Below are positions 1 to 60,503 of a stretch of 60,503 nt of DNA, piece by piece. The stretch spans positions 1-60,503 of the forward strand of contig NZ_AOIM01000042.1 in NCBI RefSeq assembly GCF_000337575.1, written 5' to 3'. Under the pieces are notes generated by a model that made no database searches, was not told the origin of the DNA, and worked only from the letters and a program-made list of their open reading frames with translations. The position numbers and the translations under genes were made by a program. The DNA comes from Natrialba hulunbeirensis JCM 10989. Its GTDB lineage: Archaea; Halobacteriota; Halobacteria; Halobacteriales; Natrialbaceae. The stretch's first letter is position 1, and every line of letters starts with the position of its first letter.

Positions 1-23
1 TCAGAGATGTGTATAAGAGACAG
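1..23 (+). other. Nextera/Tn5 library adapter remnant (not genomic)
   Basis: Positions 5-23 are exactly the 19-bp Tn5 mosaic end AGATGTGTATAAGAGACAG. The preceding TCAG matches the last bases of the older Nextera adapter tails. This is synthetic library sequence left on the contig. Reading through it produces the artefact peptide starts MCIRDR and ends SYTHL that contaminate databases. Confidence 0.97.
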
Positions 24-639
24 GGCCGAAGCCGAGAAAGGGATAAAAAAGCGCGACGACGGCGAGCGCGAACGCGCCGTAATCCGGGAAGAAAGGGGTA
101 TAGTTCGCGGTATCGACCGCGGTCGCACCGGGGACGATGAACGTGAGCAGCGCGAGCAGCAGACCGACGAAGAAGACGAGTTGCACCTGCGCGACGAGTC
201 GGAGGCCGATCACGTTGATGAACAGCGTGAACGCGAGCAGACCGTAGACCAGCACAAGCGGCGAGACGTCGAAGAAGATCTGCGTGTACTCCGCGAAGCC
301 GGTCGCCGTAATGAGCAGTGAGGCCCAGGCAACGAGCGGAATCGTGACCGGGACGAGAAAGCCCCAAAAGGGCGCGACGAGTCGCGAAATGTAGACGTAG
401 AGCCCGCCCGCGACGGGCATCGCCGACCCGAGCAGCGCGTTGTACAACACGACGAACGCCGCCGGAATCGCCGCCAGTAGCGCCGCCACGACGATCGCCG
501 GACCGGCATCCCCGGCGAGCGGCCCGGGCAACACGAAGATCGGCACCGCGATCGCGTTTCCGACCAGGAGCGCGAGCACACCGAGTAGGCCGACGTTCGA
601 GGACAGCGTCTCCGATCCGCCCGCACTCGAGTTGCTCAT
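24..639 (-). CDS. APC-family amino acid permease, N-terminal part (cut by contig end)
   Basis: About 205 N-terminal residues of a polytopic membrane protein are present. The first helix carries GNAIAVPIFVLPG, which resembles the GxxIGxGIF-type signature of amino acid-polyamine-organocation transporters. Six or so hydrophobic segments follow, so roughly half of a normal 400-500-residue permease is visible. The likely role is uptake or exchange of amino acids or related amines at the cytoplasmic membrane; the substrate cannot be read from the sequence. The last six codons of the open frame (VSYTHL) are adapter and must be excluded. It overlaps the upstream small membrane gene by 4 bp (stop at 636-638), so the two are probably co-transcribed. 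Confidence 0.8.
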
Positions 640-887
640 TCGCCCGACTCTCGACTCCGCCGTCGCTGGCGAAGTCTATAGGTCCGATACTGGCGTCCCA
701 CGGCGAAGCCGGCGAGCGCCCCTACAAACGGCAGCGTGACGAGCAATAGCGCACTCGTCAGCATCCCGGCCACGACGCCGCTTGCGAGCCCGAAGACCAG
801 TCCGCCCTCCGGATACTGTGCGGCCGCAATCTCGCGTTCGACCCCATCCATCTCCGAGGGGACGTCCCGAAATCGTCCGATCGACAT
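636..887 (-). CDS. small membrane protein upstream of permease
   Basis: An 83-residue protein starts at the ATG at 887 (MSIGRFRDVPSEMDG). The longer frame up to 935 reads MERGDTYLKCG and is less plausible. It has a hydrophilic N-terminus, then two adjacent hydrophobic stretches (about residues 31-63, ASGVVAGMLTSALLLVTLPFVGA and following) and a basic tail RLRQRRRSRESGE, as expected for a two-helix hairpin with a cytoplasmic C-terminus. It overlaps the permease start by 4 bp, so a role with that transporter is possible. No family was recognised. Confidence 0.6.
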   Translation of the reverse strand: MSIGRFRDVPSEMDGVEREIAAAQYPEGGLVFGLASGVVAGMLTSALLLVTLPFVGALAGFAVGRQYRTYRLRQRRRSRESGE

Positions 888-966
888 GGTGTGTTCAACC
901 ACACCACACTTCAAGTAGGTATCGCCCCGTTCCACCCGTTGCGACGAGTCTGGAGTGGCGATTCGG

Positions 967-2163
967 TTAGATAAGCTCCCGGGCGATCGTCCGCTTCTGA
1001 ATCTCGTCCGTCCCCTCGAAGATGCGGAACACGCGCGCGGAACGGTAGTTGCGCTCGATCGGGAGTTCCTTCATGTATCCCGCACCGCCGTGGACCTGCA
1101 TGGCGATGTCCGCCGCCTTGTTGGCGAGTTCTGCGCCGCGGAGCTTCGCCATGGACTCCTCCTTGCGGGCGCGGTCGCCGTTGTCCATCTTCCAGGCGGC
1201 GTAGCGGTAGAGCTGGCGGGTCTGCTCGATGTCCGTCGCGAGGTCGGCGAGCTGGAAGGAGACGCCCTGTCGATGCCCGATCGGTTTGTCGAACGTTTCG
1301 CGGTCGCGGGCGTAGTCCACGGACATATCGAGCAGGTACTGGGCCGTCCCGACCGAGTTCGCGGCGATGTTGATTCGACCGCCGCCGATCCAGCTCATGG
1401 CCGCGGTAAAGCCCTGGTCGACCTCGCCGAGGATCTGGTCCTCGCCGACGCGACAGTCGTCGAAGTGGAGTTCGGCGTGCTGACCGGGCGTCATCCCCAT
1501 CGATCGGTGAATCGTTCCGACCTCGAAGCCCGGGTTGTCGGCGTCGACGAGGAAACAGGTGATCCCCGACAGATCGCCGTCGTCGCCGCTCGTCCGCGCG
1601 AAGACCATCGCGAAGTCGGCGTAGGGGCCGTTCGTGATGTACACCTTCTGGCCGTTGATTATCCACTCGTCACCATCTTTTTCTGCGGCCGTGTCCATAT
1701 GATGGGCGTCGCTGCCGTGACCTGGCTCCGTCAGCGCGAAGCAGGTCGTAATCTCGCCGTCCATCAAAGGCTCGAGATACCGCTCGCGCTGGTCCTCGTC
1801 ACACGCGAGGAGAATTGGCGTCGGACCGCCCGCCCCGCCGAAGATCGCGCTGTGAAAGCCTGGCGGCCGGTTCGCCATGTGCTCGCCGACGATCGCACGA
1901 GTGAGAATGTCGACATCGCCGCCGCCGACCTCCTCGGGCATCGTCATCCCGTAGAAGCCCGCCTCGACCGACCTCTTGCGGATCGTCTCGACGACCTCGC
2001 GATACGCCGGCACCTGCCGGTGAGTCTCGTCGACGATGTGCTTCTCGTAATCCTGGCCCAGGAACTGCTCGTACTCCTGCTCGAGTGGAGCGACCTCCTG
2101 ATCGATGAAGTCCTCGAGTGCCTTCGTGATCTGCACCGCTTCTGACGGCTCGCTGAAATCCAT
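967..2163 (-). CDS. acyl-CoA dehydrogenase
   Basis: This 398-residue FAD-dependent acyl-CoA dehydrogenase has the full family layout: an N-terminal alpha domain, a central beta domain with CFALTEPGHGSDAHHMDT (flavin/substrate loop) and GDEWIINGQKVYITNG, and a C-terminal alpha domain with QVHGGAGYM and RIFEGTDEIQKRTIAREL. The Glu in FEGT is at the position of the usual catalytic base. The family introduces an alpha-beta double bond into an acyl-CoA thioester and passes electrons to ETF; the chain specificity is not evident. The start is set at ATG 2163 because a TTTATAT box lies 26 bp upstream, indicating a leaderless transcript. It is divergent from an IclR regulator that probably controls it. 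Confidence 0.92.
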   Translation of the reverse strand: MDFSEPSEAVQITKALEDFIDQEVAPLEQEYEQFLGQDYEKHIVDETHRQVPAYREVVETIRKRSVEAGFYGMTMPEEVGGGDVDILTRAIVGEHMANRPPGFHSAIFGGAGGPTPILLACDEDQRERYLEPLMDGEITTCFALTEPGHGSDAHHMDTAAEKDGDEWIINGQKVYITNGPYADFAMVFARTSGDDGDLSGITCFLVDADNPGFEVGTIHRSMGMTPGQHAELHFDDCRVGEDQILGEVDQGFTAAMSWIGGGRINIAANSVGTAQYLLDMSVDYARDRETFDKPIGHRQGVSFQLADLATDIEQTRQLYRYAAWKMDNGDRARKEESMAKLRGAELANKAADIAMQVHGGAGYMKELPIERNYRSARVFRIFEGTDEIQKRTIARELI

Positions 2164-2185
2164 ACCACATATCACAGTAATCGAC

Positions 2186-2192
2186 ATATAAA
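2186..2192 (-). promoter_or_regulatory. TATA box for the acyl-CoA dehydrogenase gene
   Basis: TTTATAT on the minus strand is centred 26 bp before ATG 2163, the classic haloarchaeal spacing for a leaderless mRNA. The same AT-rich block read on the plus strand could serve the IclR gene. Confidence 0.6.
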
Positions 2193-2210
2193 CGTTACCG
2201 TGTGCCATAC

Positions 2211-2229
2211 TGTTCGGTACAGCGGAACA
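2211..2229. promoter_or_regulatory. 19-bp dyad, candidate IclR operator
   Basis: TGTTCGGTACAGCGGAACA has arms TGTTCnG and CnGAACA around a 5-bp centre. It sits between the divergent dehydrogenase and IclR genes, just outside the dehydrogenase TATA box and about 30 bp before the regulator start. Its size and position suit an IclR-family dimer site. Binding is inferred. Confidence 0.55.
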
Positions 2230-2258
2230 CCTTTGTCGACCCACAGAAATTGTGCCGT

Positions 2259-3032
2259 ATGGGAACACAAGGCAGGAACTCGGTGGATCGGATCGATGCG
2301 GTCGTGAAGACCCTGGATGTTCTCGAAGCCCTCTGGCAGGCCGACGGCGCTGGCGTAACCGAAGTTACAGAGCGAACCGGACTCGCAAAGAGCACCGTTC
2401 ACGCCCACCTGACGACGCTCCGGTCGAAGGGGTACGTCGTCCAGGAGGACGACGAGTACCGCTTGAGCCTCCGATTCCTTTCGTTCGGCGAGCACGTCAA
2501 ACACGCCGAACCGCTGTACGAGGCCTCCGAGACGCCGATTACGGACCTCGCTGAGCGGACCGGCGAGCGCGTCCTCTGTTCGACAGCACAGAACGGACTC
2601 GGCACCGCCCTCCGCGCCTGCGACGGCGACCGCTCGGTTCCCTCCGACATCACTGTTGGCACGCACACCTACCTCCACTGCTCTGCCGGCGGCAAGGCCA
2701 TGCTTGCCCACTTCGACGAAGAACGCGTCGCCGACATCGTCGACACCTGGGGCCTCCCCGCCTTTTCGGACGAGACGATCACCACCTGGGACGAACTCAC
2801 GGCCGAACTCGAGACGATCCGCGAGGAGGGACTCGCATACAACCGCGGAGAGTACCTCCCGGGGCTCAGTGCCGTCGGCGCGCCCATTCTGGACAACGAC
2901 GATACGGTCTACGGTGCCGTTGCAATCTCGGGACCGACGCACCGACTCGAGAACGAGTGGGATATCGACGACCTCCACAACCAACTGCTCTCGGCTGCGA
3001 ACACCATCGAAGTCAACCTGCTGTTCACGTAG
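2259..3032 (+). CDS. IclR-family transcriptional regulator
   Basis: This 257-residue regulator has an N-terminal winged helix (RIDAVVKTLDVLEALWQADGAGVTEVTERTGLAKSTVHAHLTTL, about residues 9-53) and a C-terminal IclR effector domain. The effector domain is marked by LHCSAGGKAMLA, TWDELTAELETIREEGLAYNRGEYLPGL and AVGAPILDNDDTVYGAVAISGP. The family senses small carboxylates or CoA-linked metabolites and acts as repressor or activator. ATG 2259 is preferred over the in-frame ATG 2202, which lies upstream of the dyad. The divergent acyl-CoA dehydrogenase is the obvious target, suggesting control of an acyl-CoA oxidation step. Confidence 0.9.
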   Translation: MGTQGRNSVDRIDAVVKTLDVLEALWQADGAGVTEVTERTGLAKSTVHAHLTTLRSKGYVVQEDDEYRLSLRFLSFGEHVKHAEPLYEASETPITDLAERTGERVLCSTAQNGLGTALRACDGDRSVPSDITVGTHTYLHCSAGGKAMLAHFDEERVADIVDTWGLPAFSDETITTWDELTAELETIREEGLAYNRGEYLPGLSAVGAPILDNDDTVYGAVAISGPTHRLENEWDIDDLHNQLLSAANTIEVNLLFT

Positions 3033-3620
3033 CGTTCAACGCTGTCGAACGCGTTTGACGGTCGGGAACTCGAGTACCTGCCTGCAATCGGTCCGTTCCA
3101 CCTATAGTTACATTCATACGATTGTAAATCACTCGTCGTCTGTCGAAGGGTGTGTTCAGATCAGACTGCCGTCGAGTAAAATAGCACAATGTTGGACTAT
3201 AAGGATAACCATATGTGAGTGGTCATGTGCATCAGAAACCACCCAATACTACCTCAGTTCGACTGTTACACCCATTTGAGACCGTTAATTCGTATGTGGC
3301 TCCAGAAACAGTGAGACCGGAGTGCGGCCACAGAGAGATGGCCCCATAGGCACACATAGGCCGGCTAAAACATATTCTGGGCTAGTACGCACTCAAATGG
3401 AGATTCAAAATCATAATCTCACAATCTATGTTTGTAATGTGGAACATCTGGGGCAGAGTTGCTGAAACCAGCGCTGACTCCTCTCCACGCGAGAGACACA
3501 CAGACTCACTGTGCGCACGGCTACCCGAGACGCGGACTGTTGCGTACGTCTCCTCAATACCCGTGAGAGTCACCTGGCCTCGAAAAATGATTGATGGGCC
3601 GTCTCGGACAAGGCCACTGC
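3033..3620. other. gene-free stretch, 588 bp
   Basis: No convincing coding region was found. The DNA is noticeably AT-richer around 3100-3260 and 3365-3440 than its surroundings and contains a short inverted repeat (GAGATT at 3400-3405 with AATCTC at 3415-3420). No transposase remnant or RNA gene was recognised. Confidence 0.4.
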
Positions 3621-4088
3621 ATGGACGAACACGAGGGAGCCGTCGGTACAGCAGCCACACCTACGGCGACCGACGAGGACCACCACCCCACACAGATCGA
3701 GTTCGCAGACGGACCAATCATCGCCGAATTTGTCCACTGTGATACCGTCCGTGTGACCGGGTCGGCGTCAGAACTCATTCTTTCGCTATTCTGGTGGGAC
3801 GAGAACGGCCAGATCGGAACGATCTCCGAACCCGTTGGTAGCGTCGACGGCGAACGAGACATCTCCGCCACCGACGAGTTCGGCGAGTTCGCCTACGGTC
3901 CGATCGTCACCGGACTCGAGTGCTTCACTGGCGACGGACCGGTCGTCCCTGGTGCCGGTGCTGTCGACATCACGAACCCGACGGTCGACGCCTGCATCGC
4001 TGCTGTTCGATCGGAGTACGACGAGCCAGAGGAACTCGAGGCGCCGGCGATCGATCGCTCCTCGAGTGCGGTGGGAACGTCGGAGTAG
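3621..4088 (+). CDS. uncharacterised acidic haloarchaeal protein
   Basis: A 155-residue soluble acidic protein starts at ATG 3621 (MDEHEGAVG). After a disordered-looking first 25 residues comes a compact region with ADGPIIAEFVHCDTVRVTGSASELILSLFWWDENGQIG. It ends in a low-complexity tail rich in Glu, Ala and Ser. No membrane segment, signal peptide or known catalytic motif is visible and I do not recognise a family. Codon usage and acidity match the neighbours, which supports it being a real gene. A universal stress protein follows 55 bp downstream in the same direction and may share the transcript. Confidence 0.55.
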   Translation: MDEHEGAVGTAATPTATDEDHHPTQIEFADGPIIAEFVHCDTVRVTGSASELILSLFWWDENGQIGTISEPVGSVDGERDISATDEFGEFAYGPIVTGLECFTGDGPVVPGAGAVDITNPTVDACIAAVRSEYDEPEELEAPAIDRSSSAVGTSE

Positions 4089-4143
4089 ACGTCCCTCTCG
4101 GTTATCGGGGTGGAGTGATGGGTATGCACGAGGTATCGAAACT

Positions 4144-4545
4144 ATGTACGACACAATTTTGGTTCCGACGGACGGCCGGCCGAACACCGAACGAGCGATC
4201 GGCGAGGCGATCGAACTCGCCAGCGTTCACGACGCGACGCTACACGCGCTGTACGTGATTAACTCCGCCGAAATCGCGCCGGGAGTGAGCTTCGATGATC
4301 TCGAGCCGATTGGCGAGTCAGCAGTCGAATACGTCGCCGAGCAGGCGGCTGCGGCCGGAGTTGACGGTGTCGAGACGAGCGTCCAGCACGGTCTTCGCCA
4401 CCAGGCGATTCTTGACTACGCCGAGGCCCACGGAGTCGATTTAATCGTCATCGGGCGAGCGCGCGGAGTCGACCGGTTCTTCCGAAAGAGCGTCTCGAAA
4501 CAGGTTGCCGAGGAGGCGTCGGTTCCCGTGCTGGTCGTCGAGTAG
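4144..4545 (+). CDS. universal stress protein (UspA family)
   Basis: This 133-residue single-domain Usp begins MYDTILVPTDGRPNTERAI, the standard first strand and loop. It ends with DLIVIGRARGVDRFFRKSVSKQVAEEASVPVLVVE. The usual ATP-binding run G-x2-G-x9-G(S/T) is modified: the final Gly-Ser is Lys-Ser (RKSVSKQV), so nucleotide binding may be altered. The frame is open for 300 nt upstream, but the protein clearly starts at ATG 4144. The family forms cytoplasmic dimers linked to stress survival; the specific role is unknown. Confidence 0.9.
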   Translation: MYDTILVPTDGRPNTERAIGEAIELASVHDATLHALYVINSAEIAPGVSFDDLEPIGESAVEYVAEQAAAAGVDGVETSVQHGLRHQAILDYAEAHGVDLIVIGRARGVDRFFRKSVSKQVAEEASVPVLVVE

Positions 4546-4682
4546 CAGATGATCTAACACGTCACGGCCAGAAGAGTGACTCCGATCTCGACGTGTGAGA
4601 CAGGGTAGCGAGTCGAAATCGGACGCGTCTGCCGCGTCTGCAAGACACTTTTGTGGGACTCGATTAGGCCAACACGGTTCTT

Positions 4683-6197
4683 GTGAGTCGTCGATCGTTC
4701 AATCCGATCCGAGTGTGTATCTACTGGATCGGACTCGCGCTCGCCCGCCTCGGGTTGATAGACCCCGAGCGAGCGCAGCGAACGTCCGACCTCGCGTGGC
4801 CCCGCGTCGTCACGGGGGTCGCACGGATGTCGAAAAACGCCGTCGACGTCGCCATGGTCGGCGTCGCGGTCGGATCGACGGCCATCGCCGGCGTCGGCTT
4901 CGCCTCGCCGTTCTGGGGGCTCGCGTTCGCGCTCGGCGGGGGGGTCGCCGGCGGCACCATCGCGCTCGTCTCCCAGCGCTTCGGCGCGAACTCGTTCGAG
5001 TCGCTCGGCCAGGCGGTGCGCTCGAGTACCCTCCTCGTACTCATCCTCACGCTGCCGGTGACGGCGCTGTTCTGGGCGTACCCGACCGAACTGATCTCGC
5101 TCATCGGGAACGATCCAGAGACCATCGCGCTCGGTGCGGAGTACCTGCAAATCGTCGGTCTCGGGATTCCGTTCGCCGGACTCAACCTCATCGGGAGCCG
5201 GACGTTCGTCGGCATGGACGACGCCTGGACGCCGATGATCGTCCGCGCTGGCGGTGCCGTCGCCAATATCGGACTCAACGCGGTGCTCATCTTCGGACTC
5301 GGGCTGGGCGTCGAGGGAGCGGCGCTCGGTACGGTGCTCGCGAACGTGGTGGTCACCGCGACGTTCGCGGCCGGACTGGTCGCGGGCTGGCTCCCCGGCG
5401 TCGGGACGTTCCCGGTCAGCGTCGATCCGTTCGGGAGCTACGTCCACGGCGAGACGGTTCGCAATCTGACGAAGATTGGGCTTCCGGTCCTCGGCAGCAA
5501 ATCCGTCTGGACCGTCGCCGAGTTCCCGATGCTCGCCATCGTCGCGCTGTTCGGTCCGCAGATCGTCGCCGCCTACGTCATCGCCCGGCGCATCTGGGGC
5601 CTGATGAACACGCCCGGCTGGGGCTTCGGCCTGGCTGCCTCGAGTCTCGTCGGGCAGGAGCTCGGCGTCGGACACGAGTGGCGTGCAGAGCGCTACGGTC
5701 GGGAGATCATCCGCTACGCCGTGGCGGTCTACGTCGTCTCGGCTGTGATCGTCTTCGTCTTCGCGGAGCCGATCGTGCTTCTGTTCACCGACGATCCAGC
5801 AGGGCTCTCGATTCCGGCCGCCGTCTCGCTCATCTACGCGGCGTGTCTCGCGATCATCCTGAAGGGCGTCTCGACGGGTGCTGAAGGCGCGCTCAAGGCG
5901 AGCGGGGACACTCGATGGCCGTTCTACAGCCAGCTCGTCGGGATGTTCGGCCTCGCGATTCCGCTTGCCTACCTCGGCGCAGCCGGGCTGACGATCCCTG
6001 CGGTCGGGCCGATTCCAGTTCTCGGCGTGACGATCCCGGGCATCGACATCGCACCGCTCGGACTGCTGGGCCTGTACCTCTCGTTCATCGCCGAGACGGC
6101 CGCTCCCGCCGTGATCAACTACTACCGGTTCTCGACCGGTCACTGGAAGGCGATTAGTCGGGGGTATCGGCCCGGAGCAGCACCGAGCGACGATTAG
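4683..6197 (+). CDS. MATE-family efflux transporter (DinF-like)
   Basis: This 504-residue protein has about twelve hydrophobic helices in two repeated halves, typical of multidrug and toxic compound extrusion exporters. Family-like segments include KNAVDVAMVGVAVGSTAIAGVGFASPFW near the first helix and VQGALKAS-like GAEGALKASGDTRWPFYSQLVGMFGLAIPLAYL near residue 410. It would expel organic cations or metabolites in exchange for Na+ or H+. The start is GTG 4683; an ACTTTTG element about 32 bp upstream is a possible TATA box. It is monocistronic, with a long non-coding region downstream. Confidence 0.88.
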   Translation: MSRRSFNPIRVCIYWIGLALARLGLIDPERAQRTSDLAWPRVVTGVARMSKNAVDVAMVGVAVGSTAIAGVGFASPFWGLAFALGGGVAGGTIALVSQRFGANSFESLGQAVRSSTLLVLILTLPVTALFWAYPTELISLIGNDPETIALGAEYLQIVGLGIPFAGLNLIGSRTFVGMDDAWTPMIVRAGGAVANIGLNAVLIFGLGLGVEGAALGTVLANVVVTATFAAGLVAGWLPGVGTFPVSVDPFGSYVHGETVRNLTKIGLPVLGSKSVWTVAEFPMLAIVALFGPQIVAAYVIARRIWGLMNTPGWGFGLAASSLVGQELGVGHEWRAERYGREIIRYAVAVYVVSAVIVFVFAEPIVLLFTDDPAGLSIPAAVSLIYAACLAIILKGVSTGAEGALKASGDTRWPFYSQLVGMFGLAIPLAYLGAAGLTIPAVGPIPVLGVTIPGIDIAPLGLLGLYLSFIAETAAPAVINYYRFSTGHWKAISRGYRPGAAPSDD

Positions 6198-6804
6198 CGA
6201 GCACGAGTGCGTGTTTCGGCCGCGACTGATCCGATATCGACGTGGATTTTCCGACCCAGAAAACGCGCTGGCATCATTAATACCACCCAGTGAGACTATG
6301 AAATCGGGGGACGAGACAGGTCCAACTCCCACCCCGCGTTGGTCCCTCATCCGATCACCCACTCGAACGGGTGTCCACCCCCACTGCGAGGGCGGCTCCC
6401 GACCCGCGCTCGTCACCCGTTCGACCCGCCCTCTCCCCCTGACAGCGCCTGTGCCCGCGCTGTCAGCCCCACTCCACTCTCACTCCACTCTCGCTTTCGT
6501 GGGGCGTGCTTCGGCCCGACACCTGCTGCTCGTTTTGACAGCCGTTGTGGTAATGAACGGTAACAGCGCCAATCGCGCCAATCGCGCCAATAGCGACGAC
6601 AGCGACAACAGCGCCACCAGCGGTAACAGCGACAACAACGACAACAGCGCCAGTTACGAGGAGCCACCAGTGAAGAACGCGCGAATGCAGCCCGCTCACG
6701 GACAATCATCAACAGGCCGACTCACGAGCAGCGAACACAGACAGGGACACGAGGTGCGTCGAACCCAGTCGTCGCGCGCCTCCCACCAGCCCCGTCGATC
6801 AGCA
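6198..6804. other. gene-free convergent stretch, 607 bp
   Basis: This region lies between a plus-strand and a minus-strand gene end. It contains a low-complexity block at 6556-6655 built from irregular units of AACAGCGCC/AATCGCGCC/GACAACAGC type. Reading frames across it are compositionally biased (Ser/Asn/Asp on one strand, Val/Ala/Gly on the other) and I do not support any as genes. A CATTAATACC element at about 6274-6283 resembles a TATA box without a convincing downstream gene. Confidence 0.4.
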
Positions 6805-7116
6805 TCAGTGCTGTCCGTACAGCGAGTACATGATCGCAACCAGTCCGAGCAGTCGACTCAGATTCTCGGCGAACACCGTTACGATCCGATCCGTCGCCGT
6901 CAGCGTATTGAGCACGACGTTGAGCACGAACGGACACAGCGTCAGCAAGAGCAGCCCAACCGCGAGGTAGAACATCGACCGCGCATCGTTTCGTCGGTAG
7001 CCACGGTAGGCCTGGTAGGCGATCACCGTCCCGAACAGTGCAACGAGAAAGAGGCTGACGACGGTAAAGAGTTCGAACATCGTCGCCTCGTCGAGGCGAA
7101 CGGGCTGGGCACTCAT
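6805..7116 (-). CDS. DUF7521-like small membrane protein
   Basis: This 103-residue membrane protein starts at ATG 7116 (MSAQPVRLDEATMFELFTVV) and has three hydrophobic helices. A basic loop YRGYRRNDARSMFYLAVGLLL follows the first helix. The layout matches the haloarchaeal DUF7521 family, which is regularly encoded behind a small winged-helix gene. Its ATG overlaps the stop of the upstream regulator by 4 bp (7113-7116), so translation is coupled. Function is unknown; a sensor or partner for the regulator is a reasonable guess. Confidence 0.72.
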   Translation of the reverse strand: MSAQPVRLDEATMFELFTVVSLFLVALFGTVIAYQAYRGYRRNDARSMFYLAVGLLLLTLCPFVLNVVLNTLTATDRIVTVFAENLSRLLGLVAIMYSLYGQH

Positions 7117-7466
7117 CGCATCCCCTCCCACATTCGGGTGAACTTGTCGGCGACGTCCTCTTCGTGGTAGTTCACCTGCAGATCGAACGAGCCATCCTCG
7201 AGTGAGAGTTCCAGTCGATCGAGATTCGCACTGTAGATGCTGTAGTGGTTGCCGTCCGGGGCAAGTTCGGTCTCTTCAGTGACGAGCCGGCACTCCTCGA
7301 GACGATCGAGGCGACGATAGATCGTCGGCAGGGACGCGTCACACCGGTCACTCAGTGTACTAGCAGACATGGGTTCGACGCTCGTGTGCGTGAGGATCTC
7401 TCGCGCGTACTCGTCGTCGAGTACCGAGAGAACGGTTGATAGATCGGTATCGGTATCCTCACTCAC
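7113..7466 (-). CDS. ArsR-like winged-helix regulator
   Basis: This 117-residue protein has a winged helix-turn-helix at residues 8-62 (LSVLDDEYAREILTHTS, then MSASTLSDRCDASLPTIYRRLDRLEECRLVTEE). A short C-terminal extension ELSLEDGSFDLQVNYHEEDVADKFTRMWEGMR follows. It is of the haloarchaeal ArsR/HTH_20 type that pairs with DUF7521 membrane proteins. An AT-rich box 31 bp before the ATG overlaps a dyad (7496-7513), which suggests autoregulation. Confidence 0.8.
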   Translation of the reverse strand: MSEDTDTDLSTVLSVLDDEYAREILTHTSVEPMSASTLSDRCDASLPTIYRRLDRLEECRLVTEETELAPDGNHYSIYSANLDRLELSLEDGSFDLQVNYHEEDVADKFTRMWEGMR

Positions 7467-7492
7467 TGGTAGCTGTTCGTTTCGGCATCGCT

Positions 7493-7513
7493 ATGAAAAA
7501 CGGTCCGGTTTTT
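7493..7513 (-). promoter_or_regulatory. TATA box overlapping a dyad, regulator promoter
   Basis: On the minus strand TTTTTCAT (7493-7500) lies about 31 bp before the regulator ATG. It is overlapped by AAAAACGGTCCGGTTTTT (7496-7513), whose AAAAAC and GTTTTT arms form a dyad. A repressor bound here would mask the TATA box. Confidence 0.45.
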
Positions 7514-7606
7514 CTGACTGAGAAAAGACCCCATCAATCCGGTGTCAGTGCGGCCAACCCCTGCCTGAAGCCGAATAGACGCGTTCCACACTCACTCAGG
7601 TTATAG

Positions 7607-8422
7607 TCAGGTCTCAGCCAGCCACGCGAACAACAGCCCACGCACCCGCGCTTCCGCCTCGCGCGAGAAGATGTGTCCCTCTCCCTCAAACACCTGCACG
7701 AACACGTCCGTCTCGAGTACCCCCGCCGCGTCGAGGCTGTCCGAAACGGGCACCGAGTCGTCGGCCGCGCCGTGAAAGATGGCGACTGGCACGTCGAGCG
7801 TCCCCGCTACGTCCGCGAACGGATAGCTATCTAGGTCCTCGAAGAATCGCTCGTCGAGCCGTTCGCCGGTGTCGAACTCGAGTACCCCCTCGCGTTCGAC
7901 GCGATTGCGGTAGCGGTCGAGGGTCGAGAGATCGGTGACGGGCGCGCGGGTTGCGACGGCGTCGATGCGGTCGTCGGTGGCGGCGGTGTGGAGGGCGACG
8001 GTACCGCCGAAACTGGAGCCGAAGAGGGAGAGTGAGCCAGCGTTGTTGTGGCCGTCCTGAACGCTATCGAGTACTGCCTGCAGGTCCGCGAGACGCGTAC
8101 TGAGCGAGTGATCGACGAAGTCACGATCGGACGCACCACAGCCGCGGAAGTCGAACCGAACGGCGTTGTAGCCCTCGTCGACGGCGCGCTGGCAGCGCCG
8201 TTCGTAGCTGCCGGACTTGTCGCTTCGGAGTCCGTGACAGAAGACGAGCCAGTCGTCGGAGGGCGCTTCGTGGTGGACGGCGGCGACGGACTCTGATTCA
8301 GCAATGGACCCCGATTCGGCATTAGACTCCGATTCGGCAGTGGACTCTGATTCAGCAGTGGACCCCGATTCGGCGACGGACGATGAGCCGTCCGTAACAG
8401 AAACCGTGAACTCGCGTGGCAT
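7607..8422 (-). CDS. alpha/beta hydrolase with acidic repeat insert
   Basis: This 271-residue serine hydrolase of the YqjL/dienelactone-like type has the oxyanion region FCHGLRSDKSGS and the sequence VRFDFRGCGASD. The nucleophile elbow is GSSFGG (Ser137), the acid is probably in HGAADDSVPV and the His is in EGEGHIF. The substrate is unknown; esterase activity is typical. Residues 16-45 are an unusual AESES-type low-complexity insert encoded by 18-bp tandem units. It is a likely flexible halophilic linker or the product of repeat expansion. It is divergent from the DUF457-like gene. Confidence 0.85.
   Translation of the reverse strand: MPREFTVSVTDGSSSVAESGSTAESESTAESESNAESGSIAESESVAAVHHEAPSDDWLVFCHGLRSDKSGSYERRCQRAVDEGYNAVRFDFRGCGASDRDFVDHSLSTRLADLQAVLDSVQDGHNNAGSLSLFGSSFGGTVALHTAATDDRIDAVATRAPVTDLSTLDRYRNRVEREGVLEFDTGERLDERFFEDLDSYPFADVAGTLDVPVAIFHGAADDSVPVSDSLDAAGVLETDVFVQVFEGEGHIFSREAEARVRGLLFAWLAET
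8293..8378. repeat. 18-bp tandem repeat inside the hydrolase gene
   Basis: About five imperfect copies of an 18-bp unit (of the form GAYTCRGCARTGGACYCC on the plus strand) encode the AESES-rich segment of the alpha/beta hydrolase. The 18-bp period keeps the reading frame, so copy-number change would only alter linker length. Confidence 0.7.
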
Positions 8423-8542
8423 GCTCGCTCGTCCATTTCGTCCCGACGACCGTATTCGTTGAGGTCACACGGCGACGATCGGCCGGGCGAACCGATTCGG
8501 GAATCACGGTACTGAACTGCGGCCACGACAGGTTATCTCCTG

Positions 8543-8551
8543 CATAACTAA
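8543..8551 (+). promoter_or_regulatory. TATA-like element for the DUF457-like gene
   Basis: CATAACTAA is centred 25 bp before ATG 8572, consistent with a leaderless transcript. Confidence 0.4.
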
Positions 8552-8571
8552 TCAGTCGACGTGGCTGGCCT

Positions 8572-9165
8572 ATGCCAATGTGGCCATGGGAACATGCAAT
8601 CGTCGGCTACGTCGTCTACTCGCTGTTTAGTCATCTCGTCTACCGCGACGCGCCGAGTGGACTCGAGGCGTTCGCCGTTGTCTTCGCGTCCGTACTGCCG
8701 GATCTCATCGACAAGCCGCTGGCGTGGCAGTTCGACATCTTCGAGTCGGGGTACGCGCTCGGGCACTCCGTCTTCTTCGCAGTGCCGCTCGCGATCGTCG
8801 TCGGCGCGTTGGCCCGATCGGTGGGCCGTTCGCGTGCAGGACTCGCCTTCGGTCTGGGCTATCTGATTCACCTGCCGAGCGACATCCTCGACACCTACGT
8901 CCGCGGCGACGAACTCCGCTACGATATCGTGCTCTGGCCCGTCCATCCGGTCGAACCGATCGGCGAACACACCGACTTTTTCGGCGAGTTTACCCGTCTC
9001 TTCGGTCGCTACCAGCAGGAGCTGCTCGCCGGCGATCTCTCGACGTACATGTGGTTCCAGTTCTCTATCGCGGTGTTTGCAGCCCTCCTCTGGCTCTACG
9101 ACGGCGCGCCGGTCCTCCGCGAGTTCCTCCGGGGCTGTCTCCGGGTCCTCTCGAGTGGGCGGTAG
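8572..9165 (+). CDS. membrane-bound metal-dependent hydrolase-like protein (DUF457/YdjM type)
   Basis: This 197-residue polytopic protein has the typical start MPMWPWEHAIVGYVVYSLFSHL. Conserved acid and His motifs follow: FASVLPDLIDKPLAW, GHSVFFAVPLAIV and GYLIHLPSDILD. The PDLID and GHS/HLPSD set is the putative metal-binding signature of the YdjM/DUF457 family of inner-membrane proteins. Members are linked to membrane-lipid or stress functions, but the reaction is unproven. Four or five hydrophobic helices are visible. It appears to be transcribed alone. Confidence 0.75.
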   Translation: MPMWPWEHAIVGYVVYSLFSHLVYRDAPSGLEAFAVVFASVLPDLIDKPLAWQFDIFESGYALGHSVFFAVPLAIVVGALARSVGRSRAGLAFGLGYLIHLPSDILDTYVRGDELRYDIVLWPVHPVEPIGEHTDFFGEFTRLFGRYQQELLAGDLSTYMWFQFSIAVFAALLWLYDGAPVLREFLRGCLRVLSSGR

Positions 9166-9541
9166 CGCGACGGTTCCAGTGTTCTCGGTACGGGGTGCGT
9201 ACCAATCGTTCGGGACAGCCACACAGTTCACCGTCTGATAATGTTGTCATTTACTATCGTATCGATTCCAGTGAGTGTGTAGCTGTAATGAGCGAGACGA
9301 CGAGGTGTCACCGATTCTCGAACGACTGTGACCGCACGCGGCCGAACCGGCGTTACCCACCGTCTATCGGCCGTCCTGTCGGTGCGCGGCGAAGGACTCG
9401 CCTGAACCGAGGTGCGAGTGCGAGACAGCCCTCGAAATCACTCCCAGTACCAGCGCTGTCAGCGGTGCTTGGGACAGTCACAGCCGCTGAATCGAGAGTC
9501 GACACCATCCACGACTACCGCCCTTTCCGGCAGGTGAGCAC
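9166..9541. other. gene-free stretch, 376 bp
   Basis: The region contains an AT-richer patch at 9238-9266. One open frame (9288-9545) ends in an ATGA overlap with the next gene, but its product is strongly basic and Arg/Pro-rich, unlike the acidic proteome, so it is not called. The promoter of the downstream deacetylase gene is presumably here; no clear TATA box was found next to it. Confidence 0.4.
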
Positions 9542-10618
9542 ATGAGCATCGATCAGATCGGCTCCCGTCCAGCACAGGTAACTTCCCTCCCCGACGGTGC
9601 CGAGTTTGCCCTCTGTCTGACCCACGATGTCGACCGCCCGTACAAGGGTTTTCGGTCGCTGTACTACGCGACCCAGGAGCGCCCAGGCTACCACCTCCGG
9701 ACGGCGCTCGATCGGTCGAACCCCTACTGGCAGTTCGCCGAGATCATGGAACTCGAGGACGACCTCGGCGTCCGGTCGGCGTTTTACTTCCTGAACGAAC
9801 AGCATCTCTTCAGGGAGCGACCGCCGCGTGAGTGGCTCTCACCGGAACACTGGGTGCAACACCTCGGCCGCTACGAAATCGACAGCGACGACATCGCCGC
9901 TGCTATCCGCGACCTATCGACCGGCGGCTGGGAAGTCGGCCTCCACGGCTCGTATCACACCCAGCACGACCGCGATCGACTGCGAACTGAGAAGGTCGCA
10001 CTCGAGTACGTCCTTGGCGAGCAGATATCCGGCGGCCGTCAGCACCACCTTCGCCTCTCGGTGCCCGAGACGTGGGCACACTACCGCGAAATCGGGCTCA
10101 GCTACGACACCAGTCTCGGTTCGACGACCGACTGTGGGTTTCACGACGGCTACCACCCGATCCGCCCGTTCGGCGACGAGTTCGTCGTCTTCCCGCTGAC
10201 GATCATGGACCAGGCGCTTCCGGATCCCGCGACCAGTCCGGACGCCGCGCGTCGTACCTGCGAACGGCTGCTGGTCGATGCCGCCCGGAACGACGCCGTG
10301 ATGACCGTTCTCTGGCATCCGCGCTTCTTCAACGAACGGGAGTTCCCCGGCCACCGCGCACTCTATCGGTGGCTCGTCGAGCGGGCACTCGAGTTGGGCG
10401 CGTGGGTCGGCTCACCAGGTGAGCTGTATGAAACGATCGACGCCGGAACGATCGAGAAGCAGTCCGTCTCGATCAGCACCGACTCGGAGACGGAGGCGGT
10501 GTCGACGACAGCACAGCCCGACCACGAGGAGTCGCGTCGTGGACGTGGGAATCGACGCGAGGAAGCCGCGCCACAGCTTCGCTCGGCGAGCAGCAGCGGA
10601 GGTGAGTCCTCCCTATGA
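9542..10618 (+). CDS. polysaccharide deacetylase-like protein
   Basis: This 358-residue protein has the NodB-type motif set: LTHDVDRP (residues 26-33, catalytic Asp29 and metal-binding Asp31) and HGSYHT with His135 and His139 as probable metal ligands. A late LWHPRFF motif follows. The family removes N- or O-acetyl groups from polysaccharide sugars. The last 60 residues are a Ser/Glu/Arg-rich disordered tail. No signal peptide is visible, so it may act on a lipid-linked or cytoplasmic-face intermediate. It overlaps the PGF-CTERM protein by 4 bp, so both are translationally coupled. This marks the start of the surface-glycan region. Confidence 0.8.
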   Translation: MSIDQIGSRPAQVTSLPDGAEFALCLTHDVDRPYKGFRSLYYATQERPGYHLRTALDRSNPYWQFAEIMELEDDLGVRSAFYFLNEQHLFRERPPREWLSPEHWVQHLGRYEIDSDDIAAAIRDLSTGGWEVGLHGSYHTQHDRDRLRTEKVALEYVLGEQISGGRQHHLRLSVPETWAHYREIGLSYDTSLGSTTDCGFHDGYHPIRPFGDEFVVFPLTIMDQALPDPATSPDAARRTCERLLVDAARNDAVMTVLWHPRFFNEREFPGHRALYRWLVERALELGAWVGSPGELYETIDAGTIEKQSVSISTDSETEAVSTTAQPDHEESRRGRGNRREEAAPQLRSASSSGGESSL

Positions 10619-11985
10619 GCAGTCGTCCAGCGGCGGTCGTCGCGGTCGTCGCCCTGCTCGTCCTGAGCAGTGTTGGCGGCGTCGCGCAGGTCGGCGACTC
10701 GGCGTCGACGCCGTCGCCGAGCACTTCGGCTTCGAACGCGCCGCCGTCTGACACCTACGTCATCGAACAGGACGGCTTCTGCCAGCAGATCGAGCCGCTC
10801 TCGAGCGGCGGCACGGTCGAGGCATTCTACGACTACCGCAACCACGAGACGCATCCGGAGGGCGTCGACCGACTGTACAGCTCCTACGGGACTGAACACC
10901 TCCAGGAGGACGATACGAGCATCCTGTTCCTTCACGAGGGCACCGACGGGCTGAGCCTCGTGATGATTCACGACCAAGTTGATGGGAACTCGTCCGGCGG
11001 TGCGGTGACGTTCGATATTGTCGGCCTCCCAGCGGAGTCCGAGTGGGTCGTCCAGGACGACAACTACACTGGCGAGACGAACATGGCCGAGTGGTACGGC
11101 GGCGACGGCTGGCTCGGTGCATCGTGGATCTGGGCCGAAGAGCGCACCGACGGTGGTGCGATCAACGGTGGACTCAACGATGCATTCGCGATGACGATCC
11201 ACCCGGCGTTCAACGAGGACGCAGAGCACTACGACAACGACGACCTCTACGACCCCGACTTCCACGACGACGGCGAAATCAGCGACTGGGAGATCCTCTC
11301 CGGTGACGCGGACAATCCGGACCGAACGGACATCCCATCGCTCGACGACCCAGTCACGATCCGAACCGGAACGTGTGACGGCCCGTCCGTCTCGTACGAT
11401 CTCCTCGGCGGCGGCAGCGGTGAAGACGACGCTGGGGATGCAGGGCTCGCAGCCTCGATCGAGAACGCAAGTCCTGCCGACCGGATACACTTGCGCCCGA
11501 CGGCAGGCTCCGTCGAGGAGGTCCGATTCGACGACGTGTACGCAAGCGGCCTCGACGGCGACACCACCGTCACGTTCGAAAACAACCATCCTGACGACCT
11601 GCCCAACACTCCGGACGACGTCCCCGGATTCGGTTCGCTCGCCGTCACCGGCGAGCCCGCACTCGAGAACGTCTCGGGAACGGTGACGTTCACCGTGGAC
11701 GAGGCAGTACTCGAGGAGCACGAGATTGCGCCGGAAGACGTCTCCCTCTACGAGCGGTCAACAGACGGCGCGGCATGGAACGAGTCGACGACGGAGTATC
11801 AGGGCTCCTCGGGAGCGACCCACGAGTACGCGGCGTCGGTCGAGTCACTCGAGGGGCTGACGGTTGCACAGGCCCAACCAGAGCCTGAATCGGGACTGTC
11901 GGCGATGCCCGGCTTCGGTGGCCTCGGCGCGCTCGTGGCACTCGCAGCGCTGGTCGGCTTGCTCGCGGTGCGGTACCGCGAGTAG
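10615..11985 (+). CDS. secreted PGF-CTERM surface protein with PGF-pre-PGF domain
   Basis: This 456-residue exported protein has a Sec-type signal (SSRPAAVVAVVALLVLSS), a Ser/Thr/Pro linker and a long acidic ectodomain. A PGF-pre-PGF-like domain lies at about residues 285-420 (VEEVRFDDVYASGLDGDTTV, VPGFGSLAVTG, VSLYERSTDG). The C-terminus is MPGFGG, one hydrophobic helix and RYRE. Such tails are cleaved by archaeosortase A and the protein is lipid-anchored to the cell surface. Several NxS/T sites could be glycosylated (for example NYT and NES). Coupling to the deacetylase implies that they work on the same envelope structure. No enzymatic motif was recognised. Confidence 0.8.
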   Translation: MSSRPAAVVAVVALLVLSSVGGVAQVGDSASTPSPSTSASNAPPSDTYVIEQDGFCQQIEPLSSGGTVEAFYDYRNHETHPEGVDRLYSSYGTEHLQEDDTSILFLHEGTDGLSLVMIHDQVDGNSSGGAVTFDIVGLPAESEWVVQDDNYTGETNMAEWYGGDGWLGASWIWAEERTDGGAINGGLNDAFAMTIHPAFNEDAEHYDNDDLYDPDFHDDGEISDWEILSGDADNPDRTDIPSLDDPVTIRTGTCDGPSVSYDLLGGGSGEDDAGDAGLAASIENASPADRIHLRPTAGSVEEVRFDDVYASGLDGDTTVTFENNHPDDLPNTPDDVPGFGSLAVTGEPALENVSGTVTFTVDEAVLEEHEIAPEDVSLYERSTDGAAWNESTTEYQGSSGATHEYAASVESLEGLTVAQAQPEPESGLSAMPGFGGLGALVALAALVGLLAVRYRE

Positions 11986-12095
11986 AGACGGGTGACTCGG
12001 TTGGTGGCGGAGCACCGTCTACGATCTGTGTCTCCCGTGCCCCAACTCCTCCTCTCGCCGAAACGACTATTGACAGTGAATATGAACTATTGGCA

Positions 12096-12569
12096 ATGGA
12101 GCGGTCAGGCCGTATCTGGCCACACATCGTCGGAAGGAGCCGAAACCGGCAGGTTCTCGTACTGGCTGTGATCGCCCTCGTACTGCTAGCTACCGGTGGA
12201 TTCGTGCTCGGCCTTCCGGTTGGGTTCTCCCTCGGCTGGATCGCGGTAGCGTTCGGAATCGCTGTCGCCGCGGGGGCCGTGCGGGCAGGCCTCGTCCCAA
12301 CTGTTGGATCACTCTGGCTCGTTACGCTCTGGTGGTTCGTCTGCCCGCCGCTCGTGGGGTATTTGACCGGCGACTGGGCAACAGCAACTCGGTACTCCTA
12401 CCCGCGAGCACTGGGGTATGGATACAGTACTGCGGCCGCCGAGTTGCGCGGTGGGATCGAGGCTGGCCTCACGTCCGGTCTCGTCGCCGCAGTGCTCATC
12501 GGCACAGGCGGCTACCTTATCGGGACAGTGACGTCCTGGGCCGCAACCCAGCTTAAAAGACGCGGCTAA
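12096..12569 (+). CDS. uncharacterised four-helix membrane protein
   Basis: A 157-residue membrane protein begins at ATG 12096 (MERSGRIWPHIVGRSRNRQ) with a basic N-terminus. Hydrophobic segments lie at roughly 21-40, 45-62, 70-90 and 125-148. Gly-rich helices such as LLATGGFVLGLPVGFSLGWIAVAFGI suggest tight packing. No family was recognised. It faces the DUF354 gene tail-to-tail with a gap of only 17 bp. Confidence 0.6.
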   Translation: MERSGRIWPHIVGRSRNRQVLVLAVIALVLLATGGFVLGLPVGFSLGWIAVAFGIAVAAGAVRAGLVPTVGSLWLVTLWWFVCPPLVGYLTGDWATATRYSYPRALGYGYSTAAAELRGGIEAGLTSGLVAAVLIGTGGYLIGTVTSWAATQLKRRG

Positions 12570-12586
12570 CCACCGGCGAACCGTGA

Positions 12587-13756
12587 TCAGTCGCTTCCCA
12601 CGCCCATCGACTCCGACCCGGACCCCGACCCCGACCGATCCGAGCGAGCGTGCTGACCGAACTGCCGGGCCGACTCGAGTTCGTCGACAGCGCCTTCCGC
12701 GAGTGCCACGTCGACGATGAGATCTGAGAGGGGGACCGTGTCGGCGAGAAACTCGTCGCGGCGGCGCTGGTGGAGGTCGTCAACAGCCGTGTCGGCACCA
12801 CCCGCGCCATCGCCGGTCGCGCCGCCACTGAACAGCGCCTCAATCTCGTCGCAGATCGCCGCCGGCGAGGCTACGTTTCGGATGAGCCCGCGCTTTTCGA
12901 GTTCGACGAAGTTTCCCATGTCGTCGTCGCCGACGAAGGAGTTCGAGCGGATCGCAGGCGTGCCGAGCAGGGCGGCCTCGGTGACCATCGTCTGGGTATC
13001 CGCGACGAGCAGGTCGGCGGCCGAAAGCGCGTCGTGGAGCAGCGCCGGGTGCAGATCGAACGAGCGGGCGGGCAGTCCCTCGAGATTGGCAGTGCCGCCC
13101 TCGTCCGAGACGAGCACCGTCACCTTCTCGGCCAACTGCTCGATGATCTGTCGGCGTTCGATCCCCGTAATTCCCTGCTTGCCGACATCGTGCTGGGAGC
13201 CGAAGGCGTTGAGCCGGAGAATTGCGAACGGCTCGTCCGCCCCGAGGTCGAGTGCATCCCGAACGTTGGGATTCGGCTCGTAAACGTCCGGATGGAGGTA
13301 CGCACACTCCTTGAGTCCGTCAAAGACGTAGTGGTGATCGCCCAGATCCTTGCGGAAGGTGTTCGGTGTCAGAACGGTACGGGCGAACGGCGTCGAAATC
13401 GCGTGATCGAACGCCGCCGGTTCGGAGTCGATCAGCAACACCGTCGGGGTCCGCAGGACGGCACCCGTGTGGGCCGCATAGCCGCCCATCCCGAAGATCA
13501 GATCCGGATCGAACCGCCGCGCCAGCCGAATCGCCCGCACGTAGTGGGCCGGCAGGCGGCTCACGAGTGATCCCTTCGTCGTCCCGCAGGCACCGTAGAC
13601 CTCGTAGGGCAGGTCGTCCCACTCGAGTAGCTCGACGGTGCAGGTGTACTCGCGGGCGAGGATTCGAACGTCGTGGCCACGCGCTCGAAGGTCACGAACG
13701 GCGTGTTTGTATAGATGGACGTGCGCCGGCGTATTGGTGAAGAACAGGAATTTCAT
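12587..13756 (-). CDS. DUF354 family glycosyltransferase-like protein
   Basis: This 389-residue GT-B fold protein of the DUF354 family is related to UDP-GlcNAc 2-epimerases. It begins MKFLFFTNTPAHVHLYKHAVRDL and has FGMGGYAAHTGAVLRTPTVLLIDSEPA in the N-terminal half. The C-terminal half has VADTQTMVTEAALLGTPAIRSNSFVGDDDMGNFVELEKRGLI. The family occurs in archaeal polysaccharide loci and is thought to act on nucleotide sugars, but the exact reaction is not established. The C-terminus has a Gly-Ser repeat tail. It is divergent from the toroid-protein gene. Confidence 0.85.
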   Translation of the reverse strand: MKFLFFTNTPAHVHLYKHAVRDLRARGHDVRILAREYTCTVELLEWDDLPYEVYGACGTTKGSLVSRLPAHYVRAIRLARRFDPDLIFGMGGYAAHTGAVLRTPTVLLIDSEPAAFDHAISTPFARTVLTPNTFRKDLGDHHYVFDGLKECAYLHPDVYEPNPNVRDALDLGADEPFAILRLNAFGSQHDVGKQGITGIERRQIIEQLAEKVTVLVSDEGGTANLEGLPARSFDLHPALLHDALSAADLLVADTQTMVTEAALLGTPAIRSNSFVGDDDMGNFVELEKRGLIRNVASPAAICDEIEALFSGGATGDGAGGADTAVDDLHQRRRDEFLADTVPLSDLIVDVALAEGAVDELESARQFGQHARSDRSGSGSGSESMGVGSD

Positions 13757-13895
13757 GAAAGCGGTGTCTCCCGTGGGTCGGTGCTCCGCCAGCGAGGTTT
13801 GTTATCACCTTCATACCAGTTCGGACGAGCGTCACCGTGTACGACTGGTTCTGACTAACCGCCTGCTGTAGTGCCAGCACAGCGGGTAGCGAGCG

Positions 13896-13903
13896 TATAA
13901 TAA
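13896..13903 (+). promoter_or_regulatory. TATA box for the toroid-protein/GT4 operon
   Basis: TATAATAA is centred about 31 bp before ATG 13931. Confidence 0.5.
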
Positions 13904-13930
13904 TGGGACGCAGCGGGGAGCGTCGGGTAG

Positions 13931-15361
13931 ATGCAGTCGCAAGGATTTCCCGACACTGGTGGCGTGACCGAGACCGGCGGGCGAGTCGAGATGGGCGCGA
14001 CGGCTGCGGAGGCCGTCGAGCAGTACGAACCCGTACTGGATGCGACGCTCGCGTACGCGCGCCGACACGATTATATCGGCCCGGACTACGGCGATGGGAT
14101 GAGCAGCCAGCTCCTCCAGGCGCTCCCCGTCGAGAACCGCGTGTTGAATCTCGTCGTCCAGGAGACGGTCAAGCGCACGCCCGTCGACGTGCGGCCGCTG
14201 TTCCGCGTCGAGTGCAAGCGCAACTACAAGGGCGCGGCGCTGTTCGCGATGGCCAACCGGAACTACCAGCAGTTGGCCACACAGGACATCGCAGACCGCA
14301 GCGTCGCGGACCTGCCGTTCGACCCCGAAGGCGAGGCCAACCGACTCGTCGACTGGCTCGTCGACGAGCGAATTACGGACTACAGCGGTTTCTGCGGCGG
14401 GCATCGCCACCCGATTCAGCACCTCCACACCAAGGGCGTGCCGAGCGACCCCGACATCGTCTCGACCGCCTACGCCGTCAGAGCGTTCCTCCAGGCCGCA
14501 CGTACCGACGACGCCGAGGAGTACGCCGATCTCGCCCGCACCGCCGTCGATTTTCTCGTCGAAGACCTGAACTACCGGGAAGTCGAGACCGGCGCGAAGG
14601 TGGACTACCACATGAACCACCCCGATGACTCCTACACCATCAACGCGGCCGCCATCGGGGCTCACATGCTCGTCGACCTCTACGACTACTTCGGCGACGA
14701 GGAGTACCGCGAGCGCGCGACGAAGATCCTCGACCACATCGCCACAGCCCAGACTGACATCGGCGGCTGGCCCTATCGCCTCCCTGCTTCCGCCTCCCAC
14801 CTCTCGATGGACAGCCACCACAACGGCTTCGTCATCGAAGCCTTCCAGCACTACCGCGACGTGCTCGGGAGCGACCGCTACGCCGACACGCTCGACACCG
14901 CACTCGAGTTCTACCGCGAGGACCTGTTCGACCTCGACGGCGCGCCGAACTTCGACGAGGAAAACGCCTACCCGCGCGATATTCACGCGAGCACGCAGGG
15001 AATTCTCGTGTTCACGAAGGAGGGGGAACTCGAGTTGGCAGAGCGAATCCTCCGCTGGGTGCTCGCGAATCTGCAGGTCGAGGGTGAGGAGGGGCGATAC
15101 TACTACCGGAAGTACCGCCACCACACGAAGCGGGTGACGTTGATGCGCTGGTGTCAGGGCTGGATGTCCTACGCGATGTCGGAGTTCCTGCTGGCGGTGG
15201 CGAGTGCGGACACCGACGTGCGGACAAGTACGGTGGTGAACTCGAGTGCGACCGAGATGGAGGCGGAGGCCCAAGCGCTGGCGCAGCCGACGACCGACGG
15301 TGGGCACCCACCGAACGACACTCGGAGTGGCTGTGACGATGAGACCGACCCCCAGTCATGA
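13931..15361 (+). CDS. predicted alpha/alpha-toroid protein of polysaccharide locus
   Basis: This 476-residue soluble protein is made of repeated helix pairs with Trp/Tyr/His-rich turns (FCGGHRHPIQHLHTKGVPSD, DSHHNGFVIEAFQHYRDVLG, DIHASTQGILVFTKEGEL). This is the look of an (alpha/alpha)6 barrel as in glycoside hydrolases, lyases and C5-epimerases. Homologues in haloarchaeal genomes are often labelled antibiotic ABC transporter permease, which cannot be right because no membrane helix is present. A sugar-polymer-modifying role is inferred from fold and context. It overlaps the GT4 gene by 4 bp (15358-15361), so they are coupled. Confidence 0.7.
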   Translation: MQSQGFPDTGGVTETGGRVEMGATAAEAVEQYEPVLDATLAYARRHDYIGPDYGDGMSSQLLQALPVENRVLNLVVQETVKRTPVDVRPLFRVECKRNYKGAALFAMANRNYQQLATQDIADRSVADLPFDPEGEANRLVDWLVDERITDYSGFCGGHRHPIQHLHTKGVPSDPDIVSTAYAVRAFLQAARTDDAEEYADLARTAVDFLVEDLNYREVETGAKVDYHMNHPDDSYTINAAAIGAHMLVDLYDYFGDEEYRERATKILDHIATAQTDIGGWPYRLPASASHLSMDSHHNGFVIEAFQHYRDVLGSDRYADTLDTALEFYREDLFDLDGAPNFDEENAYPRDIHASTQGILVFTKEGELELAERILRWVLANLQVEGEEGRYYYRKYRHHTKRVTLMRWCQGWMSYAMSEFLLAVASADTDVRTSTVVNSSATEMEAEAQALAQPTTDGGHPPNDTRSGCDDETDPQS

Positions 15362-16668
15362 GTCTCCGAACGCAGGACGGTGACGTCGACGCCGATGCCA
15401 ACGGAAACCAAACAGAGATACCAGCGGGAGCAGGGTCACCAGCAGACGGAGATCGGTGTCCGACGGGGGACGCGAACCACGCCCACAGCGTCGCCGAATC
15501 CCAGCGGGTGCTCGTCATCACCGGCCTCGCGCACAAGAACGAGCGCCACTACGGCCCACTCGCGGACGTGGCCGGAGAGACGACACTCGTCTCGCTCGCA
15601 CCCGTCGAGGGCGTCGATACAGCCCGAAATGTCACCGTTCCCCAGGTCGGGCCGCGGCTCCTGCGCGTCGTCTTGCTCTTCGTCGTCGCGCTTCTCGAGG
15701 CCCGCCAGAACGAGTACGACGCGGTCGCCTCCATCTCGCTGTTTCCCTACGGCTGCTACGCGCTCGGGCTGAAGGCGATGTTCGGACTACCGGCCCACCT
15801 CGGCATCATCGGTATCGACCTCGACCATCACGCGACCCAGCGGTACGGCCCGGTCGTCCGCTGGCTGTTCAGACGCTTCGACATCGTGTCGGTTCCCGGC
15901 ACCGACCACGCGGCCCGACTCGAGCGCTGTGGTGTCCCCGCCGAACGAATCGCTTGGCTGACGAATCCGATCGACGTCGAGACCTACAGGCCCGAAGCGG
16001 CCGATACTGTCGACGACGATTCTGACTCTAACTCTGACTCCGACTTCGACTCCGACGACGAGGACGAGGACGCCGCCGCCGACTACGACTATAACTATGA
16101 CTTCGTCTGGGTCGGCCGCTTCGGCCCCGAAAAGGACCCCCACCGATTCGTCGCGGCGATGGACGCACTCGAGTCCCGCCGACAGAACGCCGAGTACACC
16201 GCCGTCATGGTCGGCGACGGTGCCCTCCACGACGAGGTCGCAGCGCACATCCGGGCGCGCGGACTCGAGGACACGATCGAACTCGCAGGCTGGGTCGACG
16301 ACCCGATCGATTACTACCGGTGCTCGCGGGCGTTCGTGCTCACCTCCGAGCGCGACGCGCTCCCGCTCGTGTTGCTCGAGGCGATGGCGACCGGACTCGC
16401 GCCGATCGTGCCTCGTGTCGGCTCGATTCCGGACGCCGTCACGGACGGCCAGAACGGGATCATCGTCCCGGACCGACAGCCGGAGACGATCGCCGCGGCG
16501 ATGGAACGATTGCTTGACGAGCCCGAGCTGCGCCGCTCGCACGCGAGCGCGGCGACTGAGGTCCGCAACTCCTTCTCGATGGCGCAGGCCGGTTCGGACT
16601 GGGCGCGGATCGTGTGCGCGATGGCCGAGACTGGGGGCTCGCAGCACCACTCGAGTTCGAGTCGCTAG
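15358..16668 (+). CDS. family 4 glycosyltransferase
   Basis: This 436-residue GT-B glycosyltransferase has an N-terminal acceptor domain (VLVITGLAHKNERHYGPLADV). The C-terminal nucleotide-sugar domain has VWVGRFGPEKDPHRF and the E-x7-E region SERDALPLVLLEAMATGLAPIV. It would transfer a hexose-type sugar from an activated donor to a glycan. Residues 218-248 are an Asp/Ser/Tyr low-complexity insert at the interdomain linker, just before the donor domain. The start ATG 15358 overlaps the upstream stop. The first 45 residues are disordered and acidic, so a later start is possible but not needed. Confidence 0.88.
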   Translation: MSLRTQDGDVDADANGNQTEIPAGAGSPADGDRCPTGDANHAHSVAESQRVLVITGLAHKNERHYGPLADVAGETTLVSLAPVEGVDTARNVTVPQVGPRLLRVVLLFVVALLEARQNEYDAVASISLFPYGCYALGLKAMFGLPAHLGIIGIDLDHHATQRYGPVVRWLFRRFDIVSVPGTDHAARLERCGVPAERIAWLTNPIDVETYRPEAADTVDDDSDSNSDSDFDSDDEDEDAAADYDYNYDFVWVGRFGPEKDPHRFVAAMDALESRRQNAEYTAVMVGDGALHDEVAAHIRARGLEDTIELAGWVDDPIDYYRCSRAFVLTSERDALPLVLLEAMATGLAPIVPRVGSIPDAVTDGQNGIIVPDRQPETIAAAMERLLDEPELRRSHASAATEVRNSFSMAQAGSDWARIVCAMAETGGSQHHSSSSR

Positions 16669-16754
16669 CCCTCGCCCAACCAGTCAGGATCGGACCCGCT
16701 ACGCCAGGGTAACGACGTGGTAACAAAACCGTCAGTCATCACACGCTGACCTAC

Positions 16755-17774
16755 ATGGACATCGAACGACTCGACCTCGCGGCGTGGGACGATGCCCTCC
16801 CCGCCCGCGGCTTCGACGTCTTTCACGACCCCGACGCGCTCGCCGTCCTCGACGCCCACTCAGACGGCGAGTTGCGGCTGTACGGCGCGTTCAAAGGCCA
16901 GCAGGTCGTCGGCCTGCTCCCCGTCTTCGTCGACGACAAGCCGGTCGGGCGCACGATCTTCTCGCCCCCGCCGGGACTCGGCGTCCCGCGACTCGGCCCG
17001 ATCATCACCCCCAACAGCCCCAAGCAACGCAAGTGGGAGCGCATCAACGCCGCGCTCGCCGAGGGCGTCCTCGAGGACCTCGAGACCGACCGGCGCTCGA
17101 CGCTGTTCCGAATGACCTGCCCACTCGAGTACGCCGACCCGCGACCGTACGTCTGGAACGACCTGGCGGCCGAGCCGTCGTTCACCTACGTGGTCGACCT
17201 CGAGGACTGTGCGGACGTCGAGGACGCGATGGCGGGCTTCAGCAAGAGTCTGCGGAACGAGATGCGCCGGTACGACGACCTCGACCTCTCGATCGAGACG
17301 GAAGGGATCGACTCGGCGCTACGGATCTACGACGACGTGGTGACGCAGTATGAGGAGTACGACGACACCGCGCCGATGTCTCGCCCGTTCCTGCGGGACC
17401 TCCTCTCGAGTCTGGACGACGACCGCTGGCGAGTGTACGTGGCGCGAACGCCCGACGGCGAGTACAAGAGCGGCATCATCACGCTGTTCTCGAACGACCT
17501 GGCGTACTACTGGCAGGGCGGCGTCACTGCCTCCTACGACCACGTGAGCGTCAACAACTGCCTCCACCGGATGATTCTGGAAGACATCGTCACGGAGCCG
17601 GCACTCGAGTCGGTGACGGGGTACGATCTGGTCGGTGCGAACACGGAACGTCTCTGTGAGTACAAGGGGAAGTTCAACGGCGAGCTGCGGCCGTACTACA
17701 CCGTGGAATCGTCGGGACTCGAGATGACGCTCGCGAAGTCGGCGTACGAGCGGGTCGCTGGCTCGTTGAAGTGA
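16755..17774 (+). CDS. FemAB/GNAT-like transferase, copy 1
   Basis: This 339-residue protein has two GNAT-like halves. It contains FKGQQVVGLLPVF, TIFSPPPGLGVPRLGP, FSKSLRNEMRRY and the C-terminal YDLVGANTERLCEYKGKFNGELRPYY. This is the pattern of FemAB-type peptidyl/aminoacyl transferases (the lipid II glycyltransferase superfamily). Bacterial relatives attach amino acids from aminoacyl-tRNA to cell-wall precursors or belong to exopolysaccharide loci. Archaea lack murein, so a glycan or surface-polymer acceptor is inferred. A paralogue lies at 29479-30495. It follows the GT4 gene by 86 bp in the same direction. Confidence 0.8.
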   Translation: MDIERLDLAAWDDALPARGFDVFHDPDALAVLDAHSDGELRLYGAFKGQQVVGLLPVFVDDKPVGRTIFSPPPGLGVPRLGPIITPNSPKQRKWERINAALAEGVLEDLETDRRSTLFRMTCPLEYADPRPYVWNDLAAEPSFTYVVDLEDCADVEDAMAGFSKSLRNEMRRYDDLDLSIETEGIDSALRIYDDVVTQYEEYDDTAPMSRPFLRDLLSSLDDDRWRVYVARTPDGEYKSGIITLFSNDLAYYWQGGVTASYDHVSVNNCLHRMILEDIVTEPALESVTGYDLVGANTERLCEYKGKFNGELRPYYTVESSGLEMTLAKSAYERVAGSLK

Positions 17775-17808
17775 GTGTGCGTAGCGAAGGAGTGAGGTGG
17801 TGTTGCCG

Positions 17809-18246
17809 TCACTGGACTCCTTCCTGCGGTGCTGGCGACGCCGTCTTCTGGCCACGGCCAACGATCACAAGAGATCCGAAGTACACGAGTAACCCGACCC
17901 AGAGGTACGCCCAGGGATCAGTCGCGGCGATAACTGTGAACAGGCCGTCGACTGCAGCCACGAGCAGCATACTGACGAAGGCGTAGTAGCCAGCCTGATA
18001 GTAGCGGCGTTGTTTTCGCTCGATGTCGGCGTCGGAGCTGTATCTGACCTCCTCGATGGACAGCAGTCCGTATCCGATCATCACTCCCGTCACGACATAC
18101 ACACCAGCAAGCAGTATCCAGGGATCGCCGCTGTAGACGTTGTGTCCGGTGAATACGAGCGCAAGTGCGATTCCGGATCCGATCAGCAGGCGGCCGTTTC
18201 GTTGTTGCTCGGCGACAGTCGCAGGTGGAGACAGCAGGGAGACCAT
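17809..18246 (-). CDS. uncharacterised four-helix membrane protein
   Basis: This 145-residue protein starts at ATG 18246 (MVSLLSPPATVAEQQRNGRL) in preference to an upstream in-frame start that would add 36 atypical residues. Four hydrophobic helices are arranged as two pairs, separated by a charged loop IEEVRYSSDADIERKQRRYYQAGYYAF. The C-terminus is short and hydrophilic. No family was recognised. It runs opposite to the flanking glycan genes and is probably independent of them. Confidence 0.6.
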   Translation of the reverse strand: MVSLLSPPATVAEQQRNGRLLIGSGIALALVFTGHNVYSGDPWILLAGVYVVTGVMIGYGLLSIEEVRYSSDADIERKQRRYYQAGYYAFVSMLLVAAVDGLFTVIAATDPWAYLWVGLLVYFGSLVIVGRGQKTASPAPQEGVQ

Positions 18247-18731
18247 AGCTGCGTTGTCACGTGTCTCTCGTATATGTCTGGTGAATGTCCAGTTTGGCGC
18301 TGTCAGAACGCCATAGAACGGTCGCGTGTCGGTGACGTGGACGGTAAGAACCACCTACGCGTCGTCGGCAGCCATCCGTATCCCGGTCATACGTGACACC
18401 GCACTCATTGCGCAACGAGTGCGTTCAGTCGTCGGTCGACGAACTGAGAACGTATCGGCATCGGCGACACCGCATCACCGTCACGTTCGCTTGCGTACAC
18501 TGCTCTTAACTAACGTTCGGGATTCTGTGGTCTGACTCATGGCTCTCTTCGGCGCGGGACAGCGGACGCTTTCAGCGGTGATCGATCTCTCCGTGGCGGT
18601 GCAGGCGCTCACCGGTATCGACGGACACAGCGACACTTATACTCTCCCTCACACGTACCCCGACAGGAAAACACACCCTCACACGCAAACGCACCGACGC
18701 CGATACCGACTAAACCGAGAAGGTGACCAGC
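18247..18731. other. gene-free stretch, 485 bp
   Basis: This is the divergent region before the ATP-grasp gene. CTCTTAACTAAC at 18502-18513 lies about 31 bp before an ATG at 18539 that opens a 67-codon frame, but only its first 28 residues look protein-like (MALFGAGQRTLSAV...). The rest is His/Thr/Arg-rich, so it may be a remnant. A second TATA-like element, CTTATAC, lies near 18635 and could serve the ATP-grasp gene through a leader of about 70 nt. Confidence 0.35.
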
Positions 18732-19967
18732 ATGAGCGGTGAGCCGTGGACCCACTCCGTCGTCGTCCCGGCGATCACGGCCCCCAGTAGCGTTGCCTGC
18801 CTCAGAACACTCGGGCGACGCGACATTCGGACCATCGTCGTCGCAGAGGACGAAACCGCACCAGCCTTGCGCTCGAGGTACTGCGACGAGGCCGTCCCGG
18901 TTCCGGACCCCCACGAGGATCTGGTCGCCTACAAGGACGCGCTGCTCGCCGTCGCCACGCGCTCCGACGTGCAGACGATAATCCCCGTCCGAGACGTCGA
19001 CGTCTACGTCCTCGCGAAGTACCGGTCCGAGTTCGCCGACCACGTCGCCACCCCATGGCCCGACATGGACACCCTCGCCAGCGCACAGGACCGAATCCGA
19101 CTCTTCGACGCCGCCGAGGAGGCCGGGGTAGGTGTTCCAGAGACGGGGGTACTCGAGTCCGACCCCGATTTCGGTTCGGACGCCGACCGGCCGTGGAGTC
19201 AGGAGTGGATCGTCAAGGCACGGTATGCGGTGCTCGCCGACGAGTACGTCGACGGCTACGGCCCCGAACAGTACGTCGATCCGCCGAAGACGGAGTACCT
19301 CCGCCCCGGTGCCGAGCCGGATATCGACGCGCTCACGCGGGAGATGGGCCATCAACCGCTGCTCCAGGAGTACGTTCCCGTCACCGACGAGTACGGCTTC
19401 TTCGCGCTCTACGATCACGGCGAACCGGTCGCCACGTTCCAGCACCGCCAGATTCGCGGCTACAGCTACGCCGGCGGCGCGAGTTCCTACCGGGAGTCCG
19501 TTCGCATCCCGGCACTCGAGGAGGCCGGCCGAGATCTCCTTGGGCACCTCGACTGGCACGGGCTGGCGATGGTCGAGTTCCTCCGGGATGCGGACGGCGA
19601 GTTCAAGCTGATGGAGATCAATCCGCGGTTCTGGTCGTCGTTGCCGTTTTCGGTGCAGGCGGGTGCGGACTTTCCGTACTACTACTGGCAGCTCGCAAAC
19701 GGGGAACGCGAGGCGATCGAACACAGTTACCAGGCGGACATCGCCGGCCACCTGCTGCGCGGAGAACTGCTCTATCTGTACTCGATCCTGTTCGATGACG
19801 TGGAACTGGCGGAGAAGCCCTCGTTCACGGGCTCGCTCTCGGAGATTCTGTCGTCGATCGGCCGTGAGACGCGGTTCGATTACGCGAGCCTCGACGATCC
19901 GCGGCCGTTCGTTCGCGACCTGCGGAACGCGTATCAGTACTACAAAGAGAAAGAATCGGTCAAGTAG
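18732..19967 (+). CDS. ATP-grasp carboxylate-amine ligase-like protein
   Basis: This 411-residue ATP-grasp protein has an N-terminal Rossmann-like preATP domain (HSVVVPAITAPSSVACLRTLGRRDIRTIVVAEDE). The central ATP-binding domain has QEWIVKARYAVLADEY, a lid with PLLQEYVPVTDEYGFFALYDHG, and the metal-binding strand MVEFLRDADGEFKLMEINPRFWSSL (E and N in EINPR). Family members join a carboxylate to an amine or thiol through an acyl-phosphate. Haloarchaeal relatives sit in polysaccharide loci. ATG 18732 is preceded by AGGTGA at a 5-nt spacing. A FemAB-like gene upstream suggests joint amino-acid decoration of a glycan (inference). Confidence 0.82.
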   Translation: MSGEPWTHSVVVPAITAPSSVACLRTLGRRDIRTIVVAEDETAPALRSRYCDEAVPVPDPHEDLVAYKDALLAVATRSDVQTIIPVRDVDVYVLAKYRSEFADHVATPWPDMDTLASAQDRIRLFDAAEEAGVGVPETGVLESDPDFGSDADRPWSQEWIVKARYAVLADEYVDGYGPEQYVDPPKTEYLRPGAEPDIDALTREMGHQPLLQEYVPVTDEYGFFALYDHGEPVATFQHRQIRGYSYAGGASSYRESVRIPALEEAGRDLLGHLDWHGLAMVEFLRDADGEFKLMEINPRFWSSLPFSVQAGADFPYYYWQLANGEREAIEHSYQADIAGHLLRGELLYLYSILFDDVELAEKPSFTGSLSEILSSIGRETRFDYASLDDPRPFVRDLRNAYQYYKEKESVK

Positions 19968-20083
19968 CGTGCATCGTCGAGATCACGCCCCCGACGGTGG
20001 GTGGGTCAGTCCCGACAGCTGCAGTCGGAATGACTGTGATCAACTGTCCAATTGACCGACTGACCAGTTCGACGGCTGTATCG

Positions 20084-21760
20084 CTACAGCGCGTCGTACT
20101 CGACGGAGACGTTCGCGTTACCCGCGAGCCGGAAGTTCTCGATGTCGCCGCTGAACTCGTAGGCGTCACAGGCGTTGGCGATCGTTCCGGAGACGGTCGA
20201 ACCTGAGACCGAACCGCTCTGGGAGCCCAGGTACGGCGTGTGTCGGACATCGCCGGTAACGTCGAACGAGAACGTGGTTTCGCTGCTGGTGCCACAGGCG
20301 TCGATGACGATGACGTTCGTGAGGTCGTCCGATGGTTCATCTGGTTCGTCAGACTCGTCACCGTCGTCACCCTCGTTCGTGTCGTCATCGTCCGGCTCAC
20401 CACCGGTCTGTTCGATAATCTCGTCGGGATCGAGACGTTCGCCGTCGAGTTCGACCCACATCACGTCGGGCTGGCCGATCTCGATCGACGTGATCGTTCC
20501 ATCGACACGGAACGCGTCACCGTGGCCGCCGCCGGTTACACCGCCAGCGTGCCAGCCGTCGTCGGTCTCCTCGACGAAGTCCTCGGAGGTGTACGTCCCG
20601 CCTTCGATGCGGCCGCCAGACGGCGTTGGATCGGGAGCTTCTGCAAACCCAACCGGTCCGTCGGCAGTGAACTCGTAGCCAGCGTATCGGGCGTCGGGTT
20701 CGGTGACGAACGAGAGAAGGTGGCCGTCAGCCGGCTCCTCATTTCCCGAATCGGCCTCGTCATCCTCGTCGCTGCCGTCACCTGGCCGTCCTGACCCTGA
20801 CGAGCCGGATGCGGCTTCCTCCGCACTCAGTGGAACGCCCTCGACCTCGCTTGGTTCGGTTCGCTGTGGTGTTCCGGACGACGAGCCGTGAATCGCAGCA
20901 CCGCGATTGTCCTCAGTTCCGTAGCGGGTGTTCGTGACCGTCACTTCGGCGTTCTGGCCCTTCACCCAGTCCGGTGCACCGCATCGGACGTCTGCGTGTG
21001 GCGAGCCGGAGATGTCACAGTCTTTGACTGCCGTGTGCTCGTAGTAGCCCCAGAAGCCCTTGTCACAGTCGACGGCAACACAGTTCTCGATGATCGAGCC
21101 GTCGGTACCGACGCGGAAGCCGGCCGCACGGGAGTTGCGCGCGTAGGAGTCCTTGATTACGACGGGACCGCCGCCGCCTGCACCACTTGGGTGTCGCGAG
21201 GAGTCCCCAGGGTTGCTCGCGTAGATCGAGTTGTCCGGGCAGTTCTGAATGTTGACGTTCCGTATCTCGAGGTCGCCAGCGTGACCGTTGGCCACGTTGA
21301 TGCCGGTGATCCCGGGATAGGTGTTGTCGTTTTCGCTGCCCATGAAGTAGACGTTCTCGATCAGTCCGCTCGCGTTCGGGCTGTTCACCTGGCAGATAAT
21401 CGCGTCTTCTTTGGCAGTACTATCCCAGTTGCCGCGGAAACCGACGTTGCGAATCTCCCAGTTGTCGGCGATTGCCCGAATGTGGAACTTCGCGTTCGAT
21501 GCCGTGATGTCGATCAGGACGTTCGAGAAGGACTCGCCGTCACTCAGACGAACCGTTTCGGTCTGGCCTGCGCCAACTTCGATCACGTCGTAGTCCTCGG
21601 CGGCTGCGCCGACCCCGGACATCGTGACAGCTGCTGCCGCCGAGCCAACGAGGCCGAGGTAGCCGCGCCGACCAAGTAGGCTGTCATTACCGGCTGAAAC
21701 GCCGTCTGCTGGTTGTTGATCGCTAGATCCGTCGCCATCCAATACCGTATCGCGTGCCAT
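20084..21760 (-). CDS. Tat-exported right-handed beta-helix protein
   Basis: This 558-residue protein has a twin-arginine signal (LLGRRGYLGLVGSAAAAV, residues 28-46). A parallel beta-helix domain follows at about 55-290, with repeating rungs such as WEIRNVGFRGNW, GLIENVYFMGSEN, LEIRNVNIQNCPDNSIYASN and SIIENCVAVDCDKGFWGYY. An acidic Ser/Gly/Asp linker, an Ig-like or sugar-binding-like segment, a second Asp-rich linker and a final beta-sandwich-like domain with two Cys complete it. Beta-helices of this type bind or cleave polysaccharide (pectate-lyase fold), but no catalytic set was assigned. Surface or extracellular location is inferred. A related partial protein is encoded at 59516-60485. 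Confidence 0.8.
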   Translation of the reverse strand: MARDTVLDGDGSSDQQPADGVSAGNDSLLGRRGYLGLVGSAAAAVTMSGVGAAAEDYDVIEVGAGQTETVRLSDGESFSNVLIDITASNAKFHIRAIADNWEIRNVGFRGNWDSTAKEDAIICQVNSPNASGLIENVYFMGSENDNTYPGITGINVANGHAGDLEIRNVNIQNCPDNSIYASNPGDSSRHPSGAGGGGPVVIKDSYARNSRAAGFRVGTDGSIIENCVAVDCDKGFWGYYEHTAVKDCDISGSPHADVRCGAPDWVKGQNAEVTVTNTRYGTEDNRGAAIHGSSSGTPQRTEPSEVEGVPLSAEEAASGSSGSGRPGDGSDEDDEADSGNEEPADGHLLSFVTEPDARYAGYEFTADGPVGFAEAPDPTPSGGRIEGGTYTSEDFVEETDDGWHAGGVTGGGHGDAFRVDGTITSIEIGQPDVMWVELDGERLDPDEIIEQTGGEPDDDDTNEGDDGDESDEPDEPSDDLTNVIVIDACGTSSETTFSFDVTGDVRHTPYLGSQSGSVSGSTVSGTIANACDAYEFSGDIENFRLAGNANVSVEYDAL

Positions 21761-22309
21761 ACAGTCAGGAGTTTTGAAGTCAGGATCATAAACTTTCCGT
21801 TTATCCTAATTTAGACAGGAGATACAGTCAAGTTATCGTGATATAATATATAGAATCCAATGAATGTATGTTCATTGGATTTTATGAGAAACATATAGGA
21901 GATTCACCCCACCATTCTGGGCCAGGAGGAGATCATCGGACCGATCATCTCTGGCCTTCGAAATCGAACGCATTCATGGAATCCAGATAGTAGACTTTTC
22001 GGACAGATCGGGTACTCGCTACATTGTGTTGTCAATCGCTATCGGAAACAGCAGCTGAGTGATTCCGACTCGCGTCTCACGTCTTGGTACGTCTCGGTAC
22101 TCGAGTACCCGCACGCGCACTTGGCGGTCCACGAGAGGGGGGGGTGAGAGCGTCAATGCCTCCCGAGTGACGTCGCGCGGTTGCCCGATCGATTCGTGGC
22201 CGCACGCTGCCGTTCCCTCACGGCGAACTGGACGAAAGCACTGAACGGAGTAGTGAGGACCGCGAGGACGAGGACGAGGACGAAGACGAGGGAAAGAACG
22301 AACGGCGGC
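21761..22309. other. AT-rich gene-free stretch, 549 bp
   Basis: This is the upstream region of the beta-helix gene. Bases 21770-21912 are strikingly AT-rich for this contig and contain an 11-bp perfect hairpin at 21854-21881. Further on there is a 14-bp perfect palindrome GGTACTCGAGTACC (22096-22109) and a G-run near 22137-22144. No coding region was found. Confidence 0.45.
21854..21881. repeat. perfect 11-bp inverted repeat in AT-rich island
   Basis: AATCCAATGAA (21854-21864) and TTCATTGGATT (21871-21881) are separated by TGTATG. It lies 94 bp before the start of the beta-helix gene. It could be an operator, an RNA hairpin or a mobile-element footprint; the sequence does not decide. Confidence 0.7.
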
Positions 22310-23761
22310 TCAGGAGAGGACGCTCTGTACGTCGAGCATGCCACTCGTCACCGAGATCGTCGCCCAGACGAGGATGCCGACCGCGACGAGCGCGAGCAGC
22401 GACACCAGGTTCGTGACCATCGGCAGCGCAACCACGACGACGGCAGCCATACAGAGTGCGATTCCCGAAACCGCGACCACGGACTGTCCGAGGGACGGCA
22501 ACGAGATCGGGAGTTCGGACCGGATGAGGTAGATGTTCACCGCGATCATGATGCCGTAGCTGACGACCGTCGAGATCGCTGCGCCGGCGATGCCGATGGT
22601 CGGAATCAACAGCAGGTTCAGCCCAAAGTTGAATCCGCCGGTCACACCCTTCGAGATCGCGCGGTGTTTCGCACGCCCGAGGTAGTCGAGCGCGTCGTTC
22701 GTGATCTTATCGATCGCCTGGAAGACGATGAAGAACGCGAAGATCTGGATGACGAGCACCGCCTCCAGGTACGCCGGTCCGAAGACGTACTGCACCAGCG
22801 GCTCGGCGACGACGATCAGCCCCGCCGCAGCGGGGATGTAGAACAGCACGCTGTGTTTGAACGTCGTCTCGTAAACGTTGGCGGCCTTCTCGAGTTCCCC
22901 GTTGGCCTTGTACTCGCCGTAGGAAGGCGAGACGGTGAACCCGAGCGAGCTCGCCGGCGCGATAACGAAGTCCGAAATCTGCTTTGCGAGCACGTAGTAG
23001 CCGACCGCCGCCGGCGTGAGGAAGACGCCGATGAGCAACGTGTCGACCTGTTTGTAGACCACGTTTGCCCCGTCCGAAACGGTCAGCGGCAGACTGTACT
23101 CGAGTAACCGTCGTCGCAGGCCGGGCTCGCGTTCGTCGGCGGCGTCGAACTCGCCGAGCAGCCGGTACAGCAGGCTGAGACCGTAGACGGCACCGAGCAC
23201 GTAGCCGAGGACGTAGCCGGTGAGCGCGCCGATAACGCCGAAGCCGGCGACGAGGAACACGAGAACCGAAAGCAGCGTCGTGACGTTCGTGAGGATCGTC
23301 ACGCGCGCACTCCAGGAGATGCGGTTGAAGCCCTGGAAGATCGTGTGCACGTAGGAGTTGATCGTCCAGCAACTGATGTAGACGACCCCGAGCGCCAGCA
23401 GCGGTGCCAGCTCGCTCTCGCCGAACAGTGTCGCCAGTTGCTGGTGGAACACCGCGACCAGGATCGAGACGGTCAGCATCACCGCAGTCAGGAATTTGAG
23501 CGAATCTCGGATGATGTGGGGAACTTGTCCAGGATTCGTCTCCCGAAACTCCGCGAGATACCGCGCCGTCGACCGGGGAATGCCGAGGCGACTGAACAGC
23601 AGCGAGGCGCTGAAGACCGAAATCGCGAGAAAGAGCAGGCCGTACTCGTCGGGCGTCAAAAACAGGCTCGCGAGCGACACCATGAGCACGCCCTTCGCGA
23701 TCGTCCGGACGATTTCGGCGACCAGCGTCGCCCTGAAGCCGCGAATAATCTGTTGTTTCAT
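22310..23761 (-). CDS. Wzx-type polysaccharide flippase
   Basis: This 483-residue protein of the oligosaccharide flippase (MOP/PST) family has about fourteen hydrophobic helices. It begins with the typical amphipathic MKQQIIRGFRATLVAEIVRTIAKGVLMVSLASLFLTPDEYGLLFLAI. The middle carries YSLPLTVSDGANVVYKQVDTLLIGVFLTPAAVGYYVLAKQISDF, a hallmark segment. It moves lipid-linked glycans from the cytoplasmic to the outer membrane face, for N-glycosylation or exopolysaccharide. It follows the oxidoreductase gene by 25 bp on the same strand, so both are likely one transcript. Confidence 0.9.
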   Translation of the reverse strand: MKQQIIRGFRATLVAEIVRTIAKGVLMVSLASLFLTPDEYGLLFLAISVFSASLLFSRLGIPRSTARYLAEFRETNPGQVPHIIRDSLKFLTAVMLTVSILVAVFHQQLATLFGESELAPLLALGVVYISCWTINSYVHTIFQGFNRISWSARVTILTNVTTLLSVLVFLVAGFGVIGALTGYVLGYVLGAVYGLSLLYRLLGEFDAADEREPGLRRRLLEYSLPLTVSDGANVVYKQVDTLLIGVFLTPAAVGYYVLAKQISDFVIAPASSLGFTVSPSYGEYKANGELEKAANVYETTFKHSVLFYIPAAAGLIVVAEPLVQYVFGPAYLEAVLVIQIFAFFIVFQAIDKITNDALDYLGRAKHRAISKGVTGGFNFGLNLLLIPTIGIAGAAISTVVSYGIMIAVNIYLIRSELPISLPSLGQSVVAVSGIALCMAAVVVVALPMVTNLVSLLALVAVGILVWATISVTSGMLDVQSVLS

Positions 23762-23786
23762 TCAGAACGAACCAAACTGCGCCGTC

Positions 23787-24878
23787 TTAGATCGTCGCCG
23801 GTGTCTCGACAGTGGTGGTACTCGAGTCCCGGAGCGACTCGATCAGTCGGATCGTCCACTTCGAGGACTCGAGCGAGACCGGCATCTCGGTGCCGGCCTC
23901 GATGGCGCGAGCGGTTCGATCGAACTGGGCGTAGTGGGCGTTCATTTTGATCGCCGTCTCCCAGTCGTCGTTGAGTTGGCCGTCGGCGACGAGTTTGGCG
24001 TTCGAGAGCAGCCCGGAGAGGTAGCCCGCCGAGCGGGTGATCGCCTGCTTGCCCTTCTTGAGCGAGGAGAGGTGGTACTCCTCGTCGACGGTCTGAATCG
24101 TCTGCAGGACCATATCGAGTTGAATCGACTTCTCGGTGCCGTGGACGTAGATCTCGTGGCGTGGCTTCGAACTCGAGAGCATCTTCAGGCTGCAGAGCAC
24201 GTCGTCTTCGGTGACGTACTGCAACTGGGCGGAGTCGTAGGCGAACTCGTCGTCATAGTCGCCGACGAGTCGGGTGGTACTCGAGATGGACTCCTCGCTT
24301 TCGGGGAAGCCGCTGACTCTGAGCGCGGAGTAGATGGGGTGGGGGAGTCCCTCCTCGAACTCGCCGCCGGGGAGGTCGAAGACCCAGGTGCCACGATTCG
24401 CTTCGTCCGGCGTCGACAGTCCCGTGTAGATCAGGTCGACGCCGCGGATCTCGCCGAGTTCGCCGGCGTGGATCATCCGGCGAGCGGTTCGCATCACTGG
24501 ATCGAAGTTGTGCTGGTGGACTGGCGAGACTGGGACATCGTGCTCGTCCGCGTAGGCTTCGAGCTCCTCGAGTTCCTCGATAGTTTCGGTGACCGGCTTC
24601 TCGATCAGCAGCGGGACGCCGGCGTCGATTGCGCGCTTTGCCAGCGGGAGGTGGCTCTGAACCGAGGTGCAGATGTGGAGCCAGTCGAGTGACTCCTGTG
24701 CGAGGAGGTCGTCGATGTCGCCGTAGGGTGTGATGTCGTACCGGGAAGCCGCCTCGCGCGCCCGGTCGATGTCGAGGTCGCAGATGCCGACGAGTTCGGT
24801 CCGCGGGTTCTTGTCGATTCCCGAGAGATGAACCTCCGAGACTGTGCCGGCACCGACTACTGCCGTTTTGACTGTCAT
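23787..24878 (-). CDS. Gfo/Idh/MocA-family NAD(P)-dependent oxidoreductase
   Basis: This 363-residue enzyme starts at ATG 24878 (MTVKTAVVGAGTVSEVHLSGI). The Rossmann GAGxxS motif is at residues 8-13 and the family motif EKPVTETIEELEELEAYA is near residue 95. HQHNFDPVMRTARRMIHAGELGEIRGVDLIYTG then leads into the alpha/beta substrate domain. Members oxidise or reduce sugars and nucleotide sugars. Placed directly before a flippase, it probably makes or modifies a sugar of the exported glycan. The longer frame from 24899 adds only MFVFRRR and is less likely. Confidence 0.88.
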   Translation of the reverse strand: MTVKTAVVGAGTVSEVHLSGIDKNPRTELVGICDLDIDRAREAASRYDITPYGDIDDLLAQESLDWLHICTSVQSHLPLAKRAIDAGVPLLIEKPVTETIEELEELEAYADEHDVPVSPVHQHNFDPVMRTARRMIHAGELGEIRGVDLIYTGLSTPDEANRGTWVFDLPGGEFEEGLPHPIYSALRVSGFPESEESISSTTRLVGDYDDEFAYDSAQLQYVTEDDVLCSLKMLSSSKPRHEIYVHGTEKSIQLDMVLQTIQTVDEEYHLSSLKKGKQAITRSAGYLSGLLSNAKLVADGQLNDDWETAIKMNAHYAQFDRTARAIEAGTEMPVSLESSKWTIRLIESLRDSSTTTVETPATI

Positions 24879-25231
24879 TCTCCTCCGAAAGACGAACACA
24901 GAGTGCTATTGTTATAGATCTGTTACCGATTTCACGCGGAAACACGGCCGATACCGTGCGCTACTGAAATCGGTCACGCGTCGGCAACGGCTCCCTTCCG
25001 CGTAGTGAGGCAATGGTAGCTGGTGGTTGTGCGGGGGTACGGGCGAGGAATCATCACACATTCGGCCGGGCGAATCGACCGATTCCCTGGCGGTGATCAC
25101 AACGCCAGAGAGTGGGTGAGAGCGAGGACCGTAGAATCGAGAACAGTCGGCGTGGGTGAGAGCGAGAAGACAGCAGACAGTCACACGCTCGGGGTGGGAG
25201 CGACAGCGCCAGTGATCGACGGCCAACGGGA
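24879..25231. other. gene-free stretch, 353 bp
   Basis: This region separates two minus-strand genes and should hold the promoter of the oxidoreductase-flippase pair. It contains a 15-bp direct repeat GTGGGTGAGAGCGAG at 25112-25126 and 25152-25166 (40-bp period). No gene was found. Confidence 0.45.
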
Positions 25232-27127
25232 TCAGATGTCGCTCATGTTGGCATCGATGTAGTACCGGTCGAACTCGCCGTTCGTGTGAATACGGTTCAC
25301 GCCGGGTTCGTTCTCGAGCGCGCTGAAGTCGCCGTCGCTGTGACGAAGTTCGCCGTAGGCGTACACCTCGCGGTCGTAGTCGTACTGACTCACCACGAGA
25401 TAGCGGTCGTCGTCGTACTCCGCAACGAGTCCGGAGCCGAACGCCGATTCGGGCACGTCGAAGTGGAGGCGCATTCGCTCGTCGTTGCCGTGAATCGCGT
25501 CGTCGAACCGATTCGGACCGTTTCGCAGGCCGACGATATCGACCTCGTTGGCTTGGGTGTCGAAGGCGGTCTCGTAGCCGCTCATCTGCTGGTCGCTGAC
25601 GTGTGGCGACGGGTTGTACGTGTACGGTGAGGGGAAGACCGCCACGAGCGACAGCAACAGGAGGAGCGCGAAGCCGACGGCGAGCAGCGGCTGTCCCGAG
25701 GGGACGAACCGCGACTCACGCCACCGTCCCGAGACGCGGCTGGTCAACCCGTAGATCGCGATCGCACCGAGCAGCGTCACGAAGACCATCATCAGCCCGA
25801 AGACGCGGAAGTACATCGTCGAGCCGGGTGCGAGGAAGTAGATGACGAACAGCGGTCCCAATCCGACGAGTGCGACGGCAAAATACAGCGTCTCTGGTCG
25901 AATTCGGGCGAGCCACTCGGAGTTTCGCGCGCCGATAGCTGCCAGAATAAGTCCCGCGGCGAGCAGCGTAAAGAGGAGATGGACGGCGAATAGCTTGACA
26001 AAGATTTCACCGAGACCGCTCCCGAGTGCGCCGAGCGAGGCACCCTGCATCGCGACTGTATCTCCGGCCCCGCCACCATCCCTGAGGATAAAGTCGACAG
26101 CCGCGCTCAGGAAGTGGTCGATCATCCCGCTGAAAAAACCGTGATTCGACGTCCAGCCGAGAAACAGCACGACCAGGAACAGCGCCTGGCCGTACATCGG
26201 CGTCTGGCCCGCGATCCGCCCCTCCGACGCGATCCGGCGTGCCAAAAACTGTACCAGCGAGATGCCGAGGAAGACGACGATCAGGTGTGCGACCAGCTGT
26301 GGGTGGTAGACGACCGTCGCGACAGAGACGAGCGCGAAGGCGGCACCGACGGCGGACACCGTCGCAAGCGAGCGGTCGGCACGGAGATACTTCGCGAAGA
26401 GGAAGAACAGCAGTGCCGAGAACAGCACGGCCTGGGACATCGCGTGTGCGGTCATGTACATCGAAATCGTCGTGATCGGCAGGAGAAGGAACGACGAGAA
26501 CGCGGCGATCACGACCGCGCGGCGGTCTGAGACGATCGTTCCGGCACAGAGCGGGATGAAGATCCAGAAGACGACCATCGTCGCGAGGATCGCGAGGAGC
26601 AACGACTGCTCGAGTGGGATGCCAACCGCGGCGTTGATCATCGCGGTCACGGTGTGGATGCCGGGATAGTACAGATCGAACGGAACGATGGTTCCCTCGG
26701 CCATCGCCCGCGCCCAGCCGAGGTGGGTAAGCGCATCGTGGTGGCCGAAGAACCGATAGCCGCGGATCAGTGGGAGTCCGGCAAAGACGATCATCGTGAG
26801 CCCGCCCAGGACGAGGGCGAGCGGCCGGCTAGTGAACAACCGGGTATCCTCGCCGTCGACTGCTTCGGTTCCAGCCCGCGTCCCCGGTCCCACCCACGAC
26901 GGAGGAACGAACGCGACCGCGAGTGCGATCGCCATGGCGACCAGCAGCCCGGCCCAGACGCGACCCGGCGTCATCGTGTAGAGCGAAAGCTCGTACCCGG
27001 CGGCGGGTGCACCGCGAGCGAGAAGCGCGCTGACAGCGACTGCGAGGAAGCCAACCGCGAGGGCGAGCTTTCGGAACGGTTCTTCGGTGACGGCTGACTG
27101 AGGAGACATTCGGAGCTGGCGCGACAT
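25232..27127 (-). CDS. large GT-C-like membrane protein
   Basis: This 631-residue protein (ATG 27127, MSRQLRMSPQSAVTEEPFRK; ATG 27109 is an alternative) has about thirteen hydrophobic helices and a C-terminal ectodomain of roughly 130 residues. An early external loop holds FFGHHDALTHLGWARAMAEGTIVPFDLYYPGIH. An Asp/His-rich first loop is the GT-C glycosyltransferase hallmark, and these enzymes use polyprenyl-phosphate sugars. The ectodomain ends DRYYIDANMSDI. It stands alone on the minus strand between the oxidoreductase/flippase pair and a divergent small gene. A role in glycan assembly is inferred; no exact family was named. Confidence 0.65.
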   Translation of the reverse strand: MSRQLRMSPQSAVTEEPFRKLALAVGFLAVAVSALLARGAPAAGYELSLYTMTPGRVWAGLLVAMAIALAVAFVPPSWVGPGTRAGTEAVDGEDTRLFTSRPLALVLGGLTMIVFAGLPLIRGYRFFGHHDALTHLGWARAMAEGTIVPFDLYYPGIHTVTAMINAAVGIPLEQSLLLAILATMVVFWIFIPLCAGTIVSDRRAVVIAAFSSFLLLPITTISMYMTAHAMSQAVLFSALLFFLFAKYLRADRSLATVSAVGAAFALVSVATVVYHPQLVAHLIVVFLGISLVQFLARRIASEGRIAGQTPMYGQALFLVVLFLGWTSNHGFFSGMIDHFLSAAVDFILRDGGGAGDTVAMQGASLGALGSGLGEIFVKLFAVHLLFTLLAAGLILAAIGARNSEWLARIRPETLYFAVALVGLGPLFVIYFLAPGSTMYFRVFGLMMVFVTLLGAIAIYGLTSRVSGRWRESRFVPSGQPLLAVGFALLLLLSLVAVFPSPYTYNPSPHVSDQQMSGYETAFDTQANEVDIVGLRNGPNRFDDAIHGNDERMRLHFDVPESAFGSGLVAEYDDDRYLVVSQYDYDREVYAYGELRHSDGDFSALENEPGVNRIHTNGEFDRYYIDANMSDI

Positions 27128-27152
27128 TATCCCGTAGCTATCCTTGTTATTC

Positions 27153-27168
27153 ACCGGTTGCGACCGGT
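27153..27168. promoter_or_regulatory. ACCGGT dyad upstream of the GT-C-like gene
   Basis: ACCGGTTGCGACCGGT consists of two ACCGGT palindromes four bases apart. It lies 26-41 bp before ATG 27127 on the minus strand and in the shared upstream region of the divergent gene at 27273. It is a candidate operator. Confidence 0.35.
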
Positions 27169-27236
27169 AAGTCAGCGAGTACCGAACGTTGAACTCGGAC
27201 ACCGGACTGCGCTCGAGCATTGCGAGGGGACAACCG

Positions 27237-27245
27237 AATTTTAAG
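27237..27245 (+). promoter_or_regulatory. TATA box for the gene at 27273
   Basis: AATTTTAAG is centred about 32 bp before ATG 27273. It argues for that start over the in-frame start at 27189. Confidence 0.5.
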
Positions 27246-27272
27246 GCGAAGCGACACGAACTGGCAGGAGTG

Positions 27273-27680
27273 ATGGTCCCTGGCAGTTTGCCCGATACGT
27301 CCGACTTGCACGACTCGCCCGACTCAACCGGCTCGATCGATTCGCCGGAGTCGTCCCGCTCGTCCGAGCCGCGTAACTCGCCCAACGCATCAACGGCGAG
27401 CACCCTGGTGACCGACGGCGGCACCCCGACCAGCGACTCGGCCGCCGATCCCCAGCGCGACACCGCAGCCGACGTCCGGGAGGGAACCAGAGACGCGCTC
27501 TACGACACGATCGGAACGGTGGCCCTCCTTGGATTTTCGCTGCTCTTTCTTGCTGCCGGAACGAGTGGGATCGTCACTGCCGACTCGACGACAAGCGGCG
27601 CACTCGGTGTCGTGCTCGGACTGGTCGGCATCGTACTCGCCGCGATCGCATTCGATGTCGTCCCGCTGAGTCGCGAGTGA
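27273..27680 (+). CDS. uncharacterised protein with two membrane helices
   Basis: This 135-residue protein starts at ATG 27273 (MVPGSLPDTSDLHDSPDS), supported by a TATA box and a GGAG six bases away. Residues 1-70 are a Ser/Asp/Pro-rich disordered region, and residues 80-130 form two hydrophobic helices (TVALLGFSLLFLAAGTSGIV and ALGVVLGLVGIVLAAIAF). The layout is common for small haloarchaeal envelope proteins. No family was recognised. It is divergent from the GT-C-like gene. Confidence 0.55.
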   Translation: MVPGSLPDTSDLHDSPDSTGSIDSPESSRSSEPRNSPNASTASTLVTDGGTPTSDSAADPQRDTAADVREGTRDALYDTIGTVALLGFSLLFLAAGTSGIVTADSTTSGALGVVLGLVGIVLAAIAFDVVPLSRE

Positions 27681-28002
27681 GTTCCCCGCCGGGCGGCTGG
27701 CGGGGTCGCTCCGTTCGGCTGTCCACGCCCCACCTCATCCTCTACTCCACCCGTCACCTTTCATCTCTCAGTTCTCAGTTCTCAGCTCTCACCGACAGCC
27801 CCAACAGATCGCAGTCACCTCGATCGCTACGAACACCTCCTCAGTACGAACGGCCACTCCAAGAACGCTGCTCGCAACTGCAGTATCGTCTTCGACTCGA
27901 GTACACCTGTACTCGAGTCAGGTCGATCGTGTCGAGTCGGGCCGAGTCGTGTTGGATTCGGATTAGGATTCGAGAAGTGGAAAACGGAGGGGACTGGGGT
28001 AG
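27681..28002. other. gene-free convergent stretch, 322 bp
   Basis: This is the space between two gene ends. It contains a short TCTCAGT-type repeat (27763-27790) and a 12-bp inverted repeat around ACTCGAGT at 27894-27919. The hairpin may act as a bidirectional terminator, although it lacks a T-run. Confidence 0.45.
27894..27919. terminator. 12-bp inverted repeat in convergent gap
   Basis: GACTCGAGTACA (27894-27905) and TGTACTCGAGTC (27908-27919) are perfect reverse complements around CC. Position between convergent genes suggests transcription termination. It also carries the contig-wide CTCGAG motif in both arms. Confidence 0.35.
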
Positions 28003-29172
28003 TTAGTCGTCGCTGTCGTCGCTATCGTCATCGTCGTCATCATCCTCGTCGTCATCGCTGTCATCCTCATCATCCTCGGCACCGTCCGCATCACCACCCA
28101 CAGCATCCGAATCCGCAGCGTCGACAGTCACCCACAGATACGTCGACCGATCCGCGTTCTCGATCGTCGGCGACTCCGGCACTGACTCGTCGTACAGCAA
28201 CACCGCTACTCGAACCGTGCCGCTCTCTGCCTCCGGCGTCATCGACATCTCGTCCTGAGTCGATTCGCCGTCTGCGAGGGTGTACTCGAGTCGGTCGTGT
28301 TCGAGCCGGTCTAAGACCTCGCCGTCGTCGACCCACTGCTCCTGGACGACGGCGGTGTAGGCCTGCTCGGACTGTTCCTGGTTCTCGAGGTCGATTGCCA
28401 GTGAGACGGACTCGTTCGGAGCGGTCGTCGTCTCGTAGTCGGTGGCGACCAGTTCGCCGTCGTCGTCCTCAGTGAGCAGTTGCAGTTCGGTGTACTGCTC
28501 GCCATCCTGTGGCGAGACGAGCGCGTAACCGACGCTGGAAAGGGCGATGAGCATGCTCGCGACGAGCAGGAGGTTGACTGCGGTGTGTACCGCCGAGTCG
28601 GTGCCGAACAGTGCCGCGTGGACGGTGTCGTACGCGCGAGCGAAACTGAACTCGTAGCGATTCTGTTCGGGGATGCGAACGCGTCGAATACCAGCGAGGA
28701 AGGCACAGACGAGTACGAAGCCGCTGATGAGGGCGACGACGGCCACCGAGGAGAATGAGTAGGGCGTGAGCGCGATGACGATACCAAACAGCGGGAGGAG
28801 GGCGACACTCAAACCGAACGCAAGCGCGGCGCGTTCGACACCGGTTACGGTGAGGGTCTGACCAAACAGCGGCGTTGCGACCGTTTCCGATGGCGGACTC
28901 TCCCGTGGGAAGAGCACGGAGACGGCGGCGTACCCGGGTGCGACGAACAACAGCGGGAAGCCGACGGCGGCGCGGAGGACGGGAGACGACACGTCGACGA
29001 TCAACAGGAGAAGGGCTGCAACGATGGCGACGCCGGCGATGCCGACCAGATCGGTCGGGAGCCGAGCCACCGCTCTCGTTCCTCGCCCGACGGTCGCGAA
29101 CGGCTGTGTGTCCAGATCCAGAATCTCTTTCATGTATGCGTCAGTTATCCACCACTCGACTGGTTCGGACAT
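28003..29172 (-). CDS. DUF1616 membrane protein with acidic tail
   Basis: This 389-residue protein starts at ATG 29172 (MSEPVEWWITDAYMKEILDLD). Helices lie in the first 260 residues, with the DUF1616-type segment FPLLFVAPGYAAVSVLFPRESPPSETV and GVERAALAFGLSVALLPLFGIVIALTPYSFSS. An external beta-rich domain follows (VSLAIDLENQEQSEQAYTAVVQEQWVDDG) and a final 40-residue Asp/Glu run. The family is common in archaeal surface-glycan loci; its function is unknown. The external domain resembles an Ig-like fold. It is divergent from the second FemAB-like gene. Confidence 0.8.
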   Translation of the reverse strand: MSEPVEWWITDAYMKEILDLDTQPFATVGRGTRAVARLPTDLVGIAGVAIVAALLLLIVDVSSPVLRAAVGFPLLFVAPGYAAVSVLFPRESPPSETVATPLFGQTLTVTGVERAALAFGLSVALLPLFGIVIALTPYSFSSVAVVALISGFVLVCAFLAGIRRVRIPEQNRYEFSFARAYDTVHAALFGTDSAVHTAVNLLLVASMLIALSSVGYALVSPQDGEQYTELQLLTEDDDGELVATDYETTTAPNESVSLAIDLENQEQSEQAYTAVVQEQWVDDGEVLDRLEHDRLEYTLADGESTQDEMSMTPEAESGTVRVAVLLYDESVPESPTIENADRSTYLWVTVDAADSDAVGGDADGAEDDEDDSDDDEDDDDDDDSDDSDD

Positions 29173-29478
29173 TGTTACTAGTCGCGTAACCGACTGTTCG
29201 GATTCGGTAGCCGTTGCGGTACGTACGGCTATCGTGCGATTGCCGATGATCCACAGCGAAGCCACGGTGCTGACGCACCCCGGTGAAATCGGAGTGGAGT
29301 GAAGTGGGGTACTCGAGTACGGAAACAGGTCGCTTACAAAGTGTACAGCGGATGGGATCCACGATATGGACAGGAGTGTACCTCCAGACATTGACGCAGA
29401 CACCCAACGCGGTGACGGTTCGCTCGCCCCCAGACCATGTCTTCTCGCCCCCAAATTGCTCGGAGGTGGCTGTGGACG
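29173..29478. other. divergent promoter region, 306 bp
   Basis: Shared upstream region of the DUF1616 and second FemAB-like genes. It contains a 12-bp perfect palindrome GTACTCGAGTAC at 29309-29320. A GGAGGTGG run at 29462-29469 may act as ribosome binding site for the plus-strand gene. No gene was found. Confidence 0.45.
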
Positions 29479-30495
29479 ATGAGCATCGACGTTCGCGTCG
29501 CCACAGAAGACGACCGTGAGCGCTGGAACGACTACGTCCGGCGCTCACCACAGGGAACGCTGTGTCACGAACTCGAGGCGCTCTCAGTGCAGGCCGACCA
29601 CTCCGGGTCGACGCTGCACCCGCTGATCGGCTTCAAAGGACAGGAGCCCGTCGGCCTCTTCCCGGTGTTCGAACTCAAAAAGCAGTTCGTGACGACCGTC
29701 TTCTCGCCGCCGCCACACATCCGTGTCCCCTACCTCGGCCCGGCGTTTCTGAACATGGGGAAGCTCAAACAGCGAAAGCGCGAACGTCGACGCCAGCGCT
29801 TCATGGACGGCTGTCTCGAGTGGATCCAGTCCGAACTCTCACCGCGATACGCCCACATCCGGACCAGCACAGGCGTCGAGGACGCACGGCCGTTCAAGTG
29901 GAACGAGTTCGACGCGACGCCGGAGTACACCTACGCGGTCGACCTCACGCGCGACCGCGAGGATCTCCTCATGTCCTTCAGCAGCGACGCGCGAAGCAAT
30001 ATCACGAACGCCGACGAGGACGAGGACAACTACGAGGTTACCGTCGGCGACTCCGAGGAGATCGCTCTCATCCACGAGCAAGTGAAGCACCGCTACGAAT
30101 CACAGGACATCAGCTTCGGCGTCCCACTCGAGTTCGTCCAGGACCTCGCCGACAGAACGGCGACCGGTGCCGTTCGACCCTACACCCTGTGCGTCGACGG
30201 GGAGTTCGTCGGCGGGATTCTGGCACTCGAGTACGGCGATAGAACGGGGCGGTGGATGGGTGGCGTACGGACGGATGCGGACGTCGACGTGCCGACGAAC
30301 GATCTGCTGGACTGGGCGATCATGGAAGACGGAATGGAACGCGGCCTCGAGACGTACGACCTCGTGGGAGCGGATACGCGCCGGATCAATCGCTACAAGG
30401 CGAAGTTCAACCCGGAACTCGAGACCTACTACAGCCTGGAGTACGGCTCGTGGGGGATGAAGACGGTGGCGTCGTTGTACGATTCGGTAAAGTAG
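29479..30495 (+). CDS. FemAB/GNAT-like transferase, copy 2
   Basis: A 338-residue paralogue of the protein at 16755-17774 starts at ATG 29479 behind GGAGGTGG. Shared landmarks are GFKGQEPVGLFPVF, TVFSPPPHIRVPYLGP, FSSDARSNI and the C-terminal YDLVGADTRRINRYKAKFNPELETYYS. The two copies are of equal length but diverged, so they probably act on different donors or acceptors in the same surface-polymer pathway. The same family caveats apply: aminoacyl or acyl transfer is inferred from FemAB relatives. The 14 extra in-frame codons from 29437 lack a ribosome site and are not included. Confidence 0.8.
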   Translation: MSIDVRVATEDDRERWNDYVRRSPQGTLCHELEALSVQADHSGSTLHPLIGFKGQEPVGLFPVFELKKQFVTTVFSPPPHIRVPYLGPAFLNMGKLKQRKRERRRQRFMDGCLEWIQSELSPRYAHIRTSTGVEDARPFKWNEFDATPEYTYAVDLTRDREDLLMSFSSDARSNITNADEDEDNYEVTVGDSEEIALIHEQVKHRYESQDISFGVPLEFVQDLADRTATGAVRPYTLCVDGEFVGGILALEYGDRTGRWMGGVRTDADVDVPTNDLLDWAIMEDGMERGLETYDLVGADTRRINRYKAKFNPELETYYSLEYGSWGMKTVASLYDSVK

Positions 30496-30662
30496 CACAG
30501 CGAACCCGCAGCAAACTGCGGTAGGTCCCAGTTACCCACCGTTTTGCACTGGCTGACTGTTGCGTGCTCGTGACCGGGTCCGATTCCGTCGATGGCCATC
30601 TAGCCGCGGAATGAAGGTAACCGCACACATAACGAAAGGTCAAGGCCGGGGACGCTTCCTCG

Positions 30663-32276
30663 ATGAACGACGATTCGTCGCTGCAGACCCTGCTCGTCGG
30701 GATCGACGCGGCCTGCGACCACGTTCTCGAGCCGCTGTTCGAGGCCGGCGACCTCCCGACGCTCGAATCGATCTACGAGGACGGCGCGAACGGGCCACTC
30801 GAGTCCCAGATTCCGCCATGGACGGCGAGCGCCTGGCCGTCGCTCTACACCGGCAAGAATCCGGGCAAACACGGCGTCTTCGGCTTTCTCTCCTTCGATG
30901 GCTACGACTGGGACGTCGTCAACGCCAGTGACGTTCGTGAGCCCGCCCTGTGGGAACTCCTCTCCGAACAGGGACTCACGAGCGTCGTCGTCAACGTGCC
31001 GGTCACCCACCCGCCGCGCGAGTTCGACGGCGCGGTGATCCCCGGCTACACCGCACCGGAGAATCCGGCCTGTCACCCCGAGGGGCTATTAGAGGACGTC
31101 CGCGAATCGATCGGTGAGTACCGCGTCTACCCCGACGAGGACGCCGACGATCTGGGCGGCGCGTACGCCGACTGCGTCCGGATGCGCGGCGAAGCCTTCC
31201 AGTACCTCGCGGATCGGTTCGATCCCGAGTTCGGCTTCCTCGAGTTCCAGGCCACGGATTCGATCTTCCACAAGGAGCCCGAGAACGAGGCGGCGATCCG
31301 CGAGATTTACCGCGAGGTCGACCGCCAAATCGCCGATATTCTCGAGACGCACGACCCAGACACCGTGATCATCGCGAGCGACCACGGCATGGGTCCATAC
31401 GAGGGTCACGAGTTCCGGGTAAACGAGTTCCTCCGCCGCGAGGGCCACGTCGAGACCACGAACGGCGGCGAGGGGATGCCGACCTGGGCGACGGTTCGCG
31501 ACGACTCGCTCAAAGACGGCAAGGAGACGACCCAGCGCGAGCAGGGCCTCTCCGAGCGTGCGATGGCCGCCGCCGCGGGCGTCGGGCTCACGAGCCAGCG
31601 CATCGAAGCCGTGCTGGAGCGCCTCGGACTCGCCGAGTTCGCGGCTGCCCACGCGCCAACTGGACTCGTCAACGCGGGTGCGACGCAAGTCGACTTCCCG
31701 AACTCCCGCGCGTATGTCCGCTCGCGCATCGAACTCGGTGTCCGGCTCAACGTCGAGGGTCGCGAGCCGAACGGCGTCGTTCCGGAAGCAGAGTACGAAA
31801 CGGTCCGCACGCAGGTTATCGACGCCCTGCGCTCCGCGCGAACGCCCGACGGCGACCCCGTCTTCGAGGCGGTCCGCCCGCGCGAAGAGTTCTTCCACGG
31901 CCCCGAGAGCGAGCGCGCGGTCGACATCGTGACGATCCCCGCGGACTTCGAGCACTTCATCTCTGCAACACTGCGAGACGAGCAGTTTGGCCCACCGAGC
32001 GAGCCCTGGAACCACAAACTCGAAGGCACCGTCGCCGTCGCGGGCACAGGCGTCGACCGCACGGCCGGCGTCGGCGATGCACATTTGTTCGACATCGCGC
32101 CGACCGTGCTGGCGAGCCTCGGTGTGCCCGCCGACGAGCGTATGGACGGGGAGGTGCTCCCGTGTCTCGACTCGAGTGGGACGACGGACTATGCCCGTCG
32201 CGACGAAGAGGCGACCGTCGCAACCGACGACGATGCCGTCGAACAGCGGCTTGCAGATCTGGGGTATCTCGAGTAG
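30663..32276 (+). CDS. alkaline phosphatase superfamily phosphodiesterase
   Basis: This 537-residue enzyme is of the type I phosphodiesterase/nucleotide pyrophosphatase group. A first metal motif GIDAACDHV and the nucleophile region WTASAWPSLYTGKNPGKHGVFGF are followed by PVTHPP and IIASDHGMGPYEGHEFRVNEFL with metal-binding Asp and His. Later metal ligands are expected near PWNHKLEGTVAVAG. No signal peptide or membrane segment is seen. Related proteins appear in archaeal and bacterial polysaccharide loci and may cleave phosphodiesters of lipid carriers or nucleotide sugars. It closes the glycan region. Confidence 0.85.
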   Translation: MNDDSSLQTLLVGIDAACDHVLEPLFEAGDLPTLESIYEDGANGPLESQIPPWTASAWPSLYTGKNPGKHGVFGFLSFDGYDWDVVNASDVREPALWELLSEQGLTSVVVNVPVTHPPREFDGAVIPGYTAPENPACHPEGLLEDVRESIGEYRVYPDEDADDLGGAYADCVRMRGEAFQYLADRFDPEFGFLEFQATDSIFHKEPENEAAIREIYREVDRQIADILETHDPDTVIIASDHGMGPYEGHEFRVNEFLRREGHVETTNGGEGMPTWATVRDDSLKDGKETTQREQGLSERAMAAAAGVGLTSQRIEAVLERLGLAEFAAAHAPTGLVNAGATQVDFPNSRAYVRSRIELGVRLNVEGREPNGVVPEAEYETVRTQVIDALRSARTPDGDPVFEAVRPREEFFHGPESERAVDIVTIPADFEHFISATLRDEQFGPPSEPWNHKLEGTVAVAGTGVDRTAGVGDAHLFDIAPTVLASLGVPADERMDGEVLPCLDSSGTTDYARRDEEATVATDDDAVEQRLADLGYLE

Positions 32277-32390
32277 TCCGGGCCCACTACGCAGCGACGC
32301 ATTTCTTCCGCGGTGTTCCCACCGAAACACAGATTTGTCGCGCGAACGCAGTAGGAGACGAACAAATGAGACACTGCGACGGTTCCGGCC

Positions 32391-33698
32391 GTGGTCTGGG
32401 GTGCCGTTCTCGTCGCTTCGAACGCGAGGTGGGACGGCGTGGGTGACGCTGGATCGGACTCCGAGTCCGACACCGGTACAGACACCGACACCACTACTGA
32501 CACCAACACCAGTACAAACGTCACCATCACCGACGCCATCGACACCTACCTCCAGCGCAAGGCCGTCGGCGATCCCGACGGCCCCGGCGCAGGAGCCTAC
32601 GCCGCCAACGCCGAATCCATCCTCCACCGCTTCGCCGACTGGATTGACCGCGAGTTCGATCTCACCTCGCTGTTCGCACTCGAGTCCACTCACGCGCGAG
32701 CGTACGCCGCCGACCTCCGCGAGCAAACCGATCGCGGAACCTACACCGCCTCGAGCGCCCACACCTACTACGCCGTCGTCCGGGCCTTCCTCTCGTGGTG
32801 TGTCCGCGGTGGCATCCTCGAGACGAACCCTGCTGCGACCGATCCCGCAGAAGCGGCACTGCCGAGCGCGAGTGCCGGCACGGACGAAGACCAGGACGCC
32901 GACACCGACACGGACACCACCGCCTGGAACCTCGAACAACGCCGCCGCCTCGAAACCTACGTTCGCGACCGCGCACTCACAGCAGCCGATGCGACGCCGG
33001 CCCAGCGACGAACCCGCCTCCGCGAGTACGCCATGGTCGCGCTGCTCGCGCACTCGAGTGTCCGCGGTGCGGAACTGTTCCGGGTGCCGGAGGACGACAG
33101 GCGCACGGGGGCGACCTGGGACGACGTCGACTTCTATACGGGCACGATTCGAGTGCTCGGCAAGTCCCAGCGCCTAGAGGACGTGTCGCTGCTCGCGCCG
33201 GCCAGAACGCCGCTGCGGCGGTACCGCGTGGTGCTCGATCCGCCGTCGAACGACTGGCCGCTGTTCCCGACGCGACACGCGCCGTCGATCGCTCGCCGCG
33301 TTCGTGAAGCGCTTGCGGATCGGGGATACGACGACGCGGAGATCGAGGCGCTGTTCGACGAGGCGACGGCGACCGAACTCGCCCGCGAGCACGTGATCGC
33401 GCCGCCGGCGATTACGACCGAAGGCGCACGGTCAGTGCTGAAACGCCTCTGTGAGGATGCAGGACTCGAGGTCGGTGGGGAGTACCTGACGCCCAGCGGC
33501 GTTCGCGCTGAAACAGGTGACGACAGTGACGATACCAGCACCAGCCGTCAACGCGTGCGACGCGAAGCGACGCGCTCGCGACCGACGCTGCGGACGCCGA
33601 ACGGAGAGCGCTCGATCGCAGTTCCAGTTGACGAGCCACTCGAGATCAACGTACTCTCTCACAGCACGCGCTCCAGTGGGCAGAACGACTCCGAATAG
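32391..33698 (+). CDS. tyrosine recombinase/integrase with eroded C-terminus
   Basis: This 435-residue frame (GTG 32391; GTG 32439 also possible) has an acidic low-complexity start and a SAM-like core-binding domain (TITDAIDTYLQRKA to AFLSWCVRGGILETNPA). The start of a catalytic domain follows: AHSSVRGAELFRVP with the first Arg and RVLGKSQRLEDVSLL with the hairpin Lys. After EYLTPSGVRAETG the family pattern breaks down. The usual His of the H-x-x-R box is Ser, a 50-residue basic/Ser stretch follows, LSHSTRSS only faintly recalls the LxHxs box, and no terminal catalytic Tyr is visible. It may be inactive. A source element or attachment site was not found. Confidence 0.6.
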   Translation: MVWGAVLVASNARWDGVGDAGSDSESDTGTDTDTTTDTNTSTNVTITDAIDTYLQRKAVGDPDGPGAGAYAANAESILHRFADWIDREFDLTSLFALESTHARAYAADLREQTDRGTYTASSAHTYYAVVRAFLSWCVRGGILETNPAATDPAEAALPSASAGTDEDQDADTDTDTTAWNLEQRRRLETYVRDRALTAADATPAQRRTRLREYAMVALLAHSSVRGAELFRVPEDDRRTGATWDDVDFYTGTIRVLGKSQRLEDVSLLAPARTPLRRYRVVLDPPSNDWPLFPTRHAPSIARRVREALADRGYDDAEIEALFDEATATELAREHVIAPPAITTEGARSVLKRLCEDAGLEVGGEYLTPSGVRAETGDDSDDTSTSRQRVRREATRSRPTLRTPNGERSIAVPVDEPLEINVLSHSTRSSGQNDSE

Positions 33699-33844
33699 GA
33701 AGGTATGACCAACAGCGGGCAGCGAACCAAACGCTGTTTTGCAAGCGCAGTAGCGGGAGCAGTCGGATCGATAACCGTGAGCCGGATAGATAAACAGCCT
33801 CACGCGAGGCCGCTCAAGTGAAAAGGGGTACTCGAGTTACGCAG

Positions 33845-35680
33845 CTACACCAGCAGCCAGATGACGACCGTGAGGATGATCGTCAGTAGCAGGACTGTCG
33901 TGCCAATTCCGGCACGGAGATGGATGGTCGACGGCCGGCCGCCGTCGGCGTGCTGGCGCTCCGGTGCGTCGACCATGGGGAGCCGCCGAGCGGTCGCGTC
34001 GACGGCGAGCACTGGGTTGTTGCCGGCCCAGTAGCAGCGCTTGACGCCGCTGACGACGGCGTTGTCGACGGCAGCGTAGAGGTCGGTGGTCGCGAGCATC
34101 GTGCCGCGGCCGAGGTAGTAGCCGGTCGGGTTCACGATCAGCGCTGGATCGGAGTAATCCATCTTCGAGAGTGGCTTGCGGATGAGTTTGAAGCCGATCA
34201 CGGAGACTGTGATCAGGATGAGAGCGTCAATCAGGTGGCCAGTGCTGTACGGGGTCAGCGACGTATCGAGTTCAGTCACTGTGATCCCATCGACCAGCGG
34301 CAACAGGTCGGCAAAGACCGGCCAGCCGATCACCGGCAGTCCGAGCAGGACACAGGCACCACCGACGGAGAACATCGCGACCGTCTGTCCCGTTCTCGAG
34401 TCCTTGACTGTGTAGTCGGATGGGCCGTGCAAGAAGACGTAGTAGCCGAGCTTGATGAACGACAGGAACGTGCCGATCGCACCGATGAACAGCAGCCAGT
34501 ACAGCGCCTGATACTCGCTGCCGCCGTAGTAGGCCGGATCGGCCGCATCGAGCACCATCCCCTTGCTGATGAAGCCGCTGAAGCCAGGGACGGCGGTAAT
34601 CGAGAGCGCACCGATGGCGAATGCGATCGCAGTTAGCGGCATCTCACGCCAGAGACCACCGAGCTTGTAGAGGTCGTTCTCGCCGGTTCGGTAGATGACG
34701 ACCCCGACGGCCATGAACAGCAGGCTCTTGTAGAGCACGTTGTTGAACAGGTGGCCCATCGCGCCGGCGATCCCGATCGCGGAGCCGATTCCGATACCCG
34801 CGACCATGTAGCCAAGCTGTGCCTGGATGTGATAGGACAGCAGCGCGCGCATGTCGTGCTGGAGCAGCGCGAAGACGACGCCGTAGACGGCCATCGCACC
34901 GCCCATGTACGCGAGCAGGAGGTTCCCCTCCGGAATCGCGCGGTAGAGCACGTAGGCGCTCGTCTTCGTCGTGAATGCTGCGAGGAACACCGACGCCGCA
35001 AAGTGCGGGCGCGGGTAGGTGTCCGGCAGCCAGGTGTGGAAGCCGACGAAAGCAACGTTCACACCGATGCCGAGCACTGCGAGCAAGAGCGGGATCCCGT
35101 CGGCGAAGCCGACCGTCTCTCCCGCTTCTGTGACCATGGTGAACGAGCCGACGGCGGCGTACTGTGCGATCACCGCGAACAGCACCAGACTCCCGCCGAT
35201 ACCGTGGGCCAGCGCGTAGCGATAGCCCGCACGGACTGCGTCGCCACCGTACTGCCAGACCAGCAGCGTGCTCGTCAGCGCCATGATCTCCCACATGAAC
35301 ACCAGCACGAGCCAGTCGCCCGCAAAGGCCGCACCGAGCGCGCTCGCGACGTACGCCAGTGCGATGGCCGCCAGTTTGCGCGAGGCCTCACTCGAGTACG
35401 CGTAGATGACGGCGAAGGTACCGAGGAAACCAAGCGCCATCCCCATCATCTGCGTGAAGTCGTCGATAAGGAACGGGTGGATGTCCTGGAAGCCGAGGAA
35501 GGTGCGGGTGAGGTGGGTGCCCTCGGGTGCGAGCAGCGAGATTGCGACGACCGAGGCGAGGCTCAGTGCGCCGACCGCGAAGCCAAGGATTCGCGGCAGG
35601 ACGAGCACGAGCAGCGCGGCCGCGAAGACGATCAGCGGTGGATACGCGTAGGCCAGGATCTCGTAGCTTGCGTCGATCAT
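33845..35680 (-). CDS. Mrp antiporter proton-conducting subunit (MrpD/NuoN-like), third copy
   Basis: This 611-residue subunit has about fourteen hydrophobic helices. Family landmarks are VFMWEIMALTSTLLVW (conserved Glu in helix 5), GFHTWLPDTYPRPHFAASVFLAAFTTKTSAYVLYR, the Lys-containing NNVLYKSLLFMAVGVVIYRTG and VPGFSGFISKGMVLDAA. It forms one of the ion-translocating channels of the complex. A helix anchors each end, and a hydrophilic stretch before the last helix holds VDAPERQHADGGRP. It is the promoter-distal gene of the nine-gene antiporter operon, 1 bp after the upstream stop. Confidence 0.88.
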   Translation of the reverse strand: MIDASYEILAYAYPPLIVFAAALLVLVLPRILGFAVGALSLASVVAISLLAPEGTHLTRTFLGFQDIHPFLIDDFTQMMGMALGFLGTFAVIYAYSSEASRKLAAIALAYVASALGAAFAGDWLVLVFMWEIMALTSTLLVWQYGGDAVRAGYRYALAHGIGGSLVLFAVIAQYAAVGSFTMVTEAGETVGFADGIPLLLAVLGIGVNVAFVGFHTWLPDTYPRPHFAASVFLAAFTTKTSAYVLYRAIPEGNLLLAYMGGAMAVYGVVFALLQHDMRALLSYHIQAQLGYMVAGIGIGSAIGIAGAMGHLFNNVLYKSLLFMAVGVVIYRTGENDLYKLGGLWREMPLTAIAFAIGALSITAVPGFSGFISKGMVLDAADPAYYGGSEYQALYWLLFIGAIGTFLSFIKLGYYVFLHGPSDYTVKDSRTGQTVAMFSVGGACVLLGLPVIGWPVFADLLPLVDGITVTELDTSLTPYSTGHLIDALILITVSVIGFKLIRKPLSKMDYSDPALIVNPTGYYLGRGTMLATTDLYAAVDNAVVSGVKRCYWAGNNPVLAVDATARRLPMVDAPERQHADGGRPSTIHLRAGIGTTVLLLTIILTVVIWLLV

Positions 35681-35681
35681 G

Positions 35682-37709
35682 TTAGGCTAGCACCTCCGCC
35701 AGAATCTCCTCGTGAGAGAGGGCACTCAGTTCGGACCACTCCATGCCGAAGACGCTCTCGACGATGTAGGTCACGAGGTCAAGGAAGATCGCGTAGTCGG
35801 GGATCACGCCGAGCGTGACGGCACCGACGGCGATGACCGTGATCGGCATGAGCATGAGCCACGTGCTCTCGGAGAACGGTGAGTGGCGTTCCCAGCCACC
35901 TGGCGGCGCACCGCCGTGGTGGTCGTGGTGGTCGCCGTGGTCGTGATGGCCCTCGGCGTGGTCTGCGTGTGTACCGCGGTTGCCGGGGACGTCGGCGTCG
36001 CTTGGGTATCTGTCGACGGCGTATTCGTAGTCGTCGTCAGTCCCGTCTGCATCTGGCTCCGACTCGAGTGGCGTCCCAGCGCCAGCGGCCTCCGTCTCAC
36101 CAGCGTCGTCGTCGGCGGGACGTGGCTGGCCGCTTGGGGGTTTGTCCCCGTCAGCGTCACCGTCTGCGTCTTCGCTCTCGTCGGCAGCTACATCCTCGTC
36201 TTCGTCAACCGGGTTTCCACCATCCGTCGCAACCTCCTCGCCGAAGTAGGACTCGCGCTTCCCGCCAGGCGGGAACTCGAGTAGTGGCTTGGCGTCGTGG
36301 CGGTCTTCGCTCTCGAAGAACGCGGTGTAGACGACGGGCCAGAGGTAGGCGATGTTGAGGATGCCCGAGAGGATCAGCGCGCTGGCGAAGAGCCAGTAGC
36401 CGCCGCCGACGTCGGCGGAGCCGATCAGCATGTAGAACTTGCTGACGAAGCCGGCGATGAGCGGCATACCAGCCATGCCCGCCGCGCCGATGGCGAACGC
36501 GGACATGGTCAGCGGCATCCGTTTTCCGATGCCGGCCATCTCGCTGACGTAGTCGGTGTGGGTCTCGACGTGGACCGCCCCTGCACAGAAGAACAGGGTG
36601 AGCTTCCCGAACGCGTGGGCGGGGATGTGGAACAGCGCCCCGAGGATCGCGAACGGATGGAGCATCGAGAGCCCGAGTACGATGTAGGACAGCTGTGCCG
36701 TCGTCGAGAACGCGAGCCGGCGTTTGAGGTGGTCCTTGCGCAGCGCGATGATGCTGGCCGCCGTCAGCGTAAAGGCGGCCAGGATCGCGACGGGCACGTT
36801 CAGCCCAACCTCACCGATACCCGGCACGTTGAGCGGCAGGTCGTGGATGAGTCCGGGACCGAAGACTTCGAGGATGACTCGTGCCACCCCGAACGCACCG
36901 GACTTGACGACCGCCACGGCGTGGAGCAGCCCGGAGACGGGCGTCGGTGCGACCATCGCGTCGGCAAGCCAGGAGTGAAGCGGCATGACGGCGGCCTTGA
37001 CACCGAAGCCGGCGATCAGCAGGAAGAACGCGGCCTGTGCGAACACTGGTTCGGCCTGTGCGGCCTCGGCGAGTGCGCCGATGCCGCCGGATTCGAACGC
37101 GGTCGTCGGGTCGCCGACCATGCCAGTCAGCCAGTAGGTGAGGACCGTCCCGGCGAGCAGGAATACCCCACCGCCGAAGAACGTGTAGGTGAGGTACTTG
37201 CGGCCGGCGATCCGGGCCTCGTCGTCCTCGTTGTGTGCGACCAGCGGGTAGGTGACGAGCGACAGCAGTTCGTAGAAGATGAAGATCGTCACCAGGTTGC
37301 CGGCGAACGCGATCCCGAGTGCGGCCGAGAGGCTGGCCGCGAACGAAGCGAAGAATCGAGTCTGGGCGTGTTCGTCCAGTCCGCGCATGTAGCCCGCGGC
37401 GTAGAACGACGTAAAGATCCAGAGGAAGCTCGCGAGCAGTGCGAACAGCATCCCGAGCGCGTCGGCGCGCAGGACGAAGTCGATGCCGTAGAGGAAGTCA
37501 ATCCCAAGCGACTGACTGAGACTCCACTCGTAGACGGTGCCGTCTAATACGCCGGGAAGCATGCTGAGGACGATCCCGAACTTCACCAGCGCGGCGAGGA
37601 CGGACCAGCCCTCGCGGACGTTCGGATAGCGATACGACGCGATGATCAGTACCATCGCGACCGCCGAAACGAGGACGGCAGCGAGCGGTAAGATGGAATC
37701 TTCAGCCAT
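35682..37709 (-). CDS. Mrp antiporter NuoL/MrpA-like subunit with His/Asp-rich loop
   Basis: This 675-residue proton-conducting subunit has IFIFYELLSLVTYPLVAHNED (helix-5 Glu) and GVKAAVMPLHSWLADAMVAPTPVSGLLHAVAVVKSGAFGVARV. This is the NuoL/MrpA-type signature; AHAFGKLTLFFCAGAV provides the second conserved Lys. An insert at about residues 468-603 sits between late helices. It is first Asp/Glu-rich, then has nine His within GTHADHAEGHHDHGDHHDHHGG (residues about 580-601). Such a loop is not part of the core fold and looks metal- or pH-responsive. The start overlaps the MrpD stop by 1 bp. Confidence 0.88.
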   Translation of the reverse strand: MAEDSILPLAAVLVSAVAMVLIIASYRYPNVREGWSVLAALVKFGIVLSMLPGVLDGTVYEWSLSQSLGIDFLYGIDFVLRADALGMLFALLASFLWIFTSFYAAGYMRGLDEHAQTRFFASFAASLSAALGIAFAGNLVTIFIFYELLSLVTYPLVAHNEDDEARIAGRKYLTYTFFGGGVFLLAGTVLTYWLTGMVGDPTTAFESGGIGALAEAAQAEPVFAQAAFFLLIAGFGVKAAVMPLHSWLADAMVAPTPVSGLLHAVAVVKSGAFGVARVILEVFGPGLIHDLPLNVPGIGEVGLNVPVAILAAFTLTAASIIALRKDHLKRRLAFSTTAQLSYIVLGLSMLHPFAILGALFHIPAHAFGKLTLFFCAGAVHVETHTDYVSEMAGIGKRMPLTMSAFAIGAAGMAGMPLIAGFVSKFYMLIGSADVGGGYWLFASALILSGILNIAYLWPVVYTAFFESEDRHDAKPLLEFPPGGKRESYFGEEVATDGGNPVDEDEDVAADESEDADGDADGDKPPSGQPRPADDDAGETEAAGAGTPLESEPDADGTDDDYEYAVDRYPSDADVPGNRGTHADHAEGHHDHGDHHDHHGGAPPGGWERHSPFSESTWLMLMPITVIAVGAVTLGVIPDYAIFLDLVTYIVESVFGMEWSELSALSHEEILAEVLA

Positions 37710-39331
37710 TAGTTGAACACCTCCGTCGCGAACGGATCGAGAAGGTCGTGGAGTTCACCACCCGCGAATCCGAGCAGGACCGCGACGATGGCGGCGACGA
37801 TGACGAGCGCGAGCATGCCGAAAGAGACGGCATCGGGGTTACCGCGGCCGATGCGGCCAGTGTCGGTGAACGCACCGGTATCGACGTGGCCAGCAGACTC
37901 GTCACCGCGTTCGTTCCCGTGCTCGTCGTCACCACCGGACTGCCCGCCGTCGGTCGCGACCGGCCCAGACGGATGGGGCGACTCGACCGGCGTTGCCGGC
38001 GTAAAGTACATTTTCTCCAGCAGTCGGGCCGAGTAGGCGAGCGTCAGCATGGTACTGAGCAGGATGACAACCGCGACGGGCCACATCTCTGCCTGTACCG
38101 AGCCGACGGCGATGTACCACTTGCCGATGAAGCCGGCAGACGGCGGAATGCCGATCAGCGCGATCAGCAAGAGCGCCGTCCCGCCGGCGACGAACGGCCG
38201 GTTATCCGCGAGGCCGGCGTACTCGTCGACGGTTCGCGCGCCGTAGCTGACCGCAATCACGCCGGCGGCGGCGAACAGCCCGGCCTTCATGACGGCGTGG
38301 CCGACCAGGTGGATGATTCCACCGATCAGAGCCGTCTCCGTGACGAGGCCGAAGGCTGTCACGACGAGCCCGAACTGCGCGACCGAGGAGTACGCGAACA
38401 TCCGCTTGACATCGGTCTGAATCACGGCGAGCGTGCTGCCCGCGAGAACGCTCAGACAGCCGAACGTGACGACGATCTCCGTCAGATACGGCGTCGACGT
38501 GAGGAACTCCGGCCCGAAGACGGTGTACATCAGCCGTCCGAGCGCGTACGCGTAGACCGTCGAGACAAGCGCCGCGATAACCGGCGTCACGCCGTCAGGC
38601 GCGTGCTGGTAGGCGTCCGGCTGCCAGGTGTGCAGCGGCCACTGGGCGACCTTCAGTGCGAAGCCAACGAAGATGAACGCGAAGGCAGCCTGCATCAGGA
38701 CGAGGTTCTGTCCGCCCTGCGCGATCACCTCCGACATATTCTCCGACAGCACCTGCATGTTCAGCGTCCCGGTCGCCATGAAGATGAAGCCGACACCGAT
38801 CAGGTACAGCGAGGCACCGACAGTGCCGAGAATCAGGTACTTCAGCGCCGACACTGCCGACTCGGGGCCGTCTCCGCTCGCGATCAGGGCGTAGGTTGCG
38901 AGCCCGACGATCTCGAGGAAGACGAACATGTTGAACACGTCGCCGGTCAGCGAGAGCCCGAGCAGGCCACCGGTCAACAGCAGGTAGCCCGCGTAGAACG
39001 TGTTCCCGCGTGGTCCGCCAACGCGCATGTACGCGAGAACGGCCGTTGCGGTGGCGATCACCAGCAAGGCGATCAGTGTCGAGAACTCGTCTGCGACGAG
39101 CTGAATCCCGAACTCTCGCGGCCAGCCGCCGAGTTCGTGAGTGACCATCCCCTCGCTGTAGACCGCACTCGCGAGGTACGCTGTCGCAGCGAGCAGTCCG
39201 GTCGTCGTAAGGGTGGTGACGCCCCAGCCGGTCCGATCGAAGCGCAGACCGAGCGCGATCGGCACGGTGGCCATGAGAATCGGCACTGCGACCAGCAGCG
39301 GCAGGATAAGATCGACGTTACTCATCGGCAC
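37709..39331 (-). CDS. mrpD: Mrp Na+/H+ antiporter subunit D
   Basis: This 540-residue ion-translocating subunit has the MrpD pattern LTGGLLGLSLTGDVFNMFVFLEIVGLATYALIAS (helix-5 Glu). It also has PLHTWQPDAYQHAPDGVTPVIAALVSTVYAYAL, LVGHAVMKAGLFAAAGVIAV (conserved Lys) and IGIPPSAGFIGKWYIAVGSVQ. Near the C-terminus an acidic/His loop HPSGPVATDGGQSGGDDEHG precedes the last helix, echoing the loop of the neighbouring NuoL-like subunit. It overlaps MrpC by 14 bp. Two further paralogues of this channel follow in the operon. Confidence 0.9.
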   Translation of the reverse strand: MPMSNVDLILPLLVAVPILMATVPIALGLRFDRTGWGVTTLTTTGLLAATAYLASAVYSEGMVTHELGGWPREFGIQLVADEFSTLIALLVIATATAVLAYMRVGGPRGNTFYAGYLLLTGGLLGLSLTGDVFNMFVFLEIVGLATYALIASGDGPESAVSALKYLILGTVGASLYLIGVGFIFMATGTLNMQVLSENMSEVIAQGGQNLVLMQAAFAFIFVGFALKVAQWPLHTWQPDAYQHAPDGVTPVIAALVSTVYAYALGRLMYTVFGPEFLTSTPYLTEIVVTFGCLSVLAGSTLAVIQTDVKRMFAYSSVAQFGLVVTAFGLVTETALIGGIIHLVGHAVMKAGLFAAAGVIAVSYGARTVDEYAGLADNRPFVAGGTALLLIALIGIPPSAGFIGKWYIAVGSVQAEMWPVAVVILLSTMLTLAYSARLLEKMYFTPATPVESPHPSGPVATDGGQSGGDDEHGNERGDESAGHVDTGAFTDTGRIGRGNPDAVSFGMLALVIVAAIVAVLLGFAGGELHDLLDPFATEVFN

Positions 39332-39683
39332 GCACCTCCCGAAGGGTATCCTCGCGGAGCGTTCCGTACTCCGAGTGGATCCGGACGATCAGCGCGAGGC
39401 CAACCGCTGTGAGTGCAATGCCGACGACAATTGCAGTCAGCACGATCACGTGCGGGAGCGGGCTGGCCATCGCACCGGGGTCGCCCTCGGTTGGAACGAT
39501 CGGTGCCGACCCACCCTCGACGTATGCGACCGCGACGAAGAACAGGAAGATCGCCGTCTGGAAGAGGTTGACCCCGATCAGCTTCTTCACGAGGTTCTGA
39601 TTGGCGATCATCATGTACATCCCGACGCCCATCAGGACGAACATCAGGGCATAGGCGTAGCGCGAGGCGAGCAGTTCAATCAT
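39318..39683 (-). CDS. mrpC: Mrp Na+/H+ antiporter subunit C (NuoK-like)
   Basis: This 121-residue three-helix protein begins MIELLASRYAYALMFVLMGVGMYMMIANQNLVKKLIGVNLFQTAIFLFFV. The NuoK/MrpC signature includes the conserved N-LVKKLIG-N-LFQ helix. The C-terminal half has PHVIVLTAIVVGIALTAVGLALIVRIHSEYGTL. It bridges MrpD and MrpA in known complexes. The start overlaps the MnhB stop by 8 bp and the end overlaps MrpD by 14 bp, so the genes are translationally coupled. Confidence 0.92.
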   Translation of the reverse strand: MIELLASRYAYALMFVLMGVGMYMMIANQNLVKKLIGVNLFQTAIFLFFVAVAYVEGGSAPIVPTEGDPGAMASPLPHVIVLTAIVVGIALTAVGLALIVRIHSEYGTLREDTLREVRADE

Positions 39684-40200
39684 CGCGTCCCACCTCCGGA
39701 CCCGAACCCGAGCGAGCCGAGTCGGCGTCGTTGCTGTGACGCTCGGGCGTAAAGCCCGCCGCCGTAGCGAAGAACAGCGTCATCACCGCCCCGGCGACGA
39801 TCAGTGCGACACCACCGACCTCGATGGCCTCCATGCCCCAGTAGTGGGCGATCCCGAAGGTGTCGGCGATCGCATCGTACTCGAGGAAGTTGCCGCCGAG
39901 GGCCATGGTGAACAGTCCGGTCGCGATGAAGATGGTGACGCCGCCGGTGATGAGGCCGGTGACGAAGGAGTTTTTGACCCACTTGCGAGTCGGGTCGATC
40001 CCGAACGCGAAGGCGAGCATCAGGACGGTGACGCCGATGATGGCGCCGCCCTGGAAACTGCCGCCGGGGGTATCAGCCCCGTGGAGACTCAGGAACATCC
40101 CGTAGGTGAGCGTAAACGGTGCAATAATTCGAACGGAGGTCAGAATGACCTGACTCTCCGAGTAGGTATCCGAGTTCGTGTGCGAATCTGGCTGCGACAT
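39676..40200 (-). CDS. mrpB: Mrp Na+/H+ antiporter subunit B
   Basis: This 174-residue MnhB-domain protein starts MSQPDSHTNSDTYSESQVILTSVRIIAPFTLTYGMFLSLHGADTPGGSFQGGAIIGVTVLMLAFAFG. The GADTPGGSFQGG segment is the family hallmark. Four helices are predicted and the C-terminal tail is hydrophilic and acidic. In bacterial and archaeal complexes this subunit packs beside MrpC and MrpA. The start shares one base with the DUF4040 gene stop. Confidence 0.92.
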   Translation of the reverse strand: MSQPDSHTNSDTYSESQVILTSVRIIAPFTLTYGMFLSLHGADTPGGSFQGGAIIGVTVLMLAFAFGIDPTRKWVKNSFVTGLITGGVTIFIATGLFTMALGGNFLEYDAIADTFGIAHYWGMEAIEVGGVALIVAGAVMTLFFATAAGFTPERHSNDADSARSGSGPEVGRDD

Positions 40201-40757
40201 TACGTGAACACCTCCCGTTTCAGCACGAGCAACACGGCGATTGCGGCGGCGAAGACGACGACGGCCTCACCGAAGGTGTCGAACCCACGGTAGGAGGCGA
40301 GCACGGCGGAGACGGCGTTCTGTGCCCCAGTGTCTCCGAACGTGTTCTCGATGTAGTAGAGCGACGGCGTCTCCGTCAGAACGCCCTGTTCGCCCCAGAC
40401 GGGTGCGGACTCCGTGCCGACGGCGTACATATCGGGCAGGAGCGTCCCGAGCACCAGGACGAATGCGCCGACGACGATGACTGCCGGCACGTTGACCCGC
40501 TCGAAGAGCCGATCCGTCGAGGGTCGCGTTGTGCGCGCGATAGTCAACAGCAGCAAGATCGTCGTTACGCCGGCACCGATTGCGGCCTCCGTCATGGCGA
40601 CGTCAGGTGCGAGCAAGAACGTGTAGAGAATCGCCATCCCGAGGCTGTAAGCACCGAAGACGACGATCGCGGAGAGGACGTCTCTGAACAGTGCCGTGGC
40701 GACGGCTGCCAGCACGATGAAGATTGCAAGCGTGTAGGCGACAGCGGTTCCGATCAT
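40200..40757 (-). CDS. MbhD/MbhE-like fused subunit (DUF4040) of Mrp antiporter
   Basis: This 185-residue protein corresponds to the C-terminal part of bacterial MrpA. A DUF4040 half holds FGAYSLGMAILYTFLLAPDVAMTEAAIGAGVTTILLLLTI. A second half holds TGAQNAVSAVLASYRGFDTFGEAVVVFAAAIAVLLVLKREV. In Pyrococcus membrane hydrogenase complexes these are the separate subunits MbhD and MbhE; here they appear joined. The conserved acidic DVAMTEAAIG motif lies in the proposed ion path. The start overlaps the MrpG stop by 4 bp. No hydrogenase subunits are nearby, so this is the antiporter form. Confidence 0.85.
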   Translation of the reverse strand: MIGTAVAYTLAIFIVLAAVATALFRDVLSAIVVFGAYSLGMAILYTFLLAPDVAMTEAAIGAGVTTILLLLTIARTTRPSTDRLFERVNVPAVIVVGAFVLVLGTLLPDMYAVGTESAPVWGEQGVLTETPSLYYIENTFGDTGAQNAVSAVLASYRGFDTFGEAVVVFAAAIAVLLVLKREVFT

Positions 40758-41113
40758 GACTCACCCTCGTCTGGGGTCGATGGATCTGGTTCGACGTCGA
40801 CCTCCGTCTCGTCGGTCAACGGAACGATGCCGGACTCGGCCGCAGAACGTGCGATCGCGTGTGCGGCCGTCGGGTTCGTGATGAACACGAAGAACAGCAA
40901 CAGGACGGCGTAGATCGTCATGCTGTCCCAGCCGAGCGCGAGTGCAACGGCTGCAAGCGCGAGTCCCGCACCGAGTGTGTCCGTCTGGGACGCGGTGTGG
41001 GCTCGTGCGTAGATGTCGGGCAGACGGATCACGCCCACTGCGGAGACGAACGTGAAGAACAGCCCGAAGACGAGGAGGACGACGATCCCCCAGAAGCGAA
41101 GCTGTTCGATCAC
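40754..41113 (-). CDS. mrpG: Mrp Na+/H+ antiporter subunit G
   Basis: This 119-residue MnhG-family protein contains FTFVSAVGVIRLPDIYARAHTASQTDTLGAGLALAAVAL, the GxxRxPDxYxRxHaxtkxxtLG signature. Three helices are followed by an acidic tail (LTDETEVDVEPDPSTPDEGES). It overlaps MrpF by 4 bp upstream and DUF4040 by 4 bp downstream. It is a small accessory membrane subunit required for assembly of the cation/proton antiporter. Confidence 0.93.
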   Translation of the reverse strand: MIEQLRFWGIVVLLVFGLFFTFVSAVGVIRLPDIYARAHTASQTDTLGAGLALAAVALALGWDSMTIYAVLLLFFVFITNPTAAHAIARSAAESGIVPLTDETEVDVEPDPSTPDEGES

Positions 41114-41391
41114 AGCACACCACCTCGCTCGACGGTGAACTTCGAGATAGCGATCGCCATCAGGAAGTTAAGCAGCGCGTAGATCAACGCGATGTCGAGG
41201 AACCACGGCTCTCCAAGCCCCGCTGCGAGCAGGGCGAGGATGACGACCGTGTTCGTTCCGAGGACGTTCACCGCGAGCAGTCGGTCTTGTGTCGTCGGAC
41301 CGGCGACCGCACGGTAGAACATCATGATCGCCAGCACGACGAACAGCGCCGCCGTGACGAGGAAGATGTCGTTGAGGAGGTCTGCAGTCAC
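41110..41391 (-). CDS. mrpF: Mrp Na+/H+ antiporter subunit F
   Basis: This 93-residue three-helix MnhF/PhaF-family protein has ALFVVLAIMMFYRAVAGPTTQDRLLAVNVLGTNTVVILALLAAG. The Y/F-R-x3-GPTxxDRxxAxN motif is the family signature. FLDIALIYALLNFLMAIAISKF follows at the C-terminal end. It overlaps MrpE by 4 bp (41388-41391) and MrpG by 4 bp. Confidence 0.93.
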   Translation of the reverse strand: MTADLLNDIFLVTAALFVVLAIMMFYRAVAGPTTQDRLLAVNVLGTNTVVILALLAAGLGEPWFLDIALIYALLNFLMAIAISKFTVERGGVL

Positions 41392-42437
41392 AGCTCGTCA
41401 CCTCCGATAATTTCCGTGTCACCGCGCTCTTCCGGCGTCGGAATGCGAGCACCCTTTCGGCCGTGGAACACGAAGCGGACGGCACGCTCTAACGAGCCCT
41501 CGAAGAGGTCCTCCCGAGCCGTCGGGATGAGCGTGTGGATAATCAGGCGCTGGTCGTCTGCCCGAACCGTTAGCGTCCCCGGCGTGAGCGTGATACTGTT
41601 GGCGAGCGCGAGCAGCGGAAGCCCACTCCGAACCCGAGCGTTGACACGCGTCATCGTCGGCCTGATTGGCATAGAGGGCCGCAGGATGACGAGTGAAATC
41701 GCGAGGTTCGCCTTCACAATCTCGAAGAGGAGATACGGCACGTAGAGTCCAAACCGCAGCGTCCGGATCGGCGACCCAATCCGGTCAAGCGGAAACGTAA
41801 ACGTCACGTGTGCAAGCGAGACGGTGACGATTCCAGCGACTGCCGCACCGGTGACGAGATCGAACCAGTACGTTGGATCCCCAAGCACGAGATAGAACCC
41901 GTAAGAGATCCAGAACATCGCGAACATCTTGTCGAATCGCTCGGTCCCGTCACCAACCAGTCGCTCGTGGCGCGCGGGCCGTTCGACCGGTGCTTCGTCG
42001 TATGCCAGCCCGACGCTCTCGAGTTCCCGCTCGAGTGGCTGAAGCATCTGTGCCGTCGTCCCCGGCTGGTACTCCGGGTCGAGTACCAGGCGGTCGATAT
42101 CGTGCTTTGCGGCGTACGAATCGAACGTCCGCGCGTAGTCGCGCGGCCCGAACAGATACTCGTCCTCGCCGAGCACGGCCGTTTCGATGTCGATCGTCGT
42201 GGTTGTCGAACCCGCGCTCGCATCCTCCCGAACCCAGCTCTCGGCCTTCGAGAGCAGTTTCTCGGCGTCCGCAGTCAGCGACTGCCCCTCCGGCATCTCC
42301 ATATCGTGAGGCAGTGCGACGACGAGGTGGAACTCGAGTGTCTCCGCCTCGCCGGGACACGATTGGACGGCGTACCCAACCGTCTGTCGGACGGTGACCG
42401 TGTCAGACAGCGGTATGAGCACTCGTTCAGCCGCCAC
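41388..42437 (-). CDS. mrpE: MrpE subunit with N-terminal stress-protein-like domain
   Basis: This 349-residue protein is twice the length of a normal MrpE (about 160). Residues 1-155 form a soluble Usp-like Rossmann domain (ERVLIPLSDTVTVRQTVGYAVQ at the start, DRLVLDPEYQPGTTAQMLQPLERELE at the end). The MnhE domain begins near 170 with MFWISYGFYLVLGDPTYWFDLVTGAAVAGI. It ends with ANSITLTPGTLTVRADDQRLIIHTLIPT, a clear MnhE motif. The fusion may couple antiporter activity to a nucleotide or stress signal (inference). It is the first gene of the operon and starts at GTG 42437. Confidence 0.88.
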   Translation of the reverse strand: MAAERVLIPLSDTVTVRQTVGYAVQSCPGEAETLEFHLVVALPHDMEMPEGQSLTADAEKLLSKAESWVREDASAGSTTTTIDIETAVLGEDEYLFGPRDYARTFDSYAAKHDIDRLVLDPEYQPGTTAQMLQPLERELESVGLAYDEAPVERPARHERLVGDGTERFDKMFAMFWISYGFYLVLGDPTYWFDLVTGAAVAGIVTVSLAHVTFTFPLDRIGSPIRTLRFGLYVPYLLFEIVKANLAISLVILRPSMPIRPTMTRVNARVRSGLPLLALANSITLTPGTLTVRADDQRLIIHTLIPTAREDLFEGSLERAVRFVFHGRKGARIPTPEERGDTEIIGGDEL

Positions 42438-42656
42438 GGCGCAACCCTCCTTGTGACCGTCGTTGGATACTCATGGCTCTTGTTGGTAGTCGACTCAAGC
42501 GGTAGCCGTAGGAAAACGATTTCGTTATCTGCCGGTTGGCCCGCCACTTCGAACGGGTTTCAGTTGGAGACAGCGGAGTCGAGAGTGACGGTCTGCAGGG
42601 AACAGTAGGGAAACGAATCAAATCAGCCTCTGATCGCAGAAGTGGCGACACAATGC

Positions 42657-42663
42657 TTTTTAC
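42657..42663 (+). promoter_or_regulatory. TATA box for the acyl-CoA dehydrogenase/MaoC genes
   Basis: TTTTTAC is centred 27 bp before ATG 42687, supporting a leaderless mRNA and that start codon. Confidence 0.5.
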
Positions 42664-42686
42664 TGGAAACGGTAACCATCCACAAG

Positions 42687-43898
42687 ATGGCGACTCCGCT
42701 TCGCGATGCGGTCCAGCTTACCGAACGCCAACAGCTCGTGCGCTCGAGTATCCGCGACATCTGCGCGGACTTCGATCACGAATACTGGCGCACGCGCGCT
42801 GAAACAGGCGAGTACCCCCACGAGTTCGTCGACGAGTTAGTCGAGCAGGGCTGGATGGGCATTCTCGTCCCAGAGGCGTACGGCGGGGCCGGCATGGGAA
42901 CCCAGGAGACGGTCGTGATGATGGAAGAAATCGCCGCGAACGGCGGCGGCTTCAGCGCGGCCCAGGCCGTCCACGGCGGCGTCTACAACTCCGTGCCGAT
43001 CGTCGAGTACGGGAGTGAGGACCTAAAATCAGACCTGCTCCCGCGAGTCGCCGACGGCGAGGCCTCGATTCAGGCCTTCGGACTGACCGAGCCAAACGCC
43101 GGCTCGAACTCGACGGCGATCGAGACGCGCGCTGAGGCGAGCCAGGACGGCGACGAATACGTCATCAACGGCCAGAAGATCTGGACCTCCCGCGTCGACG
43201 TCTCGGACTACCTCGTACTCGTCGCGCGAACGACGCCACTCGAGAACGTCGAGAAACGAACCCAGGGAATCTCGATGTTTCTGGTGGATATCGAGGACGC
43301 GTACGACCAGGGGGCCCTGGAGATTGAGTCGATTCCTAAATCGGCGAGCGACTTCGTTCACTCCTACGAACTCTGGTTCGACGACCTGCGCGTGCCCGCG
43401 GAGAATCTCATTGGCGTCGAGGGCGAGGGGTTCTACCAGGTGCTCGACGGGCTCAACGAGGAACGACTCGTGATCGCCGCCGAGTGTCTCGGCCTGGGAC
43501 GGCTGGCACTCGAGCGCGCGGTGCAGTACGCAAACGACCGCGAGGTGTTCGGCAATCCGATCGGGTCGAACCAGGCGATTCAGCACCCGCTCGCGGAGGC
43601 CTACGCGCGGCTACAGGCGGCAAAGCAGTTGACGTACAACGCGGCGGACCGGGCGGCCTCGGACGAAGCCGTTGATCTGGGTGCGTACGCGAACGCGGCG
43701 AAGTTCCTTGCGGCGGACGCGGCCTACCAGGCGGCCGACGCGGCGGTCCAGACCCACGGCGGGTTCGGCGTTGCGACGGAGTACGACGTCGAGCGCTACT
43801 TCCGGGAGGCCAGACTGACACGGCTGGTGCCGATTACCCAGCAACTCGCGCTGAACTATCTGGGTGAGACAGTGCTGGGGCTGCCGCGTTCGTACTGA
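42687..43898 (+). CDS. acyl-CoA dehydrogenase (GLPRSY-ending subfamily)
   Basis: This 403-residue acyl-CoA dehydrogenase starts at ATG 42687 (MATPLRDAVQLTERQQL). It has FGLTEPNAGSNSTAIETRA, DEYVINGQKIWTSRVD, RLVIAAECLGLGRLALERAVQYANDREVFGNPIGSNQAIQHPLAE and VQTHGGFGVATEYDVERYFREARLTRLVPITQQLALNYLGE. The usual Y-E-G-T catalytic Glu segment is replaced by LVPITQQ, as in a recognised subfamily ending GLPRSF/Y, so the catalytic base may lie elsewhere. A MaoC hydratase follows 104 bp downstream and could act on the enoyl-CoA produced. Confidence 0.88.
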   Translation: MATPLRDAVQLTERQQLVRSSIRDICADFDHEYWRTRAETGEYPHEFVDELVEQGWMGILVPEAYGGAGMGTQETVVMMEEIAANGGGFSAAQAVHGGVYNSVPIVEYGSEDLKSDLLPRVADGEASIQAFGLTEPNAGSNSTAIETRAEASQDGDEYVINGQKIWTSRVDVSDYLVLVARTTPLENVEKRTQGISMFLVDIEDAYDQGALEIESIPKSASDFVHSYELWFDDLRVPAENLIGVEGEGFYQVLDGLNEERLVIAAECLGLGRLALERAVQYANDREVFGNPIGSNQAIQHPLAEAYARLQAAKQLTYNAADRAASDEAVDLGAYANAAKFLAADAAYQAADAAVQTHGGFGVATEYDVERYFREARLTRLVPITQQLALNYLGETVLGLPRSY

Positions 43899-44002
43899 TA
43901 TTGATACAGAGACTGATACTAAGGCTGATACTGAGACTGATCACCGGCGAAGAACAGCCACCACCCACCACCCACACCACACCCACTACCCACACCACGC
44001 AA
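43897..44002. repeat. low-complexity spacer between acyl-CoA dehydrogenase and MaoC genes
   Basis: Bases 43897-43940 repeat a CTGATACTGAGA-like unit and 43956-44000 repeat CCCACCAC/CCACACCAC units. The region is open in the MaoC frame but gives a biased peptide, so it is treated as untranslated. Confidence 0.5.
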
Positions 44003-44602
44003 ATGACAGACGACACCGAGACCGAGACCGACTCCGACTCTAACCCCAAACAGGACGAATCGACCGACAAACAGCTCGTCTCCGGCTGGCACGGCCGCTA
44101 CTACGAAGACTTCGACGTCGGTGACGTCTACAAGCACCCCTTCGGACGCACCGTCACCGAGACGGACAACGTCTGGCTGACCAACGTGACGATGAACCTC
44201 AACCCGATGCACTTCAACGAGGCCTACGCCGCCGAGACCGAGTTCGGCGAACGTCTCGTCGACGGCACGTTCGTCATCGCGCTCGCGGTCGGGATGAGCG
44301 TCATCGACGTCTCCGTCAACGCCACCGCGAACCTCGGCTACGACAAGGTTCGTCACCACAACCCCGTCTTCCACGGCGACACCATCTTCGCCGAGAGCGA
44401 GGTCCTGAGCAAACGGGAACTCGAGTCCCGTGACCACGTCGGCATCGTCGAGACGGAACTGCGCGCGTACAACCAGCACGGCGACCTCGTGCTCTCACTC
44501 GAGCGGACGCCGATGGTGTTGAAGCGCTCGCACGCCGAGCCGTCGGCCGCAGAGCCGCCAGGCTGGCCGGCGGGGATCGGAACTCAGCCTGAGGACTGCT
44601 AA
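44003..44602 (+). CDS. MaoC-family hydratase, mesaconyl-CoA hydratase-like
   Basis: This 199-residue hot-dog-fold protein starts at ATG 44003 (MTDDTETETDSDSN, a disordered acidic leader). The fold region has YYEDFDVGDVYKHPFGRTVTETDNVWLTNVTMNLNPMHFNEAYAAETEFGERLVDG and NLGYDKVRHHNPVFHGDTIFAESEVLSKRELESRDHVGIVETELRAYNQHG. The latter resembles mesaconyl-CoA hydratase/beta-methylmalyl-CoA dehydratase more than PhaJ. In the hydratase motif the usual Asp appears as Asn (MNLNPMH). It would hydrate an unsaturated CoA thioester. The exact substrate is uncertain, but pairing with an acyl-CoA dehydrogenase fits. Confidence 0.8.
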   Translation: MTDDTETETDSDSNPKQDESTDKQLVSGWHGRYYEDFDVGDVYKHPFGRTVTETDNVWLTNVTMNLNPMHFNEAYAAETEFGERLVDGTFVIALAVGMSVIDVSVNATANLGYDKVRHHNPVFHGDTIFAESEVLSKRELESRDHVGIVETELRAYNQHGDLVLSLERTPMVLKRSHAEPSAAEPPGWPAGIGTQPEDC

Positions 44603-44701
44603 CGTCGTATCAGTTCGACATGATCCCCGCGGTCTCCGGCCAGAACGGGGTTTCGGACCGGCTTCGGGACGTTTACGTACCGTCCGTCCGCAGTATCGCT
44701 T

Positions 44702-45772
44702 ATGACGCTGTACTCGCGAGTTCGCCCGCTCGCGTTCACACTCCCGGCCGAGACGGCTCACGATCTCGGGAAGCGAACGTTACGGGCGGCACAGTCGACG
44801 CGGCCGACACGGGCGGCACTGTCGACGGCCTACCAGTACGACCATCCCACACTCACGGTCGACCTGTTCGACACCACGTTTCCGAACCCCGTCGGCATTG
44901 CCGCCGGCTTCGACAAGAACGCCGAGGTCACGCACGCGCTGGAGGCGCTCGGCTTCGGTTTCGTCGAAATCGGAACCGTCACCCCCTACTCGCAGGACGG
45001 CAACGACCGGCCGCGGCTATTCCGTCTGCGCGAGGACGAGGCAATGGTCAACCGCATGGGATTCAACGGACAGGGAATGGAGGCAGTCAAGGCCCGACTC
45101 GAGGAAGACGGTACGCCAGGCTTCCCACTCGGCGTGAACATCGGCAAGATGAACGCCTCGACCGAGCGCGAGGCCATCGAGGACTACCGGCGCGTCTTCG
45201 AGCGCCTCTCGCCGTTCGCCGACTACGTCGTCGTCAACGTCTCCTGTCCGAACACGCCCGACGAGTTCGACGAGGCCTCGCCCGAGCACCTCCGGGAGAT
45301 TTTCGAGACGATCGACGCCGAGAACGATCTGGGCGTCCCAATCCTCGTGAAAATCGGCCCCGACGAACCCGAGGAGTCGATCCTCGACCTCGTCGACATC
45401 GTCCAGGAGTTTGACGTCGACGGGATTATCGCGACGAATACGTCGACTGCGCGCGAGGGACTCGCCTCCGCAAAGCGCGAGGAGTGGGGCGGCCTCAGCG
45501 GCAAGCCAGTCGAGGATCGCTCGACCGCAGTCATCCGAACGATCGCCAGCCATACCGACGGCGACCTCCCGATCATCGGCGTCGGCGGCGTCGACTCCGC
45601 CGCGAGCGCCTACCGCAAGATTCGGGCCGGCGCATCGCTCGTCCAGCTCTACACCGGCTTCGTCTACCAGGGGCCCTCGACCGCCAAACGGATCAACCGC
45701 GGACTCGTCCGACTGCTCGAACGCGACGGCTTCACGTCGATCGAGGCAGCTGTTGGAGCCGAACTCGAGTGA
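44702..45772 (+). CDS. pyrD: dihydroorotate dehydrogenase (class 2, quinone-dependent)
   Basis: This 356-residue enzyme catalyses the fourth step of pyrimidine synthesis. Class 2 features are an N-terminal amphipathic helix region (MTLYSRVRPLAFTLPAETAHDLGKRTL) for membrane association and PVGIAAGFDKNAEVTHALEALGFGFVEIGTVTP. VNRMGFNGQGMEAV, VVNVSCPNTP with the Ser-type base, and GIIATNTST also occur. GVGGVDSAASAYRKIRAGASLVQLYTGFVYQGP is the FMN phosphate loop. It feeds electrons to the quinone pool. The aspartate transcarbamoylase genes lie separately at 53.5 kb. Confidence 0.96.
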   Translation: MTLYSRVRPLAFTLPAETAHDLGKRTLRAAQSTRPTRAALSTAYQYDHPTLTVDLFDTTFPNPVGIAAGFDKNAEVTHALEALGFGFVEIGTVTPYSQDGNDRPRLFRLREDEAMVNRMGFNGQGMEAVKARLEEDGTPGFPLGVNIGKMNASTEREAIEDYRRVFERLSPFADYVVVNVSCPNTPDEFDEASPEHLREIFETIDAENDLGVPILVKIGPDEPEESILDLVDIVQEFDVDGIIATNTSTAREGLASAKREEWGGLSGKPVEDRSTAVIRTIASHTDGDLPIIGVGGVDSAASAYRKIRAGASLVQLYTGFVYQGPSTAKRINRGLVRLLERDGFTSIEAAVGAELE

Positions 45773-45845
45773 CCTGTAGACCTGCGATCTATCATACAAT
45801 CAAAAATTTTATACTCCAACGGCATATTTGCAGCACTCGATAGCT

Positions 45846-46193
45846 ATGAATTTGAGACGGGTAGTAAAACCGCTGGCAATGGATACCTGCGTGTTGGGTG
45901 TGCTAACCGTCGCGCTCGTGTACGGCCTCACCCGCTCGGGACTCCTCATCGTCGGACTGGCTGGCCTTGGTATCATCTGTATAGCGGTCGGTGGCGGGAC
46001 TGCTGGACAGGTCACTTCGGGTCAGTCTGGGTACGGTGAGTATGGTGAGGTAGGAACGCCGGTCGATGATACGGGAATCTGGCCGGGAGTATCCTCCGAC
46101 ACCCCATTACAGGTACGAGTCCTTTTCTACGGGGTTGGACTCGTTCTCTGGAGTCTTATCGTCCTTCGACTGTTCTCGTCGAACCTGCAGTGA
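45846..46193 (+). CDS. uncharacterised small membrane protein
   Basis: A 115-residue protein starts at ATG 45846 (MNLRRVVKPLAMDTCVLGV). Two hydrophobic helices (about 15-50, VLTVALVYGLTRSGLLIVGLAGLGIICIAVG) are followed by a Gly/Ser external loop (TSGQSGYGEYGEVGTP) and a third helix near the C-terminus. TTTTATAC at 45807-45814 and GCATATTTG at about 45822 are TATA candidates upstream. No family was recognised. Confidence 0.6.
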   Translation: MNLRRVVKPLAMDTCVLGVLTVALVYGLTRSGLLIVGLAGLGIICIAVGGGTAGQVTSGQSGYGEYGEVGTPVDDTGIWPGVSSDTPLQVRVLFYGVGLVLWSLIVLRLFSSNLQ

Positions 46194-46434
46194 GCCCACG
46201 CTGGAACGACTCCCCGTCCACCGTTCAACTCACGCGCTGTATCCAACGTGCGACTCCGGGCCGAGAGGAGATAGGAGGTAGGAGGTTGGAGGTAGGAGAT
46301 AGCCCAGCGGCGCTGCTGGTACCGCTCTCACCAGTACTTCCCGCTGAAGGTATCGAACTAATCACTCTCTGACAATATTGCCAGGAGTATGGATTCAGAA
46401 GCGTCTCTATCGCGGAACTAACCCCGTTTTCGAC
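46194..46434. repeat. convergent gap with purine-rich GGAGGTA repeat
   Basis: Bases 46264-46301 repeat AGGAGGTAGGAGGTTGG-like units. The product of any reading frame is biased. The gap separates the small membrane gene from thiI, which ends here on the other strand. Confidence 0.5.
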
Positions 46435-47613
46435 TCAGGGTTCGACGAGTTCAGCCTGTCGCGCCGCTTCTTCCGCTCGCTCGAACAAGTCGTCCGGTTC
46501 GTACTCGAGTAGCGGCTTGAGTCGGGCGTTGGTTTCGGCGCGGTCGGGGGCGACCCGGTTGCAGCCGGCGTTGATCGTCGACTGGGTGAACGTGTCGATT
46601 TTGCGGGCTTTGGCGACGATGTCGGCTTTGTCCCAGGTGAGCAGCGGGCGGTGGATCGGAAGCCGGGTTGCGCGGCTGGTGACGCCGAGATTCTGGAGTG
46701 TCTGACTCGATTTCTGACCGACCGCTTCGCCGGTGACGATGCCGTGGGCGTCGACGCGGCTCGCGAGGTGCTCCGCCGTGCGGTAGAAGAAGCGGCGTAG
46801 GGAGAGCATCCGGCCCTGTTCCATCGTCTCGACGAGCAGGTCGACAGTCTCGCCACCGGGGACGGTGTAGACCTGCATGTCGAAGTTGGGTGCGTAGCGC
46901 GAGAGCGTTCGGACGGTTTCCATCGCGCGGGCCTCGTGGTCGATGCCGCCGTAGTCTCCGAGATCGACGTACACCGGCACGATCGGGCTGCCGCGTCGCA
47001 TCATCTCGTAGGCCGCGACGGGGGAGTCGATCCCGCCGCTGATCAGCGCGATGACCGGTTCCTGGGAACCGAGTGGGAGCCCGCCCGGCCCCGGCACTTT
47101 CTCGAGATAGATGAACGCGAAGTCCTCGCGGACCTCAACGCCGAAGGTGAGGTCCGGGTCGTCGAGGTCGACTTCGGGTTCGAACTCGTCTTCGACGGCC
47201 TCCCAGATCGCGGTGCCGCCCTCTCGGGCGAGGTCCTCGCTCGTGTAGGGGAGGCTCTTATCGGCGCGACGAGCGTCGACTGCGAAGGTGCCGCCGTCGT
47301 AGCACGCCTCGGCGGCCTCGGCGAGCGCGGCGCAGATTTCGCCCTTCGCGGTGTCGACCGTTCGGACGGGGCTTGCGGAGACGACACCGAAGGCGTCCGC
47401 GGCGGTCGCCGTGGCGGCGTCGACGTGTGCTTCGTCGGTGTGAATCAGGGGTCGGTTCCACCGACGTTCGACCTCGCCGGGGATCGAGCGGTCCGCGAGG
47501 AGGGCCGTGAGATTCTCCGCGAGACAGTCCTCCATGTACCGCTTGACCGTGTTGCTCTTGGTGTTGACGTCCCCGTGACGGATGAGGACGGTGTCGGCTC
47601 CCGGCAGGTGCAT
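46435..47613 (-). CDS. thiI: tRNA 4-thiouridine synthase ThiI (no rhodanese domain)
   Basis: This 392-residue protein starts at ATG 47613 (MHLPGADTVLIRHGDVNTKS). An N-terminal ferredoxin-like/THUMP region is followed by the PP-loop ATPase signature ALISGGIDSPVAAYEMMRRGSPIVPVYVDLG near residue 180. AEHLASRVDAHGIVTGEAVGQKSSQTLQNLGVTSRATRLPIHRPLLTWDKADIV is the characteristic ThiI segment. Bacterial ThiI of E. coli type has a C-terminal rhodanese domain with a catalytic Cys; it is absent here, as in most archaea, so sulfur must come from another donor. It inserts s4U into tRNA, and thiamine-thiazole synthesis is a possible second role. Confidence 0.93.
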   Translation of the reverse strand: MHLPGADTVLIRHGDVNTKSNTVKRYMEDCLAENLTALLADRSIPGEVERRWNRPLIHTDEAHVDAATATAADAFGVVSASPVRTVDTAKGEICAALAEAAEACYDGGTFAVDARRADKSLPYTSEDLAREGGTAIWEAVEDEFEPEVDLDDPDLTFGVEVREDFAFIYLEKVPGPGGLPLGSQEPVIALISGGIDSPVAAYEMMRRGSPIVPVYVDLGDYGGIDHEARAMETVRTLSRYAPNFDMQVYTVPGGETVDLLVETMEQGRMLSLRRFFYRTAEHLASRVDAHGIVTGEAVGQKSSQTLQNLGVTSRATRLPIHRPLLTWDKADIVAKARKIDTFTQSTINAGCNRVAPDRAETNARLKPLLEYEPDDLFERAEEAARQAELVEP

Positions 47614-47729
47614 GGACAGCGCTAGGGAGGCGCACCATAAGGGGGTTACGAGCGACGGGCACTCCGAGGAGCGGTCGCACGGACAGATGGCCAGAGAAAC
47701 TATGAGCGATGGGAGGGCTGTCCAGCGTA

Positions 47730-49172
47730 ATGAGTAACTCTGCAGCACCGACCAGTGGACCGGCAGCCGGCACGGAAACGGCGACACGAACGGTCCACTC
47801 TCAGGGCGAATTGGCTCTGCTCGAACAGTATCTCGACTCTCAGGACCTCTCGTCGGCAGAGACAGACGGTGACAAGTCAGATCCGACAGCCGAAACCGAA
47901 CGGCTGCGACACGAACGCAACTTCTGGCGCTCGCTGTACACGCAACTGGTCGGCTGTTTCCCCGAGGGCGCGTTCGCCGTCGCTGCGGGCGGCGAGATAA
48001 CGAACTGGAACCAAGCGATGGAAGAACTGAACGGAACCGAAGCCGAGAGCGTCCTCGGAAAGAACGCCTACGACATCTTCGAAACGGAAGGCGAGAGCGA
48101 GACGCTCGCGGAGAAGGTCATCCGCCGGAACGAGCCGATTCAGGAGGACGACACGCGAACGGTTCCCCATTCCGACCGCTACCATCAGGTGTACGCCGTC
48201 CCCCTCCGTGATCCCGACGGGAACGCCATCGGCGCGTTCGAGGCGACACCGGACGTGACCGACTTCGTCCACCAGCACCAGGAGTTCGAGGCGCTCCAGG
48301 AGACGGTCTCCGAACGGGTCCAGTCAGAAGTCGTCGAACTCGAGGAGACCACCGAATCGATCACGGACACGCTCGAGCGGATTCATGACCTCGGCGTCGA
48401 GCAGACCCAGCGGATGGAGACGATTGCCTCCGAGGTGTCGGACCAGAGCGCAACGATCGAGGAGATCGCCTCGACGACGGAGACGGTACACCAGACCAGC
48501 GAGACGGCAGCGGAGCTCGCAGAAGACGGCTCCGAGTCGGCGAGTGACGCCATCGAGACGATGGAGACCGTCTCCGAATCCGCCGAGACTGTCTCGGCCG
48601 AGATCGGGACGCTCCACGAGAGCATCGACGAGATCGGCGAGATCGTCGACGTTATCGACAACATCGCCGACCAGACGAACATTCTCGCGCTCAACGCTCA
48701 GATAGAGGCTGCCCAGGCCGGCGAGGAGGGTGCCGGCTTCGCAATCGTCGCCAGCGAGGTAAAGTCGCTCGCGGAGGACACCCAGGAGCAGGCTGGCCGG
48801 ATCGAGTCGACTATTGACGAGATTCAGGATGAGATCGAGGCGACTGCCGACAGCTTCGAGACGACGACTAACCAGATCGACGACGGCGTCAACCGGGTCG
48901 AGAGCGCACTCACGAAACTCGACGAAATCGCCGCGACGATCGACGATGCCGCAACTGGTGTCAGCGAGGTCGCGGGGGCCATCGATGACCAGGCCGCGAG
49001 TAGCGAGGAGATCGCCGCAACAGTCGACCTCGCGGTCGAGGAGATGAACTCGCTGCGAGAGGTACTCGAGACGATCTCGGAGTCGACCCGGGAGCAACGC
49101 GAGAGCGTGGCGACGGTTCGCTCGACGGTGGGACAGTTATCGGAGTCGGACGGCAAGCCGGGGTCGACGTAG
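47730..49172 (+). CDS. soluble PAS-containing methyl-accepting transducer (Htr)
   Basis: This 480-residue signal transducer lacks membrane helices. A PAS domain lies at about 65-185 (LVGCFPEGAFAVAAGGEITNWNQAMEELNGTEAESVLGKNAYDIF to VYAVPLRDPDGNAIGAFEATPDVTD). A long coiled coil follows, then the signalling hairpin tip EIVDVIDNIADQTNILALNAQIEAAQAGEEGAGFAIVASEVKSLAEDTQEQA. Methylatable Gln/Glu pairs flank it. It would dock on CheA/CheW arrays and sense a cytoplasmic cue, possibly redox or energy as for other haloarchaeal soluble transducers. ATG 47730 is used; ATG 47709 is also in frame. Divergent from thiI. Confidence 0.9.
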   Translation: MSNSAAPTSGPAAGTETATRTVHSQGELALLEQYLDSQDLSSAETDGDKSDPTAETERLRHERNFWRSLYTQLVGCFPEGAFAVAAGGEITNWNQAMEELNGTEAESVLGKNAYDIFETEGESETLAEKVIRRNEPIQEDDTRTVPHSDRYHQVYAVPLRDPDGNAIGAFEATPDVTDFVHQHQEFEALQETVSERVQSEVVELEETTESITDTLERIHDLGVEQTQRMETIASEVSDQSATIEEIASTTETVHQTSETAAELAEDGSESASDAIETMETVSESAETVSAEIGTLHESIDEIGEIVDVIDNIADQTNILALNAQIEAAQAGEEGAGFAIVASEVKSLAEDTQEQAGRIESTIDEIQDEIEATADSFETTTNQIDDGVNRVESALTKLDEIAATIDDAATGVSEVAGAIDDQAASSEEIAATVDLAVEEMNSLREVLETISESTREQRESVATVRSTVGQLSESDGKPGST

Positions 49173-49248
49173 AGAAGCGAACCGGATCCACTGGAAGAAC
49201 TCGAGTGAAAAGAAACGAGAAACGTCGTTGCAACGCGGTTCAGGCGGC

Positions 49249-50454
49249 TTAGAACGTTGTCAGCTCGCCGTCGATGACTTTTCGTGTGATGTCCGTGACG
49301 TTCGCGAGTTCGTCGTCGACGATCGCTTCGATCTCGTCCTGGACGTCCGCGAGTTCGACGCCGTCGGCGGTGACGACGTGCACGTCGGCGACGTGTGGCT
49401 CGTCGATCGGACGCCCGATCTGGGAGAGCAGGCGTACGCGCATGTCGCGGATGCCGTCGACTTCGGCGACGACCTCCTCGGCGATCTGGGTCGAGAGCAG
49501 GTTGTAGATCTTCCCGATGTGGTTGACCGGGTTCTTGCCGCTCGTCGCTTCCATCGACATCGAGCGGTTCGGCGTGATGAGGCCGTTGGCACGATTCCCG
49601 CGGCCGACGGAGCCGTCGTCACCCTGCTCTGCGGAGGTGCCGGTGACGGTGAGGTAGATCGACCCTTCTTCGTAGTCGTCGGCCGTGTTGACGTGGACGT
49701 TGACCTCGCGGTCCGTGTGCTCGCTCGCGACTTCGGAAACGAACTCGCGAACGGACTCAACGGCGTCCGCGTAGGCGTCCAGATCCGCGATGTGCTCGTC
49801 GATCATCGCCGCCGCGACGGTGACGTCGATCGTGTCACCTTCGCGCTTGCCCATGATCTTCACGTCGGGGCCAAGGTATGGGTTCTCGTCCGCAAACTCG
49901 CCGTTCAGGCGTGCCTCAGCCTCGGAGACGATCTGCTCCGTCTCCGTCAGTGGTGCGTGACCAACGCCGAAGCTCGTGTCGTTGGCCATCGGCACGCTCA
50001 CTTCGTCCTCCCCAAAGACATCCTGCAGGTCGCCACTCCCCTCACCGAGTTTCACGTCGACGACGATATCCTCGCCGTACTCGAGTTGCGGGATGGTCTC
50101 CTCGAGGTACTCGCGCGCTGCGCGGAGCGCGATCGTTTCGGTGGGGATGGTCTGGCCCTCGTAGTGTTTGGTTGCGCGACCGACGATCAGCAGGTAGATG
50201 GGGTCGACGACCTCGCCGCCGCCAAAGGCGGGGGCGGCCTCGCCGGCGACAAGCTGTGTCTCGTCCGTGTTGAAGTGCAGTACTTCGCCGACACGGTCGA
50301 GGTACTCGCGTGCGAGTGCGCCGGCGACGCTCTCTGCGACGCCGTCACAGATGGAGTCCGGATGTCCGATCCCCTTTCGTTCGACGATTTCGACCTCCTG
50401 ATCTTCGACTGCCTGTCGGTCGATTGGCTCGACCCGAATGTTCCGCTCGCTCAT
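49249..50454 (-). CDS. mat: archaeal S-adenosylmethionine synthetase
   Basis: This 401-residue archaeal-type methionine adenosyltransferase differs from bacterial MetK. Landmarks are [117 protein letters not shown] and [17 protein letters not shown]. It makes S-adenosylmethionine from methionine and ATP in the cytoplasm. The length matches the family. It ends tail-to-tail with the transducer gene, 76 bp apart. Confidence 0.97.
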
Positions 50455-50705
50455 TACCGGCTATAAACGGAGCGTGGTTCTATAACTTGCGGAAACAGAT
50501 CAACGTCGGAAAATACCTGGGAGTTATCCACCGATCGGCTGCCTTCGGCGGGCAATCGGGCGTTCACTGTCGGGTAGAAGGCGGTAAGAAGCCAGTGAGA
50601 GATCAGTGAGGGATCAGTGAGAAGCGGACCACAAAGTCGCGACCGTCATCTTCGGAGACGGCTTCAGTATCGCACCCAGTCTTCGAATAGTTCTGTCTGG
50701 CAGTA
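50455..50705. repeat. gap with GATCAGTGAG tandem repeat
   Basis: Bases 50593-50624 hold nearly three copies of an 11-bp unit GATCAGTGAGG. No coding sequence was found. Confidence 0.5.
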
Positions 50706-51353
50706 TCAGGAATCGAGCAAGAGCCCAAGATACGAGGTCCGGAGCTGGTCGTCGGGGTCGAGGCCGAGGGATTCGAGCACGGTGTACGCGCCGGCGCGGG
50801 CAAACTCGAGTTCGGTCTCGCTCTCGACCTCAGTTTCGACCTCGACGTACTCGCCGACGTCGTCGACGGTGTCGAGAGTGATTGTGAAGTCTGTCGAAGA
50901 AGCGGAGGCTGATTCTGTGGCGTCCGTCTCGGCGAGTTCGACCGTGTAGCGCTCGCGCTTCTTGCGAACCGTCGCGGCCGGCTCGAAACCGAGGTTCGTC
51001 AGAATCGTATCGAACGTTTTGCCGTCGCCGATGGTGGTTTCGGCCTCCTCGCGGGTCTTCGACTCGTCGTCGACGAGCGGTCCTTTGTAGGTGACTCTCG
51101 TTTCGCTGCCTGTGTCTGCATCGGGGTGACGTTCGCGTCGAATCCGGAGCGCTTCGTCCGTCTCGGCGAACGTCCGGTGTGGAGCATCGTAGTACGTGTC
51201 TGTCTGGACGACCGTTCCCGCTGGCGTCGCATCGAGTGCTGTGCTGTCGTCTTCGTCTCCGATCCCGTCGTCGGCCTCAGCATCGGTTCCGTCCTCGAGT
51301 CGCGACCGAACACGATCGAGTTCGGCAGGCACCTTCACTTCGACCTCGTACAT
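50706..51353 (-). CDS. CYTH-domain protein (class IV adenylate cyclase/thiamine triphosphatase-like)
   Basis: This 215-residue protein starts at ATG 51353 (MYEVEVKVPAELDRVRSRL) with the family's ExExK motif (EVEVK, residues 3-7). It contains TDTYYDAPHRTFAETDEALRIRRE, ETRVTYKGPLVDDESKTREEAETTI and KKRERYTVELAE, the alternating basic and acidic strands that line the CYTH tunnel. Archaeal members are annotated CyaB-type cyclases or triphosphatases acting on a triphosphate substrate. An acidic insert (EDGTDAEADDGIGDEDDSTA) lies after the first helix. In vivo activity is not decided by sequence. Confidence 0.87.
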   Translation of the reverse strand: MYEVEVKVPAELDRVRSRLEDGTDAEADDGIGDEDDSTALDATPAGTVVQTDTYYDAPHRTFAETDEALRIRRERHPDADTGSETRVTYKGPLVDDESKTREEAETTIGDGKTFDTILTNLGFEPAATVRKKRERYTVELAETDATESASASSTDFTITLDTVDDVGEYVEVETEVESETELEFARAGAYTVLESLGLDPDDQLRTSYLGLLLDS

Positions 51354-51466
51354 GGCCGTTCGAACGGGCAGCGGCCGTAAGTATCGGTCGTTCTCGTCGG
51401 TCGCCACAGATACCAATCGCAGATACCAGTCACCGCGTGGACGCGTTCTCGGACCAAAGCGTCGTA

Positions 51467-51473
51467 CTTAAAT
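51467..51473 (+). promoter_or_regulatory. TATA box for the FKBP gene
   Basis: CTTAAAT is centred 27 bp before ATG 51497, as for a leaderless transcript. Confidence 0.55.
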
Positions 51474-51496
51474 GTCGACGGCGGGACGTACAACGT

Positions 51497-52468
51497 ATGA
51501 CCGAGGAACAGGAGGCCGAGCTCGATGAGCAGGCCGATGACGTCGAAGCGGAAGCCGACGAAGACGCTGCAGAAGCCGAAGGGCTTCAGGACGGCGACTT
51601 CGTCGAACTCGAGTACACTGCATACACCGCCGACGGTGACCAGCTGGTCGACACGACCGACCCAGAAGTCGCCGAAGAGGAGGGTGTCGCAGACCAGAAC
51701 CAGGAGTTCAAGCCACGCACGATCGTCCTCGGCGAGAGCCACATCTTCGAGGGCGTCGAGGAAGCCATCGTCGGCTCCGAAGCGGGCGACACCGGCAGCG
51801 TGACGATCGACGCCGAGGACGCCTTCGGGGAGTACGACCCCGACAACGTCCAGACGGTGAGCGCCGAGAAGATCGACGAGGACGACCGTTACCCCGGTGC
51901 GAACGTGCAGGTCGACGGCCAGCAGGGCTACATCAGCACGATCATCGGCGGCCGCGCGCGTGTGGACTTCAACCACCCGCTGGCCGGCGAGGATGTCGAG
52001 TACGAGTTCGAAGTTCTCGACGTCGTCGACGACCGCGAACAGCAGGCTGCCGGCCTCTTCGAGATGTACCTCGGCCTCGAGCCAGAGCTCTGGATCGAGA
52101 CCGACGACGTCGAGGAGGAAGTCCCAGTCGAGCCCGACGAGGACGCAGATGAGGACGAAGACGCAGAGCCTGAGTTCGAGACTGAGGTCGTCGAGAAGGA
52201 AACGCTCTACCTCGAGGCCACGCCGCAGATGACCATGAACCAGCAGTGGATGATGGGCAAGCAGCAGATCGGTCAGGACATCATCGACCAGATCGGTGTC
52301 GACCGCGTCATCGTCCAGGAAGTCATCGACGGCATGGGCGGCATGGGCATGCCCGGCATGATGGGCGGTATGGGCGGCATGGGCGGCGGCGACATCGAGG
52401 AGGCACTCGAGGACGCCGACGTCGACGCCGACGAGATCGTCGACGAACTCGAAGGCGCAGAAGAGTAA
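51497..52468 (+). CDS. FKBP-type peptidyl-prolyl isomerase (SlyD-like) with Gly-Met tail
   Basis: This 323-residue isomerase/chaperone has an acidic N-terminal leader and an FKBP domain from residue 32 (GDFVELEYTAYTADGDQLVDTT, FKPRTIVLGESHIFEGVEEAIVGSEAGD). The insert-in-flap segment is DAEDAFGEYDPDNVQTV to QVDGQQGYISTIIGGRARVDFNHPLAGEDVEYEFEVLDV. A C-terminal extension carries an acidic linker and a unique segment MTMNQQWMMGKQQIGQDIIDQIG. A Gly/Met-rich stretch follows (residues 279-298, GMGGMGMPGMMGG-type), much like chaperonin tails. It probably assists folding in the cytoplasm. Confidence 0.92.
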   Translation: MTEEQEAELDEQADDVEAEADEDAAEAEGLQDGDFVELEYTAYTADGDQLVDTTDPEVAEEEGVADQNQEFKPRTIVLGESHIFEGVEEAIVGSEAGDTGSVTIDAEDAFGEYDPDNVQTVSAEKIDEDDRYPGANVQVDGQQGYISTIIGGRARVDFNHPLAGEDVEYEFEVLDVVDDREQQAAGLFEMYLGLEPELWIETDDVEEEVPVEPDEDADEDEDAEPEFETEVVEKETLYLEATPQMTMNQQWMMGKQQIGQDIIDQIGVDRVIVQEVIDGMGGMGMPGMMGGMGGMGGGDIEEALEDADVDADEIVDELEGAEE

Positions 52469-52486
52469 GCGCTCGCGACCAGCGAT

Positions 52487-52504
52487 TTCAGTTTTTGCGT
52501 TTTC
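52487..52504 (+). terminator. T-rich terminator after the FKBP gene
   Basis: Two T-runs (TTTTT and TTTT, in TTTCAGTTTTTGCGTTTT) lie about 20-36 nt after the FKBP stop. T-runs without a stem are the standard archaeal termination signal. Confidence 0.45.
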
Positions 52505-52701
52505 AGACGGAAACAGTCTCGACTGTGGGTAGCGAGTGCCGTGTGCGAGTGTCGTGTTGTCGTTGTTGTTATCGTATTGTTGGTATCGTATCTGTGTGGC
52601 GCGCACGCACGGCTCAACGGGGACTGAAACTGAGACGGAGACGGAGACGAAGACAAAGAACTGAAACCAAAAAGCGCGACGCGGACGCAGGAACGGCAGA
52701 C

Positions 52702-53325
52702 TCAGGCAATATCCCGACTCGTGTCGATCGCCACCTCTTCGGTCAACTCGAGTTTGATCGCATCGGTCGGCTGGCTACCGCCGCGGAATTTGGGGACGGT
52801 GAGGTGGTTCTCGAGTTCGGCACCGGAGATGGCAGTCTGGAGATCGAAGACTGCGTCTGCTGCGTGGAAGGTCCGGGCACGATTTGCCGTTTCGTCGCCT
52901 TTCAAGCAGTGGAGGACGGCGATACCGTTTTTCTCGAGCATCTGTGTCTTGAGATCGTTGAGAAACGAGACGAACTCCTCGCGGTCGGTGTGCTCGAGAA
53001 CGTCCATGGTGTCGATGATGAGGTTCGCACCCTCGGGGAGTGCGTTGATGAGTTTGCGCGTTTCCGTGACCGGGGCGTCGCTGCCGACGTGTCGAATTGT
53101 CGGGTTCCCGACGTCCGAGGGGGAGTTCTCGACGGCGTGGCGAACGGCATCGGTCGACCGTTCGGTCGAGAGATACAGTGTGCCGCGTGCTGCGGTCAGC
53201 TCGTACAACAAGAGTTCCGATTGGCTGGCCGGGGCTGCGGCGTACGCGACGAGACATCCCGGCGGAAGCCCACCGTCGAGTTTGCGATCCAGCACGTCGA
53301 TCCCGGTTTCCAGCCGTTCTACCAT
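52702..53325 (-). CDS. RAD55/KaiC-like RecA-fold protein lacking Walker A
   Basis: This 207-residue RecA-fold protein begins MVERLETGIDVLDRKLDGGLPPGCLVAYAAAPASQSELLLYEL. At the Walker A position the sequence is APASQSELL, without the Gly-Lys-Ser/Thr, so ATP hydrolysis is unlikely. Later features are kept: GTLYLSTERSTDAV, GANLIIDTMDVLEH (Walker B-like D) and NRARTFHAADAVFDLQTAISGAELENHLTVPKFRGG. It may be a regulatory or scaffold member of the haloarchaeal RAD55-like group. A TATA-like AATTATAC lies about 32 bp before the ATG. It is divergent from pyrB. Confidence 0.8.
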   Translation of the reverse strand: MVERLETGIDVLDRKLDGGLPPGCLVAYAAAPASQSELLLYELTAARGTLYLSTERSTDAVRHAVENSPSDVGNPTIRHVGSDAPVTETRKLINALPEGANLIIDTMDVLEHTDREEFVSFLNDLKTQMLEKNGIAVLHCLKGDETANRARTFHAADAVFDLQTAISGAELENHLTVPKFRGGSQPTDAIKLELTEEVAIDTSRDIA

Positions 53326-53456
53326 ACGGGTATCGTGTCTTTCTGTAGTTCGTGTATAATTCTTTGCCTTTGCAGTACTGTCACGGCGGTTGTTGGATCG
53401 ACATCGCGACGCGGAATGGAGGGATTCAAGGGGGATGCAAGAGCCAACACGAACGA

Positions 53457-54383
53457 ATGCGCCACGATCACCTCATCACGAGCAAACAACTCTCGCGGGC
53501 GGATATCGAGACCGTCCTCGACCGGGCGGCCGAGATCGCCGACGACCCGGCCGCCGTCGCCGACCGCCACGCGAACGCCGTGCTCGGCCTGCTGTTTTTC
53601 GAACCGAGTACGCGAACGAAGATGAGCTTCGAAACCGCGATGAAACGCCTCGGTGGTTCCGTCGTCGACATGGGCTCTGTCGAATCCTCGAGCGTCAAAA
53701 AGGGGGAGACGCTCGCTGACACCGTCCGCGTCATCGAGGGCTACGCCGACGCGCTCGTTCTGCGCCACCCGAAACAGGGTGCCGCCGCGATGGCAAGCGA
53801 GTTCGTCGACGTTCCACTGTTGAACGCCGGCGACGGCGCGGGCCACCACCCAACCCAGACGATGCTCGACCTCTACACGATCCGGGAGAACGCAGGCCTC
53901 GACGACCTCACCATCGGCATCATGGGCGACCTGAAGTACGGGCGTACCGTCCACTCGCTGGCCTACGCGCTCACCAACTTCGACACGCACCAGCACTTCA
54001 TCAGCCCCGAGAGCCTGCAACTGCCCCGCGAAGTCGTCTACGACCTCCACCAGCAAGACGACACCCAGATCCGCGAACACGAGGCACTCGAGTCCGTCCT
54101 CTCCTCGCTCGACGTGCTCTACGTGACGCGGATTCAGCGCGAGCGGTTCCCGGACGAGAACGAGTACCAGAAAGTCGCCGGGGAGTACCAGATCGATCTG
54201 GAGACACTCGAGGAGGCGAGTGACGACCTGACGATCATGCACCCGCTGCCGCGAGTCGACGAGATTGCACCGGAGATCGACGAGACGGAGCATGCGGCGT
54301 ACTTCGAGCAGGCGCACAACGGGGTGCCGGTGCGGATGGCGCTGCTCGATCTATTGCTGGCTGGAGGTGAGTCTGATGAGTGA
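53457..54383 (+). CDS. pyrB: aspartate carbamoyltransferase, catalytic subunit
   Basis: This 308-residue enzyme starts at ATG 53457 ([21 protein letters not shown]). It carries the carbamoyl-phosphate motif [21 protein letters not shown] (S-T-R-T), [61 protein letters not shown] and [15 protein letters not shown]. It joins carbamoyl phosphate and aspartate at the first committed step of pyrimidine synthesis. The open frame extends 35 codons upstream without conserved sequence. It overlaps pyrI by 8 bp. Confidence 0.97.
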
Positions 54384-54867
54384 CGATCACGACCATCACG
54401 ACGGCAACGCGGACCACGAACTGCGCGTCAGCAAGATTCAGGACGGGACCGTCATCGACCACGTCCGCGGCGGCCAGGCACTGAATGTGCTCGCAATTTT
54501 GGGCATCGACGGCGGCGAAGGTGAGGAGGTCTCCGTCGGGATGAACGTTCCCTCGGATCGCCTCGCGCGCAAGGATATCGTCAAGGTCGAGGGTCGCGAA
54601 CTGAGTCAGGACGAGGTCGACGTGCTTTCGCTGATCGCACCCGACGCCTCGATCAACATTGTCCGCGACTACGACGTCGTGGAGAAACACCGCGTCGAGC
54701 GCCCCGCTGTCGTCGAGGGTGTTCTCTCCTGTCCGAACGCAGACTGCATTACGACCGACGGCGAGCCAGTGACCTCGCGATTCGAGGTGCTTCAGGACGG
54801 CGTGCGCTGTTCGTACTGTGGGACGATCGTGCGAGAAGGAATCGCCGAACTGATCGATACAAACTGA
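54376..54867 (+). CDS. pyrI: aspartate carbamoyltransferase, regulatory subunit
   Basis: This 163-residue subunit starts at ATG 54376, preceded by the strong ribosome site GGAGGTGA at 54363-54370 inside the end of pyrB. The allosteric domain has [30 protein letters not shown] and [36 protein letters not shown]. The zinc domain holds the four Cys as CPNADC and CSYC. It binds nucleotide effectors and joins PyrB trimers. A His/Asp-rich leader ([15 protein letters not shown]) precedes the domain. Confidence 0.97.
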
Positions 54868-54999
54868 GTTCCGACGGCGGACGGAACACACCGAGTCGTT
54901 CGAACGTCGTTCAAAGGAGGAGACGAACACGATCGGTGTGTCATATTTTCACGAGGAGAGAACTGTCCAGAATAGCTAAGTACGAGCCAACCGATTGTT

Positions 55000-55125
55000 A
55001 TGGTGTATATGTCACGCACGATTAAAGTCGTACTCGCCCTGGTCGTCATCGCCGTCCTCTGGAAGCTCCTCAGCACGAGCGGCACCGAGATCGACGACGA
55101 GATCGAGTACGACCCCGTCGAATAA
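55000..55125 (+). CDS. 41-codon single-helix membrane peptide
   Basis: A short open frame ATG 55000 to TAA 55125 encodes MVYMSRTIKVVLALVVIAV, then LWKLLS and an acidic tail ending in DPVE (ATG 55009 would give 38 residues). It has one hydrophobic helix flanked by Arg/Lys before and acidic residues after, with good haloarchaeal codon bias. A weak AT-rich AGCTAAGTA lies 22-26 bp upstream. It sits 132 bp behind pyrI. It resembles the many tiny conserved membrane proteins of haloarchaea; function is unknown. Confidence 0.6.
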   Translation: MVYMSRTIKVVLALVVIAVLWKLLSTSGTEIDDEIEYDPVE

Positions 55126-55329
55126 TCGACGCGACGGCGCACAGTCTCACCAGTAGTATCCACACCGTTCGGTTTCACACACGGCTGCAGTCGGCCGCCG
55201 TGTCCCCCCTATTCCGATCTGGTTCGGTCCGGTCCAATTCGGTTCGTGCCGTGCTGTTCCGGTCCGGTCAAGTCCAGTTCTCGGTCCCCGATCCGAACGG
55301 CTTACAGGCACGGCGTCGTACGCTGCAGT

Positions 55330-56160
55330 ATGTACGGCGTCGTCACTCGCAACGCTGAAGAGGTCCGGTGGCCGGAGTTCGACCGCGGATTCTACGAAGT
55401 CAAAGACGTGACCGGCCGGTCCGCCGAGCCGATCGAGGACGGGGTGAACATGGTCTCCTGTTTCGGCGACAACGCGGCCGCAGACGCCGATCCGTCGCTC
55501 GTTCCCGTCGACGACATGGGTCGTCCCGCAACCCGCGATCGAAAATACTTCGACTGGGCCTATATCTGCCCGTCCCGACAGGACTACCGCGAGGGCCTCC
55601 TCGAGATCATCGACGACTGCGTCGCGGCCAACGAGGACGTCCGACTCGACGACGTCGGCTTCCCTCGCGAGGGATACTGTCGCTGTGGTGTCTGCGAACA
55701 GGCCTTCAAGGCCAGTGAGTTCGACGACCGCCAGGCCTGGCGGGCCGACGTCATTACCGAGTTCGTCGCCGAAGCCGCAGAGCACATTCCTGGCCGCGTC
55801 TACCTGACACTCTACCCTGACCCATACCCCGGCCACCTCTACGAACGCGCTGGGCTCGATCTCGCTGCACTCGAGGAGCACGTCGACGAGTTCGTCATCC
55901 CGCTGTACGATATGGCCTACGAGACGACCTACTGGCTCGAGACAATCGCGAAGGGATTCCAGAGTGCACTCGAGACGCCCTTCAGTATCGAGCTGTACGC
56001 GATCGACATCGAGATCGAGAATCTGATTCACGCACTCGAGGTTGCAGAGCACTACGCCGAGGGTGTGTTCTTCGGGTATGAGGCATCGAACGCGCGGGCA
56101 GCGTTGCGTCGACGACGTGCCGACGAGCAAGACGGTGTGACACACGGCGAGCCGAAGTAG
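55330..56160 (+). CDS. uncharacterised protein, TIM-barrel glycosidase-like
   Basis: This 276-residue soluble protein starts at ATG 55330 (MYGVVTRNAEEVRWPEFDRG). The central part resembles the putative glycoside-hydrolase (beta/alpha) barrels: FDWAYICPSRQDYREGLLEIIDDCVAANEDVRLDDVGFPREGYCRCGVCEQAF, with a C-x-C-x2-C cluster. Then come TLYPDPYPGHLYERAGLDL and EFVIPLYDMAYETTYWLETIA. Asp and Glu at strand ends could be catalytic, but no family rule was matched. The Cys group may bind a metal. It follows the small peptide by 204 bp. Confidence 0.6.
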   Translation: MYGVVTRNAEEVRWPEFDRGFYEVKDVTGRSAEPIEDGVNMVSCFGDNAAADADPSLVPVDDMGRPATRDRKYFDWAYICPSRQDYREGLLEIIDDCVAANEDVRLDDVGFPREGYCRCGVCEQAFKASEFDDRQAWRADVITEFVAEAAEHIPGRVYLTLYPDPYPGHLYERAGLDLAALEEHVDEFVIPLYDMAYETTYWLETIAKGFQSALETPFSIELYAIDIEIENLIHALEVAEHYAEGVFFGYEASNARAALRRRRADEQDGVTHGEPK

Positions 56161-56302
56161 GCTGTTCTCGAGTGGTGAACAGATTTCTTGTGGGTGTGTA
56201 TCTAGCGGAGTGCCCGAGAGGTGTAATTGGAGGGGACAGCGACGGAATCAGTGGGAGTGACGATGCCAGTGGGGTAACGCTGCCAGTGGGAGTGGCTGTA
56301 AT

Positions 56303-56842
56303 CTATCGCGTCTCGTCGCCGAGGCGGTCATCGTCATCGTCATCGTCGTCGTCCAGCAGTCCGTCATCGCTGTCGGAGTCATCGTCCATGAGGTCGCTGT
56401 CGTCGTCACCGATGAGTCCGTCGTCGTCATCATCATCCATGAGGCCGTCATCGTCGGATCGGCCGCGGCGGTCATCGTCGTCCATGAGTCCATCGTCGCG
56501 ATCGCGGTCACTGTCGCTGTCCATCAGGCCGTCATCGTCGTCGTCCATCAGGCCATCATCATCGTCACTCATGAGGCCGTCGTCATCGTCGTCCATGATA
56601 CCACTGTCATCACTACGGCGGTCATCATCGTCCATAATGCCGCTGTCGTCGCCGCGGCGACTGTCGTCGTCATCCATGATACCATCGTCGTCGTCACCCA
56701 TCAATCCGTCATCGTCGTCATCGCCAATCAGGCCGTCGTCGTCATCGTCGTCTCCCATAAGTCCGTCATCGTCGCGGTCATCGTCCATGATCCCGCTGTC
56801 GTCCCCGCGACGGTCGTCGTCATCCATAAGTCCGCTATCGTC
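56303..56842. repeat. in-frame tandem repeats encoding (D)DGLMDDDD units
   Basis: About 540 bp of degenerate 24-39-bp units on the minus strand, all multiples of three, encode the acidic tail. Units vary in length and third-codon bases, so the array is old or under selection for protein sequence and not a recent DNA-level duplication. Confidence 0.75.
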
Positions 56843-57202
56843 GCTTCGATCATCGCGACCGGTCTCCGTTCCCGACATGCCGCCCGTCCCAGTGGTAGTG
56901 TCAGTGCCAGTTCCAGTTCCAGTCCCAGTGCTAGCCCCTGCCCCCATCTCCGAATCAGTTCCCGACAGGTTGCTCTGCAGGTGGATTTCGTCGTCAGTCA
57001 TCTCCGCAACGGCCGTCTCCTGTAACGGATACGCATCATCAGTTCCACCCCAGCCGAGTTTGGCCTTAATCGTGTCCGTAATTCCCGGATCCGGTTCGAC
57101 GTGTGCCGTTCCATGCTCGACATCGGCGACGATACCAACCTCGTCACCCTCCGCGTTTACGACCGTCTTACCGACATCGTCGTCTGTAAATTCTGGAGAC
57201 AT
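56303..57202 (-). CDS. PRC-barrel protein with 16 Asp-rich repeats
   Basis: This 299-residue protein starts at ATG 57202 (MSPEFTDDDVGKTVVNAEGDEVG). Residues 1-75 match a PRC-barrel-like beta domain (GKTVVNAEGDEVGIVADVEHGTAHVEPDPG, MTDDEIHLQSNL). A Thr/Gly linker (GTGTGTGTDTTTGTGG) leads into residues 121-299, made of 16 units of the type DDGLMDDDD or DDSGIMDDDDRRG. The tail is extremely acidic, with regularly spaced Leu-Met or Ile-Met pairs, and could bind Ca2+/Mg2+ or form a condensate-like surface. PRC-barrels occur in ribosome maturation and photosynthetic reaction centres; its role here is unknown. Confidence 0.75.
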   Translation of the reverse strand: MSPEFTDDDVGKTVVNAEGDEVGIVADVEHGTAHVEPDPGITDTIKAKLGWGGTDDAYPLQETAVAEMTDDEIHLQSNLSGTDSEMGAGASTGTGTGTGTDTTTGTGGMSGTETGRDDRSDDSGLMDDDDRRGDDSGIMDDDRDDDGLMGDDDDDDGLIGDDDDDGLMGDDDDGIMDDDDSRRGDDSGIMDDDDRRSDDSGIMDDDDDGLMSDDDDGLMDDDDDGLMDSDSDRDRDDGLMDDDDRRGRSDDDGLMDDDDDDGLIGDDDSDLMDDDSDSDDGLLDDDDDDDDDRLGDETR

Positions 57203-57431
57203 TGCACTAACAGGTATGCCAAACACGACCAAGATGGTGGTGCTTGCGCTGGCTTGCGAGTTTGCCGTCAACGCGTGTCTCGGCCGTTCTCGGCGTTACT
57301 ATCCATCCCGCCAAGAGTAACAGAGTCCACGAGAGTCCTCACGAAAACACGATTTCACGTCACGGTACACTACAACACGGTACAGGGCACTGTAACACAC
57401 TGAGACACGGCTGAAAACTGTTGGACGCCAG

Positions 57432-58199
57432 CTATTCGTTGAACTCTGGCTCCCTGCCTTCGAGGAACGCAGCAACCCCCTCTTCGTGGGAGTCCGTAGC
57501 GCGGGCGTGGACCTGCAACAGATTCTCGTAATCCAGCGCCTCGTCCCACTGTCGACCCATGTTCTCGTGCATCGCCTGCTTCATCATGCCGATCACATCC
57601 GTCGGACGGCGGCCGAGTCGCTCGACCGTTTCCGTCACCCGCTCGTCGAGGTCCGCAGCCGGCACCGACTCGTTGATCAGATCGAGCTCCGCCGCGCGTT
57701 CGGCATCGAAGAACTCGCCGGTGAACGCGAGTTTCTTTGCGGCACGAAGGCCGATCAATCGCGGGAGCATGAACGTCCCACCGGTGTCGGGAATGAGGCC
57801 AACGCGGACGAACGCACAGGAGAAGGTCGCATCCTCGGCCGCGTAGGCGATATCCGAGAGCGCAACAATTGCAAGGCCCGCACCCACTGCATCACCATTG
57901 ACGTTCGCCACGATCGGCACGGGACACTCGAGCATCGCCTCGACGACACGGCCGAACGTCTCGGTGACCTCCTCGTAGGCCTGTCGCGGCGGGTCGGGTT
58001 CTTCCGCCATCGCCTCGATATCGCCACCGGCGCTGAAGGCATCGCCCTCGCCGGTGATGACGATCGCGTGAGACTCCTCGGGATCGGCATCGCCAATCGT
58101 ATCGGCGAGTTTCGACGCGGTCTCGCGGGTGATCGCGTTGAGCACACCAGGGCGGTCGAACGTGAGTCGCAGGACGCCGTCGTCGCTGTCGATCTCCAT
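57432..58199 (-). CDS. enoyl-CoA hydratase/isomerase family protein
   Basis: This 255-residue crotonase-fold enzyme starts MEIDSDDGVLRLTFDRPGVLNAITRETA. It has the oxyanion-hole segments ITGEGDAFSAGGDIEAMAE and PVPIVANVNGDAVGAGLAIVALSDIAYAAEDATFSCAFVRVGLIPDTGGTFMLPRLIG. In the second, the hydratase catalytic Glu near GLIPDxGG is replaced by Asp (PDTGG) as in many isomerase-type members. The C-terminal trimerisation helix region is DEALDYENLLQVHARATDSHEEGVAAFLEGREPEF. It hydrates or isomerises enoyl-CoA in beta-oxidation or related pathways. Confidence 0.88.
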   Translation of the reverse strand: MEIDSDDGVLRLTFDRPGVLNAITRETASKLADTIGDADPEESHAIVITGEGDAFSAGGDIEAMAEEPDPPRQAYEEVTETFGRVVEAMLECPVPIVANVNGDAVGAGLAIVALSDIAYAAEDATFSCAFVRVGLIPDTGGTFMLPRLIGLRAAKKLAFTGEFFDAERAAELDLINESVPAADLDERVTETVERLGRRPTDVIGMMKQAMHENMGRQWDEALDYENLLQVHARATDSHEEGVAAFLEGREPEFNE

Positions 58200-58477
58200 A
58201 GCAGAAAGACAGAGAGCTGACTCTTAATGGTGCTGTTCCGCGACAAATTGGCGAACCGGGCTGTATGGTGTGTTGATTTTGGTGACGGTGTCGGTGTCAG
58301 TATCAGTGCTAGTGTTGGTACCAGCGCCAGTGTCAGTGCCGATGTCAACACCAGTGCCCATACCCCGCCAATATCGACAGCAGCCATTCACACACTCACA
58401 CACCCACACTCGAGTGGACTCGAGTACACCGGTGCATATGAATACTGTGTGACGCGCGATGGCTGATGGATCGTGTC
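58200..58477. repeat. upstream region with GTG/ACCAGTGC low-complexity repeat
   Basis: Bases 58278-58360 repeat GTGTCAGT/GCCAGTGTC-like units. A double CTCGAG motif (CACTCGAGTGGACTCGAGTA) lies at 58409-58428. No gene is supported. Confidence 0.5.
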
Positions 58478-59146
58478 TTAGTCCGACGGCATCGGTGCTG
58501 TCGTCGTCTCGTCTTCGGCGACGTTGAGTTCGGAGGTGACCAGCGCGCGATAGGCGCGTCGCAGGCGCTCGGACAGCGCCTGGTGTGAGATATCGAGCTC
58601 TTCGGACAGTTCCTGCATCGAGACTTCGCGCGGAATCTCGAAGTAGCCGTGGTCGATCGCAGCGACCAGCGTCTCGTACTGGCGACTCGTCAGGCCACAC
58701 TGAGAGTGGCTTTCGGACTCGAGGTCGAACAGACGAACGATCGTCGGTGAGACGTCGTTCTCGACGAGGCGGTCGTACAGTGAACTGACGTGATCGCGCT
58801 CGAGAACGCGTACGCTCAGCAGCCAGGTGCCGTTCGATGCGGAGGCACTGAGGACGGTGCCACCCTCGTCCATGACGGCCTCGAAGACGTCGACCGTCTC
58901 CGGTTCGAACTCGATGTCGTACAGCCATCGGCCGTCGTCGCTGTTGATCAGCGAGTACGCATCGACCGCCGACGAGGTCGCGAGCGCATCGTCGATCATC
59001 TCGTGGGACGGTCCAGACAGCCAGAGGCTGTGCCCGTTCGAGGCGATGACACGCTCCATCTCACACGTTAGTGTGGGGACGGCCTCGAAGAGTTCGCCCA
59101 GTCCGGTGCCCTCGGCCGAGAATTCGATGTCTGCGATCGATGTCAT
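58478..59146 (-). CDS. Bat-type HTH-10 transcriptional regulator
   Basis: This 222-residue regulator has an N-terminal bacterio-opsin-activator-like domain (about 1-155, with IASNGHSLWLSGPSHEMIDDAL and VLERDHVSSLYDRLVENDVSPTIVRLFDLE). The C-terminal HTH-10 domain is LTSRQYETLVAAIDHGYFEIPREVSMQELSEELDISHQALSERLRRAYRALV (about 156-208). This layout is typical of the large haloarchaeal Bat family that controls energy and redox genes. No PAS or GAF domain precedes it, so the sensor is the small N-terminal domain. The enoyl-CoA hydratase gene lies 278 bp downstream. Confidence 0.9.
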   Translation of the reverse strand: MTSIADIEFSAEGTGLGELFEAVPTLTCEMERVIASNGHSLWLSGPSHEMIDDALATSSAVDAYSLINSDDGRWLYDIEFEPETVDVFEAVMDEGGTVLSASASNGTWLLSVRVLERDHVSSLYDRLVENDVSPTIVRLFDLESESHSQCGLTSRQYETLVAAIDHGYFEIPREVSMQELSEELDISHQALSERLRRAYRALVTSELNVAEDETTTAPMPSD

Positions 59147-59515
59147 GGATACGATTCATTCGTTGAACGGGGACTGCATTAACCGCGTTTCCAAAGAGAT
59201 TAGCAACGACAGTAGTGACGGTCACTCGGGCTGGTATATAAAAGTGAGTTACAGTCAGTTGCGCCGAGATTAGCGTGAAAAACGGTGTACGTAGTCGGGA
59301 GGAAACCGTTTCGAGCGGACAACGGTTGTACAACTTACAGACGGACGGATAGTCAGGCTGTTCTATCTGTTGCAAGTGCGTTACAACGGTCGCCATCGAA
59401 CCGCAAGCGGACGTCGACGTGACTGGTCGCCACAGACACTCACACTACTGTGATAGTTCGGGAGAGTAGCTTACGTCACATATACGTAAACCCACGGCCC
59501 GTCCGAACGGAGACT
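59147..59515. other. divergent promoter region, 369 bp
   Basis: It contains a near-ideal TATA box TATATAAAAG (59235-59244, plus strand) with no start codon at the usual distance, and ATATAC at 59480-59485 about 33 bp before GTG 59516. A T/A-rich region around 59160-59215 probably holds the regulator promoter on the minus strand. No gene was found. Confidence 0.45.
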
Positions 59516-60485
59516 GTGACGGCGAAGGATACGCACGAACGGAAGTGGAGTCGACGACAGTATCTCACCGGAACGGTCGCTGGGGTGGCCGGGATCGGTG
59601 GAGTCCTCTCAATTAGCGGCGTCGGTTCGGCGACGGACGACGACCTCGCGGCGCAGTACGAGACGGTCGTCGATATCGTCGACGCCGGCGCGGACCCAAC
59701 TGGTAGCGAGTCGATTGCGCCCGTTCTCCGGGACCACATCGGCGACAACACACTCATCGAGTTCCCCGAGGGGCGGTACTACATGGACGAACAGCTCCGA
59801 TTCACTGGGTTCGAGAACGTCGGGTTTGTGGGTGACGGTGCGACGCTCGTCCCGGCAAATTACCACGAGTTCGACGGCCCGCAGTATCGCCTGTTCAGAC
59901 TCGGAACGAGCGATAGACCCGGTCGTGACCTCCGGTTCGAGGGGTTCGATATCGATCAGACGGCGTCGGAAACGGGGATCCGCGTCATCAACGCCGAAGT
60001 CGAGGACGGCCTGCTCGTCCGAAACGTAACGGTACACGGGGTCCACGACAGCGGGACCTGGGGACCAGGCCTGTTCAACGTCATCGATCCGGATGGTGAC
60101 GGGCTCGTCGACTGTTTCCACGCGCCCGACGGTGCCGTTCACGTCGACGAGACGCCGAACGCGGGCAACATGTGGCGCGGTGCGACCGGGTTCGGAATCA
60201 ATCAGCACCATCGTGGCACGCTCGTCTTCGAGAACTGCGTTCTGGGTGGGTTCCCGGACAACGGCCTGTACGCCTCGAACGAGACCGGTCAGATCGGCGT
60301 CGACGGCGGACACTACCAGAACAGTGGCACCGCCTCGATTCGTCTCAGCGGAACGGCCGGTGCGATCAGAAACGCGACGCTCACCGTCGATAACGACCCA
60401 CACGACTCGGCAGGCCAGCACGCGATCCGGCTTGACCGCGGCGAGGAGTTCACTATTGAGGGCGTCGAGATAGACATTCCCGAAC
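59516..60485 (+). CDS. Tat-exported beta-helix protein, N-terminal part (cut by contig end)
   Basis: A 323-codon frame from GTG 59516 to the adapter has a twin-arginine signal (KWSRRQYLTGTVAGVAGIGGVLSISGVGSA). A pectate-lyase-like beta-helix follows, with VDIVDAGADPTGSESIAPVLRDHIGDNTLIEFPEGRYYMDEQLRFTGFENVGFVGDGATLVPAN and rung repeats LRFEGFDIDQTASETGIRVINAEVEDGLLVRNVTVHGVHDSGTWGPG. It ends with TIEGVEIDIPEP before the adapter. It is similar in design to the protein at 20084-21760. GTG was chosen because it starts just before the Tat motif with a TATA-like element about 33 bp upstream. Surface polysaccharide binding or cleavage is inferred. Confidence 0.82.
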
Positions 60486-60503
60486 CTGTCTCTTATACAC
60501 ATC
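60486..60503 (-). other. Nextera/Tn5 library adapter remnant (not genomic)
   Basis: CTGTCTCTTATACACATC is 18 of the 19 bases of the reverse-complement Tn5 mosaic end. It truncates the beta-helix gene. Confidence 0.97.

Follow-up and report, generated by a model that had tools for sequence, protein, structure and literature searches.

A conserved haloarchaeal surface-glycan locus resembling the Wbp/Vim pathway

Does the gene cluster at 9542-32276 of a 60,503-nucleotide stretch of Natrialba hulunbeirensis JCM 10989 (contig NZ_AOIM01000042.1; hereafter, the window) represent an archaeal counterpart of the exosortase-type exopolysaccharide loci of bacteria, as an earlier note on this DNA proposed, or does it encode another kind of glycan chemistry? 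No paper describing a locus of this kind came up when we searched the literature for haloarchaeal FemAB/deacetylase, archaeosortase/EPS, and exosortase/FemAB/XrtA. The genes of the block discussed below are named A-O; gene A, starting at 8572, lies upstream of the cluster.

Gene content and conservation of the locus

Clear family matches were obtained for the two FemAB, GT4, ATP-grasp, flippase, sugar oxidoreductase, and phosphodiesterase genes recognized earlier. The two FemAB-type transferases, FemAB1 (G, 16755-17774) and FemAB2 (N, 29479-30495), both on the forward strand, each match PF13480 at 75 bits. The GT4 glycosyltransferase F (15358-16668, forward) matches PF00534 at 113 bits; the Wzx-type oligosaccharide flippase J (22310-23761, reverse), PF01943 at 88 bits; the Gfo/Idh/MocA sugar dehydrogenase K (23787-24878, reverse), PF01408 at 82 bits; and the alkaline-phosphatase-superfamily phosphodiesterase O (30663-32276, forward), which is situated 3' of N in most loci, PF01663 at 121 bits. 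The ATP-grasp ligase H (18732-19967, forward), with PF15632 and a PylC-like N domain that both score barely over cutoff, is optional and occurs in the loci of some relatives only. The YdjM-like membrane protein A (8572-9165, forward; Pfam PF04307, 42 bits) often opens the block and adjoins B in many genomes.

Other labels shifted. D (12587-13756, reverse), which adjoins the toroid gene in nearly every locus, had been called a DUF354 protein, but its Pfam match for that family is borderline at 21.6 bits (cutoff 22), and a GT4-like domain does slightly better (30.0 vs. 29.7), giving a GT4/MurG/DUF354-like glycosyltransferase. The gene previously regarded as GT-C-like, L (25232-27109, reverse, its start set from orthologues), encodes a DUF6541 multi-pass membrane protein (PF20176, 35 bits, cutoff 29) that is a probable glycosyltransferase or polymerase. 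Two genes had been overlooked: M (28003-29172, reverse), a DUF1616 membrane protein (PF07760, 323 bits) kept beside L and N, and I (20084-21760, reverse), a Tat-exported beta-helix-like secreted protein recognized by eye from its twin-arginine start and repeat pattern. No family match for I was found in the Pfam search, and the loci of relatives carry at least one copy.

The predicted folds of E and FemAB1 come from AlphaFold models of moderate quality (pLDDT 78 and 74). E (13931-15361, forward; pTM 0.80) is predicted to be a cytoplasmic alpha/alpha-toroid putative enzyme, in agreement with its earlier label; GH76, glucose/cellobiose 2-epimerase, and GH88 tie in the Foldseek search, and hence we assign no reaction to it. 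The FemAB1 model most closely resembles FemX (E 1.6e-10), Sbb17/Sba18, and FemA, with ordinary GNATs at ~1e-5; the top 11 Foldseek matches share the tandem-GNAT fold, and aminoacyl-tRNA-dependent members are the closest. FemAB1 is thus predicted to be an aminoacyl-tRNA-dependent amino-acid transferase, and no NCBIfam model matched it. Streptothrisamine, an amino-sugar antibiotic core, was present in the solved Sbb17/Sba18 structures.

Across 20 surveyed genomes, most show the order A-B-C / D / E-F-G ... L-M / N-O in recognizable form, beyond what chance would give, and all contain the D-E-G core; the middle segment of the locus is variable. Among 121 genomes of the family, B and the distal FemAB gene N are both present in 52, both absent from 67, and discordant in two (p = 4.7e-32; within-genus permutation p<=0.0005). 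The condition that the earlier note named as refuting, a lack of conserved co-occurrence outside this strain, therefore does not hold. This conservation and co-inheritance supports the reading of the block as a single surface-glycan locus.

The deacetylase, protein C, and the archaeosortase

The polysaccharide deacetylase label of B (9542-10618, forward) holds in that such a gene is present, but no Pfam deacetylase scores above cutoff and the match is to the NCBIfam VimE model only (NF053580; 63.6 bits, E 1.3e-17). VimE is the bacterial UDP-diacetamido-glucuronate deacetylase. All 16 orthologues of B likewise match VimE alone among the NCBIfam models at E<=0.01, and neither B nor these orthologues match any XrtA family model in NCBIfam. 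The curated equivalog cutoff of VimE is 440 bits, so the substrate of B is only putative. The motifs THDVDRP, HGS, and HPR are invariant in the alignment, and the CE4-type second histidine varies. Sequence-profile searches of the PDB with the deacetylase and FemAB alignments gave nothing meaningful. By inspection, B lacks a signal peptide and would therefore be expected to use a cytoplasmic precursor rather than an exported polymer.

In the window, the stop codon of B overlaps the start of C (10615-11985, forward) by 4 bp, as it does in 13 of 18 other loci. C is a secreted protein whose tail has a discernible MPGFG motif, hydrophobic helix, and basic end, yet its PGF-CTERM score is below cutoff (TIGR04126, 15.7 vs. 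24.5 bits). Of 18 orthologue tails, 11 carry PGF and the other seven have lost it. PGF-CTERM proteins above cutoff are encoded on other contigs of the window genome.

As noted earlier, the window contains no archaeosortase gene: the single TIGR04125 match of the genome lies at 129622-130467 of contig C37, while the window is on C42. Archaeosortase A (ArtA) occurs in 117 of the 121 family genomes, with or without the locus, whereas the locus genes occur in about 43-53. On the absence of a sortase from the locus and on this phylogenetic profile, we reject membership among the exosortase-type loci; the sub-threshold PGF tail, the lack of an XrtA-family deacetylase, and the score of FemAB2 against TIGR03019 (24.9 bits, cutoff 260) point the same way. 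What survives of the supposed kinship with XrtA loci through the deacetylase and FemAB genes is a likeness at the pathway level, the family models being unmatched or weak: VimA of Porphyromonas matches TIGR03019 as well, and the authors of PMC7468200 speculated that the product of exosortase loci is a sugar modified with an amino acid. The locus is better described as Wbp/Vim-like than as exosortase-type.

Linkage to Wbp genes and the proposed chemistry

In relatives, the deacetylase gene lies beside genes of the Wbp type. WbpD, WbpE, WbpB, WbpA, a GT2 gene, and the deacetylase gene are contiguous in three genomes of the family (G043, G060, and G018), and Wbp genes are also contiguous with deacetylase/FemAB genes at loci L128, L129, and L131. 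A Wbp-type pathway is complete in an operon of another haloarchaeal family, which has a DUF354-like gene and a toroid gene next to it and encodes, in order, a WbpD-like protein, a DegT aminotransferase, a UDP-GlcNAc 3-dehydrogenase (234 bits), a UDP-sugar 6-dehydrogenase, a GT2, a 2-epimerase (TIGR00236, 289 bits, above cutoff), a B orthologue (68%), and a FemAB protein. The 2-epimerase gene is directly upstream of B in 5 of 20 surveyed genomes and adjoins B in each of the four B-carrying outgroup loci. Where both genes share a contig, WbpA lies <=16 kb from B in 11 of 30 genomes and <=131 kb in 27; in addition, 16 paralogous deacetylases lie <=9.5 kb from a WbpA. The window itself is without Wbp genes, and those of N. 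magadii are 450 kb off. WbpA-like genes are present in 117 of the 121 family genomes; being nearly universal, they must serve other glycans too.

Judged from sequence, the Wbp set (6-dehydrogenase, 3-dehydrogenase, aminotransferase, and acetyltransferase) is complete in the window genome, on contigs other than that of the window. WbpD, WbpE, WbpB, and WbpA are located at 8-4285 of contig C40, with 52-63% identity to the L129 operon, and the 2-epimerase is on contig C12 (65%). K was considered as WbpB and rejected, showing 27% identity to the WbpB query compared with 52% for the C40 gene.

Our preferred reading (rough probability 0.6) is that the region forms the main block of a surface-glycan locus and carries an archaeal version of the Wbp/Vim chemistry, yielding a diamino-uronic-acid glycan with an amino acid attached to its freed amine. 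Every catalytic step is conjectural, and so are the sequence of the steps, the identity of the amino acid, and the glycan that results. The WbpA, WbpB, WbpE, WbpD, and UDP-GlcNAc 2-epimerase orthologues encoded elsewhere would supply a UDP-2,3-diacetamido uronic acid, from which B would strip one N-acetyl group; G and/or N would then transfer an amino acid from aminoacyl-tRNA to the exposed amine. The reaction order of VimE followed by VimA provides the precedent (PMC7468200). The GT4 and DUF354-like transferases may build the unit on a polyprenyl carrier, flippase J may turn the carrier-bound unit outward, and the DUF6541 and DUF1616 membrane proteins may polymerize or transfer it.

An ordinary exopolysaccharide or capsule locus, whose deacetylase and FemAB proteins would modify the polymer through mere N-deacetylation and N-acylation from acyl-CoA with no tie to the Wbp/Vim route, seems unlikely: it would account for the flippase, the several glycosyltransferases, and the capsule-typical variable middle segment, but hardly for a deacetylase expected to use a cytoplasmic precursor, for the repeated contiguity of B and its paralogues with Wbp genes, or for a FemAB1 model predicted to be nearer to aminoacyl-tRNA enzymes than to GNATs. 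Exopolysaccharide-like material, its biochemistry pending, has been reported around N. magadii cells (PMC3403918) and would suit such a locus; the present locus offers candidate genes for it. The locus might instead be a variable N-glycosylation cluster supplying the oligosaccharyltransferase AglB and the S-layer. Methanococcal N-glycans contain 2,3-diacetamido uronic acids and amino-acid amides, and an AglB gene is present; linkage is nevertheless rejected on distance. Seven chromosomes, finished or nearly so, have AglB 306-1594 kb from the deacetylase, and six of the seven have WbpA <=130 kb from it; we regard this alternative as quite unlikely.

A different role would follow if the deacetylase and FemAB pair made an amino-acylated sugar and ArtA took its free amine as the nucleophile, coupling C and other PGF-CTERM proteins to the glycan in the way that PorU uses the Vim sugar of Porphyromonas. 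The B/C overlap in most loci, the mostly PGF-tailed C proteins, and an ArtA encoded in trans accord with this, and so does the match of VimA to TIGR03019, the PEP-CTERM FemAB model, together with the suggestion of the same authors that amino-acid sugars may be the exosortase acceptors (PMC7468200). However, nearly all family genomes have ArtA whereas the locus is patchily distributed, 7 of the 18 C tails lack PGF, the above-cutoff PGF-CTERM proteins are encoded elsewhere, and ArtA processing in Haloferax depends on archaetidylethanolamine synthesis genes (PMC7157517); we regard this export role as very unlikely. A Porphyromonas-like use of the amino-acylated sugar for protein attachment is likewise unlikely, and the fuller version, in which the Wbp/Vim-like pathway yields amino-acylated diamino-uronic acids whose amino-acid amine covalently anchors secreted proteins (PGF-tailed C or others), is improbable to a similar degree. 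If true, it would make a Porphyromonas-kind protein-to-glycan linkage an inter-domain mechanism and hint at the acceptor of exosortase-type systems.

The Wbp/Vim-like reading replaces a loose gene-list analogy with specific, testable chemistry for a widespread, uncharacterised haloarchaeal surface-glycan locus. The deacetylase and FemAB pair recurs in exosortase loci, in the linking-sugar pathway of Porphyromonas, and beside archaeal Wbp genes; hence, solving the haloarchaeal case would bear on what exosortases attach proteins to.

Comparison with known systems

The toroid locus of Methanolobus (L106/L107) contains WecB, a UDP-ManNAc dehydrogenase, a deacetylase, FemAB, GT4s, the toroid, a flippase, and a beta-helix protein in one run. 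Its toroid is the only clear homologue (~25%), its FemAB (168 bits against TIGR03019) and its deacetylase are of different subfamilies, and its DUF6541-like protein is weakly similar to that of the window (E 1e-4). Direct BLASTP gives no support for kinship of the two deacetylases or FemAB proteins; thus, it is a parallel recipe rather than an orthologous cluster. The AglB N-glycosylation clusters and the acidic EPS cluster of Haloarcula (PMC9943897) share glycosyltransferase-driven glycan assembly on polyprenyl/dolichol carriers, but AglB is unlinked to the present locus, and the term deacetylase is absent from the Haloarcula AepG paper (PMC9943897).

Compared with the XrtA/PEP-CTERM exosortase EPS loci (Haft 2006, PMC1569441), the haloarchaeal locus is also a polysaccharide locus with a deacetylase, FemAB, and GT4, and next to the deacetylase is a secreted protein whose tail resembles a sorting signal. 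It differs in having no sortase, XrtA-family deacetylase, TIGR03019-grade FemAB, or PEP-CTERM, and the archaeosortase is independent of it. Relative to the Wbp/Vim linking-sugar pathway of Porphyromonas gingivalis and Tannerella forsythia (PMC7468200), type IX secretion, the PorU sortase, and the amidotransferase WbpS were not seen in the archaeal locus; two FemAB genes, the toroid, and the DUF354-like, DUF6541, and DUF1616 genes are added; the Wbp genes of the window genome lie in trans; and the homology to VimE is distant. The two systems share WbpA/B/E/D-type enzymes, an optional 2-epimerase, a VimE-related deacetylase, a GNAT/FemAB-type amino-acid transferase (predicted on the archaeal side), and glycosyltransferases, and related archaea hold these genes in one operon.

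Gene content and conservation of the locus

We read 9542-32276 as a well-conserved haloarchaeal surface-glycan locus with putative Wbp/Vim-like chemistry; the genomic part of this reading is well supported and the biochemical part moderately so. The source genome amounts to 4.16 Mb in 48 contigs, with the window on contig C42, and the locus holds about fifteen genes. The gene list in an earlier note was correct in substance, with two labels needing correction. The "polysaccharide deacetylase" falls below every Pfam cutoff, and its sole NCBIfam match (63.6 bits against a cutoff of 440) is VimE, the UDP-2,3-diacetamido-2,3-dideoxy-glucuronate deacetylase of Porphyromonas; the tail of the "PGF-CTERM protein" scores 15.7 bits, under the curated cutoff of 24.5. 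That list lacked two of the genes, those of a DUF1616 protein and of a Tat-exported, beta-helix-like protein. In the window, as in 13 of 18 other loci, the gene for the PGF-like-tailed secreted protein starts 4 bp inside the deacetylase gene, so the two are probably translationally coupled. The N-terminal domain of this protein recurs within a 1835-residue secreted protein with calcium-binding-type repeats (fetched locus L144, 283-5787, minus strand). Adjoining the locus is a XerC-like protein gene (32391-33698, plus strand), kept there in several relatives; after the locus comes an Mrp-type antiporter operon (33845-41391, minus strand), whose first gene has the same position in several relatives.

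Four locus proteins served as queries against 121 genomes of the family, and the orthologue threshold for the deacetylase and the distal FemAB protein, 19 kb apart in the window, was set here at about 63% identity or more. Both occur in 52 genomes, neither in 67, and only 2 are discordant (p = 4.7e-32; within-genus permutation, p<=0.0005), while the secreted protein and the alpha/alpha toroid are concordant in 120/121. This shows near-perfect co-inheritance of the locus orthologues across the family; the co-occurrence outside the source strain on which the earlier note had made its reading depend is borne out by both the search and the neighbourhoods. Most of the 20 fetched neighbourhoods share one order: YdjM-like, deacetylase and secreted-protein genes, a reversed DUF354-like transferase, the toroid, GT4 and first FemAB genes, a variable middle (flippase, secreted beta-helix-like proteins, optional genes), reversed DUF6541 and DUF1616 genes, and the distal FemAB and phosphodiesterase genes. 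A few show the transferase-toroid-GT4-FemAB core alone within the stretch fetched. Surface-polysaccharide loci typically have a variable middle between conserved flanks, and the haloarchaeal locus is likewise arranged. In Natronorubrum bangense JCM 10635 the locus is plasmid-borne (L097, NZ_CP031307.1).

Wbp-type genes and the toroid

In L129, a locus from another haloarchaeal family, a NeuD-type acetyltransferase, a DegT aminotransferase, a UDP-GlcNAc 3-dehydrogenase (NF040723, 234 bits, below the cutoff of 450), a UDP-sugar 6-dehydrogenase (TIGR03026, above cutoff), a GT2, a UDP-GlcNAc 2-epimerase (TIGR00236, above cutoff), the deacetylase orthologue (68% identity) and FemAB follow in this order, and then a DUF354-like transferase and the toroid. 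The first enzymes of this run are of the kinds from which the Wbp pathway to UDP-2,3-diacetamido uronic acids is composed. Within the family itself, WbpD-E-B-A-GT2-deacetylase is contiguous in three genomes of one genus, and the 2-epimerase lies immediately upstream of the deacetylase in 5 of 20 surveyed genomes. Of the 30 family genomes with both genes on one contig, 11 have the 6-dehydrogenase at most 16 kb from the deacetylase and 27 at most 131 kb from it; 16 paralogous deacetylases sit within 9.5 kb of a 6-dehydrogenase. The oligosaccharyltransferase AglB, in contrast, is 306-1594 kb from the deacetylase in seven large chromosomes. Natrialba sp. SSL1 carries a second complete WbpD-E-B-A-GT2-2-epimerase-deacetylase cluster (L177, G084:C50, 1296-12800), its deacetylase 54% identical to that of the window. 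In the source genome, WbpD-E-B-A (C40:8-4285) and the 2-epimerase (C12), 52-65% identical to their L129 counterparts, lie on contigs other than that of the window, and the pathway would therefore operate in trans to the window locus.

In 16 of 18 outgroup loci, some of them from Methanosarcina-type genomes, the toroid independently has the 2-epimerase in its vicinity. The toroid's predicted structure (pTM 0.80) forms an alpha/alpha barrel, with GH76 mannanases, glucose/cellobiose 2-epimerases and GH88 as its closest matches. No signal peptide was seen on inspection, so its substrate is probably a cytoplasmic or lipid-linked intermediate; that it epimerises or trims a ManNAc/uronic-acid-type unit is a guess.

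Relation to exosortase-type loci

The earlier note had called the locus an archaeal counterpart of exosortase-type exopolysaccharide loci. Several defining features of that type were tested, and we rejected membership. No sortase gene lies within the locus, and the window, as the earlier note had said, holds no archaeosortase gene; the sole archaeosortase A of the genome is on another contig. EpsH and PEP-CTERM have phylogenetic profiles that match each other (PMC1569441), whereas archaeosortase A, present in 117/121 family genomes, and the locus, present in about half or fewer, have profiles that disagree. Against TIGR03019 (cutoff 260), the locus FemAB proteins give 24.9 bits or no match, and the XrtA family models match none of 16 deacetylase orthologues. 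The PGF motif is missing from 7 of 18 tails of the secreted protein. In Haloferax, processing by archaeosortase A requires archaetidylethanolamine synthesis genes (PMC7157517). One relative has two archaeosortase-A-like genes (G045:C1 and G045:C3), the second more divergent. As a statement of membership, the exosortase label is best given up.

FemAB proteins and the Porphyromonas parallel

The AlphaFold model of the first FemAB protein (pLDDT 74) was compared with the PDB. Its eleven best neighbours are FemX of Weissella, including peptidyl-RNA complexes, another FemX, Staphylococcus FemA, and Sbb17/Sba18, aminoacyl-tRNA-dependent peptide synthases with structures containing streptothrisamine, an amino-sugar antibiotic core; ordinary GNATs rank several orders of magnitude behind. 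These neighbours favour an aminoacyl-tRNA donor and an amine acceptor, which may belong to a sugar.

The proposal for Porphyromonas is that VimE takes the acetyl off C-2 of the Wbp product, serine or glycine then being added by VimA, which matches TIGR03019; exosortase loci contain VimA-related, deacetylase and WbpS-like genes (PMC7468200). This combination recurs in the archaeal locus, and we therefore read its deacetylase and FemAB as a similar pair of steps, in which the deacetylase would remove an acetyl group and FemAB would then attach an amino acid. This likely reason for the pairing can be put to the test in the archaeal locus. The Methanolobus locus L106/L107 (2143-19222) combines WecB, UDP-ManNAc dehydrogenase, deacetylase, a FemAB scoring 168 bits against TIGR03019, toroid, GT4s, flippase and a beta-helix protein; among archaea, it arguably parallels XrtA loci more closely than the window does. 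What stands of the exosortase analogy is a true likeness, a deacetylase-plus-FemAB module that recurs in sortase-linked glycan systems.
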